Source of the DNA: Bacteroidota bacterium | GTDB lineage: Bacteria; Bacteroidota; Bacteroidia; Chitinophagales; Chitinophagaceae | Reading direction: 5' to 3' | DNA: 57,512 bases | Assembly: GCA_030706605.1 (NCBI GenBank) | Contig: JAUZOE010000024.1 | Location: 1-57,512 of the forward strand | Shown: in pieces, positions 1 through 57,512 of the stretch | Layout: every line of letters begins with the position of its first letter | Numbering within the stretch: the stretch's first letter is position 1 | Program-made: the position numbers and the translations under genes | Notes under the pieces: model-generated | Database searches by the model: none | Told to the model about the DNA's origin: nothing | Seen by the model: the letters and a program-made list of their open reading frames with translations, nothing else

Positions 1-8
1 GCTCATTT

Positions 9-348
9 CATTTTAGACGATCATTGCAATTTTTAGCTTTTTTTATGCAGCCTTGATTTTTTTGTTACTTTTTGTATCAAGACAAAAAGGAAATAAATAT
101 TAACTAAATACTGGTAGAGCTTACCGCCGTTTGAGCTCAATCTACAATGTTTGTTTTATGCCAACATGATAAGTAGTAGTCTGTACAGAGGGTTTGCTTG
201 TCACTTTTTCTCTTGAAAGAAAAAGTAACCAAAAAGTTCAAGGACAACCCGATCAGTTATTCACGCTATATTTATTTTTTTATTGGTGTTCATGATTGCT
301 TCGCAATTCGCGTGTTTGTCCGGCCTGCGCCACCAAAGCACTTAATGA
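9..348 (+). repeat. Dispersed hairpin repeat, copy 1
   Basis: This AT-rich noncoding stretch recurs at 6155-6511, in part at 6705-6810, and inverted at 51398-51735. Landmarks in order are TTTTAGAC, GCAGCCTTGATTTTTTTG, a hairpin with arms around CTTTTTGT/ACAAAAAG, and a second hairpin with arms ACTTTTTCT (203-211) and AGAAAAAGT (218-226). AACCAAAAAGTTCAAGGACA and CCCGATC follow. This copy and copy 4 share about 54 extra bases after CCCGATC (about 255-308) that copy 2 lacks. Short ORFs read through the repeat look spurious. Confidence 0.8.
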
Positions 349-429
349 CATTGCCCGCCGGGACATGAAAAATACGGCAACCTTTTTTCCTTTTCTTTAT
401 TTAAGTGTGACTGGTTTTATTCACTTATT

Positions 430-1272
430 TCAAATCCTGTCTGGCCAGATATTAGGTAATTCTCCGCTGAAACCCATCTCAGGAAGGTCATTGATTTGTT
501 TCATTTCTATTTCTGTCAATTCAAAATCGAACAGGTTGATATTTTCTTTAATTCTTTTTGGCGTATTCGATTTTGGAATCACAATCACATCGTGCTGAAT
601 TATCCAGCGCAGGCAAATTTGAGAAACAGATTTGTTATGAGCATTTGCTATTTCTTCTAAAACATCATTGCCAAATACTTTACCTCTTGCCAAAGGCGAC
701 CATGACTCAACTGCAATCCCTTTCTTTTTACAATAGGCAGTTAATTCCGGTTGCCAGTAGCCGGGGTGGAACTCAATTTGATTAACCGCAGGAATTACCT
801 TTGCTGTCTCAAAAAGCGCCTCCAGGTGTTCTTGCCAAAAGTTGCTTACACCAATGGATTTAATCTTTCCTTCGGCTTGTAATTCCTCCATGGCACGCCA
901 GGTTTCGGCATTGGTATTCTGCCAGTTTTTATAGTTCCTGGCATTGGCTGGCCAGTGCACCAGGTACAGGTCAATATAGTCCAGGCCCAGTTTGTTGAGA
1001 GATTCTTCAAAAGCGGTTTTAGCAGTTTCGTAACCTAAATTTTCTCTCCATAATTTGGTGGTAACCACAATTTCATCCCTGGGAATACCACTTGCCTTTA
1101 TCCCTTTTCCTACAGCCTCTTCATTTTCATATTTAGCTGCAGTATCAATCAAACGATACCCATTGGCTAAAGCATTAATAACGGATTGAACTCCCTCTTC
1201 CTCATTTGCCTTGTATGTACCAAAACCTGCTATAGGAATCTTATTGCCATCATTTAAAATTATTTCTTTCAT
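430..1272 (-). CDS. Aldo/keto reductase
   Basis: This is a 280-residue cytosolic NAD(P)H-dependent oxidoreductase of the AKR superfamily, full length for the family. The catalytic tetrad is visible: D43 and Y48 in the LIDTAAKY segment, K73 in TTKLW and H106 in LVHWP. The C-terminal IPKSNTPKRIKEN segment is the usual 2'-phosphate/NADPH-binding loop, so NADPH is the likely cofactor. The family reduces aldehydes, ketoacids or 2,5-diketogluconate, and the substrate cannot be read from sequence. It stands alone between repeat copy 1 and a divergently transcribed ArsR operon. The ATG start gives the canonical N-terminal beta strand, with no signal peptide. Confidence 0.93.
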   Translation of the reverse strand: MKEIILNDGNKIPIAGFGTYKANEEEGVQSVINALANGYRLIDTAAKYENEEAVGKGIKASGIPRDEIVVTTKLWRENLGYETAKTAFEESLNKLGLDYIDLYLVHWPANARNYKNWQNTNAETWRAMEELQAEGKIKSIGVSNFWQEHLEALFETAKVIPAVNQIEFHPGYWQPELTAYCKKKGIAVESWSPLARGKVFGNDVLEEIANAHNKSVSQICLRWIIQHDVIVIPKSNTPKRIKENINLFDFELTEIEMKQINDLPEMGFSGELPNIWPDRI

Positions 1273-1653
1273 AAAATAAATTGGGTTCTGTGTTTTTAGG
1301 ATGTTTGCTACGGGCCCCGCATTTATACAATGCCGGAAATAGAATTTCGTCTACCCTGACCTCTTGCCAAATTTATAATTAAAAGTTCATTGTTACTATT
1401 TTTACTGAACAAAGTTCCATTGGTGGTGTAAGCTTCTGCCTGAACCCTGTTGTCACAATTTTCTTCTAAAGGATAGCACCAGTGGACGCTTTGGATAATT
1501 TAACTAACAATAACCTCGCGCCTAAAGGGGGGAGCGGGGAAGACCTGCAAAGAATAAAATTCTGGCTTCTTCAAAAAAATAATACAGATAAATTTGCGCA
1601 ATCAAATAGTTGCACTTCTATTTGCAACCAGATGGTAGCAAATAATTAAAAAA
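1273..1653. other. Intergenic region, no gene seen
   Basis: About 380 bases separate the divergent aldo/keto reductase and ArsR-type genes and must hold both promoters. I see no coding potential, RNA gene or convincing operator. A short G-rich patch lies near 1525-1540. Confidence 0.6.
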
Positions 1654-2010
1654 ATGGAAATCAGGAGAGATGTTTTTCAAGCCATAGCAGACCCGACAAG
1701 AAGAGAAATAATCGGGTTGATTGCAAAAAAACCAATGACACCTAACAATGTTGCTGACTGCTTTGATATAAGCCGGCAAGCCATTTCAAAACATATACAA
1801 ATACTAACAGAATGTGGGCTGCTTTCTCTTAATATTAAAGGGAGGGACTATTATTACACAATTGAACCGAAAAAATTAACAGAGGTAAATGATTGGTTAG
1901 AGCCTTATCGAAAAATGTGGGAAGACAGGTTTGAAGCAATCGATGATTTATTAAATGACATGCAGACCCAAAAAATAAAAATCAAAACAAAATCAAAATC
2001 AAAAAAATGA
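1654..2010 (+). CDS. ArsR-family winged-helix transcriptional regulator
   Basis: This 118-residue protein is a small winged-helix DNA-binding repressor. The start IADPTRREIIGLIAKKPMT is typical of the ArsR group. It is followed by the helix-turn-helix VADCFDISRQAISKHIQIL and a YYYTIEP wing. There is no metal-binding CxC motif, so metal sensing is unlikely. The C-terminus is a lysine/serine-rich tail. The stop overlaps the start of the VOC gene by 4 bases, so the two are translationally coupled. ArsR, VOC and SRPBCC genes in this order form a common bacterial operon in which the regulator probably controls its own unit. The effector is unknown. Confidence 0.9.
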   Translation: MEIRRDVFQAIADPTRREIIGLIAKKPMTPNNVADCFDISRQAISKHIQILTECGLLSLNIKGRDYYYTIEPKKLTEVNDWLEPYRKMWEDRFEAIDDLLNDMQTQKIKIKTKSKSKK

Positions 2011-2432
2011 CAAAGCAAATGTATCCTTGCTTATGGTTTGATGGTGAAGCCAAAGCAGCAGCAGATTTTTACTGCACAATTTTCCCGAATTCAAAAATCA
2101 ATAACGACTCAGGAATGGTTGTAAATTTTGAACTCAATGGGCAATTTTTTATGGGGTTAAATGGAGGGGATAACTTTAAGTTCAACGAGGCTGTTTCCTT
2201 TGTTATTCCTTGCAAAGACCAAACAGAAATTGACCATTATTGGTACAAACTCATTGCTGACGGAGGCAAGGAAGGCAATTGCGGATGGTGTAAAGATAAG
2301 TTCGGATTATCCTGGCAAGTAGTCCCAACTATATTGGGTGAACTTATGTCGAATCCGGAAAACGGACAAAGAGTTGTTCAGGCATTTATGAAAATGAAAA
2401 AATTTGATATTGAAACTCTTAAAAATGCTTAA
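2007..2432 (+). CDS. VOC-superfamily protein (PhnB / 3-dmu-9_3-mt type)
   Basis: This 141-residue protein of the vicinal oxygen chelate fold matches the PhnB-like group. It begins MYPCLWFDGEAKAAADFY, followed by TIFPNSKI, and contains NGQFFMGLNGG and FGLSWQVVP, which are hallmarks of this group. Despite the domain name, members are not proven methyltransferases, and no reaction can be assigned. It overlaps the upstream ArsR gene by 4 bases and is followed after 19 bases by the SRPBCC gene, so it is the middle gene of a three-gene operon. Confidence 0.88.
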   Translation: MTKQMYPCLWFDGEAKAAADFYCTIFPNSKINNDSGMVVNFELNGQFFMGLNGGDNFKFNEAVSFVIPCKDQTEIDHYWYKLIADGGKEGNCGWCKDKFGLSWQVVPTILGELMSNPENGQRVVQAFMKMKKFDIETLKNA

Positions 2433-2451
2433 AGGATAAAAAATAACAAAT

Positions 2452-2928
2452 ATGGCAAAACAAATAGAAGTTACCAGGACCTTTAATGCCCCCATTGAAA
2501 TGGTTTGGCAAGTTTGGGTAGACCCTGAACTTGTAAAGCGTTGGTGGGGCCCAAAACATTTTACATCTCCTGTAGCAAAAATTGACTTTCGGGTAGGTGG
2601 TAAGTCCATAGTCAGTATGAAAGCACCAAAAGAAATGGGTGGACAGGAATTTTATTCTGTTTGGGAGTACATAAAAATTATTCCTTTACAAGAAATTGAG
2701 TTTATTCAGAGCTTACCTGACAAAGAAGGTAATAAAACCGACCCTGTGAAAGTAGGTATGCCGCCAGACTTTCCTATAGACATTAAAACAGTTGTGACTT
2801 TCAAAGAAGTTGCAAAAAATAAAACAGAAATGACAGTTACAGAGTATGCTGACTTTGGTACAATTAGCAACTTTGCACAAATTGGATTAGAGCAAAGCCT
2901 GGACAAAATGAATACTATTTTTAGCTAA
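2452..2928 (+). CDS. SRPBCC (AHSA1-like) domain protein
   Basis: This 158-residue protein has the START-like helix-grip fold of the AHSA1 family. The opening segment EVTRTFNAPIEMVWQVW and the WWGPKHFTSP motif are diagnostic, and the remainder keeps the family's VTVTEYADFG strand. Such proteins bind hydrophobic ligands or act as small-molecule or stress proteins, and the substrate is unknown. It is the last gene of the ArsR-VOC-SRPBCC operon and converges with the cytochrome c peroxidase gene. About 190 bases between the two genes hold no clear terminator. Confidence 0.9.
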   Translation: MAKQIEVTRTFNAPIEMVWQVWVDPELVKRWWGPKHFTSPVAKIDFRVGGKSIVSMKAPKEMGGQEFYSVWEYIKIIPLQEIEFIQSLPDKEGNKTDPVKVGMPPDFPIDIKTVVTFKEVAKNKTEMTVTEYADFGTISNFAQIGLEQSLDKMNTIFS

Positions 2929-3118
2929 ACAAAAAGTTGAAAGAAGAGAAATTATGCTTCTTACTATGTTCTTCTTGTAGTATAAAATACCAATTTCATT
3001 TCCAAAAGATCAATTCCAATTCCTTGATAAAGAGTTTTAAAAGAACTTTTTTTCATAGCAACATCCAATATAGTGAGGCGTTGCTGCTTACTATATTAAA
3101 AATGAAAATGATAGCGAT

Positions 3119-4186
3119 TTATTTTTGCATCAGTTCTTGTGGAAATGTTTTTGCATCCGGGTTTACATCGCCTGATAATGAATTTAAAAAAGCAACAATT
3201 TGCTTCTCTTCTGCAACTGAAAAGGTTTTGTTTAACTGAGCCTTTCCCATAATTATTACAGCAGAATCGAGATTTGCAATACTTCCATCGTGAAAATAGG
3301 GGAAGGTTCCTGAAGCATTACGCAATCCGGGTACTTTAAACACGTCTTTATCGCCTGTGTTTTTGGTTACTGCTTTCCTCCCTTCATCATTGGATGTACT
3401 GTGCGTTAGAGTACGGTAATCAGTTACTACTCCAAACTTCTGCATAGTTCCTCCACCTATGCCTACTCCACTATGGCAACTAATACAACCGGATGCAATA
3501 AATACTTTAAGGCCTTCTTTTTCCTCTGGAGTAATTGCATTCATATCACCCTGCATAAATTTGTCAAACCTGGAAGGTGTAAGCAATGTGCGTTCAAAAG
3601 CTGCAATGGCTTTTTGTAAATTATCATATGTAAGAGGCTTGGGCTCTCCTGGAAATGCTGCTTTAAACATATCAGGGTATGGCTTAATGGTACTCAATCT
3701 TTCTATTAAAAACCCTTTATGCGGAATAGCCATTTCAACAGAATTTAGAATAGGCATACCTGCCTGTTCTTCTACATCTTTTGCACGTCCATCCCAAAAT
3801 TGCATATTGTGTAGTGCCGCATTAAAAACAGTCGGCGAATTACGACTACCCTGTTTTCCTGCATCTCCTGTGGAAGTGATTTTATTATCTACTCCATAAT
3901 TTGCAAGGTTATGGCAGGAATTACAACTGTTGTTCCCGGTTCTGGAAAGACGGGTATCATAATAAAGCAACTTGCCAAGCTTAACTTTTGGCTCAGTAAC
4001 TTCATTGTTTTTATTATCTGCAACGGCTGGCAATGGTTTAAAAAAATTGCGGGCTGAATTTAATAAAGAGTCATCTGCCTGGGTGTTGGTTACAACAGCT
4101 TCCATTGTTTTTTTGTTGCCGGATTCATTACAAGAAAAGATAGCAACTATTATACTAAGTCCAACAATCGTCATTTGCTTTTTCAT
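3119..4186 (-). CDS. Di-haem cytochrome c peroxidase, lipoprotein
   Basis: This 355-residue periplasmic protein of the bacterial CCP/MauG family reduces hydrogen peroxide using electrons from small cytochromes or quinol donors. Two c-type haem motifs are visible: CNSCH (C88, C91, H92) and CISCH (C234, C237, H238). TSTGDAGKQGSRNSPTVFNA and FWDGRAKDVEEQA between them are typical CCP segments. The N-terminus is a lipoprotein signal with IFSC as the lipobox (C19), so it is predicted to be membrane anchored. It is monocistronic. The inverted repeat at 4236-4273 lies about 50 bases upstream of its start. Confidence 0.93.
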   Translation of the reverse strand: MKKQMTIVGLSIIVAIFSCNESGNKKTMEAVVTNTQADDSLLNSARNFFKPLPAVADNKNNEVTEPKVKLGKLLYYDTRLSRTGNNSCNSCHNLANYGVDNKITSTGDAGKQGSRNSPTVFNAALHNMQFWDGRAKDVEEQAGMPILNSVEMAIPHKGFLIERLSTIKPYPDMFKAAFPGEPKPLTYDNLQKAIAAFERTLLTPSRFDKFMQGDMNAITPEEKEGLKVFIASGCISCHSGVGIGGGTMQKFGVVTDYRTLTHSTSNDEGRKAVTKNTGDKDVFKVPGLRNASGTFPYFHDGSIANLDSAVIIMGKAQLNKTFSVAEEKQIVAFLNSLSGDVNPDAKTFPQELMQK

Positions 4187-4235
4187 ATCTATAATTTTTT
4201 AAACTATAAAAGTAAAATGCCGGGATACCAAAAAC

Positions 4236-4273
4236 ACTGACCATATTCATCCTATTGGGTGATAGTGGTCAGT
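4236..4273. promoter_or_regulatory. Inverted repeat upstream of the peroxidase gene
   Basis: ACTGACCA (4236-4243) and TGGTCAGT (4266-4273) form a perfect 8-bp inverted repeat with a 22-base spacer. It lies about 50 bp before the cytochrome c peroxidase start and could be an operator or 5'-UTR hairpin. The rest of 4187-4553 shows no gene. Confidence 0.3.
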
Positions 4274-4553
4274 CAAAGTTGAATTTATAAAGCACTGAAA
4301 TTAAAAATTGGTTCCACCAGGTACTTTAATTCTTTGCCCTTTTATCCAGCTACCATCCCCTTGCCATCCTTCGTTTGCAACTAAGACCGGTTGAACATTT
4401 TAAAACAACTTTTACCTGGTGTTATCGGCGGCTGATGTAGCTGGTTAATGATTTTTCAATCAGAATGAATTATTTATGTATTTTTAAAACCTAATTGAAC
4501 TGTTTTGAAATAACAGGTAACCGATTCAAAATGAACTAAAAATAATCTTAGTA

Positions 4554-6137
4554 ATGAAAATCAGACTATTCTCTCTTATTGCATCCTTCTTATTGTTCAC
4601 TTTTCATGCCGGTGCACAGACCGGTTTACCAGATTCGCTGAGGGCGGCTATTCTTACGCCTCCGCCACCTCCCTCTCCAAGGATTAACGGGCCAAAAGTA
4701 TTTGGCGTTCGTCCGGGTTCGCCTTTCATGTATACCATTCCCGCCACCGGCATCCGGCCTATTGTTTTTAAGGCAACAGGTTTACCATCGGGTTTAAGTT
4801 TAGATAGCAAGACAGGAAGAATTCATGGGACTTTAAACAAGAAAGGAACCTATGAAGTGACTCTTGAAGCAAAAAATGAAAAAGGAGTTAACAAGAGAAA
4901 ATTTAAGATTATAGTAGGTGATAAAATAGCCTTAACGCCACCACTGGGATGGAATAGCTGGAATTGCTGGGGCGGTTCGGTAAGCCAGGAAAAGGTACTT
5001 AGTTCTGCAAGGGCTATGGTTGCCAAAGGATTGATTGATCATGGCTGGACCTATATCAATATTGATGATGGCTGGCAGGGTATCCGCGGAGGAAAATACA
5101 ATGCGATTCAGCCTAATTCCAAATTCCCGGATATGAAAGGTCTCTCGGATGAAATTCATGGAATGGGATTAAAAATGGGTATTTATTCTACTCCCTGGGC
5201 CGCTTCTTACCAGGTATATATTGGCTCATCCGGCGACAATGCCGATGGCACTTACGACTGGATAAAAGAGGGTCATGAAGATCAATATCATCGTTTTGAA
5301 GCCCCGGATTCTGTAAGAAGAAAATTATCATCTGCAATGCATCATCATGGTAAATTTTCTTTCGTAAGCAATGATGTGAAACAATGGGCTGACTGGGGTG
5401 TGGATTACCTGAAATATGACTGGCATCCAATTGACGTAAAACATGTGGCAGAAATGCATAAAGCACTACTTGGCCAACACAGGGATATTTTTTACAGTCT
5501 TTCCAATAGCGCCAATTATGATTCTGCATCAAGCTATGCAGCATTGTCTAATAGCTGGCGTACTACCGGGGATATCCGGGATAACTGGGAAAGTATGAGT
5601 ACCATCGGATTTAACCAGGACAGGTGGGCTCCCTTTGCAGGCCCCGGTCACTTTAATGATCCGGATATGTTGGTAGTGGGTGAAGTAGGCTGGGGCCCAC
5701 GCCTTCATCCAACAAATCTTTCTATTGCAGAACAATATACACATATCAGTCTATGGAGCTTATTATCTGCGCCATTGTTAATTGGTTGCAATATGGCAGA
5801 CCTGGATGATTTTACATTAAGCCTTTTGACCAATGATGAAGTACTTGATATTGACCAGGATGCTTTGGTGGATGAGGCCACAAAAGTAGAAACAAACGGA
5901 GACCTGGTTGTGTACAAAAAGAAGTTAGCCGACGGGACTATTGCAGTTGGCATGTTTAACAGGGGACCTGTAAAAGCAAAAGTAACCATCAGGTGGTCGC
6001 GGTTGAATATTTATGGAACCCAGATGGTTCGTGATCTTTGGCGCCAGATTAATATAGGTAAAAGAAATGGTTCGTTTTCTGCTGATGTAGATCCGCATGG
6101 AGTAGTATTGGTAAAAATGACACCGGTAAAAGGGTAG
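4554..6137 (+). CDS. GH27 alpha-galactosidase (melibiase) with N-terminal Ig-like domain
   Basis: This 527-residue secreted enzyme is predicted to release alpha-linked galactose. It has a signal peptide (residues 1-21), a proline-rich linker (TPPPPPSPR), a putative Ig-like domain (about 45-122), and a GH27 barrel opening TPPLGWNSWNCWGG. INIDDGW (about 168-174), nucleophile D289 in YLKYDW and the proposed acid/base D340 in RTTGDI follow. A C-terminal beta domain (about 440-527) completes the fold. It is transcribed alone, between repeat copies 1 and 2, just before the polysaccharide cluster. The family also includes alpha-N-acetylgalactosaminidases and beta-L-arabinopyranosidases, so substrate specificity is inferred. 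Confidence 0.92.
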   Translation: MKIRLFSLIASFLLFTFHAGAQTGLPDSLRAAILTPPPPPSPRINGPKVFGVRPGSPFMYTIPATGIRPIVFKATGLPSGLSLDSKTGRIHGTLNKKGTYEVTLEAKNEKGVNKRKFKIIVGDKIALTPPLGWNSWNCWGGSVSQEKVLSSARAMVAKGLIDHGWTYINIDDGWQGIRGGKYNAIQPNSKFPDMKGLSDEIHGMGLKMGIYSTPWAASYQVYIGSSGDNADGTYDWIKEGHEDQYHRFEAPDSVRRKLSSAMHHHGKFSFVSNDVKQWADWGVDYLKYDWHPIDVKHVAEMHKALLGQHRDIFYSLSNSANYDSASSYAALSNSWRTTGDIRDNWESMSTIGFNQDRWAPFAGPGHFNDPDMLVVGEVGWGPRLHPTNLSIAEQYTHISLWSLLSAPLLIGCNMADLDDFTLSLLTNDEVLDIDQDALVDEATKVETNGDLVVYKKKLADGTIAVGMFNRGPVKAKVTIRWSRLNIYGTQMVRDLWRQINIGKRNGSFSADVDPHGVVLVKMTPVKG

Positions 6138-6154
6138 GGAATTAATGATTGGAT

Positions 6155-6511
6155 TTATTTTAGACAATCATTTAAATTTTTAGCTTTTTTTATGCAGCCT
6201 TGATTTTTTTGTTGCTTTTTGTATCAAGACAAAAAGGAAATAAAGATTGGGCTGATACTGGTAAAGCTTGCCGCCGTTTGGTCTCCTGACCAACGGCTAT
6301 CTTCTACAACATCTTTCTACCGATATAAAAAATGGCTGTCTGTACGAATAGTTTGCTTGTCACTTTTTCTCTTGAAAGAAAAAGTAACCAAAAAGTTCAA
6401 GAACAACCCGATCGCTCCGCGCGTTTGTTCGGCCAACGCCACTGCAGCTCTTTAATGAATAGCAATCTTCTACAGTGTTCGTCTTTGCGAGAAGGCAAGA
6501 CGAAGCAATCT
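6155..6511 (+). repeat. Dispersed hairpin repeat, copy 2 (with second module)
   Basis: This is the fullest copy. It carries the TATCAAG-loop hairpin, then a GGTC/GACC hairpin (CCGTTTGGTC TCCT GACCAACGG), then the ACTTTTTCT/AGAAAAAGT hairpin and AACCAAAAAGTTCAAGAACA. A second module follows, starting AGCAATCTTCTACAGTGTTC and containing GTCTTTGCGAG and AGACGAAGCAATC (about 6480-6510). The second module resembles the GTCATTGCGAG-type repeats common in many bacterial genomes. Copy 4 has the same two-module order. The copy begins just after the GH27 gene. Confidence 0.8.
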
Positions 6512-6704
6512 ATATATTGGTACATTCCTTTTCTGGGTCTCGTTTCAAACAAGGATTATTAGAGAGTTTTCCTTCGGTCTCATAAAAAAAGCGTTAAGAA
6601 AATTTGAATGATAGTCGTTAAGAAATGAATGTTACTATCGCCAGGACATGCACTTAGCTTGTAAGTTGTACTATTGCTGGGATATATTCTATCGTTGGGG
6701 CTAA

Positions 6705-6810
6705 TTTCATTTTAGACCATTATTTAAATTTTTAGCTTTTTTTATGTAGCCTTGATTTTTTTGTTACTTTTTGTGTCAAGACAAAAAGTAAATAAAGCGT
6801 AACTAAATAT
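6705..6810 (+). repeat. Dispersed hairpin repeat, copy 3 (5' part only)
   Basis: Only the first third of the repeat is present, ending near 6810. Its hairpin is perfect here: TTACTTTTTGT (6764-6774), a six-base loop and ACAAAAAGTAA (6781-6791). It lies in the same orientation as copy 2, just downstream of the GH78 gene's 3' end. Nothing gene-like is seen in the rest of 6512-6901. Confidence 0.75.
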
Positions 6811-6901
6811 GAATAAGAATTTGAGTTTAAAATACTTGATCGTATATGGATATAAGTTACATTAGGCCAGGTGATATCTCAAAGATTTCCTGGTTTCTTT
6901 A

Positions 6902-9178
6902 TCATTTTGTAATCAATACATGTTTTCCGGCAGGCACGTTTTTAATGATAAAAAAACCATCTTTTGGAATAAGATTACTTTTTTGTCCATCAATAATCAA
7001 GTCTGGTTTCTTTGAATCAAACGCTACATAAATATTGGCTCTTGTGTCCCCGGGGATAGTTACTTTCATTGCATCCATAAGTTCACTTTTCTTGCAGGAA
7101 ACTGAAATGGCACCTTTGATGGTGGGCGTTTTTAATTCAGCAAAGGAAAGATTCCCTAACTCTGGTTTTACCTGGAAGGTGTCAAAACCGGGAGTGAGTG
7201 GTTCAACGCCCATCAGTTTTCTAACGATAATATTGGCAGGTGCGGCGCCCCAGGCATGGTTCCAGTCAAGATTGGGTTTATATACTTTGTCCCAGGCTTC
7301 CATGGTAATGGTAGAGCCACTGCGAATCATATTGTACCAGCTTCTCTGGGTAGTGGCATCTAATAACGTTAATGCATAATCGTCCTCATCATTATCGTAT
7401 AAGGCATCTAACAGGAATTGGGCTCCGTAAACACTGCAGGCCATTTTTCTTGTTTTAATAAAATTTACTACTTTCTCAATATTGTTTTTGGGAACCAGGC
7501 CAAAAGCGAGAGCAAACATATTGGCATGTAAAGAAGTATGGTTGGTACTGTCTCCGTCTTTTATTAAACCCGTTGCCGGATTCAGAAAAATATTTTGAAA
7601 AGAGTGATAAACCTCTTTTTCTTTTTCTTCATAGAATTTTGCATCTCCTTTTTTCTGCAGGACTGTTGCAATCTTTTGCATTAATACCAAAGCCCTGTAA
7701 TAATAAGCATTTACCACAGCATTATAATCATTAAAAACAAAGCCGTCCTGTTCTCCGTCGTATTCTTTTTCATTACCAATATAATGGCTTCCGTGAGGCC
7801 AGTCTACATTATCTCTAAGGCCGCTCTTATCGTCAAATTTTTCAGGGAAGTGAATCGATTTTAAAAATTCCGGTGTTTGTTTACCTGTTGTTGTGCTGAT
7901 GAGTTCATTGTTTCCGGCAAGGGGCATCAGTAATTTTTTCTGTAATTCTGTATAATATTTTTTAAGAAATGAGTCATCACCCGTGTACATATAATCGTTC
8001 CATGCCAGCATGATATTTTGCAGGCTCCATTCTGTAGGCCACGTAGGATTATAAATTACATAAGCCATAGAGCGCCTTGCCATGCTGTATTCCGGGTCAA
8101 CTGAATAATGTGATAACTGGTTGATCAATGCATCCGCTTCATAAGGAACCCGCTCCCTGTCGCCATCCACATAATAGCCCGTGAAGCTGGTAGCTTTTTC
8201 AGAATATTTACACAGATCCCATACTTTATTTAAAACACTATCACTGGAAATAAAATGAGAAGCATGATCATCAAACGGGTAGAAAACCATCTTCCGGTGG
8301 ATAGATTCTTTATTGAGTTTTCCTTTATAATTAGTAATCCTTACATACCTGAAAGGAAATACTTCTCCAATATATGCAGGCATTAATATCGGGCTGTTTC
8401 TATGGTTTCTTTTTTCATTGGGCGGCCAGTGAATAAGATAATCATGTGTCCCTTTTTTTACCAACAAGCCAATCTTTATGTAGCGAATATTGCCGTTTGT
8501 ATTCAGAAGTTCATAATTACTTTTTAACGCTTCTCCTGCCTCTATCCATATAGAATCATTTACCGGGCTTGACAGATGTAATTGCAATTGCCCAAATCCA
8601 TCTTTGCCAAAATCTAAAAAGTCAGTGTTGTCATCTTTTTTAAATATGGTAGCGGGAGTTTGTATTGTTGCAGATAAGGGATAATGTGAAATATTATTTG
8701 AAGAATCTTTTGCGCTTAGAAAGAAGGCGGTATTATCTGAAAAGGGGGTTATAGCATCTTCATCGTTCCATACAGCTACTTTCCAATAATATACTTTACC
8801 GGGAATAAGTGCTTTCCCATCATAAACGGCACGGGTATCAGTTGATTTTATTTTTTTTGAATCCCAGTAATCTCCTTTATCTCTGTCCAACAACCAGGAA
8901 GAAGATGCCACCAGGATTCTCCATGCTTTTACTTTTTTTATGGAGGTATCCACTTCCCAGTTAAACACGGGCCTGGTACCATATATTTTTGCAGACTGGT
9001 ATTGGTCTTTTTGGTTTATAGCGGCAAAGATTGGTTTATTTACCTGTAGCCCCCTACTGCTCACATTTCCTGTATGCAATAAGAAATCACACCGAAGATG
9101 ATTGGGAGCCAATAAAACCTGGCAGTTTGCAGATATAGATAAAATAGTAAACAGGACAGTAATTAAAACAAGCTTCAT
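6902..9178 (-). CDS. Secreted GH78-type alpha-L-rhamnosidase
   Basis: This 758-residue enzyme has a signal peptide ending near SANCQ. N-terminal beta domains (about 60-300) include the WRILVASS and YYWKVAVW segments typical of rhamnosidase D and N domains. An alpha/alpha six-hairpin barrel follows, and then a C-terminal beta domain. The GH78 acidic cluster appears in compact form: YYVDGDRERVPYEADAL gives D338 or D340, E342 and D349. The second catalytic region is GSTITMEAWD, followed by NHAWGAAPANII. It should remove terminal alpha-rhamnose, though related six-hairpin enzymes can act on other sugars. Its upstream region contains the 9322-9335 palindrome, and it is divergent from the sulfatase operon. 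Confidence 0.82.
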   Translation of the reverse strand: MKLVLITVLFTILSISANCQVLLAPNHLRCDFLLHTGNVSSRGLQVNKPIFAAINQKDQYQSAKIYGTRPVFNWEVDTSIKKVKAWRILVASSSWLLDRDKGDYWDSKKIKSTDTRAVYDGKALIPGKVYYWKVAVWNDEDAITPFSDNTAFFLSAKDSSNNISHYPLSATIQTPATIFKKDDNTDFLDFGKDGFGQLQLHLSSPVNDSIWIEAGEALKSNYELLNTNGNIRYIKIGLLVKKGTHDYLIHWPPNEKRNHRNSPILMPAYIGEVFPFRYVRITNYKGKLNKESIHRKMVFYPFDDHASHFISSDSVLNKVWDLCKYSEKATSFTGYYVDGDRERVPYEADALINQLSHYSVDPEYSMARRSMAYVIYNPTWPTEWSLQNIMLAWNDYMYTGDDSFLKKYYTELQKKLLMPLAGNNELISTTTGKQTPEFLKSIHFPEKFDDKSGLRDNVDWPHGSHYIGNEKEYDGEQDGFVFNDYNAVVNAYYYRALVLMQKIATVLQKKGDAKFYEEKEKEVYHSFQNIFLNPATGLIKDGDSTNHTSLHANMFALAFGLVPKNNIEKVVNFIKTRKMACSVYGAQFLLDALYDNDEDDYALTLLDATTQRSWYNMIRSGSTITMEAWDKVYKPNLDWNHAWGAAPANIIVRKLMGVEPLTPGFDTFQVKPELGNLSFAELKTPTIKGAISVSCKKSELMDAMKVTIPGDTRANIYVAFDSKKPDLIIDGQKSNLIPKDGFFIIKNVPAGKHVLITK

Positions 9179-9321
9179 TTTTTTTGATTAATTAGTTATA
9201 GCAATCGAAAAGATTTTTTCAGGTATTTTCCTTAAAAACAGCATTTGCATCAGGATAGGCGAATCATGATTTCCTCTTTTTTAAAAATACCGTTCAATTC
9301 AAACTATTCTCCGTTTTTCTT

Positions 9322-9335
9322 CGGAAACGTTTCCG
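9322..9335. promoter_or_regulatory. LacI-family-type operator, upstream of GH78
   Basis: The perfect 14-bp palindrome CGGAAACGTTTCCG with a central CG step is typical of LacI-family operators. It lies about 145 bp before the GH78 start and about 445 bp before the divergent DUF1961-sulfatase operon. The identical 14-mer occurs at 31241-31254 before the GH88 gene. No LacI-family gene is in the window. Confidence 0.65.
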
Positions 9336-9610
9336 TAAAAATAAAAAAGCGATGGATAAAATATTGATAATTTGTAGCCGGATTTAAAATGAATTTTTTA
9401 TTAATATTCTTTTGAATCACTTACGAAACTGCTTAATGATATTATCAACCAATTTTGTGGTAAGTGTTATCGTAATTTTTTTAATTCTAAAATTGATGTC
9501 CTTTTAGAATATAAACATATATGATTGCCGGTATTCCCTGCAATTTAAATTAATAATATAAAATTTAATTGTTATCAACTGGAATTTAAAAATGAGAAAT
9601 AGTTAAATGA

Positions 9611-9703
9611 GTGAGAACTCTTAGATTAAATACCAATTTTACTATTCTTGCCTTAGCTCTTTTGAGTTGTGGCCAGCATAAAATTATTTATCATAAAGAA
9701 TGA
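9611..9703 (+). pseudogene. Micro-ORF resembling a lipoprotein signal peptide
   Basis: A GTG-initiated 30-codon frame encodes a basic N-terminus, the hydrophobic stretch FTILALALLSCGQHK and a perfect lipobox (LLSC-G), then stops nine codons after the cysteine. It may be the 5' remnant of a decayed lipoprotein gene or a tiny lipopeptide. It lies in the 440-base leader between the 9322 operator and the DUF1961 gene. It may also be chance, since GTG starts and hydrophobic frames are not rare. Nothing else gene-like is seen in 9336-9780. Confidence 0.3.
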
Positions 9704-9780
9704 CGAATTTAAAAAGTTTTGGAAGATTGCGCCTTGCCCAGAGATAAACAGAGCATTAAATTAATTTTAATAATAGGGAA

Positions 9781-10509
9781 ATGATTGCAAGAAAAGCCAT
9801 ATTTTTTTTGATTTTATTAGTGCTTACTATTAGTAATGGGTATTCTCAAAGTGAGATAGCTTTAAGAAAAGGGAAATTGATATATGAGAATTCAATGGGC
9901 AATGCAGAGATGGTTAAAGGTTGGAAAATGGAAGGCCCTGGCGAGTTGAAATTTAATGATGGATGGATGGAAATGTATGCTCCCAACAAAAAATGGGATC
10001 ACGTATTCTGGTGTCCTATGGATTTCCCGGGAAGTTTTATAGCAGAATGGGAAATGCAAAATAGGGATACCACCAGTGGTCTTACTATTGTATTCTTTGC
10101 TGCTAAAGGCTCTAAAGGCGAAGATATTTTTGATCCGGCATTACCTGCCAGGGATGGAACTTTTAAGTATTATAATAAGGGGCAGATCGATTGCTATCAT
10201 ATTTCCTATTATTCCAATAACCCTAAAAATCCTGAAAGAGATGACTCTCATTTGAGGAAGGATCCAATGTTTGCATTGTTACAAACAGGAGAAGAGGGGA
10301 TTGCTAAAAATTCGTTGGAGGTTCATAAAGTGATATTAGTAAAAAAGCAGGCACACATTCTCATGTATATAGATGGCAGGAAAATCATTGATGCTACAGA
10401 TGATGGAAAAACTTTCGGACCGGTATATACTTCCGGTAAAATTGGATTCAGGCAAATGAGATGGACTGATTTCCGGTATCGCAATTTTAAAGTATGGGAA
10501 ATTAAATAA
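9781..10509 (+). CDS. DUF1961 family protein (YesU-like), secreted
   Basis: This 242-residue protein has a signal peptide (1-22, ending GYSQ) and a single concanavalin-like beta-sandwich predicted from its tryptophan-rich strands. Examples are WKMEGPGELKFNDGWMEMY, WDHVFWCPMDFPG and GKIGFRQMRWTDFRYRNFKVW. These match DUF1961, the family of Bacillus subtilis YesU from the rhamnogalacturonan gene cluster. No enzyme activity is established for this protein, and it may bind or cleave a uronate polysaccharide. It is the first gene of the long plus-strand operon, 27 bases before the first sulfatase. Its ATG follows a 440-base leader. Confidence 0.75.
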   Translation: MIARKAIFFLILLVLTISNGYSQSEIALRKGKLIYENSMGNAEMVKGWKMEGPGELKFNDGWMEMYAPNKKWDHVFWCPMDFPGSFIAEWEMQNRDTTSGLTIVFFAAKGSKGEDIFDPALPARDGTFKYYNKGQIDCYHISYYSNNPKNPERDDSHLRKDPMFALLQTGEEGIAKNSLEVHKVILVKKQAHILMYIDGRKIIDATDDGKTFGPVYTSGKIGFRQMRWTDFRYRNFKVWEIK

Positions 10510-10536
10510 TCATCGCGTCATTAAAAAGAATTAAAA

Positions 10537-11988
10537 ATGAAAAAAACAATAAGGCAGATACTGGTAATTTATTTTATGCTTTTTCATTTTTTGACGGCCG
10601 GCGCTCAAAAAGTAAAAAGCCCTAATTTCATATTTATTCTTACAGATGACCAGGGCTGGACTTCTGTGTCTTCTTCTATGGATAACCGCCATCCTGAGAA
10701 TAAAAGTGATTTTGATGAAACGCCCAATATTGACCGTTTAGGTGATGAAGGAATGAGGTTCAGTGCAGGCTATGCGCCGGCGGCATTATGTACACCTTCA
10801 CGACGAAGCATTCAATTTGGTCAGACTCCTATACACATTGGTAATACTACATTCAAAAAGAATTATGACCCTCACAAACACAAATGGCTTACAATTCCTT
10901 TGATGTTAAAATCAATAAACCCCCGTTATCAAACTGCTCATTATGGCAAGTGGGACTTAAGGGCTGATATATTTCCGGAAGATTTGGGTTATGATGAGAG
11001 TGATGGTAATACGGGGAATAATAATGGCGATTTGATGACAGATAAAAAAACAAAGTGGTCACAAGTATATATAACAAGGGATCCCAAAAAAACTTTTACC
11101 ATCACAGCGCGGGCGCTTAATTTTATGCAAAGACAGGTACAGTCTGATCATCCTTTTTACATGCAGCTTTCCTTTTATGCGCCTCATGTGGATATGGAAA
11201 CTACCCAAAAAACGTATGATAAATTCTTAAAAAAACCTAAAGGAAAAATTCATGACAATCCCGGTTGGGCAGCTATGCTGAATGATTTGGATAAAGGAAT
11301 AGGGGAGGTATTGGATATGGTTGATAAATTAGGGATTGCCGATAATACCTACATTATCCTGATGTCTGATAATGGAGGAGTGGAATTTCTTCCACCGCCA
11401 CCCGCAAAACACAAATTAGATCCGCCGTCTGCATTTGAGAAAAAAATGATCAATTATCCTTTACGGGGAGGAAAATGGGCGTTGTATGAAGGAGGAACAA
11501 GGGTGCCGTTTATCGTTAGAGGCCCTGGGATAAATCCTCATAGCTATTGTCATTCACCCGTTTTTGGCTATGATCTTTTACCAACGATAGGCGAACTTGC
11601 AGGGGACAAGCAACCACTTCCTGGTTACCTCGATGGGGTCAGCATTATACCTTTGCTTCATGACCCCGCAAATGGAAAAGTGCCAAGAAAGGTTAGTGAC
11701 TTTTATTTTCATCGGTATGCACCCAGCTATGAACATTCGTCTATCATTGAAGGCAATTATAAATTGATCAAATTCTGGGTTACAGGTAAGGAAGAATTAT
11801 ATGATCTTAATAACGATATAGGCGAAACTCAGGATTTAGCGGCAAGCATGCCTGGTAAGGTTAAGGAATTGGACAATAAACTTATGTTGTACCTAAATAA
11901 GGAGCATTCGGAAATACTGGATGCTGCAATATCAAAAGAAAAAAAATCTAAAAAAGACAAACCTGGTTCAGAAGATGATGATGACTAA
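10537..11988 (+). CDS. S1-family sulfatase
   Basis: This 483-residue secreted sulfatase has a signal peptide ending near TAGAQ. The FIFILTDDQGW segment holds the Ca2+-binding aspartates D37 and D38. The formylglycine site is CTPSR (C85), which must be converted to formylglycine before the enzyme can cleave sulfate esters. A second metal-site segment, MSDNGG, lies near 278. The C-terminus ends in a lysine-rich stretch and an acidic SEDDDD tail. The stop overlaps the start of the lyase gene, so the two are translationally coupled. The position of the sulfate on the sugar cannot be read from sequence. Confidence 0.93.
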   Translation: MKKTIRQILVIYFMLFHFLTAGAQKVKSPNFIFILTDDQGWTSVSSSMDNRHPENKSDFDETPNIDRLGDEGMRFSAGYAPAALCTPSRRSIQFGQTPIHIGNTTFKKNYDPHKHKWLTIPLMLKSINPRYQTAHYGKWDLRADIFPEDLGYDESDGNTGNNNGDLMTDKKTKWSQVYITRDPKKTFTITARALNFMQRQVQSDHPFYMQLSFYAPHVDMETTQKTYDKFLKKPKGKIHDNPGWAAMLNDLDKGIGEVLDMVDKLGIADNTYIILMSDNGGVEFLPPPPAKHKLDPPSAFEKKMINYPLRGGKWALYEGGTRVPFIVRGPGINPHSYCHSPVFGYDLLPTIGELAGDKQPLPGYLDGVSIIPLLHDPANGKVPRKVSDFYFHRYAPSYEHSSIIEGNYKLIKFWVTGKEELYDLNNDIGETQDLAASMPGKVKELDNKLMLYLNKEHSEILDAAISKEKKSKKDKPGSEDDDD

Positions 11989-14686
11989 ATATATTTTAAT
12001 TTCAAATAGAAAATCCCAACTCACTTTTTGCAGAATAGGGATAACCATTTTTCTTATTGGTGCAGCAATGGCTTCTTTTGCCCAGGAAAATAATCAACAA
12101 CCGGAGTTCCCCAAAGACTATCCTGTAATACATCCTCAATTCAGAAAATGGGCTTCGCCGGCTTTAAATAATGAATCTGCCTCTGTATCTCCCATCTTGC
12201 GCTGGCCTGCTGACAGAAAAGGAAAGAATACTTATGATGTGAGGCTATCAATGGATAGCACTTTTGATAATAAAGATTTAATTACAGCACAAAATATACC
12301 ATGGACCATATTTAATCCTCACCGCCAATTGCAATATGGTACATGGTATTGGCAATACGGGTTGCATAATGGTTCATGGTCAGGTACTTTAAAATTTCGT
12401 ATAGGCGATAATGCTATCAAGACCTTTGCTCCTCCAGTTCAGAAGTTCTGGGCTGCTATTCCTGCTGGGCATCCAAGGGTTTTGATTAATAGAAATGATG
12501 AAAAATTGTTTATTAAAAACGTGAAGGGGAATGAAGATGCGATGATTATATTGAAGAAAGCGGATGATCTGTTGGGAATGACCCCGCCGGGAGAAAAGGA
12601 AGGTGAAAGCAAAAAGGATGGAAATTCAGATATGGAAAACAGGAAACTGGAGATAATAGCCAGTGAACATGCAAGTAATAAAATATATAATGCGGTGGAT
12701 CATTTTTGTAAAGCCTACTTAATTAGCAAAGATAAAAAGTATGAAAAGAAAGCGCTGGAATGGGGGATGGCTGTTGCAGGCTGGAATCCTGACGGAGTAA
12801 GCCATTCCAGTGATTTTGGGGATGCAAGATGTATGGTGTCTATGGCGGAGGTTTTTGATACTTTCAATGATGATCTTACTCCTTCGCAAAAGGCGATATT
12901 ATTAAAATCTATCCAGGTAAGGGCCGGTCGTTTTTATCATGAATGGATCAATAATATTGATGTCAAGGTATTATCCAATCATGTTTGGCAATATATTTTT
13001 CATTACTTTTTTCAAACGGCTATTGCTGTTTACGGAGATGTGGATGAGGCAAAAAACTGGGTTAATTATGCCTATGAACTTTGGCTGGCAAAAGCTCCTA
13101 TATTAGGCGGCGGAGATGGTGGATGGGGAGAGGGCGCTTCTTATTTCAGGCTGGATATGGAGACACTACTCGGTGTTCCTATGATTATTAAAGAATATAC
13201 GAGTTTTGATTTTTTGAAAAATAATGAATGGTATCAGAGAAATCCGTATTGGATGGCTTATTCTTTCCCCGCAGGTTCTTCTACTGATGGTTTTGGAGAC
13301 GATGTTGAAAAGATTTACGCTCCCGGGACGGAGTATTTAGCCTACGCGGATGCCTTATCTAAACTAACAGGCAATCAAATAGCTGCCTGGTATGCTCATC
13401 AGATTGAACTAGCCGGAAAGGGTGATGATACCGTTGGTGAAAGAGTAAATGGAGTAACCTCGTATACGAAGAAAAATAAACAGGCTGGTCAATTAAAATT
13501 GTCAGATGCTGATATGCTTCGCTGGTTCAGGTTGCGATACCTGCGCAATATTAAACGACCCGGTATGATTGATGGCAAGTCACTCCCCGCCGCAGAAGTA
13601 TTCAAAGGAGTAGGTATTGCCGATATGCATTCTCATGTTACCGACACCAAAAACGACCTGATGATTTCTTTTCGTTCGAGTCCTTATGGTGCTTATGGTC
13701 ACCTGCTGGCCGATCAAAACACTTTTAATATTTTATATGGTGGGAAAAGATTGTTTTATATGTCGGGGCATAAAGTGGCCATGCAGGACCCTCATCGCCT
13801 GGGTTGGTATAAGGCCACTATTGGACATAACGGTATCCTTATAGACGATAAAGGCCAGCCGTTCAATACAGAAGCTTATGGATATATAGCCAAATTTTTA
13901 AACGGTAAAAATGTAAGTTATGTTATGGGAGATGCAAGCCAGGCTTATAGTAGTAAGGCAAAAAAAGAACAACCGGGGTTAACGAAATTTCATCGTCATT
14001 TACTTTTTCTGCATCCTAATATCTTACTGGTTTACGATGAATTGGAAGCCAATCATCCTGCTAAATGGTCGTGGCTGATTCATAGCCCTTTTAAGATTGA
14101 TGTAGATGCTGCTAATAATACATTCCGCTGCGATTCAGGAAATATTTCTGCAAAAGTGGCTCTTTTTTCTCAGCAATCACTTCATTGGGAATTAGCCGAC
14201 ACATTTGCAATTCCTGCTGTAAACTGGATAGGGAGGGAAGATGAGGATGGTAATCTTATTGAATATAAAAATGATCAATGGCACTTAACAGCTTTTAATA
14301 CCCGGAAAACTGCGAAGATGCGCTTCCTGGCAGTTTTTATGATCAATCCACCCGGCGAAATACTAAACAAACCCGTATCTTATATCTTTAATGATAAAAA
14401 TGAACTAATAATTGGCAAATGGATTATCAAAGCAGAACTGGATGCTGAGAAACCTCCTTTGCTGGAAGCACATACCAGTGATCATAAAATTGTCTTTAGC
14501 TCTTCAGCAAACAGCGTATCCTCCGGAAGCAAAGAATTTGTGGGTAAAATAAATGGATCTGCGAAATTATTGGAATGGCTAAATGGCAACTACCGCTTTT
14601 CCGAAGCAGGAAATATGATTCCTGAAGCTATTAAATCAATACCGGTTAAAGACACTAATTTAAAACAACGCCTTCATGAAAAATAG
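11981..14686 (+). CDS. DUF4962 / heparinase II-III-type polysaccharide lyase
   Basis: The start is set at 11981, giving about 901 residues. Two in-frame ATGs lie 3 and 6 bases earlier, and a longer frame opens at 11921 inside the sulfatase gene but would add a highly basic tail. After the signal peptide comes an N-terminal beta domain of the DUF4962 type with HPRVLINRNDE near 150. An alpha/alpha toroid (about 200-560) contains GGWGEGASYFRLDMETLL. A heparinase II/III-like beta domain (about 590-830) contains SFRSSPYGAYGH and IGHNGILID. The fold is that of PL12/15/17/21 lyases, which cut uronate polysaccharides by beta-elimination. The GH88 gene nearby fits such a product. The exact substrate is unknown. 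Confidence 0.78.
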   Translation: MTKYILISNRKSQLTFCRIGITIFLIGAAMASFAQENNQQPEFPKDYPVIHPQFRKWASPALNNESASVSPILRWPADRKGKNTYDVRLSMDSTFDNKDLITAQNIPWTIFNPHRQLQYGTWYWQYGLHNGSWSGTLKFRIGDNAIKTFAPPVQKFWAAIPAGHPRVLINRNDEKLFIKNVKGNEDAMIILKKADDLLGMTPPGEKEGESKKDGNSDMENRKLEIIASEHASNKIYNAVDHFCKAYLISKDKKYEKKALEWGMAVAGWNPDGVSHSSDFGDARCMVSMAEVFDTFNDDLTPSQKAILLKSIQVRAGRFYHEWINNIDVKVLSNHVWQYIFHYFFQTAIAVYGDVDEAKNWVNYAYELWLAKAPILGGGDGGWGEGASYFRLDMETLLGVPMIIKEYTSFDFLKNNEWYQRNPYWMAYSFPAGSSTDGFGDDVEKIYAPGTEYLAYADALSKLTGNQIAAWYAHQIELAGKGDDTVGERVNGVTSYTKKNKQAGQLKLSDADMLRWFRLRYLRNIKRPGMIDGKSLPAAEVFKGVGIADMHSHVTDTKNDLMISFRSSPYGAYGHLLADQNTFNILYGGKRLFYMSGHKVAMQDPHRLGWYKATIGHNGILIDDKGQPFNTEAYGYIAKFLNGKNVSYVMGDASQAYSSKAKKEQPGLTKFHRHLLFLHPNILLVYDELEANHPAKWSWLIHSPFKIDVDAANNTFRCDSGNISAKVALFSQQSLHWELADTFAIPAVNWIGREDEDGNLIEYKNDQWHLTAFNTRKTAKMRFLAVFMINPPGEILNKPVSYIFNDKNELIIGKWIIKAELDAEKPPLLEAHTSDHKIVFSSSANSVSSGSKEFVGKINGSAKLLEWLNGNYRFSEAGNMIPEAIKSIPVKDTNLKQRLHEK

Positions 14687-16307
14687 GTATCGATACATTT
14701 CTCTCGTTTCGGCAATATTCATTTGTATTGTTATATCTGTTTCTTTCAAAGAGCACAATAAACATAATGAAAGAAAAACAGGCAAGCGGCCTAATATTCT
14801 TTTTGTGATAGCCGATGATCAGTCTTTTCCTTATGCTTCCATTTATGGCACTACAGGTGTCCAGACTCCGGCATTCGATGAAGTAGCCAGGAACGGGATG
14901 TTGTTTTATAATGCTTTTGCCGCTGCGCCCCAGTGCAGTCCTTCTCGGGCAGCAATACTTACTGGCAAAAATATCTGGCAATTGGAAGAGGCAGGTACAC
15001 ATAGCAGCTATTTCCCCAAAAAGTTTAATGTATTTACTGATTTGCTTGAAAATTCAGGCTACTCAATAGGATTTACAGGAAAACCCTGGGCGCCGGGCGA
15101 CTGGAAAGATGCAGGCTGGAAGCGTAATCCGGTAGGTCCTGAATTCAATGAAAAAAAATTAGCGCCTCCTACAAAAGACATTAGTAATATAGATTACTTC
15201 GGCAATTTTGTTGACTTTTTCAACCAGAAAAAGGGGAATGAACCTTTCTTTTTCTGGTATGGTGCGCATGAGCCACACCGAAGATATACGAAAGGATCAG
15301 GAGAAAAAACAGGGAAAAATATAATGAAAAGCCTTGTCCCTGGCTTTCTACCTGCTGATACGGTTGTAAGAAGCGACATCGCTGATTATGACCTGGAGAT
15401 AGAATGGTTTGATCAACAATTAGGCAGAATGATTGATTTTTTACGACAAAAAGGAGAGTTGGAAAACACGATCATTGTGGTAACATCCGATAATGGAATG
15501 CCTTTTCCATCAGCAAAAGCTAATTTGATGGAATATGGATCACATGTACCCCTGGCAATATGCTGGCCGGGGAAAATACAAAAAGGTAGTACCTGCAATG
15601 ATTTGGTAAGCCTTATTGACCTGGCACCCACTTTTCTGCAGGTGGCAGGTATTCATAATCTGCCGGTGATGACGGGAAAAAGCCTGTATGATATTTTATT
15701 AGCCAATAAGAAAAAAACGGAACCTCACAGAAGTTATGTATTAACGGGTAGGGAGCGACATTCTGATTCAAGGCCGGATGATTTGGGGTATCCATCACGT
15801 GCCATTCGTACCGATGATTTTTTATTCATTCTTAATTTAAAACCTGATCGTTGGCCAGCCGGTAATCCACCATCAGATAGTGAAAAAATTGCCAGCAACG
15901 GGAAAGGCAATTCCGGTAAAAATTTTAAATCAGTAGGTATTGGGTATAACGATATTGATGATCCCAGTCCTACGAAGGAATTTATGCTGAAAAATAAAGA
16001 TCAGTTTCCCGGATTATTCAGTGAAGGGTTTGAAAAGAGACCTGCAGAGCAGCTTTTCGACATAAAGCGAGATGCTGCCTGTACTCATAATCTTGCCGGT
16101 AATCCCGAATACGCTTCCATTAAGAAAGATTTAAAAGAACGGTTAAAAAAATTGCTAACCCAACAGGGCGATCCGAGGATGCTCGGATATGGAGATATTT
16201 TTGAAAGCTATCCCCGCTTTGGATTGATGCGGAAATGGCCAGGGTTTAAAGAAAGAGGAAAATATAACCCGGAATACGAACCTAAAGGAATGAAAGAAAT
16301 AAAATGA
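14676..16307 (+). CDS. S1-family sulfatase
   Basis: This 543-residue secreted sulfatase overlaps the lyase gene by 11 bases. It has an N-terminal membrane or signal segment (about 8-24). ILFVIADDQS carries the metal-binding aspartates, and the formylglycine site is CSPSR (C87) in AAAPQCSPSRAAILTGK. WYGAHEPHRRY and VTSDNGMPFPS provide further active-site segments. The C-terminal 60 residues include RFGLMRKWPGFKERG. It resembles the uncharacterised N-sulphoglucosamine-type sulfatases common in Bacteroidota, so specificity is open. Its stop overlaps the next sulfatase by 4 bases. Confidence 0.92.
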   Translation: MKNRYRYISLVSAIFICIVISVSFKEHNKHNERKTGKRPNILFVIADDQSFPYASIYGTTGVQTPAFDEVARNGMLFYNAFAAAPQCSPSRAAILTGKNIWQLEEAGTHSSYFPKKFNVFTDLLENSGYSIGFTGKPWAPGDWKDAGWKRNPVGPEFNEKKLAPPTKDISNIDYFGNFVDFFNQKKGNEPFFFWYGAHEPHRRYTKGSGEKTGKNIMKSLVPGFLPADTVVRSDIADYDLEIEWFDQQLGRMIDFLRQKGELENTIIVVTSDNGMPFPSAKANLMEYGSHVPLAICWPGKIQKGSTCNDLVSLIDLAPTFLQVAGIHNLPVMTGKSLYDILLANKKKTEPHRSYVLTGRERHSDSRPDDLGYPSRAIRTDDFLFILNLKPDRWPAGNPPSDSEKIASNGKGNSGKNFKSVGIGYNDIDDPSPTKEFMLKNKDQFPGLFSEGFEKRPAEQLFDIKRDAACTHNLAGNPEYASIKKDLKERLKKLLTQQGDPRMLGYGDIFESYPRFGLMRKWPGFKERGKYNPEYEPKGMKEIK

Positions 16308-17833
16308 AAAAGCTTTTACTTTTTATTGTGATAGTATTGCTGGCGGTTAATATTGGCTATGCCCAGCAAAAAGAAGTGCCGGTTATTATCATTATATCAG
16401 ACCAGCTTCGTTATGATGCCATCGGTAAATACACGCCTAATATTGACCAACTCAAAGCGGATGGTATTTCATTTAACCGGACTTATTGTGCCAGTCCGAT
16501 TTGTGTTCCTTCAAGAGCAGCTTTTTTTACCGGCAAATATCCTAGTAATAACGGGTCTTTAATCAATGGCTGGGAAACTGCGGATGAGCATTTCCGTGAG
16601 GTGAAATCCGGTACGCCTAATTTATACCAGGTAATGGCGGAGCATTGGGATAGCTGGCATGTGGGGAAGCAACATTTCTTCACACAGGATAAAATAGACC
16701 ACGATCCCAACTCCAAAACCAAATGGATTACGCTTCAGACTTTTAAAAAATGGGATAAATCCCAGGGCGTGAAACCGCCAGGTGGTATTGAATTCGGAGC
16801 TATCACTCCCGAATTGGTTTCGGGGAAGTATACACATACCAAGCGATACACCATTCCAAAATATGATGTATATGAACCTGGTTTAAAATATTTTGAAGAT
16901 GATTTCTTTGCCAATAAAGCGGTAGATATTATTAAGAAAGAAAACGGACCGAAGCCGTTACTATTAAATATAATGTTTGTCTCTCCACACCCGCCTTATG
17001 ATATACCGGAGCCCTATTACAGTAAATTTAAAAAAGAAGATTTTGTAATACCCGATAATGTAGGAAAATGGTACAAGGCACAATCTCCACTTCAGTTATA
17101 TAATTTTCCAGGCTTTATTGGCAGCCGTTATTCAAGGAATAATTGGGAAGAGATATGGCCCAAATATTATGGCCTGGTGAGTCTTATGGATGACGAGGTA
17201 GGTAAAGTGATCGCTGAATTAAAAAGTAAAGGGATTTATGATAAAGCCCTGATTATTTTTACTGCAGATCATGGCGAGATGCTGGGAAGCCATTCCTTAT
17301 GGCAGAAAATGTGTATGTATGAAGAAGCTTCTCATGTGCCTTTGATCATTAAATTTCCTTCTGATTTTAATCCCGCCTTTAAAGAAACAAATGGCCTAAC
17401 CAGTCTTATAGACGTGTGGCCCACGCTGATAGATTATCTTCATATACAGGTTAAGGATAAAACGGATGGAACATCCCTAATGTCAATACTTAAGGGAAAG
17501 GTCCAGGACAGAAAAAGTATTTTTATACAATATGATGGCAATGGAGGCTACGGAAATAATCAACGTTGTGTCGTAGACGGGGATTATAAATTAATTATTG
17601 ATACTTTTAAAGACGAGGTATTTTTAGAATTGTATAATGTGATAAAAGATCCGGAAGAAAAGAATAATCTTGTTGCCGATCCTCAATATGAATCAATAGC
17701 AAAAAACCTAATTGGTGAAATTAAAGACCATATGCTCAAAACAAATGATTTATTGAAATTACCCGGGCCTGTCTATGAAAATTTTCTAAAACACTATTTG
17801 CAAAAGGAGGAAAAATCCGAAGAGAGTGATTAG
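16304..17833 (+). CDS. S1-family sulfatase
   Basis: This 509-residue sulfatase starts inside the last codons of the preceding sulfatase (ATGA overlap). A signal peptide (1-21) precedes VPVIIIISDQLRYDAIGKY, where the usual DD is replaced by SDQ, as seen in iduronate-2-sulfatase-like groups. The formylglycine site is CVPSR (C67) in CASPICVPSRAAFFTGKYP. FTADHGEMLGSHSLWQK carries the second metal-site D and H. The C-terminus is acidic. Of the five sulfatases it is the most like iduronate or choline-type sulfatases, which fits a uronate-containing polymer, but the substrate is inferred. Confidence 0.92.
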   Translation: MKKLLLFIVIVLLAVNIGYAQQKEVPVIIIISDQLRYDAIGKYTPNIDQLKADGISFNRTYCASPICVPSRAAFFTGKYPSNNGSLINGWETADEHFREVKSGTPNLYQVMAEHWDSWHVGKQHFFTQDKIDHDPNSKTKWITLQTFKKWDKSQGVKPPGGIEFGAITPELVSGKYTHTKRYTIPKYDVYEPGLKYFEDDFFANKAVDIIKKENGPKPLLLNIMFVSPHPPYDIPEPYYSKFKKEDFVIPDNVGKWYKAQSPLQLYNFPGFIGSRYSRNNWEEIWPKYYGLVSLMDDEVGKVIAELKSKGIYDKALIIFTADHGEMLGSHSLWQKMCMYEEASHVPLIIKFPSDFNPAFKETNGLTSLIDVWPTLIDYLHIQVKDKTDGTSLMSILKGKVQDRKSIFIQYDGNGGYGNNQRCVVDGDYKLIIDTFKDEVFLELYNVIKDPEEKNNLVADPQYESIAKNLIGEIKDHMLKTNDLLKLPGPVYENFLKHYLQKEEKSEESD

Positions 17834-17889
17834 CCTTGATGAAATGCATCCCTGGTGCAATAATTTAAAAACTGTTGAAACTAAATATT

Positions 17890-19449
17890 ATGATAAAAAG
17901 AAAACTTCATTTATTCCTGTTATTAATTATGGCATATAGCTGCCATCAGAAGGATAACGCACCATCCTCAGTTTCAGAAAAAATTACTCCACCCAATATT
18001 GTTTATATATTAGCTGATGACATGGGATATGGAGATATTTCCACATACAATCCTGAGTCTAAAATATTTACACCAAATATAAATCAACTGGCTTCCGAAG
18101 GAATGCGTTTTACGGATATGCATGCTCCTTCGTCTGTATGTACTCCATCCCGTTATGGTATCCTGACAGGCGATTATTGTTTTAGAAGCCTTCTACCACA
18201 TGGAGCCATAACAGGATATGGCCGGGCGCTGATTCTGCCAGGTCAGGCTACTGTTGCTTCTTTATTGAAACAAAATGATTATTATACGGCTATAATAGGG
18301 AAATGGCACCTGGGGCTGGATTGGGTAGTTAAACCAGGGCATGAATCTGCTTTACAAATTCCCGAAAATGACCCTGGAGGTGTCAGGATGGTAAGAGACA
18401 TGAATCCTGATGATATTGATTTTACCAAGCCACCTACAGATGGGCCTCTCAAACACGGGTTTGATTATTCCTACATTTTACCGGCTTCCCTGGATATGGG
18501 GCCATATTGTTATTTGCAAAATGATACTTTAACAGAACCGATTACCGAAACTACAAAAGGAAATGAACTCAATCCTCCGGGTACCCCGAATTATGCTACC
18601 GGTGCTTTTTGGCGTCCCGGCCCTATGTCGGCTGGCTTTGATTTTAATAATGTATTACCAACATTTACCAATAAGGCTGTTGAATTTATAAAAAACCAGG
18701 AGCATGCTACAAAGCCATTTTTCCTGTATTTTGCTATGCCTGCACCTCATACCCCGTGGTTGCCTTCCAAGGAATTTATAGGCAAATCGAAGGCAGGCTT
18801 ATATGGCGACTATGTAACGGAGGTGGATGCTATGATAGGAAAAGTATTAGCTGCTATTAAAGAAAGTGGGTCTGTTTCTAATACTATAGTTATTGTAACC
18901 AGCGATAATGGCCCTTACTGGCGACCTGCATATATTGAAAAATATAATCACCGCTCAGCTTATATTTTCAGAGGTATGAAGGCTGATGCCTGGGAAGGTG
19001 GACATCGTGTACCTTTTATAGTTAGATGGCCCAATCATATTAAAGCAGGGAGTGTAAGCAATCTTATTTCTACCCTCACCAATTTAATGGCCACTTGTGC
19101 AGATTTGGTTGGAGGAGATAAAAGGGCCGACTCTTCATTTGATAGTTACAGCCTGCTACCGGTTTTACTGCAAAAGCCCGATTCATCTTCCGTGCAAAAA
19201 CCGATCATCAATGAATCATCCGGAGGTTTATACGCTGTTCGTAAAGGCTCATGGAAGCTGATAGAAGGAAGAGGCTCGGGTGGTTTTAGCAAACCGGTAA
19301 CCTACCATCCTAAACCCGGAGAGGCGAAAGGACAATTATATGATATTAAAACAGATCCATCAGAAACCAACAATTTATATCTACAGGATCCAGGTAAAGT
19401 TGACTCATTGAGTCATTTGATGGATAGTATTAAGAATTTGAAACACTAA
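17890..19449 (+). CDS. S1-family sulfatase, lipoprotein
   Basis: The ATG at 17890 is preferred. An upstream TTG at 17875 adds five residues only. The protein of about 519 residues starts with a lipoprotein signal ending IMAYSC, so it is probably tethered to the membrane. NIVYILADDMGYGDIS is the arylsulfatase metal site, and the formylglycine site is CTPSR near residue 84 in SSVCTPSRYGILTGDY. VTSDNGPYWRP and FRGMKADAWEGGHRVPFIVRW are family hallmarks. It is 57 bases downstream of the previous sulfatase and 19 bases before the GH28 gene. It resembles arylsulfatase A/B-like enzymes. Confidence 0.92.
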   Translation: MIKRKLHLFLLLIMAYSCHQKDNAPSSVSEKITPPNIVYILADDMGYGDISTYNPESKIFTPNINQLASEGMRFTDMHAPSSVCTPSRYGILTGDYCFRSLLPHGAITGYGRALILPGQATVASLLKQNDYYTAIIGKWHLGLDWVVKPGHESALQIPENDPGGVRMVRDMNPDDIDFTKPPTDGPLKHGFDYSYILPASLDMGPYCYLQNDTLTEPITETTKGNELNPPGTPNYATGAFWRPGPMSAGFDFNNVLPTFTNKAVEFIKNQEHATKPFFLYFAMPAPHTPWLPSKEFIGKSKAGLYGDYVTEVDAMIGKVLAAIKESGSVSNTIVIVTSDNGPYWRPAYIEKYNHRSAYIFRGMKADAWEGGHRVPFIVRWPNHIKAGSVSNLISTLTNLMATCADLVGGDKRADSSFDSYSLLPVLLQKPDSSSVQKPIINESSGGLYAVRKGSWKLIEGRGSGGFSKPVTYHPKPGEAKGQLYDIKTDPSETNNLYLQDPGKVDSLSHLMDSIKNLKH

Positions 19450-19467
19450 AAATATTAAACTAAAAAA

Positions 19468-21009
19468 ATGAAAGGAATATTATTATTAGTTACGATGTGC
19501 GTTTTAGGTCAACATAATGTGTATTGTCAGAAAAAATATAACATTAAAGATTTTGGCGCAATTGCAGATGGTAAAACATTGAATACAGAAAAGATACAGG
19601 CAGCCATCGATAAAGCAAGTAGTGCCGGAGGAGGACAGGTGGTAGTTCCCGAAGGGAAATTTCTTACAGGAACTATTATATTAAAATCAGGAGTCGATCT
19701 TTATTTATCTCCAAAGGCAGTATTGCTCGGAAGCACTAGCCCTTATGATTACCCGTTTATGAAAGAGGTTTTGGTAAAAGGCAGCAGCAAGGATGCTGAA
19801 TCAATTGGTGCATTAATCGGTGCTAAATCTGCTGACCATATTTCTATTACCGGGCAGGGAACTATTGATGGTCAAGGTCGCAAACTGGCGCTAAACATTG
19901 ACAGCCTTTTTTACGTTGGTCAATTGGATACGATGTATTATAACCTGCGAAGAAAAAGGCCGGGACGTAGACCAGGTGACATTAAATTTGAAAGCTGCGA
20001 GAATGTGACTGTTTCCGGGGTAACTATAAAAAATGCTGCTGGTTGGGTGCAAACTTATGACTTGTGTAAAAATCTTACTATTGATCATATCCGTGTTGAA
20101 AGCGATGCTTATTGGAATAATGATGGAATGGATATTGTTGATTGCTCCAATGTCAGAATTACCCATTGCTTTGTAAACGCCGCCGACGATGGTATTTGCC
20201 TGAAATCTGAACATGCCGGGCATTTAAATGATGGCGTTTATATTGATGATTGTACAGTCAGGTCAAGTGCCAGTGCTGTTAAGTTTGGTACAGCATCTAC
20301 AGGAGGGTTTAAGAATATTGTTATAAAGAATATAAGAGTTTTCGATACTTTCCGTTCTGCAATTGCCATTGAATCGGTTGATGGCGGTATACTCGAAAAT
20401 GTTTTAGTGGATAGCATATTCGCTACCAATACAGGTAATCCTATTTTTATCAGGTTAGGGCATCGTAATGTGGACGGACCTGTTGGAACACTCAAAAACA
20501 TTGTGATTAAAAATATAACTGTAGAAGTGCCTTTTGGCCGTCCTGATGCGAACTATGATCTTCGTGGCCCTGATCTTGATTTTTTTCATAATCCTTTTCC
20601 ATCTTCAATTGTTGGGTTACCCGGCCATCCTGTAGAAAATGTAGTATTAGAAAATATAAGAATCAGTTATCCGGGAAATGGAAATGATGGATTGGCTTTT
20701 CTTCCATTGTTCCGCCTTGCAACCGTACCTGAAAATGAAAAGGGTTATCCTGAATTTTCAATGTTTGGAGAACTACCGGCATGGGGCTTTTATGTGCGTC
20801 ACGTAAGTGGGTTAACAATGAAAAATATTTCTATAACTGCGCGGGCAAAAGATTACAGGCCCGGTTGTGTTTTTGATGATGTAAATGGCTTAACCCTTGA
20901 TCAATGGAAAGTGAGGGAAGATGGTGATGCCGGTCAACAATATATTTTAAAAGATGTAACGAATACTCATCTAAATGTGGATGAAACCCTCGTGAAAACT
21001 ATTCACTAA
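19468..21009 (+). CDS. GH28-family glycoside hydrolase
   Basis: This 513-residue secreted right-handed beta-helix enzyme has a signal peptide ending near VYCQ. It opens with YNIKDFGAIADGKT, the usual GH28 N-terminus. Conserved acidic residues are seen in NNDGMDI (D219) and NAADDGICLKS (D240, D241). The region that normally holds the catalytic GHG histidine reads VKFGTASTGGFKN here, so the canonical histidine is missing. GH28 enzymes cleave polygalacturonan or rhamnogalacturonan, and this member may act on a different uronide. It is followed after 11 bases by the PhoD-like gene. Confidence 0.85.
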   Translation: MKGILLLVTMCVLGQHNVYCQKKYNIKDFGAIADGKTLNTEKIQAAIDKASSAGGGQVVVPEGKFLTGTIILKSGVDLYLSPKAVLLGSTSPYDYPFMKEVLVKGSSKDAESIGALIGAKSADHISITGQGTIDGQGRKLALNIDSLFYVGQLDTMYYNLRRKRPGRRPGDIKFESCENVTVSGVTIKNAAGWVQTYDLCKNLTIDHIRVESDAYWNNDGMDIVDCSNVRITHCFVNAADDGICLKSEHAGHLNDGVYIDDCTVRSSASAVKFGTASTGGFKNIVIKNIRVFDTFRSAIAIESVDGGILENVLVDSIFATNTGNPIFIRLGHRNVDGPVGTLKNIVIKNITVEVPFGRPDANYDLRGPDLDFFHNPFPSSIVGLPGHPVENVVLENIRISYPGNGNDGLAFLPLFRLATVPENEKGYPEFSMFGELPAWGFYVRHVSGLTMKNISITARAKDYRPGCVFDDVNGLTLDQWKVREDGDAGQQYILKDVTNTHLNVDETLVKTIH

Positions 21010-21020
21010 ACCTTAATATT

Positions 21021-22550
21021 ATGTCAGGTAGAAGAAAATTTATCAAAGAAGTATCTCTTGCTTCAGCTACTATGGCTATTAGCTTGAAAGGAAACAGCAA
21101 TTCTTTTCCTTTTAATTTGTGGGGAAATAACCAGGGTCCCCACATGGCAACAGGTCTTAAGATAGGGGAGGTTAGCGATACTCAAGCTATTATTTGGGCG
21201 CGGTTAACCAAGAATTCTGCGAGGGTAAGTGATGATGCACCTGAGCCGACCATCTTGTATAAAAACGGGAAGACTGGTATTTTTGAACATAAAGGAAATA
21301 AAGACTCCCGTCCCGACCGGGAACCCAAAGTAGAATATCCGCAGGGGATTGATGTAAATACTATCGCAGGTGCCGTTCCTGCTGCGCCTGGGGAAGTCCG
21401 TGTTCGCTGGAAAGCAGAAAATGAAAGTAATTGGCAATCGTCATCATGGCAGGCTGTTAACCTGGAACAGGATTCTGTAAGCCAGTTTATTTTGAAAAAT
21501 TTGACACCGGCAAAAAAATATGACGTAAAAGTAGAAGCGCGTTCATCTGGTGGTAACGCTGCTTCATCAACTTTAAACGGAATATTTAAGACCGCTCCTG
21601 CAAAAACGGAACAGGCTGGCATTAAATTTATGGTGGTTACCTGCCAGGAATACCATGACCGGGATTATGGCAGCAAAGGATTTAAAATATATGAATCGAT
21701 GCTTCGGCAGCAACCTGATTTTTTTGTGCACACAGGAGACATTGTTTATTATGACCAACAGGCAAAAAACCTGGCATTGGCAAGGTGGCATTGGCAGCGC
21801 ATGTACAGTTTTCCCACTCTTGTAGAATTTCATAAGCAGATACCCAGTTATTTTATGAAAGATGATCATGATACATGGATGAACGATTGTTGGCCTGAAA
21901 TGCAAACGAAATTTATGGGTGATTTTACATTTAAACAAGGGCAACAACTATTTCTTGACCAGGTTCCTATGGGCGATAAAACGTATCGCACTTTTCGTTG
22001 GGGTAAAGATTTGCAAATCTGGTTGGTAGAAGGCCGTGATTTTAGAAGTCCCAATCTTATGCCTGACGGACCGGATAAAACTATTTGGGGCAAAGAACAA
22101 ATCGAATGGTTTAAAAATACAGTAGAGGCCTCAGATGCAACATTTAAAATCCTAATCAGTCAGACTCCAATTGTTGGTCCAGACAGGCCACAGAAAAAAG
22201 ATAATCTTTCCAATAAAGTCTTTTATCATGAAGGAGAGATGTTGCGAAAATATATTCAGCAGCAGCCTAACATGCATATTGTAAACGGAGACCGGCACTG
22301 GCAATATGCATCAAGAGATCCGGAGACAGGGCTTTTGGAATTTAGTTGTGGGCCAGCCAGTAATGAACATGCAGGTGGATGGAAAAAAGGCGACGTGAAA
22401 CTCCAGGAATTGTACCTGCAGGTAATTGGTGGTTATCTTGAGGTGGAGGTAAAAAGGAAAGGGAACCAGCCTGTAATAGTCTTTAGCCATCATGATGTTG
22501 ATGGAAATGTCGTTTATCAATATGAACAATATGCTTCGGGGCAGTATTAA
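21021..22550 (+). CDS. PhoD-like metallophosphatase
   Basis: This 509-residue protein begins MSGRRKFIKE, a twin-arginine-type export motif followed by a short hydrophobic stretch. An N-terminal fibronectin-like domain (about 40-190) with WARLTKNSARV precedes the PhoD metallophosphatase domain. Metal ligands are in VHTGDIVYY (D240), MKDDHDTWMND (D281-D284) and the late VNGDRHWQY. PhoD enzymes are alkaline phosphatases or phosphodiesterases that act on the outside of the cell. Its place inside a sulfatase/lyase operon suggests it removes phosphate, or possibly another ester, from the same polymer. That role is inference. Confidence 0.87.
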   Translation: MSGRRKFIKEVSLASATMAISLKGNSNSFPFNLWGNNQGPHMATGLKIGEVSDTQAIIWARLTKNSARVSDDAPEPTILYKNGKTGIFEHKGNKDSRPDREPKVEYPQGIDVNTIAGAVPAAPGEVRVRWKAENESNWQSSSWQAVNLEQDSVSQFILKNLTPAKKYDVKVEARSSGGNAASSTLNGIFKTAPAKTEQAGIKFMVVTCQEYHDRDYGSKGFKIYESMLRQQPDFFVHTGDIVYYDQQAKNLALARWHWQRMYSFPTLVEFHKQIPSYFMKDDHDTWMNDCWPEMQTKFMGDFTFKQGQQLFLDQVPMGDKTYRTFRWGKDLQIWLVEGRDFRSPNLMPDGPDKTIWGKEQIEWFKNTVEASDATFKILISQTPIVGPDRPQKKDNLSNKVFYHEGEMLRKYIQQQPNMHIVNGDRHWQYASRDPETGLLEFSCGPASNEHAGGWKKGDVKLQELYLQVIGGYLEVEVKRKGNQPVIVFSHHDVDGNVVYQYEQYASGQY

Positions 22551-22588
22551 TTAGTCGATAGACTATTTTTCTTTTAAAAAATTTATTT

Positions 22589-24637
22589 ATGAAATTATCG
22601 CACCATAAATTGAATGCATTCAGGTTGGCATTTACCCTTACTTTTTTATTGGCCTGCCAAATGTTGTTTGCAGGTCATTTGCAAGAAAAGTATATCATCT
22701 ATCATGGTAAAAATGCCAATTCCACCGAGTTGGCTGTTTGCGATGATTTGAAAAATGATATAGAAAATGTAACCGGGCAGAAGGTGATTGTTTTGCCTGA
22801 ACCTGGGAAAATCAATGGTGAAGAAAATTATTTTTTAGTAGGAACATCTACATCGAGTGCGCTCATTCACCAAATGGCAGAAAAAAATACGATTCAATGG
22901 GATAATGAAAAAATGGGCGCCCGTGGAGGTGTGATACAATATGTAAAACTCGGCAAGGCAGATATCATCGTACTTGCCGGTACTACGGTAGAAGGGGAGC
23001 AAAATACAGTGTACGAATATTCTAAAACAGAACTTGGAATAGATCCTTTGAGTTATTGGACAGGTTACAAACCTAAAAAGAAAAATGAAAGAGACCTTTA
23101 TAATGTGAGCAGCCGTATTGTGCCATCATCAGAGGTTCCCGTTATTTGTTATTTTGAAAATGATGTGGACGAATTAGCCAATATGAAAAAACCTTACCTG
23201 GAATATGATATGGAAACATGGAAGGGAATGGTGAACTCCCTAAGACGCATACACTATAATGCCATCCAGTTATTTGATATGTTGGGAAGAGCAGAATTCT
23301 TTACGCGTGAACCTTATAAAAAACTGCGGCCAAATTATCATACCAATCTTAAGCTGGTGGACAGCCTGATTGATTATGCGCATTTAAAAGGCATGAAAAT
23401 TCAGATTGATTTAAGCCCGGGGTATGAAATGCGGTCACTAACTGACAGAGAAGCCCTATGCTGGACCCAGTATAGACAAAAATGGATTGATACGTGGGTT
23501 TATTACCTTACACAGACGCCTTTAGGCAAAGCTGATATATTTTCTTTACGTCCCCGAAACCAGGTTTGGGACAAAGCTTATGTAAGTAGCTGCGGAGAAA
23601 ATAAGGCAGAGGTATTTAATGAAGTATATGCAGCCCTGGACAGTATTTTGAATATTTATAAACCCAATGCAGAAAAATTATGCATTTGTTACGATGATGG
23701 TATGGAGATGTTTAATGATGGATTTAATCCACCTAAAGATTTTACCGTTGTTTGGGCAGATGATGGATATTGTGATTTTAGTACGCTTCCCGTTAGTACA
23801 AAAGGGTACAATTTTGGCACATATATGCATGCAGGATTCTGGAAAAACCATACGGTTCATGACCCTTACCCTGAGAAAATAGATTCGGTGATGAGCTTTA
23901 TGGCCAATAAATTTCATGCAACGAATTACATCGATGTAAATGGACAAACTTTCAGACCATTTTTACTCAACCTTGAAGCATTTGGTCAATGGGCATATAA
24001 TCCGTCAGAATTTAACGGACGTAGTTTTTATAAAAATTGGTGTAGTTATTATTTTGGAAGTGCTGGAGTACCTTTTGCAATAGCTTCCATGAAAGCATTG
24101 CACCAGGCTCAGTTTGGCCGAAACGGGTATGTGCAAAATTTATCTGAAATAAAAAGACTCATCGCTTTTCTACAGGAAGAAAATAAGATTAGCCAGGCTG
24201 GAAATAAAAACGCTCTTAATAATAAAAATCAATTTTCTGATTTACCGTTGCGAAGCAGGTGGGTAAAAATTGCACTGAAAGAAGCTGAAAACGGTTTAGC
24301 TAAAACGAAGGACCAGGCTGACTTTTATTATGATTATATTTATTTGCCTGCCTTGATGTACAGCCAGCTTTTAGAATTTGAAAATACATTACTGGATGCT
24401 GCCCGGCTAAAAATTGCCTATATGACAAATGATCATCCAAAAGACAGTCTTTACAAAGCAAAAGAATTGATGATAAAAGCTTCAACGCAATTAAAAACTA
24501 TTTATAAAACATGTCTTGCCGGGGATATAAATCCGAAATGGGCAACCTGGTACGATCCTGCAAAACGCAGGCCCAATAATGGTTTTCCTACTTTGGATAT
24601 GATTGCATCTATCCTGGTAAATTTGAATAAAATGTAA
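22589..24637 (+). CDS. GH115-related secreted glycoside hydrolase
   Basis: This 682-residue protein has a signal peptide (about 1-29). The N-terminal domain (35-160) resembles the N-domain of GH67/GH115/GH20 enzymes (ENYFLVGTSTSSALI, VYEYSKTELGIDPLSYWTG). A predicted barrel (about 180-480) carries VWADDGYCDF (388-397), similar to the WADDNYGYIRRLP element of GH115 alpha-glucuronidases. NDVDEL (191-196) is a possible second acidic element. It is shorter than typical GH115 proteins and lacks several of their signatures, so it may form a separate family. It lies 38 bases after the phosphatase gene and 25 before the next sulfatase. Alpha-glucuronidase activity is plausible but unproven. Confidence 0.5.
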   Translation: MKLSHHKLNAFRLAFTLTFLLACQMLFAGHLQEKYIIYHGKNANSTELAVCDDLKNDIENVTGQKVIVLPEPGKINGEENYFLVGTSTSSALIHQMAEKNTIQWDNEKMGARGGVIQYVKLGKADIIVLAGTTVEGEQNTVYEYSKTELGIDPLSYWTGYKPKKKNERDLYNVSSRIVPSSEVPVICYFENDVDELANMKKPYLEYDMETWKGMVNSLRRIHYNAIQLFDMLGRAEFFTREPYKKLRPNYHTNLKLVDSLIDYAHLKGMKIQIDLSPGYEMRSLTDREALCWTQYRQKWIDTWVYYLTQTPLGKADIFSLRPRNQVWDKAYVSSCGENKAEVFNEVYAALDSILNIYKPNAEKLCICYDDGMEMFNDGFNPPKDFTVVWADDGYCDFSTLPVSTKGYNFGTYMHAGFWKNHTVHDPYPEKIDSVMSFMANKFHATNYIDVNGQTFRPFLLNLEAFGQWAYNPSEFNGRSFYKNWCSYYFGSAGVPFAIASMKALHQAQFGRNGYVQNLSEIKRLIAFLQEENKISQAGNKNALNNKNQFSDLPLRSRWVKIALKEAENGLAKTKDQADFYYDYIYLPALMYSQLLEFENTLLDAARLKIAYMTNDHPKDSLYKAKELMIKASTQLKTIYKTCLAGDINPKWATWYDPAKRRPNNGFPTLDMIASILVNLNKM

Positions 24638-24662
24638 AAGAAACAATGAATACTATTCATTT

Positions 24663-26276
24663 ATGAAAAACTATTATTTCTTACTAATCATTCTTTTCCT
24701 GACAGGTACCGGCTATAAAAATATGCCAATACATAGGCAGCCTCCGGGGCGTCCGAATATTGTAATTATTATGGCGGATGATATGGGCTTTTCAGATATT
24801 GGCTGCTATGGCAGTGAAATTCATACGCCGAATATAGATCGTCTTGCCAAAGAAGGCTTACGATTTACCGAGATGTATAATAATGCTTTTTGTTCGCCAA
24901 CGAGAGCATCGTTGATGACCGGTCTCTTCCCTCATGAAGCTGGGATGGGAGCTCTTGCTGACGCAAAAAACCGTCCACCTGGTGCGTATGAAGGTTATTT
25001 GAATTACCAATGTGTAACTATTGCAGAAATATTAGATCAATATGGTTATTATACTGCTTTAACAGGTAAATGGCATTTAGGAGAATTGAGACCTCATTGG
25101 CCTACTGATAGAGGATTTGATAATTATTTTGGACTCATCAGCGGTGCAGCAAATTATTTTGACATCAAAAAAACTAAAGCGCCAAATGTAGTTCGCCACA
25201 TGGCATTGAATGATCAGCCGTACACTCCGCCCGATTCGGGATTTTATATGACCAATGCAATTACCGATTACGCTGTAAAAATTCTCAATGAACAAAAGCA
25301 ACAGGAGAAACCATACTTTCTTTATGTTGCTTACACAGCGCCTCATTGGCCATTGCATGCGCTGCCGGAAGATATAGCCAAGTATAAAGGGAAATATAGC
25401 TTAGGTTGGGATTCATTAAGAGTGGAGCGGTATAAAAAACAACTTGCAATGGGTCTTTTTAAAAACAAGGTGAAATTATCTCCAAGAGATAGTGAAGTGC
25501 AGGCATGGAACGATCTTTCCCCTAAGCAAAAAAAAGACATGGCAGCAAAGATGGAAATTTATGCAGCGCAGATTGATCGTATGGACCAGGGTATTGGAAA
25601 AATTCTTGATGCAATAGAGGCCACGGGTAAAAAAGATAATACAATCGTAATCTTCTTATCTGATAATGGGGCATGCGCAGAAGGTGGAATCTGGGGTTTT
25701 GATAACAGGAAAAACGGTCTTCCTCCCGGTGGAGTTGATTCTTATATGAGTTATGGCCAGTCATGGGCAAATGCAAGTAACACGCCTTTCCGGTATTATA
25801 AAAAATGGCTTCATGAAGGTGGTATCTCAACTCCATTGATTGTTCGCTGGCCTGCTAAAATTGCAGCGCAGAGAGATGGAAAGTTTGTTAACCAGGTTTG
25901 TCATTTAGTGGATATTGTTCCTACCATTCTTGATGTTACCGGCGCTAAATATCCGAAAGAGTATAAAGGCAATAAAATTCAACCATTGGATGGACAAAGT
26001 CTTTTACCTGAAATAAAAAAAGGACAATTGCAGCCACACAAACCTTTGTATTGGGCTGTGAATGGACATAAAGCCATATTGGTTGAAAAATATAAACTCG
26101 ATGCTATCGCGGACAATGCTCCCTGGGAATTATATGATATAGAAAAAGACAGATCTGAACTGAACAATTTAGCAAGTAAATATCCAACTAAAGTAAAAGA
26201 ATTAGCTGCTATGTGGAATGCATGGGCTGAAAGGGTAGGAGTATTTAAAGACCGGCCACCGCTTGCTAAAGAATAA
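24663..26276 (+). CDS. S1-family sulfatase (arylsulfatase A-like)
   Basis: This 537-residue secreted sulfatase has an N-terminal signal segment. NIVIIMADDMGFSDIGCYG holds the metal-site aspartates, and the formylglycine site is CSPTR (C77) in NNAFCSPTRASLMTG. FLSDNGACAEGG supplies the second aspartate/asparagine pair, and GGISTPLIVRWP is a late family motif. It is longer in the middle than the other four, with an insertion around 255-300 rich in charged residues. It precedes the FGE gene by 81 bases. Five sulfatases with different flanking residues suggest several sulfate positions on one polymer. Confidence 0.93.
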   Translation: MKNYYFLLIILFLTGTGYKNMPIHRQPPGRPNIVIIMADDMGFSDIGCYGSEIHTPNIDRLAKEGLRFTEMYNNAFCSPTRASLMTGLFPHEAGMGALADAKNRPPGAYEGYLNYQCVTIAEILDQYGYYTALTGKWHLGELRPHWPTDRGFDNYFGLISGAANYFDIKKTKAPNVVRHMALNDQPYTPPDSGFYMTNAITDYAVKILNEQKQQEKPYFLYVAYTAPHWPLHALPEDIAKYKGKYSLGWDSLRVERYKKQLAMGLFKNKVKLSPRDSEVQAWNDLSPKQKKDMAAKMEIYAAQIDRMDQGIGKILDAIEATGKKDNTIVIFLSDNGACAEGGIWGFDNRKNGLPPGGVDSYMSYGQSWANASNTPFRYYKKWLHEGGISTPLIVRWPAKIAAQRDGKFVNQVCHLVDIVPTILDVTGAKYPKEYKGNKIQPLDGQSLLPEIKKGQLQPHKPLYWAVNGHKAILVEKYKLDAIADNAPWELYDIEKDRSELNNLASKYPTKVKELAAMWNAWAERVGVFKDRPPLAKE

Positions 26277-26357
26277 TTTTTTGTTTAAAAAATTTATTCA
26301 AAGAGCAGGAAGTAAATTGATGGTTACTTTTGAAAAATAACTTATTTGTGTATCTTG

Positions 26358-27485
26358 ATGAGAGTGAAAAGCAGGAGAAATATTTTTTTTATTGTTCTGA
26401 TAATTTGCAGTAGCAAAATTATTTCTTGTAACAATTCTGATAAGAAGAAAATAGTTACAGGTAATGATGATACTACTTCCTGTCATACTAATATTCCGTC
26501 ACGCTTTGGTGTTGCAATAAATGATTCTTCTTCGATAAAAGAAGGAAAGGTTTCTCATGATGGTATGGTTTGGATTCCCTCAGGAGAATTTATGATGGGG
26601 AGCAGTGATGATGAAGGGCGATCAGATGAATACCCGGCGCATGAAGTGAAACTTTCGGGATATTGGATAGATGTTCATGAAGTGACCAATGCACAGTTTA
26701 AAAAATTTGTGGAAGCTACCGGTTATGTTACTACAGCAGAAAAAGCGCCTGATTGGGAAGACCTGAAAAAGCAATTGCCAGCAGGGACTCCCAAACCGGC
26801 AGATAGCCTTTTGGTTGCAGCTTCATTGGTTTTCACTCCGCCCAATCACCCGGTTCCTTTGGATAATGCGGCAGCATGGTGGAGTTGGAAAAAAGGTGCT
26901 GACTGGCAACATCCTGAAGGACCTGGAAGTTCTATCATTGGGAAAGATAATTACCCGGTTATACAGGTTTCGTGGGACGATGCCAAGGCTTTCGCGAAAT
27001 GGGCAGGTAAGCGGTTACCCTCTGAAGCAGAATGGGAATATGCAGCAAGAGGTGGCCTTGAAGATGAACCTTATTCATGGGGGAATGAGCCAGTAGAACA
27101 AGGAAAACCCAAGGCTAATACCTGGCAGGGAAGTTTTCCTAATTACAACAATGACTGGGATGGATTTAAAGGCCTGGCTCCTGTGGAATCATTTGCACCT
27201 AATCATTATAAATTATACGACATGGCCGGTAATGTTTGGGAATGGTGCAATGATTGGTATTCTCCCGATTATTATGCCACATTATCCGGAAAAACGACTG
27301 TAAATCCTGCAGGTCCAGAAAAAAGTTATGATCCGATGGAACCTACTGTTCCTAAAAAAGTAACGAGAGGTGGATCATTTATGTGTAATGCATCTTACTG
27401 TAAAGGTTACAGGGTTTCTTCAAGGATGAAAAGCTCTCCCGACACAGGTTTGGAAAACGTTGGATTCCGGTGTGTCGCTAATTGA
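26358..27485 (+). CDS. Formylglycine-generating enzyme (sulfatase modifying factor), lipoprotein
   Basis: The ATG at 26358 is preferred over the in-frame TTG 12 bases upstream. The 375-residue protein has a lipoprotein signal ending IISC (C24) and one FGE-sulfatase domain (about 65-372). Characteristic segments are WIPSGEFMMGSSDDEGRSDE, KRLPSEAEWEYAARGG and YDMAGNVWEWCNDWY. The two copper-binding cysteines of FGE are present in FMCNASYCKGYRVSSR (C343 and C348, spacing five). The enzyme converts the CxPxR cysteine of S1 sulfatases to formylglycine using O2. Being predicted to be anchored outside the cytoplasm, it would act on exported sulfatases. It ends the long plus-strand run. Confidence 0.93.
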   Translation: MRVKSRRNIFFIVLIICSSKIISCNNSDKKKIVTGNDDTTSCHTNIPSRFGVAINDSSSIKEGKVSHDGMVWIPSGEFMMGSSDDEGRSDEYPAHEVKLSGYWIDVHEVTNAQFKKFVEATGYVTTAEKAPDWEDLKKQLPAGTPKPADSLLVAASLVFTPPNHPVPLDNAAAWWSWKKGADWQHPEGPGSSIIGKDNYPVIQVSWDDAKAFAKWAGKRLPSEAEWEYAARGGLEDEPYSWGNEPVEQGKPKANTWQGSFPNYNNDWDGFKGLAPVESFAPNHYKLYDMAGNVWEWCNDWYSPDYYATLSGKTTVNPAGPEKSYDPMEPTVPKKVTRGGSFMCNASYCKGYRVSSRMKSSPDTGLENVGFRCVAN

Positions 27486-27736
27486 CTTCAAAGTTTATAG
27501 AGTGATAACTAATTATTGCAAAATATCATTGATTACATTTTCTTGCTTTATTCTTCTTCTTTGTTATTTTTTTATACGAAATCGTTTGCAGAGAAAATTT
27601 CCGATTACTTAAAAGCTATTCTTAATTTCAAGCTGGTAAATTATTAAATATACATGGTTATAATAAAATATCACAAACATGGTATATGATTTTTAATTAC
27701 TATTTAACCCAAACTTTTAAACTAAAAATTAAATCA
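27486..27736. promoter_or_regulatory. Candidate promoter region with degenerate operator
   Basis: The 250-base gap after the FGE gene probably holds a promoter for the GH-D-like gene. CGAAATCGTTTGCA (27578-27591) keeps 10 of 14 positions of the 9322 and 31241 palindromes, including the central CG, but its arms are not fully symmetric. Support is weak. Confidence 0.3.
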
Positions 27737-29896
27737 ATGAAGATTACAATATCATTGCTGTTGTTAATTTTTTTTAGCGGAATGAATTTTTCTGTTTCCG
27801 CTCAATCAAAAGAAGATATATCCGTAAAAGTTAATTCTAAGTCCGGAAGTTACACAATCACATCGAATGATCTTAAATGGAAATTCAGCGGCAGCATCGG
27901 CCAGCCTTTAGGTGATTTACAATTTGCCACTGGGAGTGATGCTGTAGGTACATTTAAATCATACACTTTTAACTGGAAAAGCAATAATGATTATGTGGGA
28001 AGTATTCGCTGGTATGCAAAATCACCTGTTGTTATATTTTCTTTATCTATTCCCAAAGGCGCTACAGGACAGTCACCTGTTGCCTTTCCTGAATTTACGA
28101 CTATTCCGGTTTCCTTATATCATTTTAGTTATCACGATGTTGATTTTTCTACACCTGAGTTTACATTGAATGAAACTTCTACGCCCTGGTTATTATTCGA
28201 TAATAATAAAAATGCCTGTGTCATTTCCCCTGCGTCTGATTTTATTGTAGCTAAACTATCGGGCAATGGGACTACGAATATCAGCAGTGGATTAAATGCA
28301 GAAGTTCAGCAAATACTCGCAAATTTTACGCATACTACTATGATGGTTTTTGACAAGGGAATCCAAAATACATGGAATGTTTGGGGAAGCGCTTTGCGTA
28401 GTTTATATAATCGTCAGCGCCCTGCCAATGATGCGGATAAAGTATTGAAATATTTCGGGTACTGGACTGATAACGGAGCCGATTATTATTATAAATATGA
28501 TACCACTATAGGGTATGCGCAAACTTTGTTAGACTTACGGGAACATTACAAAGAGGAGAAAATTCCTTTAGGTTATATGCAATTAGATAGCTGGTGGTAT
28601 GAAAAATCTATCGTTAATCCAAGAGGAGAACCAACAGCCGATCATAAAAATCCTCAATTGCCTTTCGGGCCATGGAATCGTTATGGAGGCTTAATGGAAT
28701 ACAGGGCAGATCCTTTCTTGTTTCCTGATGGCCTGGCACATTTTCAGCAAAAACTGGGTTTACCTATGGTTACTCATAATCGTTGGGTAGATCCGACAAG
28801 TCCATACCAGAAGATGTATAAAATTTCCAGGTATGCCGCAGTTGATCCCGGTTATTGGAAAGATATAATGGATTATATCAAAGCTTCGGGAGTGATTTGT
28901 TATGAACAGGACTGGCTGAATCAAATTTATATGCAAAGCCCAAAGATGGCTTCTGACTTATCTGTTGGTAATGCCTTCACCGATGGTATGGCCAATGCTG
29001 CAAAAGTGGATGGATTAAGTTTACAATATTGTATGGCAATGCCAAGACATTTTTTACAAGGTGTTAAATATAACAACCTAACGACGATACGTACCAGCGG
29101 AGATCGTTTTCAACCAAAAAGATGGATGCCCTTTATTTTTACCTCTCAGCTTGGATACGAGATGGGTATCTGGCCCTGGTGTGATGTGTTTAAAAGTTCC
29201 GAACTGGGTAATATGATTCTTGCTAATTTATCTGCCGGTCCAGTAGGAACTGGCGATGCCATAGGAAAGGAAGATAAAGCCAATATTATGTTGACTTGTA
29301 GAAATGATGGTGTATTGGTAAAACCTGATGTTCCTTTATTGCCAATGGATGAAGATTATGTACAAATGGCGCAACAGGATAACAAACCTGTACTGGCTTA
29401 TACTTATACAAAACATCATAATATCACCACCAATTATGTGTTTGCATTTGCAACCGAACAGACAAGCGATATGGGAGTAAGTTTTAAACCTGCAGATATT
29501 GGTATGATTGGAAAGGTGGTGGTATATGATCCTATGCACAATAAGTTGCAGATTATATCAGCTAATGAAACCTTTAAAGACGTTTTGCCCGGCGATAAGT
29601 ACACTTATTATATCATTGCCCCGGTTACCAGTTCGGGCATTGCCTTTCTGGGAGATGCCGGGAAAATTACAGCTACAGGTAAAAAACGAATTGCCGATGT
29701 CATCGCCTCAGGAAAAGAAATGCAGGTGAAAGTATTATTTGCCAAAAGCGAATCATCTGTTACGTTGCGTGGATATGCAGATCATATTGTTACTGCTGAT
29801 AAAGGGAAAGTAACCGTAGACCCTTCTACTCATTTATTTTCATTGGTTTTATCGGCGCCCGCTAAAGGAAATAGCGTAAGTGTGAATTTTAAATGA
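27737..29896 (+). CDS. Clan GH-D-like glycoside hydrolase (GH27/GH31/GH36-like)
   Basis: The frame opens at 27686, but the ATG at 27737 begins a clean signal peptide (MKITISLLLLIFFSG), giving 719 residues. An N-terminal beta domain (about 25-225) is followed by a barrel containing PLGYMQLDSWWYEK (277-290) and CYEQDWLNQ (388-396), with D392 as nucleophile candidate. IRTSGDRF (451-458) gives D456 as acid/base candidate. The RTSGD element parallels RTTGDI of the GH27 enzyme at 4554. A C-terminal beta domain follows. Clan GH-D enzymes cleave alpha-galactosides and related alpha-linked sugars. The spacing and flanks do not match a family I can name with certainty, so the substrate is open. Confidence 0.6.
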   Translation: MKITISLLLLIFFSGMNFSVSAQSKEDISVKVNSKSGSYTITSNDLKWKFSGSIGQPLGDLQFATGSDAVGTFKSYTFNWKSNNDYVGSIRWYAKSPVVIFSLSIPKGATGQSPVAFPEFTTIPVSLYHFSYHDVDFSTPEFTLNETSTPWLLFDNNKNACVISPASDFIVAKLSGNGTTNISSGLNAEVQQILANFTHTTMMVFDKGIQNTWNVWGSALRSLYNRQRPANDADKVLKYFGYWTDNGADYYYKYDTTIGYAQTLLDLREHYKEEKIPLGYMQLDSWWYEKSIVNPRGEPTADHKNPQLPFGPWNRYGGLMEYRADPFLFPDGLAHFQQKLGLPMVTHNRWVDPTSPYQKMYKISRYAAVDPGYWKDIMDYIKASGVICYEQDWLNQIYMQSPKMASDLSVGNAFTDGMANAAKVDGLSLQYCMAMPRHFLQGVKYNNLTTIRTSGDRFQPKRWMPFIFTSQLGYEMGIWPWCDVFKSSELGNMILANLSAGPVGTGDAIGKEDKANIMLTCRNDGVLVKPDVPLLPMDEDYVQMAQQDNKPVLAYTYTKHHNITTNYVFAFATEQTSDMGVSFKPADIGMIGKVVVYDPMHNKLQIISANETFKDVLPGDKYTYYIIAPVTSSGIAFLGDAGKITATGKKRIADVIASGKEMQVKVLFAKSESSVTLRGYADHIVTADKGKVTVDPSTHLFSLVLSAPAKGNSVSVNFK

Positions 29897-29955
29897 CAAA
29901 TAAAAATAATTAACTCATTTATAATCGCAAATTTTTAAACAATAATATAATTCTA

Positions 29956-31161
29956 TTATTGAATAGAGGATAGTGTATTATAATTTTTGTAGCGCCACAA
30001 TGCCTGTAAAAAATAATAATCTGCGTACACAACAGGAACATCAACTCCTGTATTTGAATGTTTATTTACTACACTATGTTTTAATAAAAAATAATAGTTA
30101 GATCCTGGCATTGCTAAATATTTGTCAGTGCATAAGTTTTGTAAAATTTTTATTGCCATATTATAGTATAACGATTTTGGAACGGCTTGGTAATGGCTAA
30201 GTTCCAGCAGGCCGGAAGCTGCTATTGCGGCAGCGGAAACATCTTTAGGAGTATTAGGTATAGCAGGATCATTAAAATCCCAGTAAGGAATATAGTCGGG
30301 TATTTTTTTTAGCTGGCTAATGAAATAATTTGCGGCTTTCATTGCATATTCTAAATATTTTTTGTTGTGAGTATATCGATAGGCCATGGTCAGGCCATAA
30401 ATGGCCCAGGCTTGTCCCCGTGTCCAGCAGGAAGAATCACTATAGCCTTGCCAGGTTTTACTAGCAAGTAATTTGCCGGATCTGGGATCAAAATCCAATA
30501 CATGATAAGTGCTGCCATCTTTACGAAAACGATATTTTAAAGCATTATTGAGATGCGAAATCGCAATATGGGAAAAAGAAGTATCGTGAGAAGTTTTAGC
30601 AGCCCAAAATAATAATTCAAGATTCATAAGATTATCTACGATTACCGGGTAATGCCATGGACCTCCATCCCATGAACGAATGCTGCCGACTACAGGATTA
30701 AATCTATGGATTAATGTTTTTGCTCCCTGGAGCAAAATGTTTTTATATGTACTGTCATGAATGAGATTTAATCCATTACCAAATGAAGTATATAAGATAA
30801 AGCCAAGGTCATGAGTTTTTGTTACCCATTCGGCTGGTGCCAGGGAAACGGTCCATTTTTTAGCATCATCTTCCCATTTTTTATTTTTAGTAAAGCGATA
30901 GAGATACCATAATGCACCGGGAAAGAATCCGCTTGTCCAATCTTTATAAGTAACCGACTTGACCTCATTATTCTTATTAATACTATAAAGATGCCAATTG
31001 CTGTCAGGTTGTTGATTAATATAAGCCTGATACTGGGACGCAGCTAAATTCAAAGCTTTTTCAACTGGGATGGTACTGGTTGATTGTGCGATCGTATTGC
31101 TTGCAGCCAGAAAAAAGAAAGCAGAAACAATAATACTTTTATAAAATCGTAAAGTAATCAT
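29956..31161 (-). CDS. GH88 unsaturated glucuronyl hydrolase
   Basis: This 401-residue secreted enzyme has a signal peptide ending NTIAQ. It has the alpha/alpha six-hairpin fold with KDWTSGFFPGALWYLY, the conserved aspartate D118 in THDLGF and D176 in VDNLMNLELLFWA. These correspond to the two essential aspartates of the family. SCWTRGQAWAIYG follows. The enzyme hydrates and cleaves unsaturated uronic acids from the non-reducing end of oligosaccharides made by polysaccharide lyases. That links it to the lyase at 11981. It is transcribed opposite to the main operon from a promoter carrying the 31241-31254 operator. Confidence 0.9.
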   Translation of the reverse strand: MITLRFYKSIIVSAFFFLAASNTIAQSTSTIPVEKALNLAASQYQAYINQQPDSNWHLYSINKNNEVKSVTYKDWTSGFFPGALWYLYRFTKNKKWEDDAKKWTVSLAPAEWVTKTHDLGFILYTSFGNGLNLIHDSTYKNILLQGAKTLIHRFNPVVGSIRSWDGGPWHYPVIVDNLMNLELLFWAAKTSHDTSFSHIAISHLNNALKYRFRKDGSTYHVLDFDPRSGKLLASKTWQGYSDSSCWTRGQAWAIYGLTMAYRYTHNKKYLEYAMKAANYFISQLKKIPDYIPYWDFNDPAIPNTPKDVSAAAIAASGLLELSHYQAVPKSLYYNMAIKILQNLCTDKYLAMPGSNYYFLLKHSVVNKHSNTGVDVPVVYADYYFLQALWRYKNYNTLSSIQ

Positions 31162-31240
31162 AAGTATAATGGCTTTTAGTGAAATTAATAATTAAATTAT
31201 ATAGGTACGATACCCGGATTCAAAATTAAAGAGGCATTTA

Positions 31241-31254
31241 CGGAAACGTTTCCG
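31241..31254. promoter_or_regulatory. LacI-family-type operator, upstream of GH88
   Basis: CGGAAACGTTTCCG is identical to the 9322-9335 palindrome. Here it extends to a perfect 16-bp palindrome (31240-31255, A and T added). It lies about 80 bp before the GH88 start and about 350 bp before the SDR-UxuA-GH2 group, in a 440-base divergent region that otherwise shows no gene. The two sites bracket the cluster and point to one shared regulator. Confidence 0.68.
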
Positions 31255-31601
31255 TTAAAAATCTATTTGCCCTTAATAAAAAATTACAAATTTGCTTAGT
31301 GAATTAAGTATTGCTTGTTTACAACAATATTGAGTTGTTTTGCTCTAAAAACATAGTCTGTCAGTAATGTTTTTCCAATAAATAAAGAATGAAGATTAGA
31401 TTCTGTGTATTGTTGTTAAGTATGAATTACTTAAAAGAGTAAAAAATGGCAATTGCTAAGAAGAATATTGATATATTAGAGGCCAAATTATATGATCATT
31501 ATATATTAGTCTATAACTAACTATTTAGTATACAAAATTTAAAATTGAAAGTGGTTTCATACCTTATTATAATCAGAAATACATAATTAAAAATTAAAGC
31601 A

Positions 31602-32423
31602 TTGGATTCAGAGAATGGTTTTTTATTAAGAGAAAAAGTTATTGTAGTAACAGGTGGTACGGGTATTTTAGGTAATTCCTTTATTAATGGAATTGCAAAT
31701 GCCGGCGGAATTGTTGGTGTACTTGGCAGAAATGAAAAGGTTGCTGATGAAAGGGTAGCATCAATCTCGAGCAAAGGTGGTAAAGCTATCGCATTGATTG
31801 CGGATGTTACTAATGAATATCAATTAGTTGGAGCAAAGAAAAAAATATTAGATGCATTTGGCAGAATAGACGGCCTTGTAAATGCTGCAGGCGGAAATTT
31901 ACCGGGCGCTATTGTTCAACCAGACGAGGATGTTTTTAATTTGGATATAAATGCCTTAAATGAAGTTTTGCGTTTAAATTTATTTGGTACGATTTTACCA
32001 ACACAAATATTTGGAGAGGCTTTGAAAAATAATGGTAGGGGGAGTGTCGTAAATATTTCTTCGATGGCTTCTCAAACAGTAATTACAAGAGTACTTGGTT
32101 ATAGCATGGCAAAAAGCGCAATAGACTCCTATACCCGGTGGTTTGCAGTTGAGCTTGGGAAAAGATATGGAGACAAAATCAGGATGAATGCCATTGCGCC
32201 AGGATTTTTTCTTACGGAGCAAAACAGGAAACTTTTAACAAATGAAAACGGAAGCTTAACGGAGAGAGGGGACCTGATTACTAAAAAAACGCCTTTCAAT
32301 CGTTTTGGAAATCCTGACGAACTTATTGGTGCACTGATATGGTTATTAAGTGATGCTTCAAAATTTGTCACCGGAACGGTAGTAAATGTAGATGGAGGCT
32401 TTTCAATATTCGGTGGAGTATAA
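31602..32423 (+). CDS. SDR oxidoreductase, probable D-mannonate/fructuronate reductase
   Basis: This 273-residue short-chain dehydrogenase has the Rossmann motif VTGGTGILG (17-24), NAAG (94-97), and the catalytic SS with YxxxK at Y167 and K171. It ends with the usual VVNVDGGFS. The start is TTG: a stop codon (31584-31586) lies upstream in frame, there is no ATG between, and the first in-frame ATG is far inside the Rossmann fold. It lies 15 bases before the mannonate dehydratase gene, and the pair converts D-fructuronate to D-mannonate and then 2-keto-3-deoxygluconate. The reductase assignment rests on that neighbour and on the SDR type of fructuronate reductase known in some bacteria. Confidence 0.78.
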   Translation: MDSENGFLLREKVIVVTGGTGILGNSFINGIANAGGIVGVLGRNEKVADERVASISSKGGKAIALIADVTNEYQLVGAKKKILDAFGRIDGLVNAAGGNLPGAIVQPDEDVFNLDINALNEVLRLNLFGTILPTQIFGEALKNNGRGSVVNISSMASQTVITRVLGYSMAKSAIDSYTRWFAVELGKRYGDKIRMNAIAPGFFLTEQNRKLLTNENGSLTERGDLITKKTPFNRFGNPDELIGALIWLLSDASKFVTGTVVNVDGGFSIFGGV

Positions 32424-32438
32424 ACAATAAAAAATTGA

Positions 32439-33608
32439 ATGAAAATGTTTAAAATGGAACAAACATGGCGATGGTATGGCAATGAAGACCCGGTTAGCCT
32501 ACAGGATATAAAGCAGGCTGGGGCCACAGGAATAGTAACCGCTTTGCATCATATTCCTCATGGAGAAATCTGGACTGTGGATGAAATTAATAAAAGGAAG
32601 GCAGAAGTAGAAAAAGAAGGATTTACCTGGTCTGTGGTAGAAAGTATTACGGTACATGAAAGCATTAAAACCAGGACCGGAGACTATAAAAACTATATTG
32701 AGAAATACAAAACTTCAATTCGTAATGTAGCTGCCTGTGGCATACCGGTAATTACCTACAACTTTATGCCGGTAAACGACTGGACCCGAACTTCATTAAA
32801 TTATAAAATGCATGACGGATCCCTGGCGCTTTATTTTAACTGGATTGACCTGGCAATTTTTGACATTTATATTTTAAAAAGAAAGAACGCAGACAATTCT
32901 TATTCAAAAGATATTTTGCAAAAAGCAGAAGATCGGTTTAAGACTTATTCTGAAGAACAATTGGAAGCCCTGGCTGGAGTTGTTATGTTCGGAATACCCG
33001 GTGAGAAAAAAATATCTACCACTGAAATGTTGCAGAAACTGGAATGGTATAAAGATATTGATGCCGCTGCCCTGCGTGAAAACCTTTGTTTTTTTCAAAA
33101 CGAAATAAGTGCGGTAGCAGAGGAATGTGGCGTTAAACTAGCCATCCATCCTGATGATCCTCCGTTTCCTATTTTGGGATTACCAAGGGTTGTCAGCACA
33201 CAATCAGATTATGAATATTTTTTAAATAAAATAGATAATCCTGCCAATGGAGTTTGCTTCTGCACAGGTTCATTAGGCGCTTCGGGGAATAATGATCTGC
33301 CGGTTATGGTTAAGGCATTTGGTGAAAAAATTAATTTTATTCATTTGCGAAATGTAAAAAGAGATGTAGAAGGAAATTTTTATGAAGCCGATCACCTGGG
33401 GGGCGATAATGATATGTATGCTATAGTAAAGGAATTATTATTGATACAACAAAGATTAAAAAAATCAATTCCCTTTCGTCCCGATCATGGACACCAGATG
33501 TTAGACGATTTGAAGAAGGTCACCAATCCAGGGTATTCTGCTATTGGCAGGTTGAGAGGACTCGCGGAAATAAGAGGTCTTGAGATGGGTATTCTTGGTG
33601 GTTTATAA
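32439..33608 (+). CDS. uxuA: Mannonate dehydratase
   Basis: The 389-residue cytosolic protein matches UxuA over its length. MEQTWRWYG (from the ATG at 32454, or five residues earlier in this frame) equals the classical UxuA N-terminus, followed by [20 protein letters not shown]. Further family motifs are [17 protein letters not shown] and the late RPDHGHQML. UxuA dehydrates D-mannonate to 2-keto-3-deoxy-D-gluconate in glucuronate catabolism, using a divalent metal. It implies that D-glucuronate is one product of the polysaccharide. Uronate isomerase (UxaC) and KDG kinase/aldolase are not in the window. Confidence 0.95.
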
Positions 33609-33653
33609 AAATTAGTAAAAGGGGAAAATCGGGAAAATATTTTTTAAATTAAT

Positions 33654-35489
33654 ATGCAAATGAGAAAATCAACTGTTTTTTGCTTTTTGTTATTGCTGGG
33701 GAATCACTTGTTAGCTCAAAAAAACAGTTGGCATATGGTTAAGGGTAAAATCACCACTCCATGGGCCGATAGTGTTAATCCCCTTAACGTATTGCCTGAG
33801 TATCCCCGCCCTCAGATGAAACGGGATAACTGGACCAACCTAAATGGTCTATGGCAATATACCGTATTGCCTGAATCAGGAGATGAAAATATTCCTGCCT
33901 CTTTCCGGGGAAATATATTGGTTCCGTTTGCTATCGAATCTGCCTTATCTGGTGTTGGAACTAATGTTGGGAAAGATAGTATTCTTTGGTACCAGAGAAC
34001 AATCACCGTTCCCGGGAAAAGGAAAGAAAAAAGAATATTACTCCATTTTGGTGCAATAGACTGGAGAAGCGATATATACGTGAATGGAGCTAAAGTCGCC
34101 TCTCATGAAGGCGGATATGATCCGTTTACAGTAGATATTACCAATAGTTTACATAAAGGAACATCGCAACAATTATCTATCCGTGTTTGGGATCCCACGG
34201 ATGACGGCCCTCAGCCACATGGTAAGCAGGTAGCAAAGCCACACGGTATATGGTATACTTCTGTTACCGGTATCTGGCAAACAGTTTGGATGGAAATTGT
34301 TCCTGAAACATACATCATATCTACTCGCCAGACACCGGATATTGATAACCAAAATATAAGAGTAAGCGCCTCAATTCAAAATCTGAAACAAGGCGATGAA
34401 ATAAGTATTTCAGCATGGAAAGGCAATGAAAAAATTGCGGAAAAAACAGGCGCAGATACCGCAGGTATTCTAACAATAAGTAATCCTGAATTATGGTCTC
34501 CTTCTCATCCGTTTTTATATGACCTGAAAATTTCGATAATCCGGAAAGCAAAAGTGATAGACGAAGTAACAAGTTATTTCACGATGCGTAAGATTTCTAT
34601 TGCTCCGGATAAAAATGGAATTCAAAAGATGATGCTGAACAATGCATTTTTATTTGAATTCGGTCCTCTTGACCAGGGATGGTGGCCCGATGGTTTATAT
34701 ACGGCACCCACAGATGGGGCACTGAAATCTGATATTGAGAAATTAAAGGAAATGGGATTTAACATGATACGTAAACACGTAAAAGTGGAACCTGCACGCT
34801 GGTATTATGACTGTGATCAATTGGGGATGCTTGTATGGCAGGATATGCCAAGTGGTGATTTGGGAAATCATTGGGAACCCAGACCTGGCGTGCTGGGCAA
34901 GCAAACTGACAGGCAACGAACACCAGAAAGCGAAGGGTATTATCGAAAAGAATGGAACGCCATTATGGATGCATTGTATAACTTTCCCTGCATTGTAGTA
35001 TGGGTTCCTTTCAATGAGGCCTGGGGCCAGTTTAAAACTGTTGACATTACCAACTGGACTATGCAAAAGGATCCTTCAAGATTAGTGAACAGTGCCAGTG
35101 GCGGCAATTATTATGATGTGGGTCAAATTGTCGATTTACATAATTACCCAGATCCTGCAATGCCAAGACCTGAACTTTTTGGTGCAAAGCAGGCATTAGT
35201 GTTGGGTGAATTTGGTGGCCTGGGTTTACCCGTAGATGGCCATACCTGGCAGCAAAAAAGCTGGGGATATCAAAGTTTTCAAAGCCGTGACAGTTTATTT
35301 GAAAGATACAGTTCTCTTATTAACAGGTTGGAAGAATTAATAAAAAAAGGCCTTTCTGCTGCAGTATATACTCAAACTACCGATGTTGAAACAGAAGTAA
35401 ATGGATTTATGACTTATGATAGAAAGGTGATTAAAATGCCTGTTGATAAACTCAAAAAGGCCAATCAAAAAGTGTATACTGTTTTCTGA
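33654..35489 (+). CDS. GH2 glycoside hydrolase (beta-galactosidase/beta-glucuronidase-like)
   Basis: This 611-residue secreted enzyme has a signal peptide ending LLAQ and a sugar-binding jelly-roll domain (about 45-220) with TNLNGLWQY and ILLHFGAIDWRSDIYVNG. An immunoglobulin-like domain (about 225-315) and a catalytic barrel complete the fold. The acid/base glutamate is E455 in WVPFNEAWGQ, and the likely nucleophile is E519 in ALVLGEFGG. At 611 residues it lacks the extra C-terminal domains of large GH2 proteins. It follows uxuA by 45 bases and probably forms one unit with the SDR and uxuA genes. It may release galactose, glucuronate or another beta-linked sugar. Confidence 0.85.
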   Translation: MQMRKSTVFCFLLLLGNHLLAQKNSWHMVKGKITTPWADSVNPLNVLPEYPRPQMKRDNWTNLNGLWQYTVLPESGDENIPASFRGNILVPFAIESALSGVGTNVGKDSILWYQRTITVPGKRKEKRILLHFGAIDWRSDIYVNGAKVASHEGGYDPFTVDITNSLHKGTSQQLSIRVWDPTDDGPQPHGKQVAKPHGIWYTSVTGIWQTVWMEIVPETYIISTRQTPDIDNQNIRVSASIQNLKQGDEISISAWKGNEKIAEKTGADTAGILTISNPELWSPSHPFLYDLKISIIRKAKVIDEVTSYFTMRKISIAPDKNGIQKMMLNNAFLFEFGPLDQGWWPDGLYTAPTDGALKSDIEKLKEMGFNMIRKHVKVEPARWYYDCDQLGMLVWQDMPSGDLGNHWEPRPGVLGKQTDRQRTPESEGYYRKEWNAIMDALYNFPCIVVWVPFNEAWGQFKTVDITNWTMQKDPSRLVNSASGGNYYDVGQIVDLHNYPDPAMPRPELFGAKQALVLGEFGGLGLPVDGHTWQQKSWGYQSFQSRDSLFERYSSLINRLEELIKKGLSAAVYTQTTDVETEVNGFMTYDRKVIKMPVDKLKKANQKVYTVF

Positions 35490-35675
35490 TAATTTTTACT
35501 GGTAATAAAAAAGGAACATTATTCTGGTTGACAGAATATTGCTGGTAGTTTGTTTTATTCAAAAAAGGATGCTGTAATTGAGAACGATCTGTTATGGAAA
35601 TGTAAGGGAAAGCAGGAAAGTCTTTTACTATTGTATTTTTCAAAATATTAATAATTCTAACCAGGAAATATAAAA

Positions 35676-36602
35676 TTAATCTCCTGCGGTTAATAAACTA
35701 CATCCTCTTAAATCGCTGGAATCCCTTCGCCCCATAACTTCAAAATAATTATTCTTATGTATTTTGCCTACATCATCTGTTGCAATAAAACAGCAGGAGT
35801 AAAGATTGGCAAGGTCTATAATATTCAATAACCCGGTAACTGGCTTTTCGGTCTTTGGCTTTGATGTTATTGCAAATGGGTCATTATATTCTCTTGTTAA
35901 AACTTTCATCCAGGGGGGGCAACTAAATAAACCATTTCCTTTTGAATAAGCCTGAGAAAGTAATTCTGTCATTCCATATTCTGAATGAACAACAGGAACT
36001 CCTAATTTTTCCTGTAAAAAAAGGTGAACTTCTTCACGGGTAATTTCTTCACGCCTTCCCTTCATGCCGCCGGTTTCCATTATTGTTGTAAACTGAAGGT
36101 TTAATGAATATTTTTCTGCAAAATCCAATAAAGAAAAAGTAACCCCGATGAGTAAGGTAGGTTGTTCTATAATCTCATTATGAACTAAAGCCTGGTATAA
36201 TTTCTCATGATTATGCAAATAAAATCCACTATAGGGATTTTTACTTTTCTTAATGAGTTCATCTGCCATGGCTACTAAAGAAGAATTTTCTCTCTCAAGA
36301 TAACCAGGTAATAATCCTATAATACACCATTGGCTGGGATCTCCATAAAATAAATTAAAAGTTTTGGAAAAACTCTCTTGATAAAGCGATAATTTTTTTA
36401 CGAAATGGTTACTCGTATTGGTCCCTGTGGTACCGCTACTTTGAAAAACTACTTCCGGCTTAAATTTTGTAGCAGTTATTGAGTGGGTTTTAAAAAAAGA
36501 GATCGGTAAATAAGGAATGGTTTCAATGGACTTAATATTGGCAGGAATTATTCCAAGAGAATCCACATATTTTTTATAAATATCATTTTGCTGATATTGC
36601 AA
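35676..36602 (-). CDS. LuxE-domain acyl-protein synthetase/ligase-like protein
   Basis: The frame that starts at TTG 36602 encodes 308 residues of the LuxE/acyl-adenylating group. VFQSSGTTGTNTSNHFVKK is the adenylate-forming loop. ETGGMKGRREEITREE and VHSEYGMTELLSQAY are further family motifs. The family N-terminus is probably longer: in frame from CTG 36693-36695, 31 more residues include YNFDKLALEIFHLQYQQN, which resembles the conserved start of homologues. No ATG is available before the upstream stop. Bacteroidota homologues lie in lipid or flexirubin-related contexts, and no pathway can be set here. It is divergent from the lipoprotein gene at 36732. Confidence 0.8.
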   Translation of the reverse strand: MQYQQNDIYKKYVDSLGIIPANIKSIETIPYLPISFFKTHSITATKFKPEVVFQSSGTTGTNTSNHFVKKLSLYQESFSKTFNLFYGDPSQWCIIGLLPGYLERENSSLVAMADELIKKSKNPYSGFYLHNHEKLYQALVHNEIIEQPTLLIGVTFSLLDFAEKYSLNLQFTTIMETGGMKGRREEITREEVHLFLQEKLGVPVVHSEYGMTELLSQAYSKGNGLFSCPPWMKVLTREYNDPFAITSKPKTEKPVTGLLNIIDLANLYSCCFIATDDVGKIHKNNYFEVMGRRDSSDLRGCSLLTAGD

Positions 36603-36731
36603 ATGGAATATCTCTAAGGCTAATTTATCAAAATTATAATAGAAAACCTGGAAGATATAATTTTCCCAATTTGATATTTCTAAAGTATTATTCAGTTTTT
36701 AATAATTAAATTTGAACATTAAACCACAAAG

Positions 36732-37184
36732 ATGCGATACTCTATTTTATTTTCACTACTCTTATTTACGACCTTGATGTCTTGCAAAAAAAGCCAATTT
36801 TCTACAACTCCTTCATTGAAATTTGAAAATGTAAATACGAAAAATCTTCATCCGGGTGAAATAATTGAATTTACTTTGTCTTTTACCTATAAAGGAGATT
36901 TAACCGGGAATCTTTTAGTGCAGGAACTGGTACCTAAATGTTCGACCGATGAAACTGATTCCATAAATACAATTTATACTTTACCTCCTTTTCCTGCATC
37001 GCAGCAGCAGAAGGGTGAAATTACGGTTTCTTATGGTTATAATGTGACTGGGTATAGCCCGATTACAACACCTCAATGTGTATCAAGAAATGATACGGCA
37101 GTTTTTCGTTTTGTATTAAAAGATGATGCTATGCATATCAGCGATACGGTATCATCGCCGCCGGTAGTTATTTATTATCAGTAA
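36732..37184 (+). CDS. Uncharacterised Bacteroidota lipoprotein
   Basis: I do not recognise this 150-residue protein beyond its type. It has a lipoprotein signal with LMSCKK as the lipobox and then a beta-rich domain. FTLSFTYKGDLTGNLLVQELVPK and VTVSYG-type strands suggest an immunoglobulin-like or DUF-type fold. Two cysteines (CSTDE and CVSRND) could form a disulfide. It precedes the UbiA-like gene by 15 bases on the same strand, so the two may be co-transcribed. Expected location is the periplasm or outer membrane. Confidence 0.7.
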   Translation: MRYSILFSLLLFTTLMSCKKSQFSTTPSLKFENVNTKNLHPGEIIEFTLSFTYKGDLTGNLLVQELVPKCSTDETDSINTIYTLPPFPASQQQKGEITVSYGYNVTGYSPITTPQCVSRNDTAVFRFVLKDDAMHISDTVSSPPVVIYYQ

Positions 37185-37199
37185 TCTTTTTTAGCAAGC

Positions 37200-38045
37200 G
37201 TGGGTCAAAATTTTTTAAAGTTTATTTTATTCAGCAGTATTTTTATAGCATTCTGCGCGGTGGCATTTTGTATGGAAACTAATATCTTATTAGGGCTTCC
37301 TTTCAATAATTTCAGCTTTTATTGTTTTGTATTTGGCGCTACGCTGGCACAATATAATTTACATTATTTAGCAAAAAACATTGCTATAAAAAACTCTCTT
37401 CGTCTTGAATGGTCACAGCGAAACCGGAAAACTCATTTGGGACTTTTTGCGGTCGGGGTAGCCTTAATCATCTTTAGTTTTTTCAGTTTTCACCTGAAAC
37501 ATTTTATCATTCTTTTTTTACTGGGCGTTATTGGATTTTTATATTCTTTCCCTTTTCTTCCTTTTGCTGAAAGAAAAAGGATTAAAGATTATGGTTTTTT
37601 GAAAATTATCACCCTTTCTTTATTATGGACATTGGTTACAGTATGGCTTCCGGTAAGCAGTATGTCTTATGATTCTTATCTCTTTTTATTTATTTTTATC
37701 AAAAGATTTGTTTTCATGTTTCTACTGTGCCTGCTTTTTGATATGCGTGATATAGAGATTGACAGCCAGGAGAAAATTAACACCCTTGCCGTTTTCCTGG
37801 GCAAAAGGAATTCTTATCTTTTATCTTATCTTTTACTGTTTTTATTTACCCTGCTCTCCGTTGCTCAATATTTTTATTTACCCCAGTGGGGAATTTTGAT
37901 TGCCATGCTTTTGTCGGTAGCCGTCACCTTATTCAATGTTGAAATAACAAAAAGGTCCAATTCGGATTTTATTTATCTTGCCGGCATTGATGGCATGATG
38001 TTACTGCAGGCACTACTCGTCTATCTATTCGGTTTAAACCTTTAA
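37200..38045 (+). CDS. UbiA-like multipass membrane protein
   Basis: The start is GTG at 37200, giving 281 residues with about eight membrane segments. A UbiA-type second acidic motif is seen as DMRDIEIDSQ near 181-190, but the first NDxxDxxxD motif is not conserved (the region reads NLHYLAKN). It may be a degenerate prenyltransferase or a related membrane protein. UbiA enzymes attach isoprenoid chains to aromatic acceptors. The preceding lipoprotein gene ends 15 bases upstream. The product is uncertain, so I give only the family-level call. Confidence 0.6.
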   Translation: MGQNFLKFILFSSIFIAFCAVAFCMETNILLGLPFNNFSFYCFVFGATLAQYNLHYLAKNIAIKNSLRLEWSQRNRKTHLGLFAVGVALIIFSFFSFHLKHFIILFLLGVIGFLYSFPFLPFAERKRIKDYGFLKIITLSLLWTLVTVWLPVSSMSYDSYLFLFIFIKRFVFMFLLCLLFDMRDIEIDSQEKINTLAVFLGKRNSYLLSYLLLFLFTLLSVAQYFYLPQWGILIAMLLSVAVTLFNVEITKRSNSDFIYLAGIDGMMLLQALLVYLFGLNL

Positions 38046-38083
38046 ATTTGCACTCAACACAAAAAAGTATTTAATTATTTATT

Positions 38084-39190
38084 ATGGCAAAAAGTAAAAA
38101 ATCACCTTTCAGCATCAGTGAAAAATCCTTTGATTTTTTAAAAAATTATATGAACAACCCATCGCCTGTTGGTTTTGAGACGAGTGGGCAAAAAATGTGG
38201 CTCAATTATATAAAAGATTATGTAGATACTACTTTTACAGATCCATACGGTACAGCAGTCGGAGTGATTAATCCTGAAAAAAAGTTTAAAATAGTAATAG
38301 AAGCACATGCTGATGAAATAAGCTGGTTTGTCAATTACATTACTTCTGATGGATTGATTTATTTAAAAAGAAACGGAGGTGTTGATCACCAGATAGCTCC
38401 CTCACACCGGGTAATTATTCATGGTAAAAAAGGACATGTGAAAGCTGTTTTTGGCTGGCCTGCAATTCATACGAGGCATGGCAATGGAGATAACAAAGAG
38501 CAACAACCTAAAGTTGAGAATCTCTTTTTGGATTGTGGTGCACGAAATAAAAAAGAGGCAGAAGATTTAGGAATTCATATAGGAGCAGTGGTTACTTATT
38601 CTGAAGGGTTTGATGAAATAGCCTACGGCAATTTAATCGGTAGGGCATTTGATAATCGAATAGGAGGTTTTATGATTGCAGAAGTTGCAAGATTGTTGAA
38701 GGAAAATAAAAAAACGATTCCTTACTCATTGTATGTGGTAAATGCGGTGCAGGAAGAAATCGGGTTACGCGGGGCAGAAATGATTGCCAGGAGAATAAAG
38801 CCGGATATCGCTATCATTACTGATGTTACCCACGATACCAATACTCCAATGATTAACAAAAATGTTCAGGGAGATTGTTCCTGCGGGAAAGGTCCCGCAC
38901 TAACTTATGGCCCTGCAGTTCATAATAAATTACTTGGCGTAATTGAAAATGTAGCTACTAAAAATAAAATCCCTGTGCAATTTCAGGCTGTAAGCCGTAG
39001 TACCGGTACTGATACCGATTCTTTTGCATATGCAAATGATGGTTGTCCTTCTGCATTGATTTCAATTCCATTGCGATATATGCACACAACTGTGGAAATG
39101 ATTCACAGGGATGATATTGAAAATACCATCAGGCTCATTTATGAAAGCGTTTTAGCACTTTCACCTAAAACTAATTTGAGCTATTTTTAA
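38084..39190 (+). CDS. M42-family metallopeptidase
   Basis: This 368-residue cytosolic aminopeptidase belongs to the M42 (PepA/FrvX/deblocking aminopeptidase) family, with two metal ions. Ligands are visible in EAHADEISWFV (H75), GRAFDNRIGG (aspartate near 188), VQEEIGLRGA (EE near 220), ITDVTHDTN (aspartate near 246) and HTTVEMIHRDD (a late histidine). The length fits the family. It is transcribed after the UbiA-like gene with a 38-base gap, but functional linkage is not evident. No signal peptide is seen. Confidence 0.92.
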   Translation: MAKSKKSPFSISEKSFDFLKNYMNNPSPVGFETSGQKMWLNYIKDYVDTTFTDPYGTAVGVINPEKKFKIVIEAHADEISWFVNYITSDGLIYLKRNGGVDHQIAPSHRVIIHGKKGHVKAVFGWPAIHTRHGNGDNKEQQPKVENLFLDCGARNKKEAEDLGIHIGAVVTYSEGFDEIAYGNLIGRAFDNRIGGFMIAEVARLLKENKKTIPYSLYVVNAVQEEIGLRGAEMIARRIKPDIAIITDVTHDTNTPMINKNVQGDCSCGKGPALTYGPAVHNKLLGVIENVATKNKIPVQFQAVSRSTGTDTDSFAYANDGCPSALISIPLRYMHTTVEMIHRDDIENTIRLIYESVLALSPKTNLSYF

Positions 39191-39290
39191 ATTAATAATT
39201 ACAAATAGTACCAATAACTACGTTGAATTATAAGCGGATTGCGGGCTGTTTAAAAAAATAAAAACAATTATCCATTATTAATCTATATCA

Positions 39291-40295
39291 ATGCAGATAA
39301 GAAACAACTGGACAAAGGCTGAAATTTCAGAAATATATAATACTCCTTTATTGGAATTGATTTATAAAGCGTCTAACATCCATCGTGAGTACCAGGAAAC
39401 GGGGGAAGTGCAAGTGTGCACACTTCTTTCTATTAAGACAGGTGGGTGTAGTGAAGATTGTGCTTATTGTCCCCAGGCAGCGCGCTATGATACGGGACTT
39501 GAAGTGCAGGCGTTGATGAAAAAAGAAGATGTACTTGCTTATGCCAAAAAAGCAAAAAATGCTGGGTCAACAAGGTTTTGTATGGGAGCTGCCTGGCGAG
39601 AAGTAAGAGATAATCGCGATTTTGACCGCGTACTTGATATGGTAAAAGGCGTTAATGAATTAGGGATGGAAGTGTGTTGCACTATGGGGATGTTAACTGA
39701 AAGCCAGGCTGAAAAATTACATGAAGCAGGATTATATGCCTATAATCATAATGTAGATACTTCTAAAGAACATTATGGCGATATAATTACCACCAGAACA
39801 TATGATGATCGCCTTAAAACGCTGGGTAATGTGCGTAAAGTCGGTATTAGTGTTTGTAGCGGAGGTATCATTGGTTTGGGAGAAACGCATGATGACAGGA
39901 TTGGTATGTTACATACGTTATCTACCTTGCCTACCCACCCTGGTAGCGTACCTATCAATGCATTGGTAAGAGTAAAAGGAACACCTCTGGAAGGAAATGA
40001 AAAAGTGGATATCTGGGATATGATCAGGATGATTGCTACTGCCAGAATCATCATGCCAAAAGCTATGGTAAGATTAAGTGCCGGGCGAAGTGAAATGTCA
40101 GTATCTGAACAGGCTCTGTGTTTTATGGCAGGCGCTAATTCGATTTTTTCGGGAGAAAAATTGTTAACTACACCTAATCCTGATTTTGATGAAGATAGCC
40201 GGATGTTTCAACTATTAGGATTAAAACCAAGAGAATCATTTAAAGAATCTCCAGTTGCTTCCGAAGAAAGTTTTGTAGAAGAAGTGCTCGGTTGA
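39291..40295 (+). CDS. bioB: Biotin synthase
   Basis: This 334-residue radical SAM enzyme inserts sulfur into dethiobiotin. The radical SAM cysteines are C53, C57 and C60 in [14 protein letters not shown]. Later segments [11 protein letters not shown] and [20 protein letters not shown] are typical of BioB and contain the residues that support the second iron-sulfur cluster. It is full length and its sequence is strongly conserved, so the call is secure. It stands alone; other bio genes are not seen in the window. It converges with the small membrane protein gene at 40312. Confidence 0.97.
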
Positions 40296-40311
40296 TTAGC
40301 CAGCGAATTTT

Positions 40312-40605
40312 TTACCAGAATTTAAAAATCATTGCAGCGATTGCATAAAGAATAGTGATTATAAAAATTCCTTTCGCAGTTTTATCGCGATGCCCGTTAA
40401 TATAAATCGTAAATAAAATAGCATTTGCCATCAGTGAAACACTTATGGAAACTGAAATTAAATTGGGATTCAATTTCATCCATTGAAGCATTTCAGAAAG
40501 AGTAAGCCCTTTGAATTTAACCAATTTGTAAACCAAAAATCCAATCATTGGGGCAATAAATCCCAGTGCTAGTCCAAATATAAAATTGTCTTTTTTGAAG
40601 ATCAT
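40312..40605 (-). CDS. Small uncharacterised membrane protein
   Basis: This 97-residue protein has three likely membrane segments (about 8-26, 50-66 and 77-95) and basic loops. It is encoded downstream of surE with a 4-base overlap (ATGA type), so the two are translationally coupled. No domain is recognised. The coupling argues that it is a real gene and may act with SurE or in the same lipid/cell-envelope setting, but that is inference. Confidence 0.65.
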   Translation of the reverse strand: MIFKKDNFIFGLALGFIAPMIGFLVYKLVKFKGLTLSEMLQWMKLNPNLISVSISVSLMANAILFTIYINGHRDKTAKGIFIITILYAIAAMIFKFW

Positions 40606-41390
40606 AAAATATCCCAGTTGTTTTCGAGTTCCTTTTTTAGAGTATAATTAGTAAGATCAAACTGCACCGGCACTACGCTGATATAATTGTGTTCCAATGC
40701 CCACACATCTGTATCTTCGCCCTTATCAAAATTTTTAAAAACTCCCGTAAGCCAATAATATTTTTTTCCTGTAGGATCCATGCGTTCATCAAAATCTTCA
40801 TCGTATTTTGCATAGGCCTGCTTGCAGACTTTTATTCCATTTATTAAATCCAGTGGAACCATAGGAATATTTACGTTTAATAAAAAATGCCTATCCATTT
40901 TTGTTTTCAGCAGGCTTTTTACTATTTTATTTACATAAAATTCAGAAGCTGTAAAATCAGCTTCAATACTGTGATCAAGTAACGAAAATCCTATTGATGG
41001 AATACTTTCTATTGCTGCTTCCATGGCCGCACTCATGGTTCCGGAATAAATTACATTAATAGAATGGTTGGCTCCATGGTTGATGCCACTCAGGCAAATG
41101 TCTGGTTTTCTATGTAAAATCTTATCTACTGCCAGTTTTACACAATCTACAGGCGTTCCATTAGTCTGCCATGCCTCAATGGATCCGAATATGTTTTCAA
41201 CTTTACTAAGTCTTAATGGTACTCCAATGGTGATGGCGTGTCCCATGCCACTTTGAGGCTTATCCGGAGCCACCACTACCACATCGCCCAAATCTTTAAC
41301 TGCATTTACCAGGCTACGTATACCCGGCGATGTTATACCATCGTCATTTGTAACTAATATTATAGGTCTTTCTTTTTTTTCTTCCTTCAT
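40602..41390 (-). CDS. surE: 5'-nucleotidase SurE
   Basis: This 262-residue cytosolic metal-dependent phosphatase removes phosphate from nucleoside 5'-monophosphates and polyphosphate. The metal-binding pair is D16-D17 in ILVTNDDGITSPGI. VVAPDKPQSGMG and the SGINHGANHSINVIYSGT segment are family hallmarks. The length is normal. Its 3' end overlaps the small membrane gene by 4 bases. Confidence 0.96.
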   Translation of the reverse strand: MKEEKKERPIILVTNDDGITSPGIRSLVNAVKDLGDVVVVAPDKPQSGMGHAITIGVPLRLSKVENIFGSIEAWQTNGTPVDCVKLAVDKILHRKPDICLSGINHGANHSINVIYSGTMSAAMEAAIESIPSIGFSLLDHSIEADFTASEFYVNKIVKSLLKTKMDRHFLLNVNIPMVPLDLINGIKVCKQAYAKYDEDFDERMDPTGKKYYWLTGVFKNFDKGEDTDVWALEHNYISVVPVQFDLTNYTLKKELENNWDIL

Positions 41391-41470
41391 GGATTTTTTT
41401 GTTTCAAAGGTTTTCTTTTCGGGCTTACTTTACTATGTGTAAATACTTATCCTTTGTATTTTATTCTTTC

Positions 41471-41929
41471 CTAAAACCACCTGAACCAAGGTCTTGCCAC
41501 AGCTTCTCTAAATGGCCATGGTATAGCGATTAGGATTAATAACAAGGCAATCCCAAAAAATACCAGTGTCTTTTTAAACTTTGCCTGTGAGGTAGGCGCT
41601 TTCTTTACAGTGGCTCTGCCTATGTGAACCAATATCCAGGCAATGATCATAAGAAACCCGTGCTCCAAAGTAAAAAAACGAAGCATGGGATCTTTCATGT
41701 TTTCTCCTAGGTGTTTTAATCTTTCAAACCAAACCCCACTGAAATAAAGTATCATACCTATTAAAAACTGAATGTCCATGCCAAGCATAAAAAAGAAATT
41801 GGCACGGCCATCGCTTTTTGTATACTCTCTTTTTGCAGAGATACCACTGATAGCGGTAAATAAGGTCCAGAAAGCAAAAAGAAGTATCAGCCAGCGAAAC
41901 AGGTTGTGTAATATGAGTAGTATTTGCAT
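41471..41929 (-). CDS. Four-helix inner membrane protein (uncharacterised)
   Basis: The ATG at 41929 is preferred because it begins MQILLILHNLFRWLILLFA, the first membrane helix. An ATG six codons earlier (41947) is possible. The 152-residue protein has four predicted membrane segments, with conserved-looking histidines in ILHNLFRW, TLEHGFLM and WILVHIGR. The pattern resembles small cytochrome b-like or DUF-type membrane proteins of Bacteroidota, and haem binding is only a possibility. It is a single gene between surE and the arginase gene. Confidence 0.7.
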   Translation of the reverse strand: MQILLILHNLFRWLILLFAFWTLFTAISGISAKREYTKSDGRANFFFMLGMDIQFLIGMILYFSGVWFERLKHLGENMKDPMLRFFTLEHGFLMIIAWILVHIGRATVKKAPTSQAKFKKTLVFFGIALLLILIAIPWPFREAVARPWFRWF

Positions 41930-42063
41930 GATAATATTTTTTTGCAAAAGTAAGGGTTAAGAAGCAGATGTTATTATTGAGATGATGTTGAAATTTTTTA
42001 AGGTAAAGCAAGAATTGATTATTTTTTGGTTGTTATTGAGCAACTCTATAGAACCTGATGATC

Positions 42064-43011
42064 CTAATTCATCATTAATACGTTTACACTTCTTTGTAAG
42101 ATATTAAAAGCAATTTCTGCCATTAAATTTTCTTTATCAAGGGTAGGATTTACTTCAGTAATTTCAAAGCAACATATTTTCCGGTTCTGCATAAATTTAC
42201 TTACAAGATCTTCAGCTTCTCTTTCCCTTAATCCGTTGCTGACCGGAGTTCCTGTACCCTTTGAAATAGATGAATCAAGGCAATCCACATCGAAACTTAC
42301 ATAAATATCTGTACACTCATTCAGGAAAACCAGCGCTGCTCTTACCACATTCTCAGGGCCTTTACGGCGCAGCTCGCTGGTAGTAATCACTTTCATTCCA
42401 AACTTATCTATTAAATGTTTTTCTTCTTTTTCATAATCCCGTAAAGAAATAAACACAATATCTTCCGGTAAAACTTTTGGACTGATGTTCCCGAAGTTTT
42501 TCAATTGATTCCATTCCTTTTTTGTTTTTTCATCGGGCTCATGTATTTTACTTTCTTCATTATCTTCCCCGATAGATGCTGAAACCGGCATGCCATGAAG
42601 GTTACCGGATGGAGTAGTATAAGGCGTGTGAAGATCTGCATGCGCATCAATCCAGATAATGCCAAGACGACTATTGGGTTTCGCAGCTTTTATTCCCGCT
42701 ATAGTGCCACCGGCAATACTATGATCGCCACTGATAACGACAGGAAATAAATTATTTTTAATACTTTCCTGCACCGCTTTGGAAACCCTTTCATACATTG
42801 TCAATATCCCGTTTATTCTTTTGGCATAGGGAGATTGGATAGGCTCAAATAACATCTGGTTTTCGGTTTCTATCTTATCTGAGTGAAAATGAACAAAAAA
42901 ATTGCTCATAAAATCAAGAGCAGCAATCTTAATTGCTTCTATGCCGAGGCTTGCCCCACGTGTGCCTGCGCCTATTTCGCTGGGTACTTCAATTAATTGA
43001 ATATTTTTCAT
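42064..43011 (-). CDS. Arginase/agmatinase-family ureohydrolase
   Basis: This 315-residue cytosolic binuclear manganese enzyme is probably arginase, which splits L-arginine to ornithine and urea. Metal-ligand motifs are SGDHS (94-98), WIDAHADLHTP (120-130) and SFDVDCLDSS (239-248). GTGTPVSNGL is the loop typical of arginases, and TTPSGNLHGMP also fits arginase better than agmatinase. Agmatinase or formimidoylglutamase cannot be excluded fully. It is a single gene, 137 bases downstream of modC on the same strand. Confidence 0.9.
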   Translation of the reverse strand: MKNIQLIEVPSEIGAGTRGASLGIEAIKIAALDFMSNFFVHFHSDKIETENQMLFEPIQSPYAKRINGILTMYERVSKAVQESIKNNLFPVVISGDHSIAGGTIAGIKAAKPNSRLGIIWIDAHADLHTPYTTPSGNLHGMPVSASIGEDNEESKIHEPDEKTKKEWNQLKNFGNISPKVLPEDIVFISLRDYEKEEKHLIDKFGMKVITTSELRRKGPENVVRAALVFLNECTDIYVSFDVDCLDSSISKGTGTPVSNGLREREAEDLVSKFMQNRKICCFEITEVNPTLDKENLMAEIAFNILQRSVNVLMMN

Positions 43012-43148
43012 AAATCTTATTGATGGTCATTTTATTTTCTTGGCAAGATAATTATTCCTTATTAGATTAGGATTTATCCGGATTTAAATATAGGTAAAAT
43101 TGATGATCATTATTTTTTAGGAAAAACCCTGTAAACGGGAAAAATAAA

Positions 43149-44024
43149 TCAATTGATCTTCTGAAGTAAGGGATTAAATGCTTTTGAGGCTACCATAACT
43201 TTATCTCCAACTTTCATTGTTTGGATCTCGCTTTCAACGGCAACAATTTTTACAATATTTACTCCAATCAGTATAGTGACAATATAAATAACATCTTCTT
43301 TATCTATTTGAATTATCTCTCCTGAAAACTGGAATTTTCCACTTACTTTTTTATTGCTAAATACTTCAATGGGTTTTCCCTGTTTAATGATCTTTCCATT
43401 GTCAATAACAAAAATAGTATCCGACATTTTTATGACTTCACCTATTTCATGGCTAACAAGAATGGTCGTCAGATTAAATTCTTTATGTACTTTCAGAATA
43501 TAGTCCTGCAATAGGTTTCGCATTTTGATGTCTATAGCTGAAAGCGGTTCATCCAGCATTAAAATTTCAGGTTTTCTTACCAAGGCTCTTGCTAAAGCAA
43601 CTCTTTGTTTCTGTCCACCGGAAAGACTTTCCGGTTTGCGACCCTGCAGGTCCCCCAGTTCGATGATACTTATTAATTCATTGATAATTTCTTTATTTTG
43701 TCCTTTTTCTAATGCATAAACAAGATTTTCCTTAACGGTCATATTTGGGAACAAAGCATAATCCTGGAATACAAATCCTATTTTTCTTTGTTGTGGTTTA
43801 AGACAAATACCTTTTTGGGAATCAAACCATGTGTTTTGATTGACGAATATCAGTCCCTTATCTGCCTGCAGCAATCCTGCAATCATTCTGAGTATAGAAG
43901 TTTTTCCTGCTCCCGAATTTCCATATAGCGTAATGAGTTTCCCCTGTTCAATTTCAATATCAACATGGAGTTGCATGTTTCCATTCGCTGCCTTTAATTT
44001 TTTTTCAAGAGAAATTTGTATCAT
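43149..44024 (-). CDS. modC: Molybdate ABC transporter ATP-binding protein
   Basis: This 291-residue ATPase has Walker A GNSGAGKT (35-42), the Q-loop GFVFQDYALFPNMTVKENL, the signature LSGGQKQRVALARAL and Walker B MLDEPLSAID. The C-terminal part (about 220-291) is a TOBE/Mop-like domain with QFSGEIIQI and EVMVASKAF-like strands, as expected for ModC. It is the last gene of the mod operon and overlaps modB by 4 bases. It powers uptake of molybdate (or tungstate) through ModB. Confidence 0.9.
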   Translation of the reverse strand: MIQISLEKKLKAANGNMQLHVDIEIEQGKLITLYGNSGAGKTSILRMIAGLLQADKGLIFVNQNTWFDSQKGICLKPQQRKIGFVFQDYALFPNMTVKENLVYALEKGQNKEIINELISIIELGDLQGRKPESLSGGQKQRVALARALVRKPEILMLDEPLSAIDIKMRNLLQDYILKVHKEFNLTTILVSHEIGEVIKMSDTIFVIDNGKIIKQGKPIEVFSNKKVSGKFQFSGEIIQIDKEDVIYIVTILIGVNIVKIVAVESEIQTMKVGDKVMVASKAFNPLLQKIN

Positions 44025-44695
44025 TTCCAGAATCTTTTTAAATAGCCTCCATTAATGAGAAAGACAGTCAATAAAATGATGAAGGTAATTGCAAATAAGA
44101 TGAGAGAATACCTGTTGGCAGTGCCATAATTAAGCGACTCAACTTCATCATAAATGGCAATTGAGGCCACCTTTGTTCTTCCCGGTATATTTCCACCTAT
44201 CATCAATACCACACCAAATTCACCAATGGTATGCGCAAATGCAAGGACAATTCCGGTAAGTAAGGAAGGTTTAATATTGGGAAGCAGTACTTTGAAAAGT
44301 GTTGTGGTCCTGGATTTGCCCAATACATAAGATGCTTCAGTAATGGCAGGGGATAGATTGGCAAACCCGGATTGAATGGGATGAACCATGAATGGCAAAC
44401 TATAAATAACTGATGCAACAACCAATCCCCCGAAAGAAAAGATAAGTTTTATTCCAAACCAGTTGGCCAGGAAATTCCCAAAAGCATTTGCCGGGCTGAA
44501 GGCTACCAGGAGATAAAACCCTAAAACCGTAGGAGGTAAAATGAGTGGCATGCTTACCAACGTTTCTGTTACAGGCTTTATCCGTGATTTTGTATAGGCA
44601 AGCCAATAGGCCAGGGGGATAGAAATAATTAACAGCAGCGCTGTTGTTACCAGCGCCAGTTTCAATGTTAATATCATAGGTTCCCAATCCATCAT
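44021..44695 (-). CDS. modB: Molybdate ABC transporter permease
   Basis: This 224-residue inner membrane permease has five to six membrane segments. The cytoplasmic coupling motif EASYVLGKSRTTTLFKVLLPN is followed by GIVLAFAHTIGEFGVVLMIGGNIPG, which is the hallmark of ModB/CysT-type permeases. It overlaps both neighbours by 4 bases. It forms the membrane channel of the molybdate transporter with ModC. Sulfate permeases of the CysT type are related, but the ModA-like binding protein and Mop protein support molybdate. Confidence 0.92.
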   Translation of the reverse strand: MMDWEPMILTLKLALVTTALLLIISIPLAYWLAYTKSRIKPVTETLVSMPLILPPTVLGFYLLVAFSPANAFGNFLANWFGIKLIFSFGGLVVASVIYSLPFMVHPIQSGFANLSPAITEASYVLGKSRTTTLFKVLLPNIKPSLLTGIVLAFAHTIGEFGVVLMIGGNIPGRTKVASIAIYDEVESLNYGTANRYSLILFAITFIILLTVFLINGGYLKRFWK

Positions 44696-45090
44696 TCTGA
44701 TAACATGATTTCATTAGTTTTTATCATCGCAGTGATTGTTTCACCTTCCTGTAATTGCATTTGAAGTACCGCATCCAAAGTAATAATTGCAACTATATTT
44801 CCAACTGGAGTCTCAATGGTTAGCTTGCTAAGCAATTTCCCGTTTTCTATTTGGAGAATATTACCAGACAATTTGTTTTGAAGGCTCACAAAATGTTCCA
44901 ACCCTTTTCCTATTACTACTTCTGTTTCTTTAAAGATCACATTAATGTTATTCCCCGTTTTTAAATAAGACGCAGTACCGGGAGTTTCTATTACGATTGT
45001 CTTAAATACAATATCGCTGACATTAATAGTTACCAGCGATAAATTACCGTTGACTTTTATTGATCTGATTTCTCCTTTCAGGGTATTCAT
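44692..45090 (-). CDS. Two-domain Mop/TOBE molybdenum-binding protein
   Basis: This 132-residue protein is made of two tandem Mop (molybdenum-pterin/molybdate-binding, TOBE) domains: residues 1-65 end with FKETEVVIGKG and 66-132 end with IKTNEIMLSE. Each repeat shows the typical Mop strand order. Such proteins bind molybdate oxyanion and store or buffer it. The gene sits between modA (9 bases away) and modB (4-base overlap). It has no DNA-binding domain, so it is not ModE itself. Confidence 0.82.
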   Translation of the reverse strand: MNTLKGEIRSIKVNGNLSLVTINVSDIVFKTIVIETPGTASYLKTGNNINVIFKETEVVIGKGLEHFVSLQNKLSGNILQIENGKLLSKLTIETPVGNIVAIITLDAVLQMQLQEGETITAMIKTNEIMLSE

Positions 45091-45099
45091 TGATAAATT

Positions 45100-45855
45100 T
45101 TATTTTACTGAATATCCAAAATTTTTAAGAATATCTTTTGCGGGGTCAGAGAATAAGAAATTATAAAACTTTTCAGCATTAGCCTGTTTAGCATTATTGT
45201 CTTTCAATACAACCACTCCCTGGGCAATGGGTGCATAGTCAGCTTCATCCATATCTATCCAGCTACCCTTGCCTTTCAATTCAGGAGATAAAACTACTGA
45301 TTTAGCAGTAAAGCCCACTTCGGCAGATTTTGATGTGATAAACTGGTTGGTCTGAGAGATGCTTTCGCCGTAAACTAATTTATCTTTTACATTTTCATAA
45401 ATACCATAATGCCGCAATACTTCAATAGCTGCCATACCATAAGGAGCTGTTTTTGGATTGGCAAGGGCAATATGAGTTACTCCAGGACTTTTAAGCAGGT
45501 CTATAGAAGGTTTCATGCCATTTATCATTGACCACATAACCAATTTGCCATAAGCATAAATGGTAGGTTGATTGGTGGTATAACCAGATTTAAATAATCC
45601 ATCCGGGTATTTCATATCGGCAGAAACAAATACATCGAAAGGAGCGCCTGCTTTAATTTGCGCAGTTAATTTTCCTGAAGATCCAATTATTAAATTGCAT
45701 GGAATACCTGTTTGATCCGTAAAAGATTCAGATAATTCTTTCATTGCAAATTGCATGTTGGCCGCCACTGCAATGTTCAGTTTTTTATTTTGTTTTTGGT
45801 GACATGACACAAGCGCCATAGCCAAACAAATAACTATAAATGCTATTTTCCTCAT
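45100..45855 (-). CDS. modA: Molybdate-binding lipoprotein of ABC transporter
   Basis: This 251-residue periplasmic binding protein is a lipoprotein with ALVSC as the lipobox. Family segments are LNIAVAANMQFAMKELSESF, IGSSGKLTAQIKAGAPFDVF and VGFTAKSVVL. The serine in the SSGKLTAQI loop is one of the residues that hold the oxyanion in ModA proteins. It is the first gene of the operon modA-mop-modB-modC on the minus strand. Tungstate binding cannot be ruled out. Confidence 0.9.
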   Translation of the reverse strand: MRKIAFIVICLAMALVSCHQKQNKKLNIAVAANMQFAMKELSESFTDQTGIPCNLIIGSSGKLTAQIKAGAPFDVFVSADMKYPDGLFKSGYTTNQPTIYAYGKLVMWSMINGMKPSIDLLKSPGVTHIALANPKTAPYGMAAIEVLRHYGIYENVKDKLVYGESISQTNQFITSKSAEVGFTAKSVVLSPELKGKGSWIDMDEADYAPIAQGVVVLKDNNAKQANAEKFYNFLFSDPAKDILKNFGYSVK

Positions 45856-45969
45856 TTTGATAATTAAAAAATTAAATCATGACAGAAGATAAATTTATAG
45901 ATAAATATTTAGTCCGGGTCGTGTAGCAACTTTTTTTACTTCCTTAGTTTTCCCAAGAGGGAATGTGGA

Positions 45970-46020
45970 TTAAATAAAAAATAAAATTCTGTTATTAACA
46001 GAATTTTATTTTTTATTTAA
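45970..46020. terminator. 51-bp near-perfect palindrome, probable bidirectional terminator
   Basis: Arms of 25 bases are exactly complementary around a single central T (45995). The core reads TTCTGTTA T TAACAGAA, and both outer parts are A/T tracts (AAATAAAAAATAAAA and its complement). It lies between the usp gene end (46040) and the modA start (45855). An A-tract before and a T-tract after the stem on each strand fits a bidirectional intrinsic terminator for usp. Confidence 0.7.
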
Positions 46021-46039
46021 TAAGCTATTTTATTTCCTG

Positions 46040-46852
46040 TTAAAAAGGAATCGCAATAATTGGCAAATGACTATGGTATGCTAATTTTTTAGTATGACTG
46101 GTTTTGAACAGCTGGCTTAAAAAACTATGCTTCCTGGGAACAGTAATAATGGCATCAATATTTTTGGCTTCCACGTATTGATTAATGCCATCAAGAAAAT
46201 CAAAAGCACGCAAAAAAGAAAATTCGGGTTGATACTCTCCTAATTTATCTTCCATAGCATCCCTTTCAATTTTAAATTCATCAGTTAATTCAACATAATG
46301 TTCACTATCTACATTCAGGATATCAAGTTTAGGTTTAAAGATGTCCAGTATTTTTTTCAAAGGGATAAAAGGAGTGGTGCGGGCTACATCTTTAAAGTCA
46401 GAAGTGAAAACTACTTTTTTCAGTCCTGTGAAATGTGCTTCAGGAGGAATGATCATTACCGGACAATTGATGTGGCGGATTACATTTAATGTATTGGTAC
46501 CCATAAAAACCTGAGTAATTCTGGAACTGCCGGTGATACCCATAACAACCAGGTCAATAAAATTACCCATTACGTAGTCTGATATATTCTCTATAAAAGA
46601 ACCTTCTTCTGCTACGCAGCTAATATTTTCGGTTCCTTTACTAATTTGGGATTTTATTACCTTCAATTCAGCTTCAGAAACTAACTGGCGTGACCCTTCT
46701 TCCTTAGAAGTTAAAGTAGCAAGACTGATACGGCTATAAACGTGATACAGTATAATGTTTACATCAGGAATTCCTTCAGTTAAAGTGACCGCATATTTTG
46801 CCGCATTTATTGAAGTGTCAGAAAAATCAATTGGTACCAGAAATTTTTTCAT
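46040..46852 (-). CDS. Universal stress protein, tandem Usp domains
   Basis: This 270-residue cytosolic protein has two Usp domains, about 1-145 and 146-270. The first starts KKFLVPIDFSDTSINAAKYA and carries the ATP-binding pattern G-x2-G-x9-G-T in MGITGSSRITQVFMGTN. The second starts KKVVFTSDFKDVART and lacks that glycine pattern (it has VPRKHSFLSQLF), so only the first domain is likely to bind ATP. Tandem Usp proteins are common in Bacteroidota. The gene is single, with the palindromic terminator downstream. Confidence 0.92.
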   Translation of the reverse strand: MKKFLVPIDFSDTSINAAKYAVTLTEGIPDVNIILYHVYSRISLATLTSKEEGSRQLVSEAELKVIKSQISKGTENISCVAEEGSFIENISDYVMGNFIDLVVMGITGSSRITQVFMGTNTLNVIRHINCPVMIIPPEAHFTGLKKVVFTSDFKDVARTTPFIPLKKILDIFKPKLDILNVDSEHYVELTDEFKIERDAMEDKLGEYQPEFSFLRAFDFLDGINQYVEAKNIDAIITVPRKHSFLSQLFKTSHTKKLAYHSHLPIIAIPF

Positions 46853-47116
46853 GTTTAAATTTATTTTGATTTAGTGATTTCGCACAAAATAAGTTGATTT
46901 AATGCTAAAAAGCTGTGCGAATTTAAAAAAAATCAAATTAGCAATAAAAATCAACTAAACAGAGTAAGTATTCAGAAAAATAGTAAATCTGTGAAAAAGG
47001 TGTGTATAACTATAAAAGGCAACACCATAATACAAATTTTTCTTTATTGCAGAACCCATATATTTGCCTTCCTATGCACTAGTTACCTGCAGGGCCTATT
47101 ATAAAAATTAGCAATA

Positions 47117-50100
47117 GTGAGATTAAAGAGTTTAGAAATTAAGGGATTCAAAAGTTTTGCGGACAAAACAATACTCAATTTCGATGAAGGAATTACAGGC
47201 GTAATTGGCCCCAACGGTTGTGGTAAAAGTAATATTGTAGACAGCATCCGGTGGGTAATAGGAGAGCAAAAGATCAGCCAGCTAAGGAGCGAAAACCTGG
47301 AAAGCCTTGTATTCAATGGTTCTAAAAACCGGAGCGCCAGCGGCCTTGCAGAAGTGAGTCTCACTTTTGAAAATACCAGGAATTTGCTTCCTACCGAATT
47401 CAGTACCGTTACGGTTACCAGAAAATATTATAAAAATGGGGAAAGTGAATACCGGCTTAATGACGTCAGTTGTCGGTTAAAGGATATTCACAACCTCTTT
47501 ATGGATACGGGTATCAGTACCGATAGTTATGCCATTATTGAATTGGGCATGGTGGACGATATCATTAAAGACAAGGATAACAGCCGCCGGAGAATGCTGG
47601 AGCAAGCTGCCGGGATTTCAATTTATAAGACAAGGAAACGGGAAGCCAAATTAAAATTAGATGCTACTGAACAGGATTTGGCCCGTATCGAAGATCTTCT
47701 TTTTGAAATCAACAATCAATTAAAGACATTAGAAGGCCAGGCAAAAAAGGCTGAAAAATATTACGAGATTAAAAAAGAATATCGTGAAATAAGCATCGAA
47801 CTGGCAAAAGCAGCTCTGGAAGGATTTAATATTACTTACAAAAATTTAAATGAACAGCAACAAGCTGAAACTGATAAAAAGGTAGAACTGGAAGCGGTAA
47901 TTGCCACCGAAGAAGCTTTGATAGAAAAAGAAAAAGCAGGCTTTATTGAAAAAGAAAAAACGCTTCAGCAACTGCAACATGCTTTTAACGAATTGAACAA
48001 TACGGTTCGTGAAAGAGAAAATAAGAAAAATTTAAGTGCGCAACGTTTACAACATCTAAAGGAAAAAGAAAGCAGCTTAAAAGATTTTTTGTTAAAAGCC
48101 GAAAGCCAATTGAAAGGTATTGATGAAAGCATTCAATTTACCAGGCAGCAGATTGGCGATGAGAAAATAAATCTTGATGAACAAAAGGAGCAATTAGAAT
48201 TATTAAAAAAAAATGCGGAAGAAAAAAGAGCCGTATTTGATAAAAAAAGAACCGAAATAGATGCCTTGCGACAAACACAATTATCATTGCAACGCAATCA
48301 TTTTAATGCTGAAAAAAATGTAGCTGTAGCCGATACTTCTATTAATAACCTGAAGCGTTCTATTGTATTGATCGAGGAAGAGCAGAAGCAAAGAACTGAA
48401 TTGCTGACGAAGCTTGAAATAGAAAAAAAGCAGAAGGAGGCAGAACTGAATGAAAAGAAAGAGACACTGGAACATCTGAAAAAGCACAATGAATTTACCA
48501 AAGAACAAATCCTGGAAACACAGACGGCTCTTGAAAAATTGCGCAGTGAATTAGCAGAAGAAAACCGTATACTGGATTCAAAACAGAATGAATATGATTT
48601 ACTGAAAAGCCTCATTGACAAAATGGAAGGCTATCCGGAGAGTGTAAAATTCCTTCATAACAACCAGTCATGGAATTACGCAGCTCCTCTTCTTTCTGAT
48701 ATAATCTATGTGAAAGAAGAATACAGAGCGGCTCTAGAGAATGTATTGGAGCCCTATTTGAATTATTATGTGGTAGATAATTTGAAAGATGGATTAACTG
48801 CCGTTCATTTATTGGATCAAAATAAAAAAGGCAAAGCCAATTTCTTTTTGCTTGACCAGTTAAACGCAAAAGAAAATAAATCGGCAACGGAAACGGTAGC
48901 CAATGCAATTCCCGCTTTAAACGTAATTGAAATTGACGAAAAATACAGTCATCTTGCTAACTATCTTTTAAGTAATGTATTTATTGCAGAAAATGAAGAA
49001 GCGCTTAAAGACAGTAACGGTTATGTGATTCTTGAAAAAAGTGGAAAATATGTAAAAGGTAAATATTCCCTTACGGGAGGAAGCGTGGGATTATTTGAAG
49101 GGAAAAAAATTGGAAGAGCTAAGAATTTAGAAAAATTAGCAGAAAAAATTTCGCTCCAGCAGGTAAAGGTTACTGAGCTAAAATCGATCATTAACCAGAA
49201 ATCAAACGAAGTAATTGCTTTTAATGAACAATTAAAAGAAAATACTATTCAACAAACTCAACAAATTATAAATGAGTTGATTAATGAAACTTATTCTATT
49301 CAAAATAAGATTGAAAACAACCTTCATCAACAGGGAATTGCTGAAAACCGGTTGGATGAGATGAACCATCAGTTGGAACAAAATCATGATGCAATTGAAG
49401 AAACCAGGACTGAGTTGGCATTATTGATCGAGCAGGTAGAAGAGCATGATGCCAAAATGAAAATTACCGGTGATGATTTTGTAACTACCGAGCAGGAATT
49501 CAATGAAGTGAACAGGTTATTTAATGATAAAAATATCCAGCTTACCCGCCAGCAAAGTAAGGTGAATGCGCTTAACCAGGAACTTGAGTTTAAGGACAGG
49601 CAGTTTAAAGACCTGAGCGCCCAGGTTGAAAACAGCCATATACAGTTAAAAGAATCGTCTGAAAATTTAGCCACTACCATTGAAGAATTGAAAGGGCTTG
49701 AAGAAGCTGTGATCTCGCTGCTTGAAAATAAAGATGCTGAAGAAAAGAAATTGAATGAAGCCGACCAGGCGTATTATAATTTACGGAATGTACTTGCCGA
49801 ACAAGAAAGTGAACTACGGCGCAAACAAAAATCAAAAGAACAAACTGATCTGTTATTAAATGAAATAAAAGATAAGCTGAATGAATTGAAGTTGCATCTT
49901 GCCGGAATGAAGGAAAGATTAAGTGTCGAATTTAAAGTAGACCTGGATGCCATTCTGGATGAGGAAAGAACTTCGGATACTCCCCTTGAAGCGCTCCAGG
50001 AAAAAAATGACCGGATGAAGAAGCGGTTAGAGAACATGGGAGAAATTAACCCTACGGCAATAGAAGCATTTACCGAAATGAAAAAGCGTTTTGATTTCAT

Positions 50101-50656
50101 AAAAGAACAGAAAGATGACCTGGTAACTGCAAAAGAATCGCTGATGCAAACCATCCAGGAAGTAGAAACAACGGCCAATCAAAAGTTCCTGGAAACATTT
50201 AATAAAGTAAGGGATAATTTTCAAAATGTTTTCCAGGCATTGTTCACCGAAGACGATACAGCGGATATGGTTTTGGAAAATCCGGATAATCTTGCTGAAA
50301 CAGGAATTGACATTGTGGCTAAGCCAAAGGGTAAAAGACCTACTAGCATAACGCAATTAAGTGGTGGAGAAAAAACACTTACGGCTACGGCGCTTTTATT
50401 TGCAATCTATCTCATTAAGCCGGCGCCATTCTGTATTCTCGATGAAGTAGATGCACCGCTTGATGATGCCAATGTGGGAAAGTTTACCCAAATGATCAGG
50501 AAGTTCAGCAAAGAATCACAATTTATTATTGTAACGCATAATAAAATGACAATGGCTTCTGTTGATGTTATTTATGGTGTTACCATGCAGGAACCGGGTG
50601 TCAGTAAATTAGTTCCAGTAGATTTCAGGGGGCTGGATCACCAGTTTGTGAATTAA
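47117..50656 (+). CDS. smc: Chromosome segregation protein SMC
   Basis: The start is GTG at 47117 and the length is 1179 residues. Walker A GPNGCGKS (31-38) follows the MRLKSLEIKGFKSFADKT start, and QLRSENLESLVFNG is typical of SMC. Long coiled coils (about 170-500 and 670-1010) flank a hinge (about 505-660) with SDIIYVKEEYRAALENVLE. The ABC signature LSGGEKTLTATALLFAI (near 1080) and Walker B FCILDEVDAPLDD complete the ATPase head. It compacts and separates chromosomes with ScpA/ScpB, which are not in the window. The gene has its own 264-base upstream region in which I see nothing else. Confidence 0.97.
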   Translation: MRLKSLEIKGFKSFADKTILNFDEGITGVIGPNGCGKSNIVDSIRWVIGEQKISQLRSENLESLVFNGSKNRSASGLAEVSLTFENTRNLLPTEFSTVTVTRKYYKNGESEYRLNDVSCRLKDIHNLFMDTGISTDSYAIIELGMVDDIIKDKDNSRRRMLEQAAGISIYKTRKREAKLKLDATEQDLARIEDLLFEINNQLKTLEGQAKKAEKYYEIKKEYREISIELAKAALEGFNITYKNLNEQQQAETDKKVELEAVIATEEALIEKEKAGFIEKEKTLQQLQHAFNELNNTVRERENKKNLSAQRLQHLKEKESSLKDFLLKAESQLKGIDESIQFTRQQIGDEKINLDEQKEQLELLKKNAEEKRAVFDKKRTEIDALRQTQLSLQRNHFNAEKNVAVADTSINNLKRSIVLIEEEQKQRTELLTKLEIEKKQKEAELNEKKETLEHLKKHNEFTKEQILETQTALEKLRSELAEENRILDSKQNEYDLLKSLIDKMEGYPESVKFLHNNQSWNYAAPLLSDIIYVKEEYRAALENVLEPYLNYYVVDNLKDGLTAVHLLDQNKKGKANFFLLDQLNAKENKSATETVANAIPALNVIEIDEKYSHLANYLLSNVFIAENEEALKDSNGYVILEKSGKYVKGKYSLTGGSVGLFEGKKIGRAKNLEKLAEKISLQQVKVTELKSIINQKSNEVIAFNEQLKENTIQQTQQIINELINETYSIQNKIENNLHQQGIAENRLDEMNHQLEQNHDAIEETRTELALLIEQVEEHDAKMKITGDDFVTTEQEFNEVNRLFNDKNIQLTRQQSKVNALNQELEFKDRQFKDLSAQVENSHIQLKESSENLATTIEELKGLEEAVISLLENKDAEEKKLNEADQAYYNLRNVLAEQESELRRKQKSKEQTDLLLNEIKDKLNELKLHLAGMKERLSVEFKVDLDAILDEERTSDTPLEALQEKNDRMKKRLENMGEINPTAIEAFTEMKKRFDFIKEQKDDLVTAKESLMQTIQEVETTANQKFLETFNKVRDNFQNVFQALFTEDDTADMVLENPDNLAETGIDIVAKPKGKRPTSITQLSGGEKTLTATALLFAIYLIKPAPFCILDEVDAPLDDANVGKFTQMIRKFSKESQFIIVTHNKMTMASVDVIYGVTMQEPGVSKLVPVDFRGLDHQFVN

Positions 50657-50726
50657 GTGTTTTTAGGTTACACTCATGTTGATTGTCTTAATTTTCAACA
50701 GATGGAATTTCCCTATTTTTTGTCTT

Positions 50727-50763
50727 ATTGGTCGCTGTTTTTCCTGAAAGAAAAAGTAACCTG
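50727..50763 (-). repeat. Fragment of the dispersed hairpin repeat
   Basis: GAAAGAAAAAGTAACC here matches the third hairpin of the repeat family, but the other side (GTTTTTCC) has diverged. It lies just after the smc stop. A weaker trace, AAGAAAAAGTAACCTC, lies near 56177. Orientation is uncertain because the core is nearly palindromic. Confidence 0.4.
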
Positions 50764-50771
50764 GAATCTTT

Positions 50772-51230
50772 TTAAATAAAATGGTAGAGAAATAAAGCGT
50801 CGCCGTTAAATGCTGGCTTTGGCTGGTCTTTTATTTCCAGTTGAATAAAGAGTGTGGCTTTAGTAATGCCTCTCAGGTTGATAATTGATTTAAGCGAAAC
50901 CCTGCACCGCACTTCACTGTTTACAATCACAGCCTGCCCGAATTTGAGCTGCTCTATACCATAATTCACCTCCATCTTAAGGTTCTGCACATCGGCAACC
51001 TGTTTCCAGAAATAAGGAATTAGTGCGAGCGTAAGGTAGCCGTGAGCTATGGTAGCTTTGAATGGGCTTTCTTTTTTGGCTCTTTCTGTATCTACGTGTA
51101 TCCATTGATGGTCGAGGGTAGCATCGGCAAATTGGTTAATCTGTTCCTGGGTTATTTGATGCCAGTTGGATACGCCGAGCTCTTTACCTAAATGCGATTC
51201 GAATTCTTCATGATTTTTTATGACTACCAT
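50772..51230 (-). CDS. MaoC-like (R)-specific enoyl-CoA hydratase
   Basis: The ATG at 51230 is preferred: MVVIKNHEEFESHLGKELGVS is the usual N-terminus of this group. The open frame runs 34 codons further upstream, to 51332, without family similarity. The 152-residue hot-dog-fold protein has FADATLDHQWIHVDTERAKK (conserved D and H of the hydratase motif) and the IAHGYLTLALIPYF segment. It hydrates trans-2-enoyl-CoA or related thioesters. It is a single gene between smc and repeat copy 4. Confidence 0.88.
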   Translation of the reverse strand: MVVIKNHEEFESHLGKELGVSNWHQITQEQINQFADATLDHQWIHVDTERAKKESPFKATIAHGYLTLALIPYFWKQVADVQNLKMEVNYGIEQLKFGQAVIVNSEVRCRVSLKSIINLRGITKATLFIQLEIKDQPKPAFNGDALFLYHFI

Positions 51231-51397
51231 AGGTGCTAAATTAATGGAATGATTTGTTATTACTAACATTATTTTTATTTGGGTATTAATTGAAACGTGA
51301 AGGCTATGTGCTTCCAAAAGTTGATACCCCATGCTCTATAAAAACTTGATGAAATTTATATTACCAACCTTAGTTATACCTGCAGAGGATAAAGGAT

Positions 51398-51735
51398 TTC
51401 GTCGTTGTATCTCCCTGCAACGACGAACGCTTTAGAAGATTGCTATTACCCAATGACATGTATTTAGAGAATTATAAGCTTACTATTCATTAAAGCCTTT
51501 GGTGGCGCGGGCCGGACAAACGCACGAATTGCGAAGCAACCATGAACACCAATAAAAAAATAAATATTATGTGAATAACCGATCGGGTTGTCCATGAACT
51601 TTTTGGTTACTTTTTCTTTCAAGAGAAAAAGTGACAAGCAAACTATCCGTACATACAACCATTCTTTATGTCGGCAGAAAGATGTTGTAGAGGATAGCCG
51701 TTGGTCAGGAGACCAAACGTCGGCTAAGTATACTA
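51398..51735 (-). repeat. Dispersed hairpin repeat, copy 4 (inverted, both modules)
   Basis: Read on the minus strand, this copy runs from 51735 to 51398. It contains GTTTGGTCTCCTGACCAACG, then CACTTTTTCTCTTGAAAG and AAAAGTAACCAAAAAGTTCA, then CCCGATC and the same 54-base extra segment as copy 1. The second module includes TTCGTCGTTG (51398-51407) and CAACGACGAA (51418-51427), a perfect 10-bp inverted repeat. Relative to copy 2 it carries about 40 extra bases near 51449-51490, flanked by AATAG. A short ORF across it looks spurious. Confidence 0.75.
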
Positions 51736-51790
51736 AGGGAAAACAGCGGGGGGGAATTTATTTATAAGCTCTTTACTATCTAAAAATTAA

Positions 51791-52435
51791 TTATGCTCCC
51801 ACAGCTTTTTCCTTTTGGTTATAATAAGAACAGACTGCATTCATTACGCATATTTCGCATTTAGGATAAGTTGGCCTGCAAATTTCTCTTCCCAGGAAAG
51901 ACATAGGCATGCCAGGATCCCAATCCTTTTGAGGAAGCACTTCCATGATTTGCTTTTCTATTTTTTTTGGATCAGTGCCAGAAGCAATACCCAGCCGGGG
52001 CGCAACACGAACTACATGCAGATCAACAATTACCCCTTCGGGTTCTCTGCCGGACTCACGTAATATTACATTCGCTGATTTTCTCCCTATGCCAGGCAGG
52101 GCTGTAAGTTCTCCTAATGTTAAAGGAATATTTTTATTGTCTTTAATTTTTTGTGCCATCGCTGAAAGCCATTTTGCTTTGTTGCCGAAATTGCGAACGT
52201 CACTTATATACTTCAATAAAAGTTCAGGAGTTGATTTTGACAAAGCTCTCATATCGGGAAATGCTTCAAAAAATTTCGGGCCAACCTGGTTAATATGCTT
52301 ATCAGAATCCTGTGCAGATAAGACTACCATAACTATTAGCTGATAAATATTTTTGTATTCAAGTGGATGTGCGTTGCCTTTGTATTTTTTAAGCAATGGT
52401 TTAATAGATTCCGGCCAGTTTACTTTAGTAGACAT
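51791..52435 (-). CDS. nth: Endonuclease III-type DNA glycosylase
   Basis: This 214-residue base-excision repair enzyme removes oxidised pyrimidines and has AP-lyase activity. The helix-hairpin-helix LPGIGRKSANVIL contains the catalytic lysine K119, and the catalytic aspartate is D138 in VDLHVVRVAPRLG. A [4Fe-4S] cluster is expected from C186, C193, C196 and C202, with the standard spacing 6-2-5. The length is normal for Nth. It is a single gene, divergent from the unknown secreted pair at 52777. Confidence 0.94.
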   Translation of the reverse strand: MSTKVNWPESIKPLLKKYKGNAHPLEYKNIYQLIVMVVLSAQDSDKHINQVGPKFFEAFPDMRALSKSTPELLLKYISDVRNFGNKAKWLSAMAQKIKDNKNIPLTLGELTALPGIGRKSANVILRESGREPEGVIVDLHVVRVAPRLGIASGTDPKKIEKQIMEVLPQKDWDPGMPMSFLGREICRPTYPKCEICVMNAVCSYYNQKEKAVGA

Positions 52436-52506
52436 AAATAAATATTTTAAAGAAAGTTAAGAAAAAAATTCAGAAGCCATTAATGTCTATACAGCTTAAG
52501 ATAATT

Positions 52507-52562
52507 GTGCGGTTTGGGTTCAAACTGATGTTGGTGATGCCGGGCTACAACATCTTCCGCAC
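52507..52562. other. Structured intergenic element
   Basis: Three nested or adjacent stems can be drawn. GTGCGG (52507-52512) pairs with CCGCAC (52557-52562). Inside are GTTTG-GGTT-CAAAC (about 52513-52526) and GATGTTG (52527-52533) with CAACATC (52548-52554). Together they form a three-way-junction-like layout on either strand. The rest of 52436-52776 shows no gene. It could be a small RNA, a transcript leader or chance; no family is recognised. Confidence 0.3.
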
Positions 52563-52776
52563 GAACACACAACATCGGGGGCCTTTTTGAAATGCGTTAC
52601 AATTGAAAGAACGAGATGTAAGCTCCCGCATAGGCTAAAAAAAGCATTTTTTGAGAGAATTTGTTTTTTTTTAAGAAATTAATTGCATTAGATTTACAAT
52701 AGAAAATTCCATTCCTATACAAAACCTTCCTCTGCAAATTCTCGGTCTCGTATTTTACTTCTTAAATTAAACTCCA

Positions 52777-53559
52777 ATGAAAAGTATTCTTTTTTTATTT
52801 GGTGCCAGTTTTTTGCTCCAGCTTCCCCAGGTTAGCCATGGGCAATTTTTAAAAAAACTGAAAGAGAAAGCAAACAGTGTTGTGAATAAAGTGGTTGACA
52901 ATAAAACCAGTAGTGGAACGCAAAGCACCAATACTACTGAATCGCAAGGCCAGGGTAGCGCCAATAAACCTATAAATAAAGGAGGCGCAGGTTTGAAAAA
53001 CACAGCGCCCCCTGATGTAAATGCGGCGATGGATGATGCAACTAAATCATTTTCTAACAATAATTACAGTGATGCACGTTATTCGGTACAGCAGGCTTTG
53101 GTTGGCATCGAAATTCAGTTGGGCCACGAATTATTAAAATCACTTCCCGACAATGTTGACGGATTAGCAAAAGATACGACTCAAGATGAAGTAGTTAGTA
53201 CCCAATGGGGCTGGAACAACATGACCATTCAGCGGGTTTATTCAGATAGAAAAGATAAACAATGTACCATTACCATTGGCAATAATATTTTGTATGCAGG
53301 ATTGGCAAATGCTTATTTCGGAAATGCATACACCGTGGAGTCAAGCGGAAAAGATCCAAATGTAAAACAAGTAAAAGTTCAGGGGAACAAGGCGATCATT
53401 ACTTATGATGAAAGCAAGGGTTACGGCTTAATTGTGCCAATCGGGCAAAGTTCGATGATCGTTTGGGAGTGTGTCAATTTTACTAATGAAGATGAAGTAA
53501 TGAACACAGCAAATGTTTTTAAAATTGACAATATAAAAAAATCGTTAGGAGAAAAATAA
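52777..53559 (+). CDS. Uncharacterised secreted protein, tandem paralogue 1
   Basis: I do not recognise this 260-residue protein. It has a signal peptide (about 1-23), a low-complexity linker rich in S, T, Q, G and N (about 45-80), and a folded domain from about 85. The domain starts with an amphipathic helix (DDATKSFSNNNYSDARYSVQQ) that recalls tetratricopeptide-type helices, then beta strands with VKQVKVQGNKAIITYDES. The gene 21 bases downstream encodes a relative, sharing ALVGIEIQLGHELLKSLP versus AVQEIDMIVGKEVLKLLP. The pair probably arose by tandem duplication. It is expected in the periplasm or outside the cell. Confidence 0.7.
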   Translation: MKSILFLFGASFLLQLPQVSHGQFLKKLKEKANSVVNKVVDNKTSSGTQSTNTTESQGQGSANKPINKGGAGLKNTAPPDVNAAMDDATKSFSNNNYSDARYSVQQALVGIEIQLGHELLKSLPDNVDGLAKDTTQDEVVSTQWGWNNMTIQRVYSDRKDKQCTITIGNNILYAGLANAYFGNAYTVESSGKDPNVKQVKVQGNKAIITYDESKGYGLIVPIGQSSMIVWECVNFTNEDEVMNTANVFKIDNIKKSLGEK

Positions 53560-53579
53560 CCACTTCAAAAAAACAGGCA

Positions 53580-54173
53580 ATGAAAAGATATATTTTTTCA
53601 ATTCCAATACTTCTATTCGCCGTTACCGTTCAGGCGCAGGATTTTTCAAAAGATATTGCAGATGCAAAGGCTTCTTATTCTTCCGGAAATCTCGCAGATG
53701 CTCATTTTTCTTTGGAGCAGGCAGTCCAGGAAATTGATATGATCGTAGGCAAAGAAGTCTTGAAATTGTTACCCGAAAAAATGAATGACACCAGCTCCAT
53801 TCCACAGAATGATCAGGTAACCGCTAACATTGGTTTTGTAGGTGCAACTGTCCATCGCTCTTATGGCAACTCCGGCTCCCAGGTGGAAATAATTAGCAAT
53901 TCTCCGCTTATTTCCAGCCTGAATGCATTTTTAAACATGCCGTTTGTAGGTGGAATGATGAGAAATTCAACTACAAAAGTGGTAAAAATTCAGGGATATA
54001 AATCGCGTCTCGAAAAACAGAGTGATAACGCAAATGGCAAACCCAATTACCAGCTACAAATCCCTTTTAAAAGCGCCTTAATTACCATTACGGCGAATGG
54101 AATGGATGAAAACGGCGTATTATCATTTGCCAACACAATTCCTCTTGACAAAATTGCCGCTTTGATCCAATAA
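53580..54173 (+). CDS. Uncharacterised secreted protein, tandem paralogue 2
   Basis: This 197-residue protein has a signal peptide (1-20, ending VQAQ) and no linker, so it is shorter than its neighbour. The paralogous domain keeps DAKASYSSGNLADAHFSLEQ, GATVHRSYGNSG and TKVVKIQGYKS, plus a C-terminal FKSALITITANGMDENG strand. The function is unknown. It ends 18 bases before a strong intrinsic terminator (54192-54223), so the pair forms a two-gene operon. Confidence 0.7.
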   Translation: MKRYIFSIPILLFAVTVQAQDFSKDIADAKASYSSGNLADAHFSLEQAVQEIDMIVGKEVLKLLPEKMNDTSSIPQNDQVTANIGFVGATVHRSYGNSGSQVEIISNSPLISSLNAFLNMPFVGGMMRNSTTKVVKIQGYKSRLEKQSDNANGKPNYQLQIPFKSALITITANGMDENGVLSFANTIPLDKIAALIQ

Positions 54174-54191
54174 AATAATGTACTACTTTTT

Positions 54192-54223
54192 AAAAAAATG
54201 CGATGAATTTATCGCATTTTTTT
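54192..54223 (+). terminator. Intrinsic terminator of the secreted-protein pair
   Basis: A 13-base-pair stem, AAAAAAATGCGAT (54192-54204) and ATCGCATTTTTTT (54211-54223), encloses a six-base loop and ends in a T run. It sits 18 bases after the stop of the 53580 gene. Confidence 0.85.
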
Positions 54224-54382
54224 ATGCCCTGAATCACAAAAATTGCAGCCATGCAACGAAACCTAACTCACAGTTTCTGTCCTTACAGGTGTTTCCAAAA
54301 ATGCTTTTGCGCTGCATGAAGCAATACTTCGCCGTAGTTGTGTGTTTCGTGCTCCCCATTTAGTCCAAGTATATAAAAAAGA

Positions 54383-54446
54383 AGCCTGGCTCAAGAATGT
54401 TCATCCCGCTATAGCACAAGTATAGCCAACTCACAAAAGCCAGGCT
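54383..54446. other. Nested inverted repeats in an otherwise empty region
   Basis: AGCCTGGCT (54383-54391) and AGCCAGGCT (54438-54446) are a perfect 9-bp inverted repeat. Between them GCTATA (54408-54413) and TATAGC (54421-54426) can form an inner hairpin. The rest of 54224-54648 holds no convincing gene. A second terminator-like or small-RNA structure is possible, but there is no T run after it. Confidence 0.35.
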
Positions 54447-54648
54447 AGTAAAATGTGCTAAAGCTTGCTAAATCTGGGAATAAACAATGAACTTTTATTT
54501 ATAAATTTGGCAACGGTTCCGACGGACAAGAATTCTATTTTCAGGCCTGCATAAATGTGTGGGCGATATTCAGAATTATAAAACAATCAATTTCATGACA
54601 TCTCCAATTTCAGATACGTTTGGCACTAATGTAATAAAAAGTAAAAAG

Positions 54649-55242
54649 ATGTTTAGAAATGTCTCCGCTCTTCTGATTGCAGTATTCTCATTTTGCTGCT
54701 GCAGCCACAAAGTAAACACTACTGATGTTCCTGATATTAAAGGAAAGTTATTGAATGGCGACTCTGTTGCTTTAAGGACAATCGCAAAGGACAAGTTGAC
54801 TGTCGTTAACGTGTGGGGTATTTTTTGTGGACCATGCATGAAAGAGCTTCCCATTCTTCAGAGCGTCTATGAAAAGTATAGAAACCATAAAGGTTTTGAT
54901 TTCATCACAATTGCTATGGATAATGAAACAGAGTTGAACCGATTCTTAAATACGACCGATACCACTGATCCGTATCGAAAGATGTTCGTTCATTCGAACC
55001 TGGGACACTTCTCTTTACCGACACTTTCAGTTTTGCCTCATGGATACACACACATTTATGGTGGCTATGCTTTTTTTCAGGATTCAACCGAATGTAGAAC
55101 CATAAATAGAATGATTAAATCTAATGCAGTACCAACAACCCTAATTTACAATCCCAAAGGCAACCTTGTATTTAAGCAGATTGGATCATTCGACAATGAT
55201 CAATTATTGACGCATGAGATAGATAGCTTATTGTCTTTATGA
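54649..55242 (+). CDS. Thioredoxin-like (TlpA-type) lipoprotein
   Basis: The frame opens at 54559, but the ATG at 54649 begins MFRNVSALLIAVFSFCCC, a lipoprotein-type signal, giving 197 residues. The redox motif is CGPC (C60-C63) in VVNVWGIFCGPCMKELPI. SNAVPTTLIYNPKGNLV holds the cis-proline segment. An extra segment (about 85-140) includes SLPTLSVLPHGYTHIYGG and is longer than in minimal TlpA proteins. It should reduce or shuffle disulfides in the periplasm. It is a single gene, convergent with the alpha/beta hydrolase. Confidence 0.85.
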   Translation: MFRNVSALLIAVFSFCCCSHKVNTTDVPDIKGKLLNGDSVALRTIAKDKLTVVNVWGIFCGPCMKELPILQSVYEKYRNHKGFDFITIAMDNETELNRFLNTTDTTDPYRKMFVHSNLGHFSLPTLSVLPHGYTHIYGGYAFFQDSTECRTINRMIKSNAVPTTLIYNPKGNLVFKQIGSFDNDQLLTHEIDSLLSL

Positions 55243-55280
55243 TTCAATAAAAACAAGGCTGGGACATAAAATACTTTTTC

Positions 55281-56069
55281 CTATTTATCCAAAAACTCTT
55301 CTATTAAATGGATTGCATTAAACGGAGACCAATTTCCATTTTCCAATGTTTCTATCGCTCCTAAATAGGCGCCGTGTCCGCCAGGGAAAATGGCCAGTTC
55401 ACTATCAGGGATGACGCGATACATTTCAACTGCATGTTCGGGGGTACTGATGTCATGGCTGCCGTTGATGACCAATGCAGGCGCTTTAATTAATTTCATT
55501 TGTTCATCGGTCCAGCCTTTAAATGTCTTCATTCTTTGTACATCCCTGTTGAACATATTCAATAGCCCGGCTTCATCATTATTTGTAACTTTTAAATAAG
55601 CTTCCCTTAAAACCTGCAGCATATCGTTTTGCGTGGCGTGGTTAAATCCATCCCAGAATTGAGGAACGACTGCATTTAGTTTATAAAACGCGGAAGCAAT
55701 AATTATTTTATTGATTAATTCAGGATGGCGAAGGGCCAGTTCTATAGTGGTTTGTCCACCGTTGCTAAACCCTAAAAAATCTGCCTTAGTAATATCGAGG
55801 TTTTTGCATAGTGTTGCCACATCATCAGCATCCTGTTCAAAGGAAAGGTTTGCGTTTCGGTCATTGGTGCGTCCGTGTGCCTGTAGGTCCATGGCTATAA
55901 TTTGGCGATGTTTTGCGAGTTTCGGAATAATATTTCCAAAAGTAGTTTGTATGTTGGAGCCGCCACCATGAATCAGCACCAGTGGTTTTCCTGTTCCGTA
56001 AATTTCATAGTACATGCTAAGGCCGTTCACTTCAGAATAACCGCTTTTAAAATCTACACTTTCTTGCAT
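55281..56069 (-). CDS. Alpha/beta hydrolase
   Basis: This 262-residue protein has the alpha/beta-hydrolase fold. The oxyanion-hole segment is LIHGGGSN, and the nucleophile S102 is in LGFSNGGQTT. The acid is in INGSHDISTPEH (aspartate near 206), and the histidine lies in the FPGGHGAYLG segment. Members split esters, lactones, epoxides or C-C bonds, and no substrate can be assigned. No signal peptide is evident. Confidence 0.9.
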   Translation of the reverse strand: MQESVDFKSGYSEVNGLSMYYEIYGTGKPLVLIHGGGSNIQTTFGNIIPKLAKHRQIIAMDLQAHGRTNDRNANLSFEQDADDVATLCKNLDITKADFLGFSNGGQTTIELALRHPELINKIIIASAFYKLNAVVPQFWDGFNHATQNDMLQVLREAYLKVTNNDEAGLLNMFNRDVQRMKTFKGWTDEQMKLIKAPALVINGSHDISTPEHAVEMYRVIPDSELAIFPGGHGAYLGAIETLENGNWSPFNAIHLIEEFLDK

Positions 56070-56244
56070 ATTGTTTTATATTTTGTCTAATAAATAAAAT
56101 TAAAAGATTTCTCTTAAGCAATGTTTGCCGGGAGTAGACTTAGCATGTACAAGATTTATCCCTGTTAGGAGAAATTGTTAAGAAAAAGTAACCTCATAAA
56201 ATAAAATGCACTGCTGTCCTTATGTATGCGACTACAGGCATTCT

Positions 56245-57512
56245 TTATTTCAATTCAATCAATAGCTGAGCTATTTTTCTTCGAACTTCTTTTATTTTAT
56301 CCCAGCGGGCATCTTCAACCTGGCGATATTCTTTCATGCCACCCAATCCCGGTTCCATTCCATATTTATCCAGGCCGCAATAGCGGGCTATTTCAAAAAC
56401 ATCGTCTTTTAATAATTGGGTAGCCTCTTCTTTATATTTCAGGGTTGAATTATCTTTTGACATGGCCATAGCATTCTTTAACTCATTTAACATTCCATAG
56501 TCTTCAACGCCGTCGTGGATAGCTTCCCATCGTTTGCTGCTCACCACTCCTTTTCCTTCATAAATAAGCAGATAATCGTACGTGCCATTAGGGTATATGC
56601 CACCGGGCATAAACCAGGGATCATCACTGGAAGTACAATAAGTCCAGAATCCCATTCCGGTTAATCCATAATGCCAGGATAACCAGGCTTGTGAGCGATA
56701 ATAACCAATCGGCGATAAATGTTTGGCGTTTCCAATACATTCATAAGTCCAGATGGGTTTTCCCGTTGATTTTAAATAGGCTAATTTATCTTGTCCTTCA
56801 TTCAAAAGATACCCGCTTCTGTTCGGGCACCAGATATCCACGTAAGGAGCCATTCTTTTTAAATCATCCATAGAGGCTGCACCAATCGGATCCGCATAAA
56901 TCCGGGCTTTAGGATCAGCATCCCGTATCGATTTTCCATAGTCAATAAGAAGATCGACACCATTATTCAGACCTGGTTCATCAACAGGGTAAAAAGCATA
57001 TTGGTCGTAGGTTATTCCCATATCCTTCAAATGTGCTATCCATGCTTTTAACCATGATTTATGTGCTTTTTCCCAAACAGGGGTAAATTGTGCCGCGGGT
57101 CCCCTTAACCCAGCCTGGTAGGCAAGAAACAATATCAAGCCATCCTTAATATGGGTTTTTACAAACTCATCGTGTTTACTAAAGTCGATATTGCCGACAA
57201 TATTACCTTCATTATCAAATTTAGCTACCGGATCAAACTCAGGTGGTTCCACAAACACATTGGTACCATGGCTTATTTTATCTCTGAGGGCCTCCTCCGG
57301 ATAATCTTTCAGGTAGGATGAATTTACGAATCCCCAGAGGCATAAACGGACAGGCTGTTTTTGGGGCAGGGCATTTTGCCAAACTTTTATGGTTACCGGG
57401 ATATCAATTTGTGTAGCTTTCACCTCCAGGGAATGAAGCCGAATGATACCTTTCCAGATTCCGGGAGAAAGTACTTTTGTATTTACATTAATCCATAATT
57501 GGCGCACATCCC
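56245..57512 (-). CDS. GH123-like (DUF4091) glycoside hydrolase, partial
   Basis: The gene runs off the right edge, so its N-terminus is missing; the frame stays open through the last base. At least 420 C-terminal residues are present. The catalytic-type DE pair is in YAFYPVDEPGLNNG, followed by YVDIWCPNRSGYLL and GFWTYCTSSDDPWF. The C-terminal segment with WEAIHDGVEDYGML matches the DUF4091 domain found at the end of GH123-like proteins. GH123 enzymes remove beta-N-acetylgalactosamine, but most DUF4091 proteins are uncharacterised. It may belong to another carbohydrate locus that begins beyond the window. Confidence 0.75.
   Translation of the reverse strand, partial: DVRQLWINVNTKVLSPGIWKGIIRLHSLEVKATQIDIPVTIKVWQNALPQKQPVRLCLWGFVNSSYLKDYPEEALRDKISHGTNVFVEPPEFDPVAKFDNEGNIVGNIDFSKHDEFVKTHIKDGLILFLAYQAGLRGPAAQFTPVWEKAHKSWLKAWIAHLKDMGITYDQYAFYPVDEPGLNNGVDLLIDYGKSIRDADPKARIYADPIGAASMDDLKRMAPYVDIWCPNRSGYLLNEGQDKLAYLKSTGKPIWTYECIGNAKHLSPIGYYRSQAWLSWHYGLTGMGFWTYCTSSDDPWFMPGGIYPNGTYDYLLIYEGKGVVSSKRWEAIHDGVEDYGMLNELKNAMAMSKDNSTLKYKEEATQLLKDDVFEIARYCGLDKYGMEPGLGGMKEYRQVEDARWDKIKEVRRKIAQLLIELK

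Follow-up and report, generated by a model that had tools for sequence, protein, structure and literature searches.

How a bacterium could take up the products of a sulfatase-rich polysaccharide degradation cluster that has no SusC/SusD pair beside it is the question raised by the window, a stretch of 57,512 nt that is one whole contig (C17) of a Chitinophagaceae genome. Pfam searches identified clustered CAZymes, sulfatases and other degradation genes, as expected of a PUL, while the adjacent SusC/SusD pair expected of a PUL was lacking on the contig. Specifically, no SusC/TonB domain was found by Pfam in the scan, which covered 40 of the window's 49 ORFs, the other nine all being <230 aa and thus too short for SusC, in agreement with the original prediction. 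Its further statement that over 50 kb held no transporter was inexact, in that an ABC transporter (SBP_bac_11, permease and ATPase by Pfam) is encoded at 43149-45855, which looks to be of the inorganic-anion type. We consider it very probable that the cluster and a region of a second contig, C9 (~1-31 kb), are two halves of one polysaccharide utilization system, with a sulfated, uronate-rich heteropolysaccharide as the substrate.

Table 1. Features of the window locus and of the associated region on contig C9 (window coordinates unless a contig is given).
Feature	Position	Strand	Evidence or remarks
GH27 (alpha-galactosidase-type, clan GH-D)	4554-6137	+	Pfam Melibiase_2, 1.3e-36
GH78 alpha-L-rhamnosidase	6902-9178	-	Pfam PF17389, 2.4e-46
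Putative operator copy 1, CGGAAACGTTTCCG exact	9322-9335		LacI-type; 144 nt before GH78 start, 446 nt before DUF1961 ORF
DUF1961 protein, signal peptide, first gene of main operon	9781-10509	+	Pfam, 9.8e-48
S1 sulfatase a (S1a; CTPSR)	10537-11988	+	Pfam, 3.9e-37
PL15-type lyase (DUF4962 + Hepar_II_III_C)	11921-14686	+	Pfam
S1 sulfatase b (S1b; CSPSR)	14676-16307	+	Pfam; best solved relative 9fvt, 115 bits
S1 sulfatase c (S1c; CVPSR)	16304-17833	+	Pfam; best solved relative 7oz8, E=5e-47
S1 sulfatase d (S1d; CTPSR)	17875-19449	+	Pfam; lipoprotein-like start
GH28, rhamnogalacturonidase-like	19468-21009	+	Pfam, 2.4e-19
PhoD-like phosphatase, Tat-like start	21021-22550	+	Pfam, 5e-26
GH115-related protein	22589-24637	+	Partial Pfam match, 49 bits, residues 292-494
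S1 sulfatase e (S1e; CSPTR)	24663-26276	+	Pfam, 4.7e-61
Formylglycine-generating enzyme (FGE)	26346-27485	+	PF03781; C-x4-C pair; lipoprotein-like start
X736, secreted, 736 aa, family-less	27686-29896	+	No Pfam or NCBIfam match
GH88 unsaturated glucuronyl hydrolase	29956-31161	-	PDB 3wiw, E=4e-93
Putative operator copy 2, CGGAAACGTTTCCG exact	31241-31254		80 nt before GH88 start, 348 nt before SDR ORF
SDR	31602-32423	+	Pfam, 8e-42; homolog adjoins SusC/D on C9
UxuA mannonate dehydratase	32439-33608	+	Pfam, 4.8e-121
GH2	33654-35489	+	Pfam
SusD	C9:23409-25316
SusC	C9:25349-28357
SDR	C9:28533-29348
LacI-family regulator	C9:29873-30883

The enzyme set fits the predicted stepwise breakdown of a sulfated uronide, and GH78, GH28, GH2, GH88, UxuA and SDR were all matched by Pfam (Table 1). 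All five predicted S1 sulfatases (PF00884) were recovered, each with one C-x-P-x-R site, within the family definition of C/S-x-P/A-x-R. In the PDB comparison, which took in S1a to S1d, the best solved relative of S1a was the kappa-carrageenan sulfatase S1_16 (9fo1, E=6e-64), and those of S1d were 7p26 (E=2e-69) and the GalNAc-6-O-sulfatase 6s20 (E=4e-69). The FGE likewise held up, aligning to a solved FGE at E=1e-80 and retaining the cysteine pair (C347-NASY-C352). It resembles SUMF1 and bacterial FGE in the match across residues 72-378 and in its paired cysteines, but differs in having a lipoprotein-like start, which suggests that it may work outside the cytoplasm. The GH28 scored 274 bits against the NCBIfam model of the BT4146 rhamnogalacturonidase, under the 500-bit cut-off. 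GH88 was barely above its Pfam cut-off (27.1 versus 26.6 bits) and had a strong PDB match; of nine PDB matches up to E=1, eight were of GH88 type, including gbs1889, which we take to be such an enzyme, and the ninth (E=0.8) was an unrelated transport protein. Its closest solved relatives were GH88 unsaturated glucuronyl and chondroitin disaccharide hydrolases, in favor of GH88 rather than GH105. The DUF1961 and PhoD genes had been absent from the list given originally.

Two assignments fared less well. The GH115-related enzyme retained a domain match, but only a partial one; PDB matches were to 4zmh (4.2e-7) and 5by3, BtGH115A (1.3e-5). The protein that had been called a GH-D-like enzyme, here X736, was not confirmed as such: it had zero Pfam matches up to E=10, in a search whose HMMER filters discard most weak ones, and an hhalign probability of 0.8% in a comparison made for the GH27 profile rather than for GH31 or GH36. 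A structure model had a pLDDT of 37.5, too low for use. The sole PDB match of X736, to an iota-carbonic anhydrase (28.9 bits, E=2.7e-6, residues 29-103), was taken as spurious.

Uptake genes were found elsewhere in the genome, as the original prediction had allowed. The genome has four SusD matches, on contigs C53, C9, C18 and C1, and none on C17. The C9 region encodes, alongside the genes in Table 1, GH92, GH3, GH28, two GH27s, esterases and two family-less 722-aa proteins. Of the four SusC/D pairs of this genome, only that on C9 had reciprocal best hits (48-81%) in G016, G026, G197, G249 and G162, as judged within the fetched stretches and 37 proteins of this genome rather than genome-wide, and in these five relatives the counterpart pair shares a locus with counterparts of window genes. 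In G016, from the same genus, the locus is continuous (its contig C1, 918-980 kb) and contains counterparts of eight of the 18 window locus genes at 69-80% identity, among them GH27 (76%), GH78 (77%), the PhoD-like phosphatase (69%), FGE in the same place (76%) and X736 (77%), together with those of C9 LacI (85%), SDR (71%), SusC (76%), SusD (81%) and GH92 (86%). On this synteny the window GH27 is a locus member, although it lies outside the start noted originally. In Parafilimonas terrae (G026, NZ_FOXQ01000010.1) the order DUF1961-S1a-lyase-S1b-S1c-S1d-GH28-S1e-X736-GH88 is as in the window (X736, 59%), and the near edge of this cluster is 8.4 kb from counterparts of the C9 pair (SusC 70%, SusD 74%). 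In the third, G197, 16 of the 18 genes have counterparts (31-74%), the lyase-sulfatase core included, along ~95 kb in a stretch that starts with C9-type LacI, SDR, SusC and SusD; among them are GH78 (65%), PhoD-like phosphatase (66%), FGE (74%, same place) and X736 (59%), and the counterparts of GH2 (31%), GH88 (42%) and GH27 (48%) are weak.

Across relatives, a SusC/SusD pair was in the stretch read for five of seven lyase neighborhoods, as well as in G016, and none was present in the 20 kb read around the lyase in each of G300 and G354. The pair in G242 was merely 21-29% like that of C9, and in G249 and G162 the LacI gene beside the lyase was of another type (27-29%). Also weighing against the link, LacI matches are more widespread than the cluster, occurring at E<=1e-80 in 25 of 119 relatives versus 2 of 119 for the lyase. 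Because G016 lacks the lyase in its whole genome, and the 80 kb read from it also lack DUF1961, S1a, S1b, S1c, S1e and GH88, the lyase module is separable from the SusC/D part. Since counterparts of the C9 pair share a locus with window-type genes in relatives, the absence of SusC/D from the window reflects rearrangement, a contig break, or both, and the different uptake route that had been suggested is not needed.

Near-identical palindromes connect the same two contigs. Among eight perfect-palindrome sites in the window, CGGAAACGTTTCCG is the only sequence that recurs, and the claim that matching operators bracket the cluster stood as to the two exact copies but not as to their placement, which is in two divergent promoter regions rather than at the cluster ends. 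As to the check proposed originally, for SusC/D near further operator copies in the rest of the genome, the C9 pair has CGRAAACGTTTYCG upstream. This degenerate operator has four sites in the 4.27-Mb genome, two in the window and two on C9, a count that is partly circular as CGRAAACGTTTYCG was merged from the window and C9 palindromes; the C9 sites are upstream of SDR-SusC-SusD and of LacI. In 20 genomes CGRAAACGTTTYCG had 13 sites versus 17 for a reversed control, which was compared by number of sites, so that its support lies in site placement, not number: 11 of the 13 fall in these loci. At two mismatches CGGAAACGTTTCCG was at chance level (24 sites versus 34 for the control). Exact copies of CGGAAACGTTTCCG lie between GH27 and GH78 in G016 (937897) and before S1a in G197 (95910), while Parafilimonas has a one-mismatch copy, the hybrid site CGAAAACGTTTCCG, before DUF1961 (117740) and a two-mismatch copy before GH88 (101127). 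Finally, G021, chosen solely for its 63% LacI homolog and hence independent of how CGRAAACGTTTYCG was built, has an exact CGGAAACGTTTCCG 51 nt before that LacI gene, beside another SusC/D pair. Together, the CGRAAACGTTTYCG sites and the locus linkage in relatives indicate that the window very probably carries half of a PUL regulon of LacI type with putative operators, co-regulation being read from the shared palindromes, and C9 as the likely holder of the control gene for both halves.

Another pair that we weighed for uptake was that on C53, a 10.6-kb contig with SusC, SusD, two sulfatase genes and a FecR-like and an ECF-sigma-like gene (both named by eye), which could have its own sigma/anti-sigma control and leave C9 to serve another glycan. 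We regard this as very improbable, given that the C53 SusC had zero reciprocal best hits in the stretches from eight relatives, its SusD had just 27-30% ones, and the genome-wide site search placed no CGRAAACGTTTYCG on C53. A likelier rival is that the halves on C17 and C9 are physically continuous and parted by the assembly alone, the left end of C9 joining the left end of the window across a repeat. The order LacI-SDR-SusC-SusD...GH27...GH78-operator...X736 is continuous in G016, and C9 reversed ahead of the window gives the same orientation; moreover, a dispersed repeat occupies the first 330 nt of the window (copies of 80-93% at 6131-6460, 6700-6809 and 51505-51724, and partial ones of 73-96% on C4, C31 and C51), of the kind at which assemblies usually break, and the left end of C9 truncates a gene in mid-frame. 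However, no continuation of the cut ORF is present where the window begins, and the two ends have no common 12-mer, which means that the join would require one or more additional pieces; in addition, aldo-keto reductase and MauG genes, unrelated to the locus, separate the window's left end from GH27. The window part also adjoins a LuxE-M42-BioB block that is ~600 kb from the PUL in G016; therefore, one of these genomes has had its locus relocated or rebuilt. We thus view continuity as a real possibility that falls somewhat short of even chances; were it true, there would be nothing unusual about the locus.

The polymer was considered largely through the lyase, in which the predicted heparinase II/III-type architecture was present as DUF4962 plus Hepar_II_III_C, with a true start that is likely near codon 19-21. 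Its nearest solved relatives are a PL15 exo-heparinase and an alginate lyase: it shares domain architecture and the His/Tyr/His residues with both BIexoHep (PL15_2, 6lja; best match, E=6e-101) and Atu3025 (PL15_1, 3a0o), differing from them in that similarity is just 342 and 142 bits, respectively. His354 (NHVWQ), Tyr408 (EGASYF) and His594 (YGHLLADQ) align with H337, Y390 and H555 of the exo-heparinase, so that both catalytic residues, His and Tyr, are present along with the additional His that marks PL15_2, as named in PMC11921355. The lyase thus resembles a PL15_2 exo-heparinase. In PMC7904915, the source of the exo-heparinase 6lja, three of the PL15_2 proteins assayed, among them a Pedobacter heparinus protein that is 31% similar, were inactive on every polysaccharide tried. 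This weighs against degradation of an animal glycosaminoglycan such as heparin, to which the lyase, the sulfatases and the best GH88 match would otherwise point.

For GH88 that match is 3wiw, which we take to be heparin-specific, and the lyase's gene neighborhood is presumably unlike a heparin or alginate locus. Rhamnosidase, GH28, GH27 and GH92 would be out of place in heparin breakdown, and Pfam assigned none of the scanned locus proteins to a hexosaminidase family, although a GH123-like ORF at 56245 lies 20 kb outside the locus; we find the heparin reading quite unlikely. Slightly less so, yet still unlikely, is an ulvan-like glucuronorhamnan sulfate, a guess made originally, for which sulfatases, rhamnosidase, unsaturated glucuronyl hydrolase and the mannonate pathway fit in general terms. 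The guess has no specific support, in that the lyase matches PL15 structures and GH88 matches GH88-type ones; nor would ulvan breakdown be expected to call for GH28 or for the linked GH92 and GH27. A broader proposal, which we hold tentatively and rather doubt, is that the two halves make up an undescribed PUL for a sulfated acidic polymer other than ulvan, carrageenan, alginate or a glycosaminoglycan, such as an exopolysaccharide made by cyanobacteria or algae in soil or fresh water. Its PL15 lyase would have a new specificity, X736 and the 722-aa proteins of C9 would represent two enzyme families without a Pfam match, and the lipoprotein FGE would activate the sulfatases outside the cytoplasm.

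Under the favored reading, two halves acting on a sulfated, uronate-rich heteropolysaccharide, FGE would turn the sulfatase cysteine into formylglycine, the five sulfatases would strip sulfate, and the lyase would eliminate at uronates, leaving unsaturated uronate for GH88 to remove. GH78, GH28, GH2, GH27 and perhaps the GH115-related enzyme may release rhamnose, galacturonate, galactose and glucuronate; C9 SusC/D would import oligosaccharides; and SDR, presumably a fructuronate/mannonate-type oxidoreductase, would with UxuA carry uronate towards 2-keto-3-deoxygluconate. The C9 LacI would keep both halves repressed, to be released by an intermediate derived from uronate.

By analogy, a distal SusC/D for a sulfatase-rich cluster is a known kind of arrangement. 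PMC5698469 describes a carrageenan regulon in Zobellia galactanivorans in which a sulfatase-rich enzyme cluster is without SusC/D and the pair is distal, although it sits inside the locus in other Bacteroidetes; further genes induced in Zobellia include GH28 and GH2. The polymer and enzymes differ, as do the regulator (the AraC-type CgrA in Zobellia, whereas the window and C9 imply a LacI-family gene) and the evidence, which there was RNA-seq and mutants and here is synteny and operators. A repressor-family regulator of a polysaccharide cluster is also seen in marine LacI- or GntR-controlled clusters, where the substrate is alginate, 8 of 29 regulators are LacI-family and sulfatases are not mentioned, according to the available part of PMC7874173.

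The window holds half of an ordinary gene set, most likely one with which a soil- or water-type Bacteroidota eats a sulfated acidic polysaccharide, and the lack of SusC/D nearby here means that the locus is divided in two rather than that uptake follows a new route. In relatives at the level of family and order, an enzyme core of PL15-type lyase and S1a-S1d recurs completely or partially. Two families without Pfam models, together with a PL15-type lyase whose catalytic residues are intact, offer concrete starting points for discovering enzymes.

The original prediction that no SusC/D genes lie near the cluster was borne out, the genome's four SusD matches all being located off the window, which is the entire contig C17 (57,512 bases) in a genome of 4.27 Mb, 71 contigs, and 99.7% completeness. 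Its further suggestion, that uptake genes lie elsewhere and that the rest of the genome be searched, agreed with the presence of a SusC/D pair beside related palindromes on a second contig, C9. This pair is flanked by a GH92 and an SDR, with a LacI gene adjoining; further along C9 are a GH28, a GH3, an esterase, and two 722-aa proteins, and toward its cut left end are two GH27s and other enzymes. The SusC/D pair of a second sulfatase polysaccharide utilization locus (PUL), on contig C53, was rejected as the first-choice uptake pair because it had no clear counterpart in the stretches read from relatives.

The most telling relative for joining the window genes with the C9 pair was G016, a member of the same genus. 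Here, a continuous locus began with LacI, SDR, SusC, SusD, GH92, and both 722-aa proteins, and went on with GH78, the operator, GH27, the fourth of the window's five S1 sulfatases (S1a to S1e), GH28, PhoD, a 1269-aa protein, GH115, the formylglycine-generating enzyme (FGE), and the 736-aa protein, with 68-87% identity for genes having a C9 or window counterpart. The lyase was not found in G016 genome-wide, nor were S1a-c, S1e, DUF1961, and GH88 in the 80 kb read.

Counting this genome in each sample, the lyase itself turned up in 2 of the 119 relatives searched (E<=1e-20) and, at E<=1e-60, in 9 of the 396 order-level genomes. With G026, taken as Parafilimonas terrae DSM 28286 of the same family (which suggests a Chitinophagaceae-type Bacteroidota as host here), added to the order-level set, nine other genomes carried it. 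We read the lyase neighborhoods of seven (G026, G197, G249, G162, G242, G300, and G354), leaving out G274 and G311. A SusC/D pair was on the stretch read in the first five of these, and none was found near the lyase in G300 and G354 (20 kb each). In G026 the lyase operon occupies 101-118 kb of its contig and the SusC/D operon 126-132 kb. The C9 pair was the reciprocal best match, at 48-74% identity, in four (G026, G197, G249, and G162), reciprocity being judged within the stretches read and a set of 37 of this genome's proteins rather than over whole genomes; the G242 pair was only 21-29% identical to it.

The palindromes formed a further connection between the two contigs. The window form, CGGAAACGTTTCCG, occurs in two exact copies, and the C9 form, CGAAAACGTTTTCG, lies 281 nt ahead of SDR-SusC-SusD and 191 nt ahead of LacI. 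The merged pattern, CGRAAACGTTTYCG, had four sites in this genome, all within the window and C9 loci, but was built from the sites that it recovers here, so that its weight rests on the relatives. Of its 13 sites across 20 genomes, 11 fell in these loci (four in this genome, three each in G016 and G197, one in G026), and the reversed control had 17 sites in the same genomes; the remaining sites of the pattern were one in G162, about 200 kb off its locus, and one in G001, with surroundings outside the stretches read. In G016, exact to two-mismatch copies preceded GH27/GH78, a 916-aa GH2-like gene, SusC, SDR, and LacI, and copies were also present at two other enzyme genes. G197 had exact copies ahead of S1a and two other genes and variants ahead of LacI, SDR, and SusC, and G026 had one- and two-mismatch copies ahead of DUF1961, GH88, and LacI. 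A third exact 12-mer, GGAAACGTTTCC at C31:2408, was rejected as an operator because it falls inside a sulfatase reading frame.

Counterparts of the C9 LacI were 71-85% identical in G016, G026, and G197, and because the C9 gene was linked to the locus in these three relatives, a LacI on contig C4, whose recognition helix we take to resemble that of RbsR, was dropped as the regulator. In G249 and G162 the neighboring LacI was of another type. LacI matches (E<=1e-80) were present in 25 of 119 relatives, and the regulator family is thus wider than the cluster. One genome, G021, was fetched only on account of its LacI homolog, and apart from LacI, operator, and SusC/D its locus is unlike that of the window; this regulator-operator pair may thus also act in other PULs.

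Positions of features in the window, on other contigs of its genome, and in relatives (L-numbers, stretches read from contigs)
Feature	Position	Observation
Exact CGGAAACGTTTCCG	window 9322	GH78/DUF1961 interval
Exact CGGAAACGTTTCCG	window 31241	GH88/SDR interval
GH27	window 4554-6137	Pfam
FGE	window 26346-27485	
736-aa protein	window 27686-29896	
ABC transporter	window 43149-45855	
GH123-like ORF	window 56245-57507	cut off by right contig end
Conserved block LuxE-like, UbiA, M42 peptidase, BioB/HydE-like	window 35676-40295	M42 gene matched in 10/10 relatives searched
Dispersed repeat family	window 1-330, 6131-6460, 6700-6809, 51505-51724	80-93% identical
Two secreted 722-aa proteins	L010:389-2557 and 8688-10856 (contig C9)	without significant Pfam match
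Second sulfatase PUL	L009 (contig C53, whole)	SusC, SusD, FecR-like, ECF-sigma-like, two sulfatases, one cut by contig end
LacI gene, 63% like that of C9	L089:11402-12466 (G021)	exact CGGAAACGTTTCCG 51 nt upstream, SusC/D pair alongside
1269-1281 aa protein	L067:8198-12043 (G197), L086:2213-6022 (G016)	PhoD on one side, GH115 on other

With respect to how the two contigs relate, gene geometry in G016 is compatible with C17 being preceded by reversed C9, and the left 330 nt of the window belong to a dispersed repeat family with partial copies on C4, C31, and C51, dispersed repeats being a common cause of contig ends. However, the cut frame of C9 does not continue on C17, and the C9 and window ends have no 12-mers in common; a direct join was rejected. 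Moreover, the window part adjoins the LuxE-M42-BioB block, from which the locus in G016 is separated by about 600 kb, so the locus was relocated in one of the two lineages, either this genome's or that of G016.

Regarding the enzymes predicted for the window, Pfam supported GH78, GH28, GH88, SDR, UxuA, and GH2, the heparinase II/III-type lyase (DUF4962 plus Hepar_II_III), and all five S1 sulfatases, each with C-x-P-x-R, and also placed DUF1961 and PhoD in the cluster. The FGE likewise matched Pfam, aligned with a solved FGE at E=1e-80, and kept the C-x4-C pair; its lipoprotein-like start, judged by eye in the window, G016, and G197, suggests that sulfatase maturation may take place outside the cytoplasm. 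The GH115-related enzyme did have a Pfam match, a partial one only, and the claim that transporters were lacking was weakened by the presence of an ABC transporter. Among solved structures the lyase came nearest to 6lja, an exo-heparinase (342 bits), followed by 3a0o, an alginate lyase (142 bits), and His337, Tyr390, and His555, named for BIexoHep in PMC11921355, aligned to identical residues in it; another study indicates that PL15_2 proteins were not all active on the polysaccharides tested (PMC7904915). For GH88 the nearest solved structure was 3wiw (E=4e-93), and GH28 scored 274 bits against the NCBIfam rhamnogalacturonidase BT4146 model, which has a cut-off of 500. Best structural matches of S1a-S1d, the four of five sulfatases compared, were 115 to 238 bits, too distant to fix a substrate, and the steps that we infer for the cluster's mechanism rest on family assignments. 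No Rfam family or tRNA gene was found in the window, and a GH123-like ORF lies at its right end.

The 736-aa protein had been labeled GH-D-like, and membership of clan GH-D was not supported by Pfam, NCBIfam, PDB, and hhalign comparisons, with nothing found on hhalign of its family against GH27; the true GH27 of the window is a separate gene. The 736-aa protein was present in 2 of 395 phylum genomes, this one included, and G016, G026, and G197 were not among the hits of that sample. A structural route was dropped before fold search, the model from a two-row alignment having a mean pLDDT of 37.5. Counterparts of one or both 722-aa proteins were near SusC/D in G016, G026 (one), G197, G249, and G162. 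In G197 and G016 a protein of 1269-1281 aa separates PhoD from GH115; it is missing from that interval in the window.

No paper on Chitinophagaceae sulfatase PULs was found in the open-licence PMC literature. The Zobellia carrageenan system is described as a sulfatase-rich enzyme cluster with a distal SusCD pair, the pair being within the locus in other species (PMC5698469). PMC7874173 describes LacI- and GntR-family regulators for alginate clusters; here a LacI-family gene is implicated. These precedents place the window system within a known kind, and the parts which that kind does not cover are the polymer and two protein families without Pfam models.
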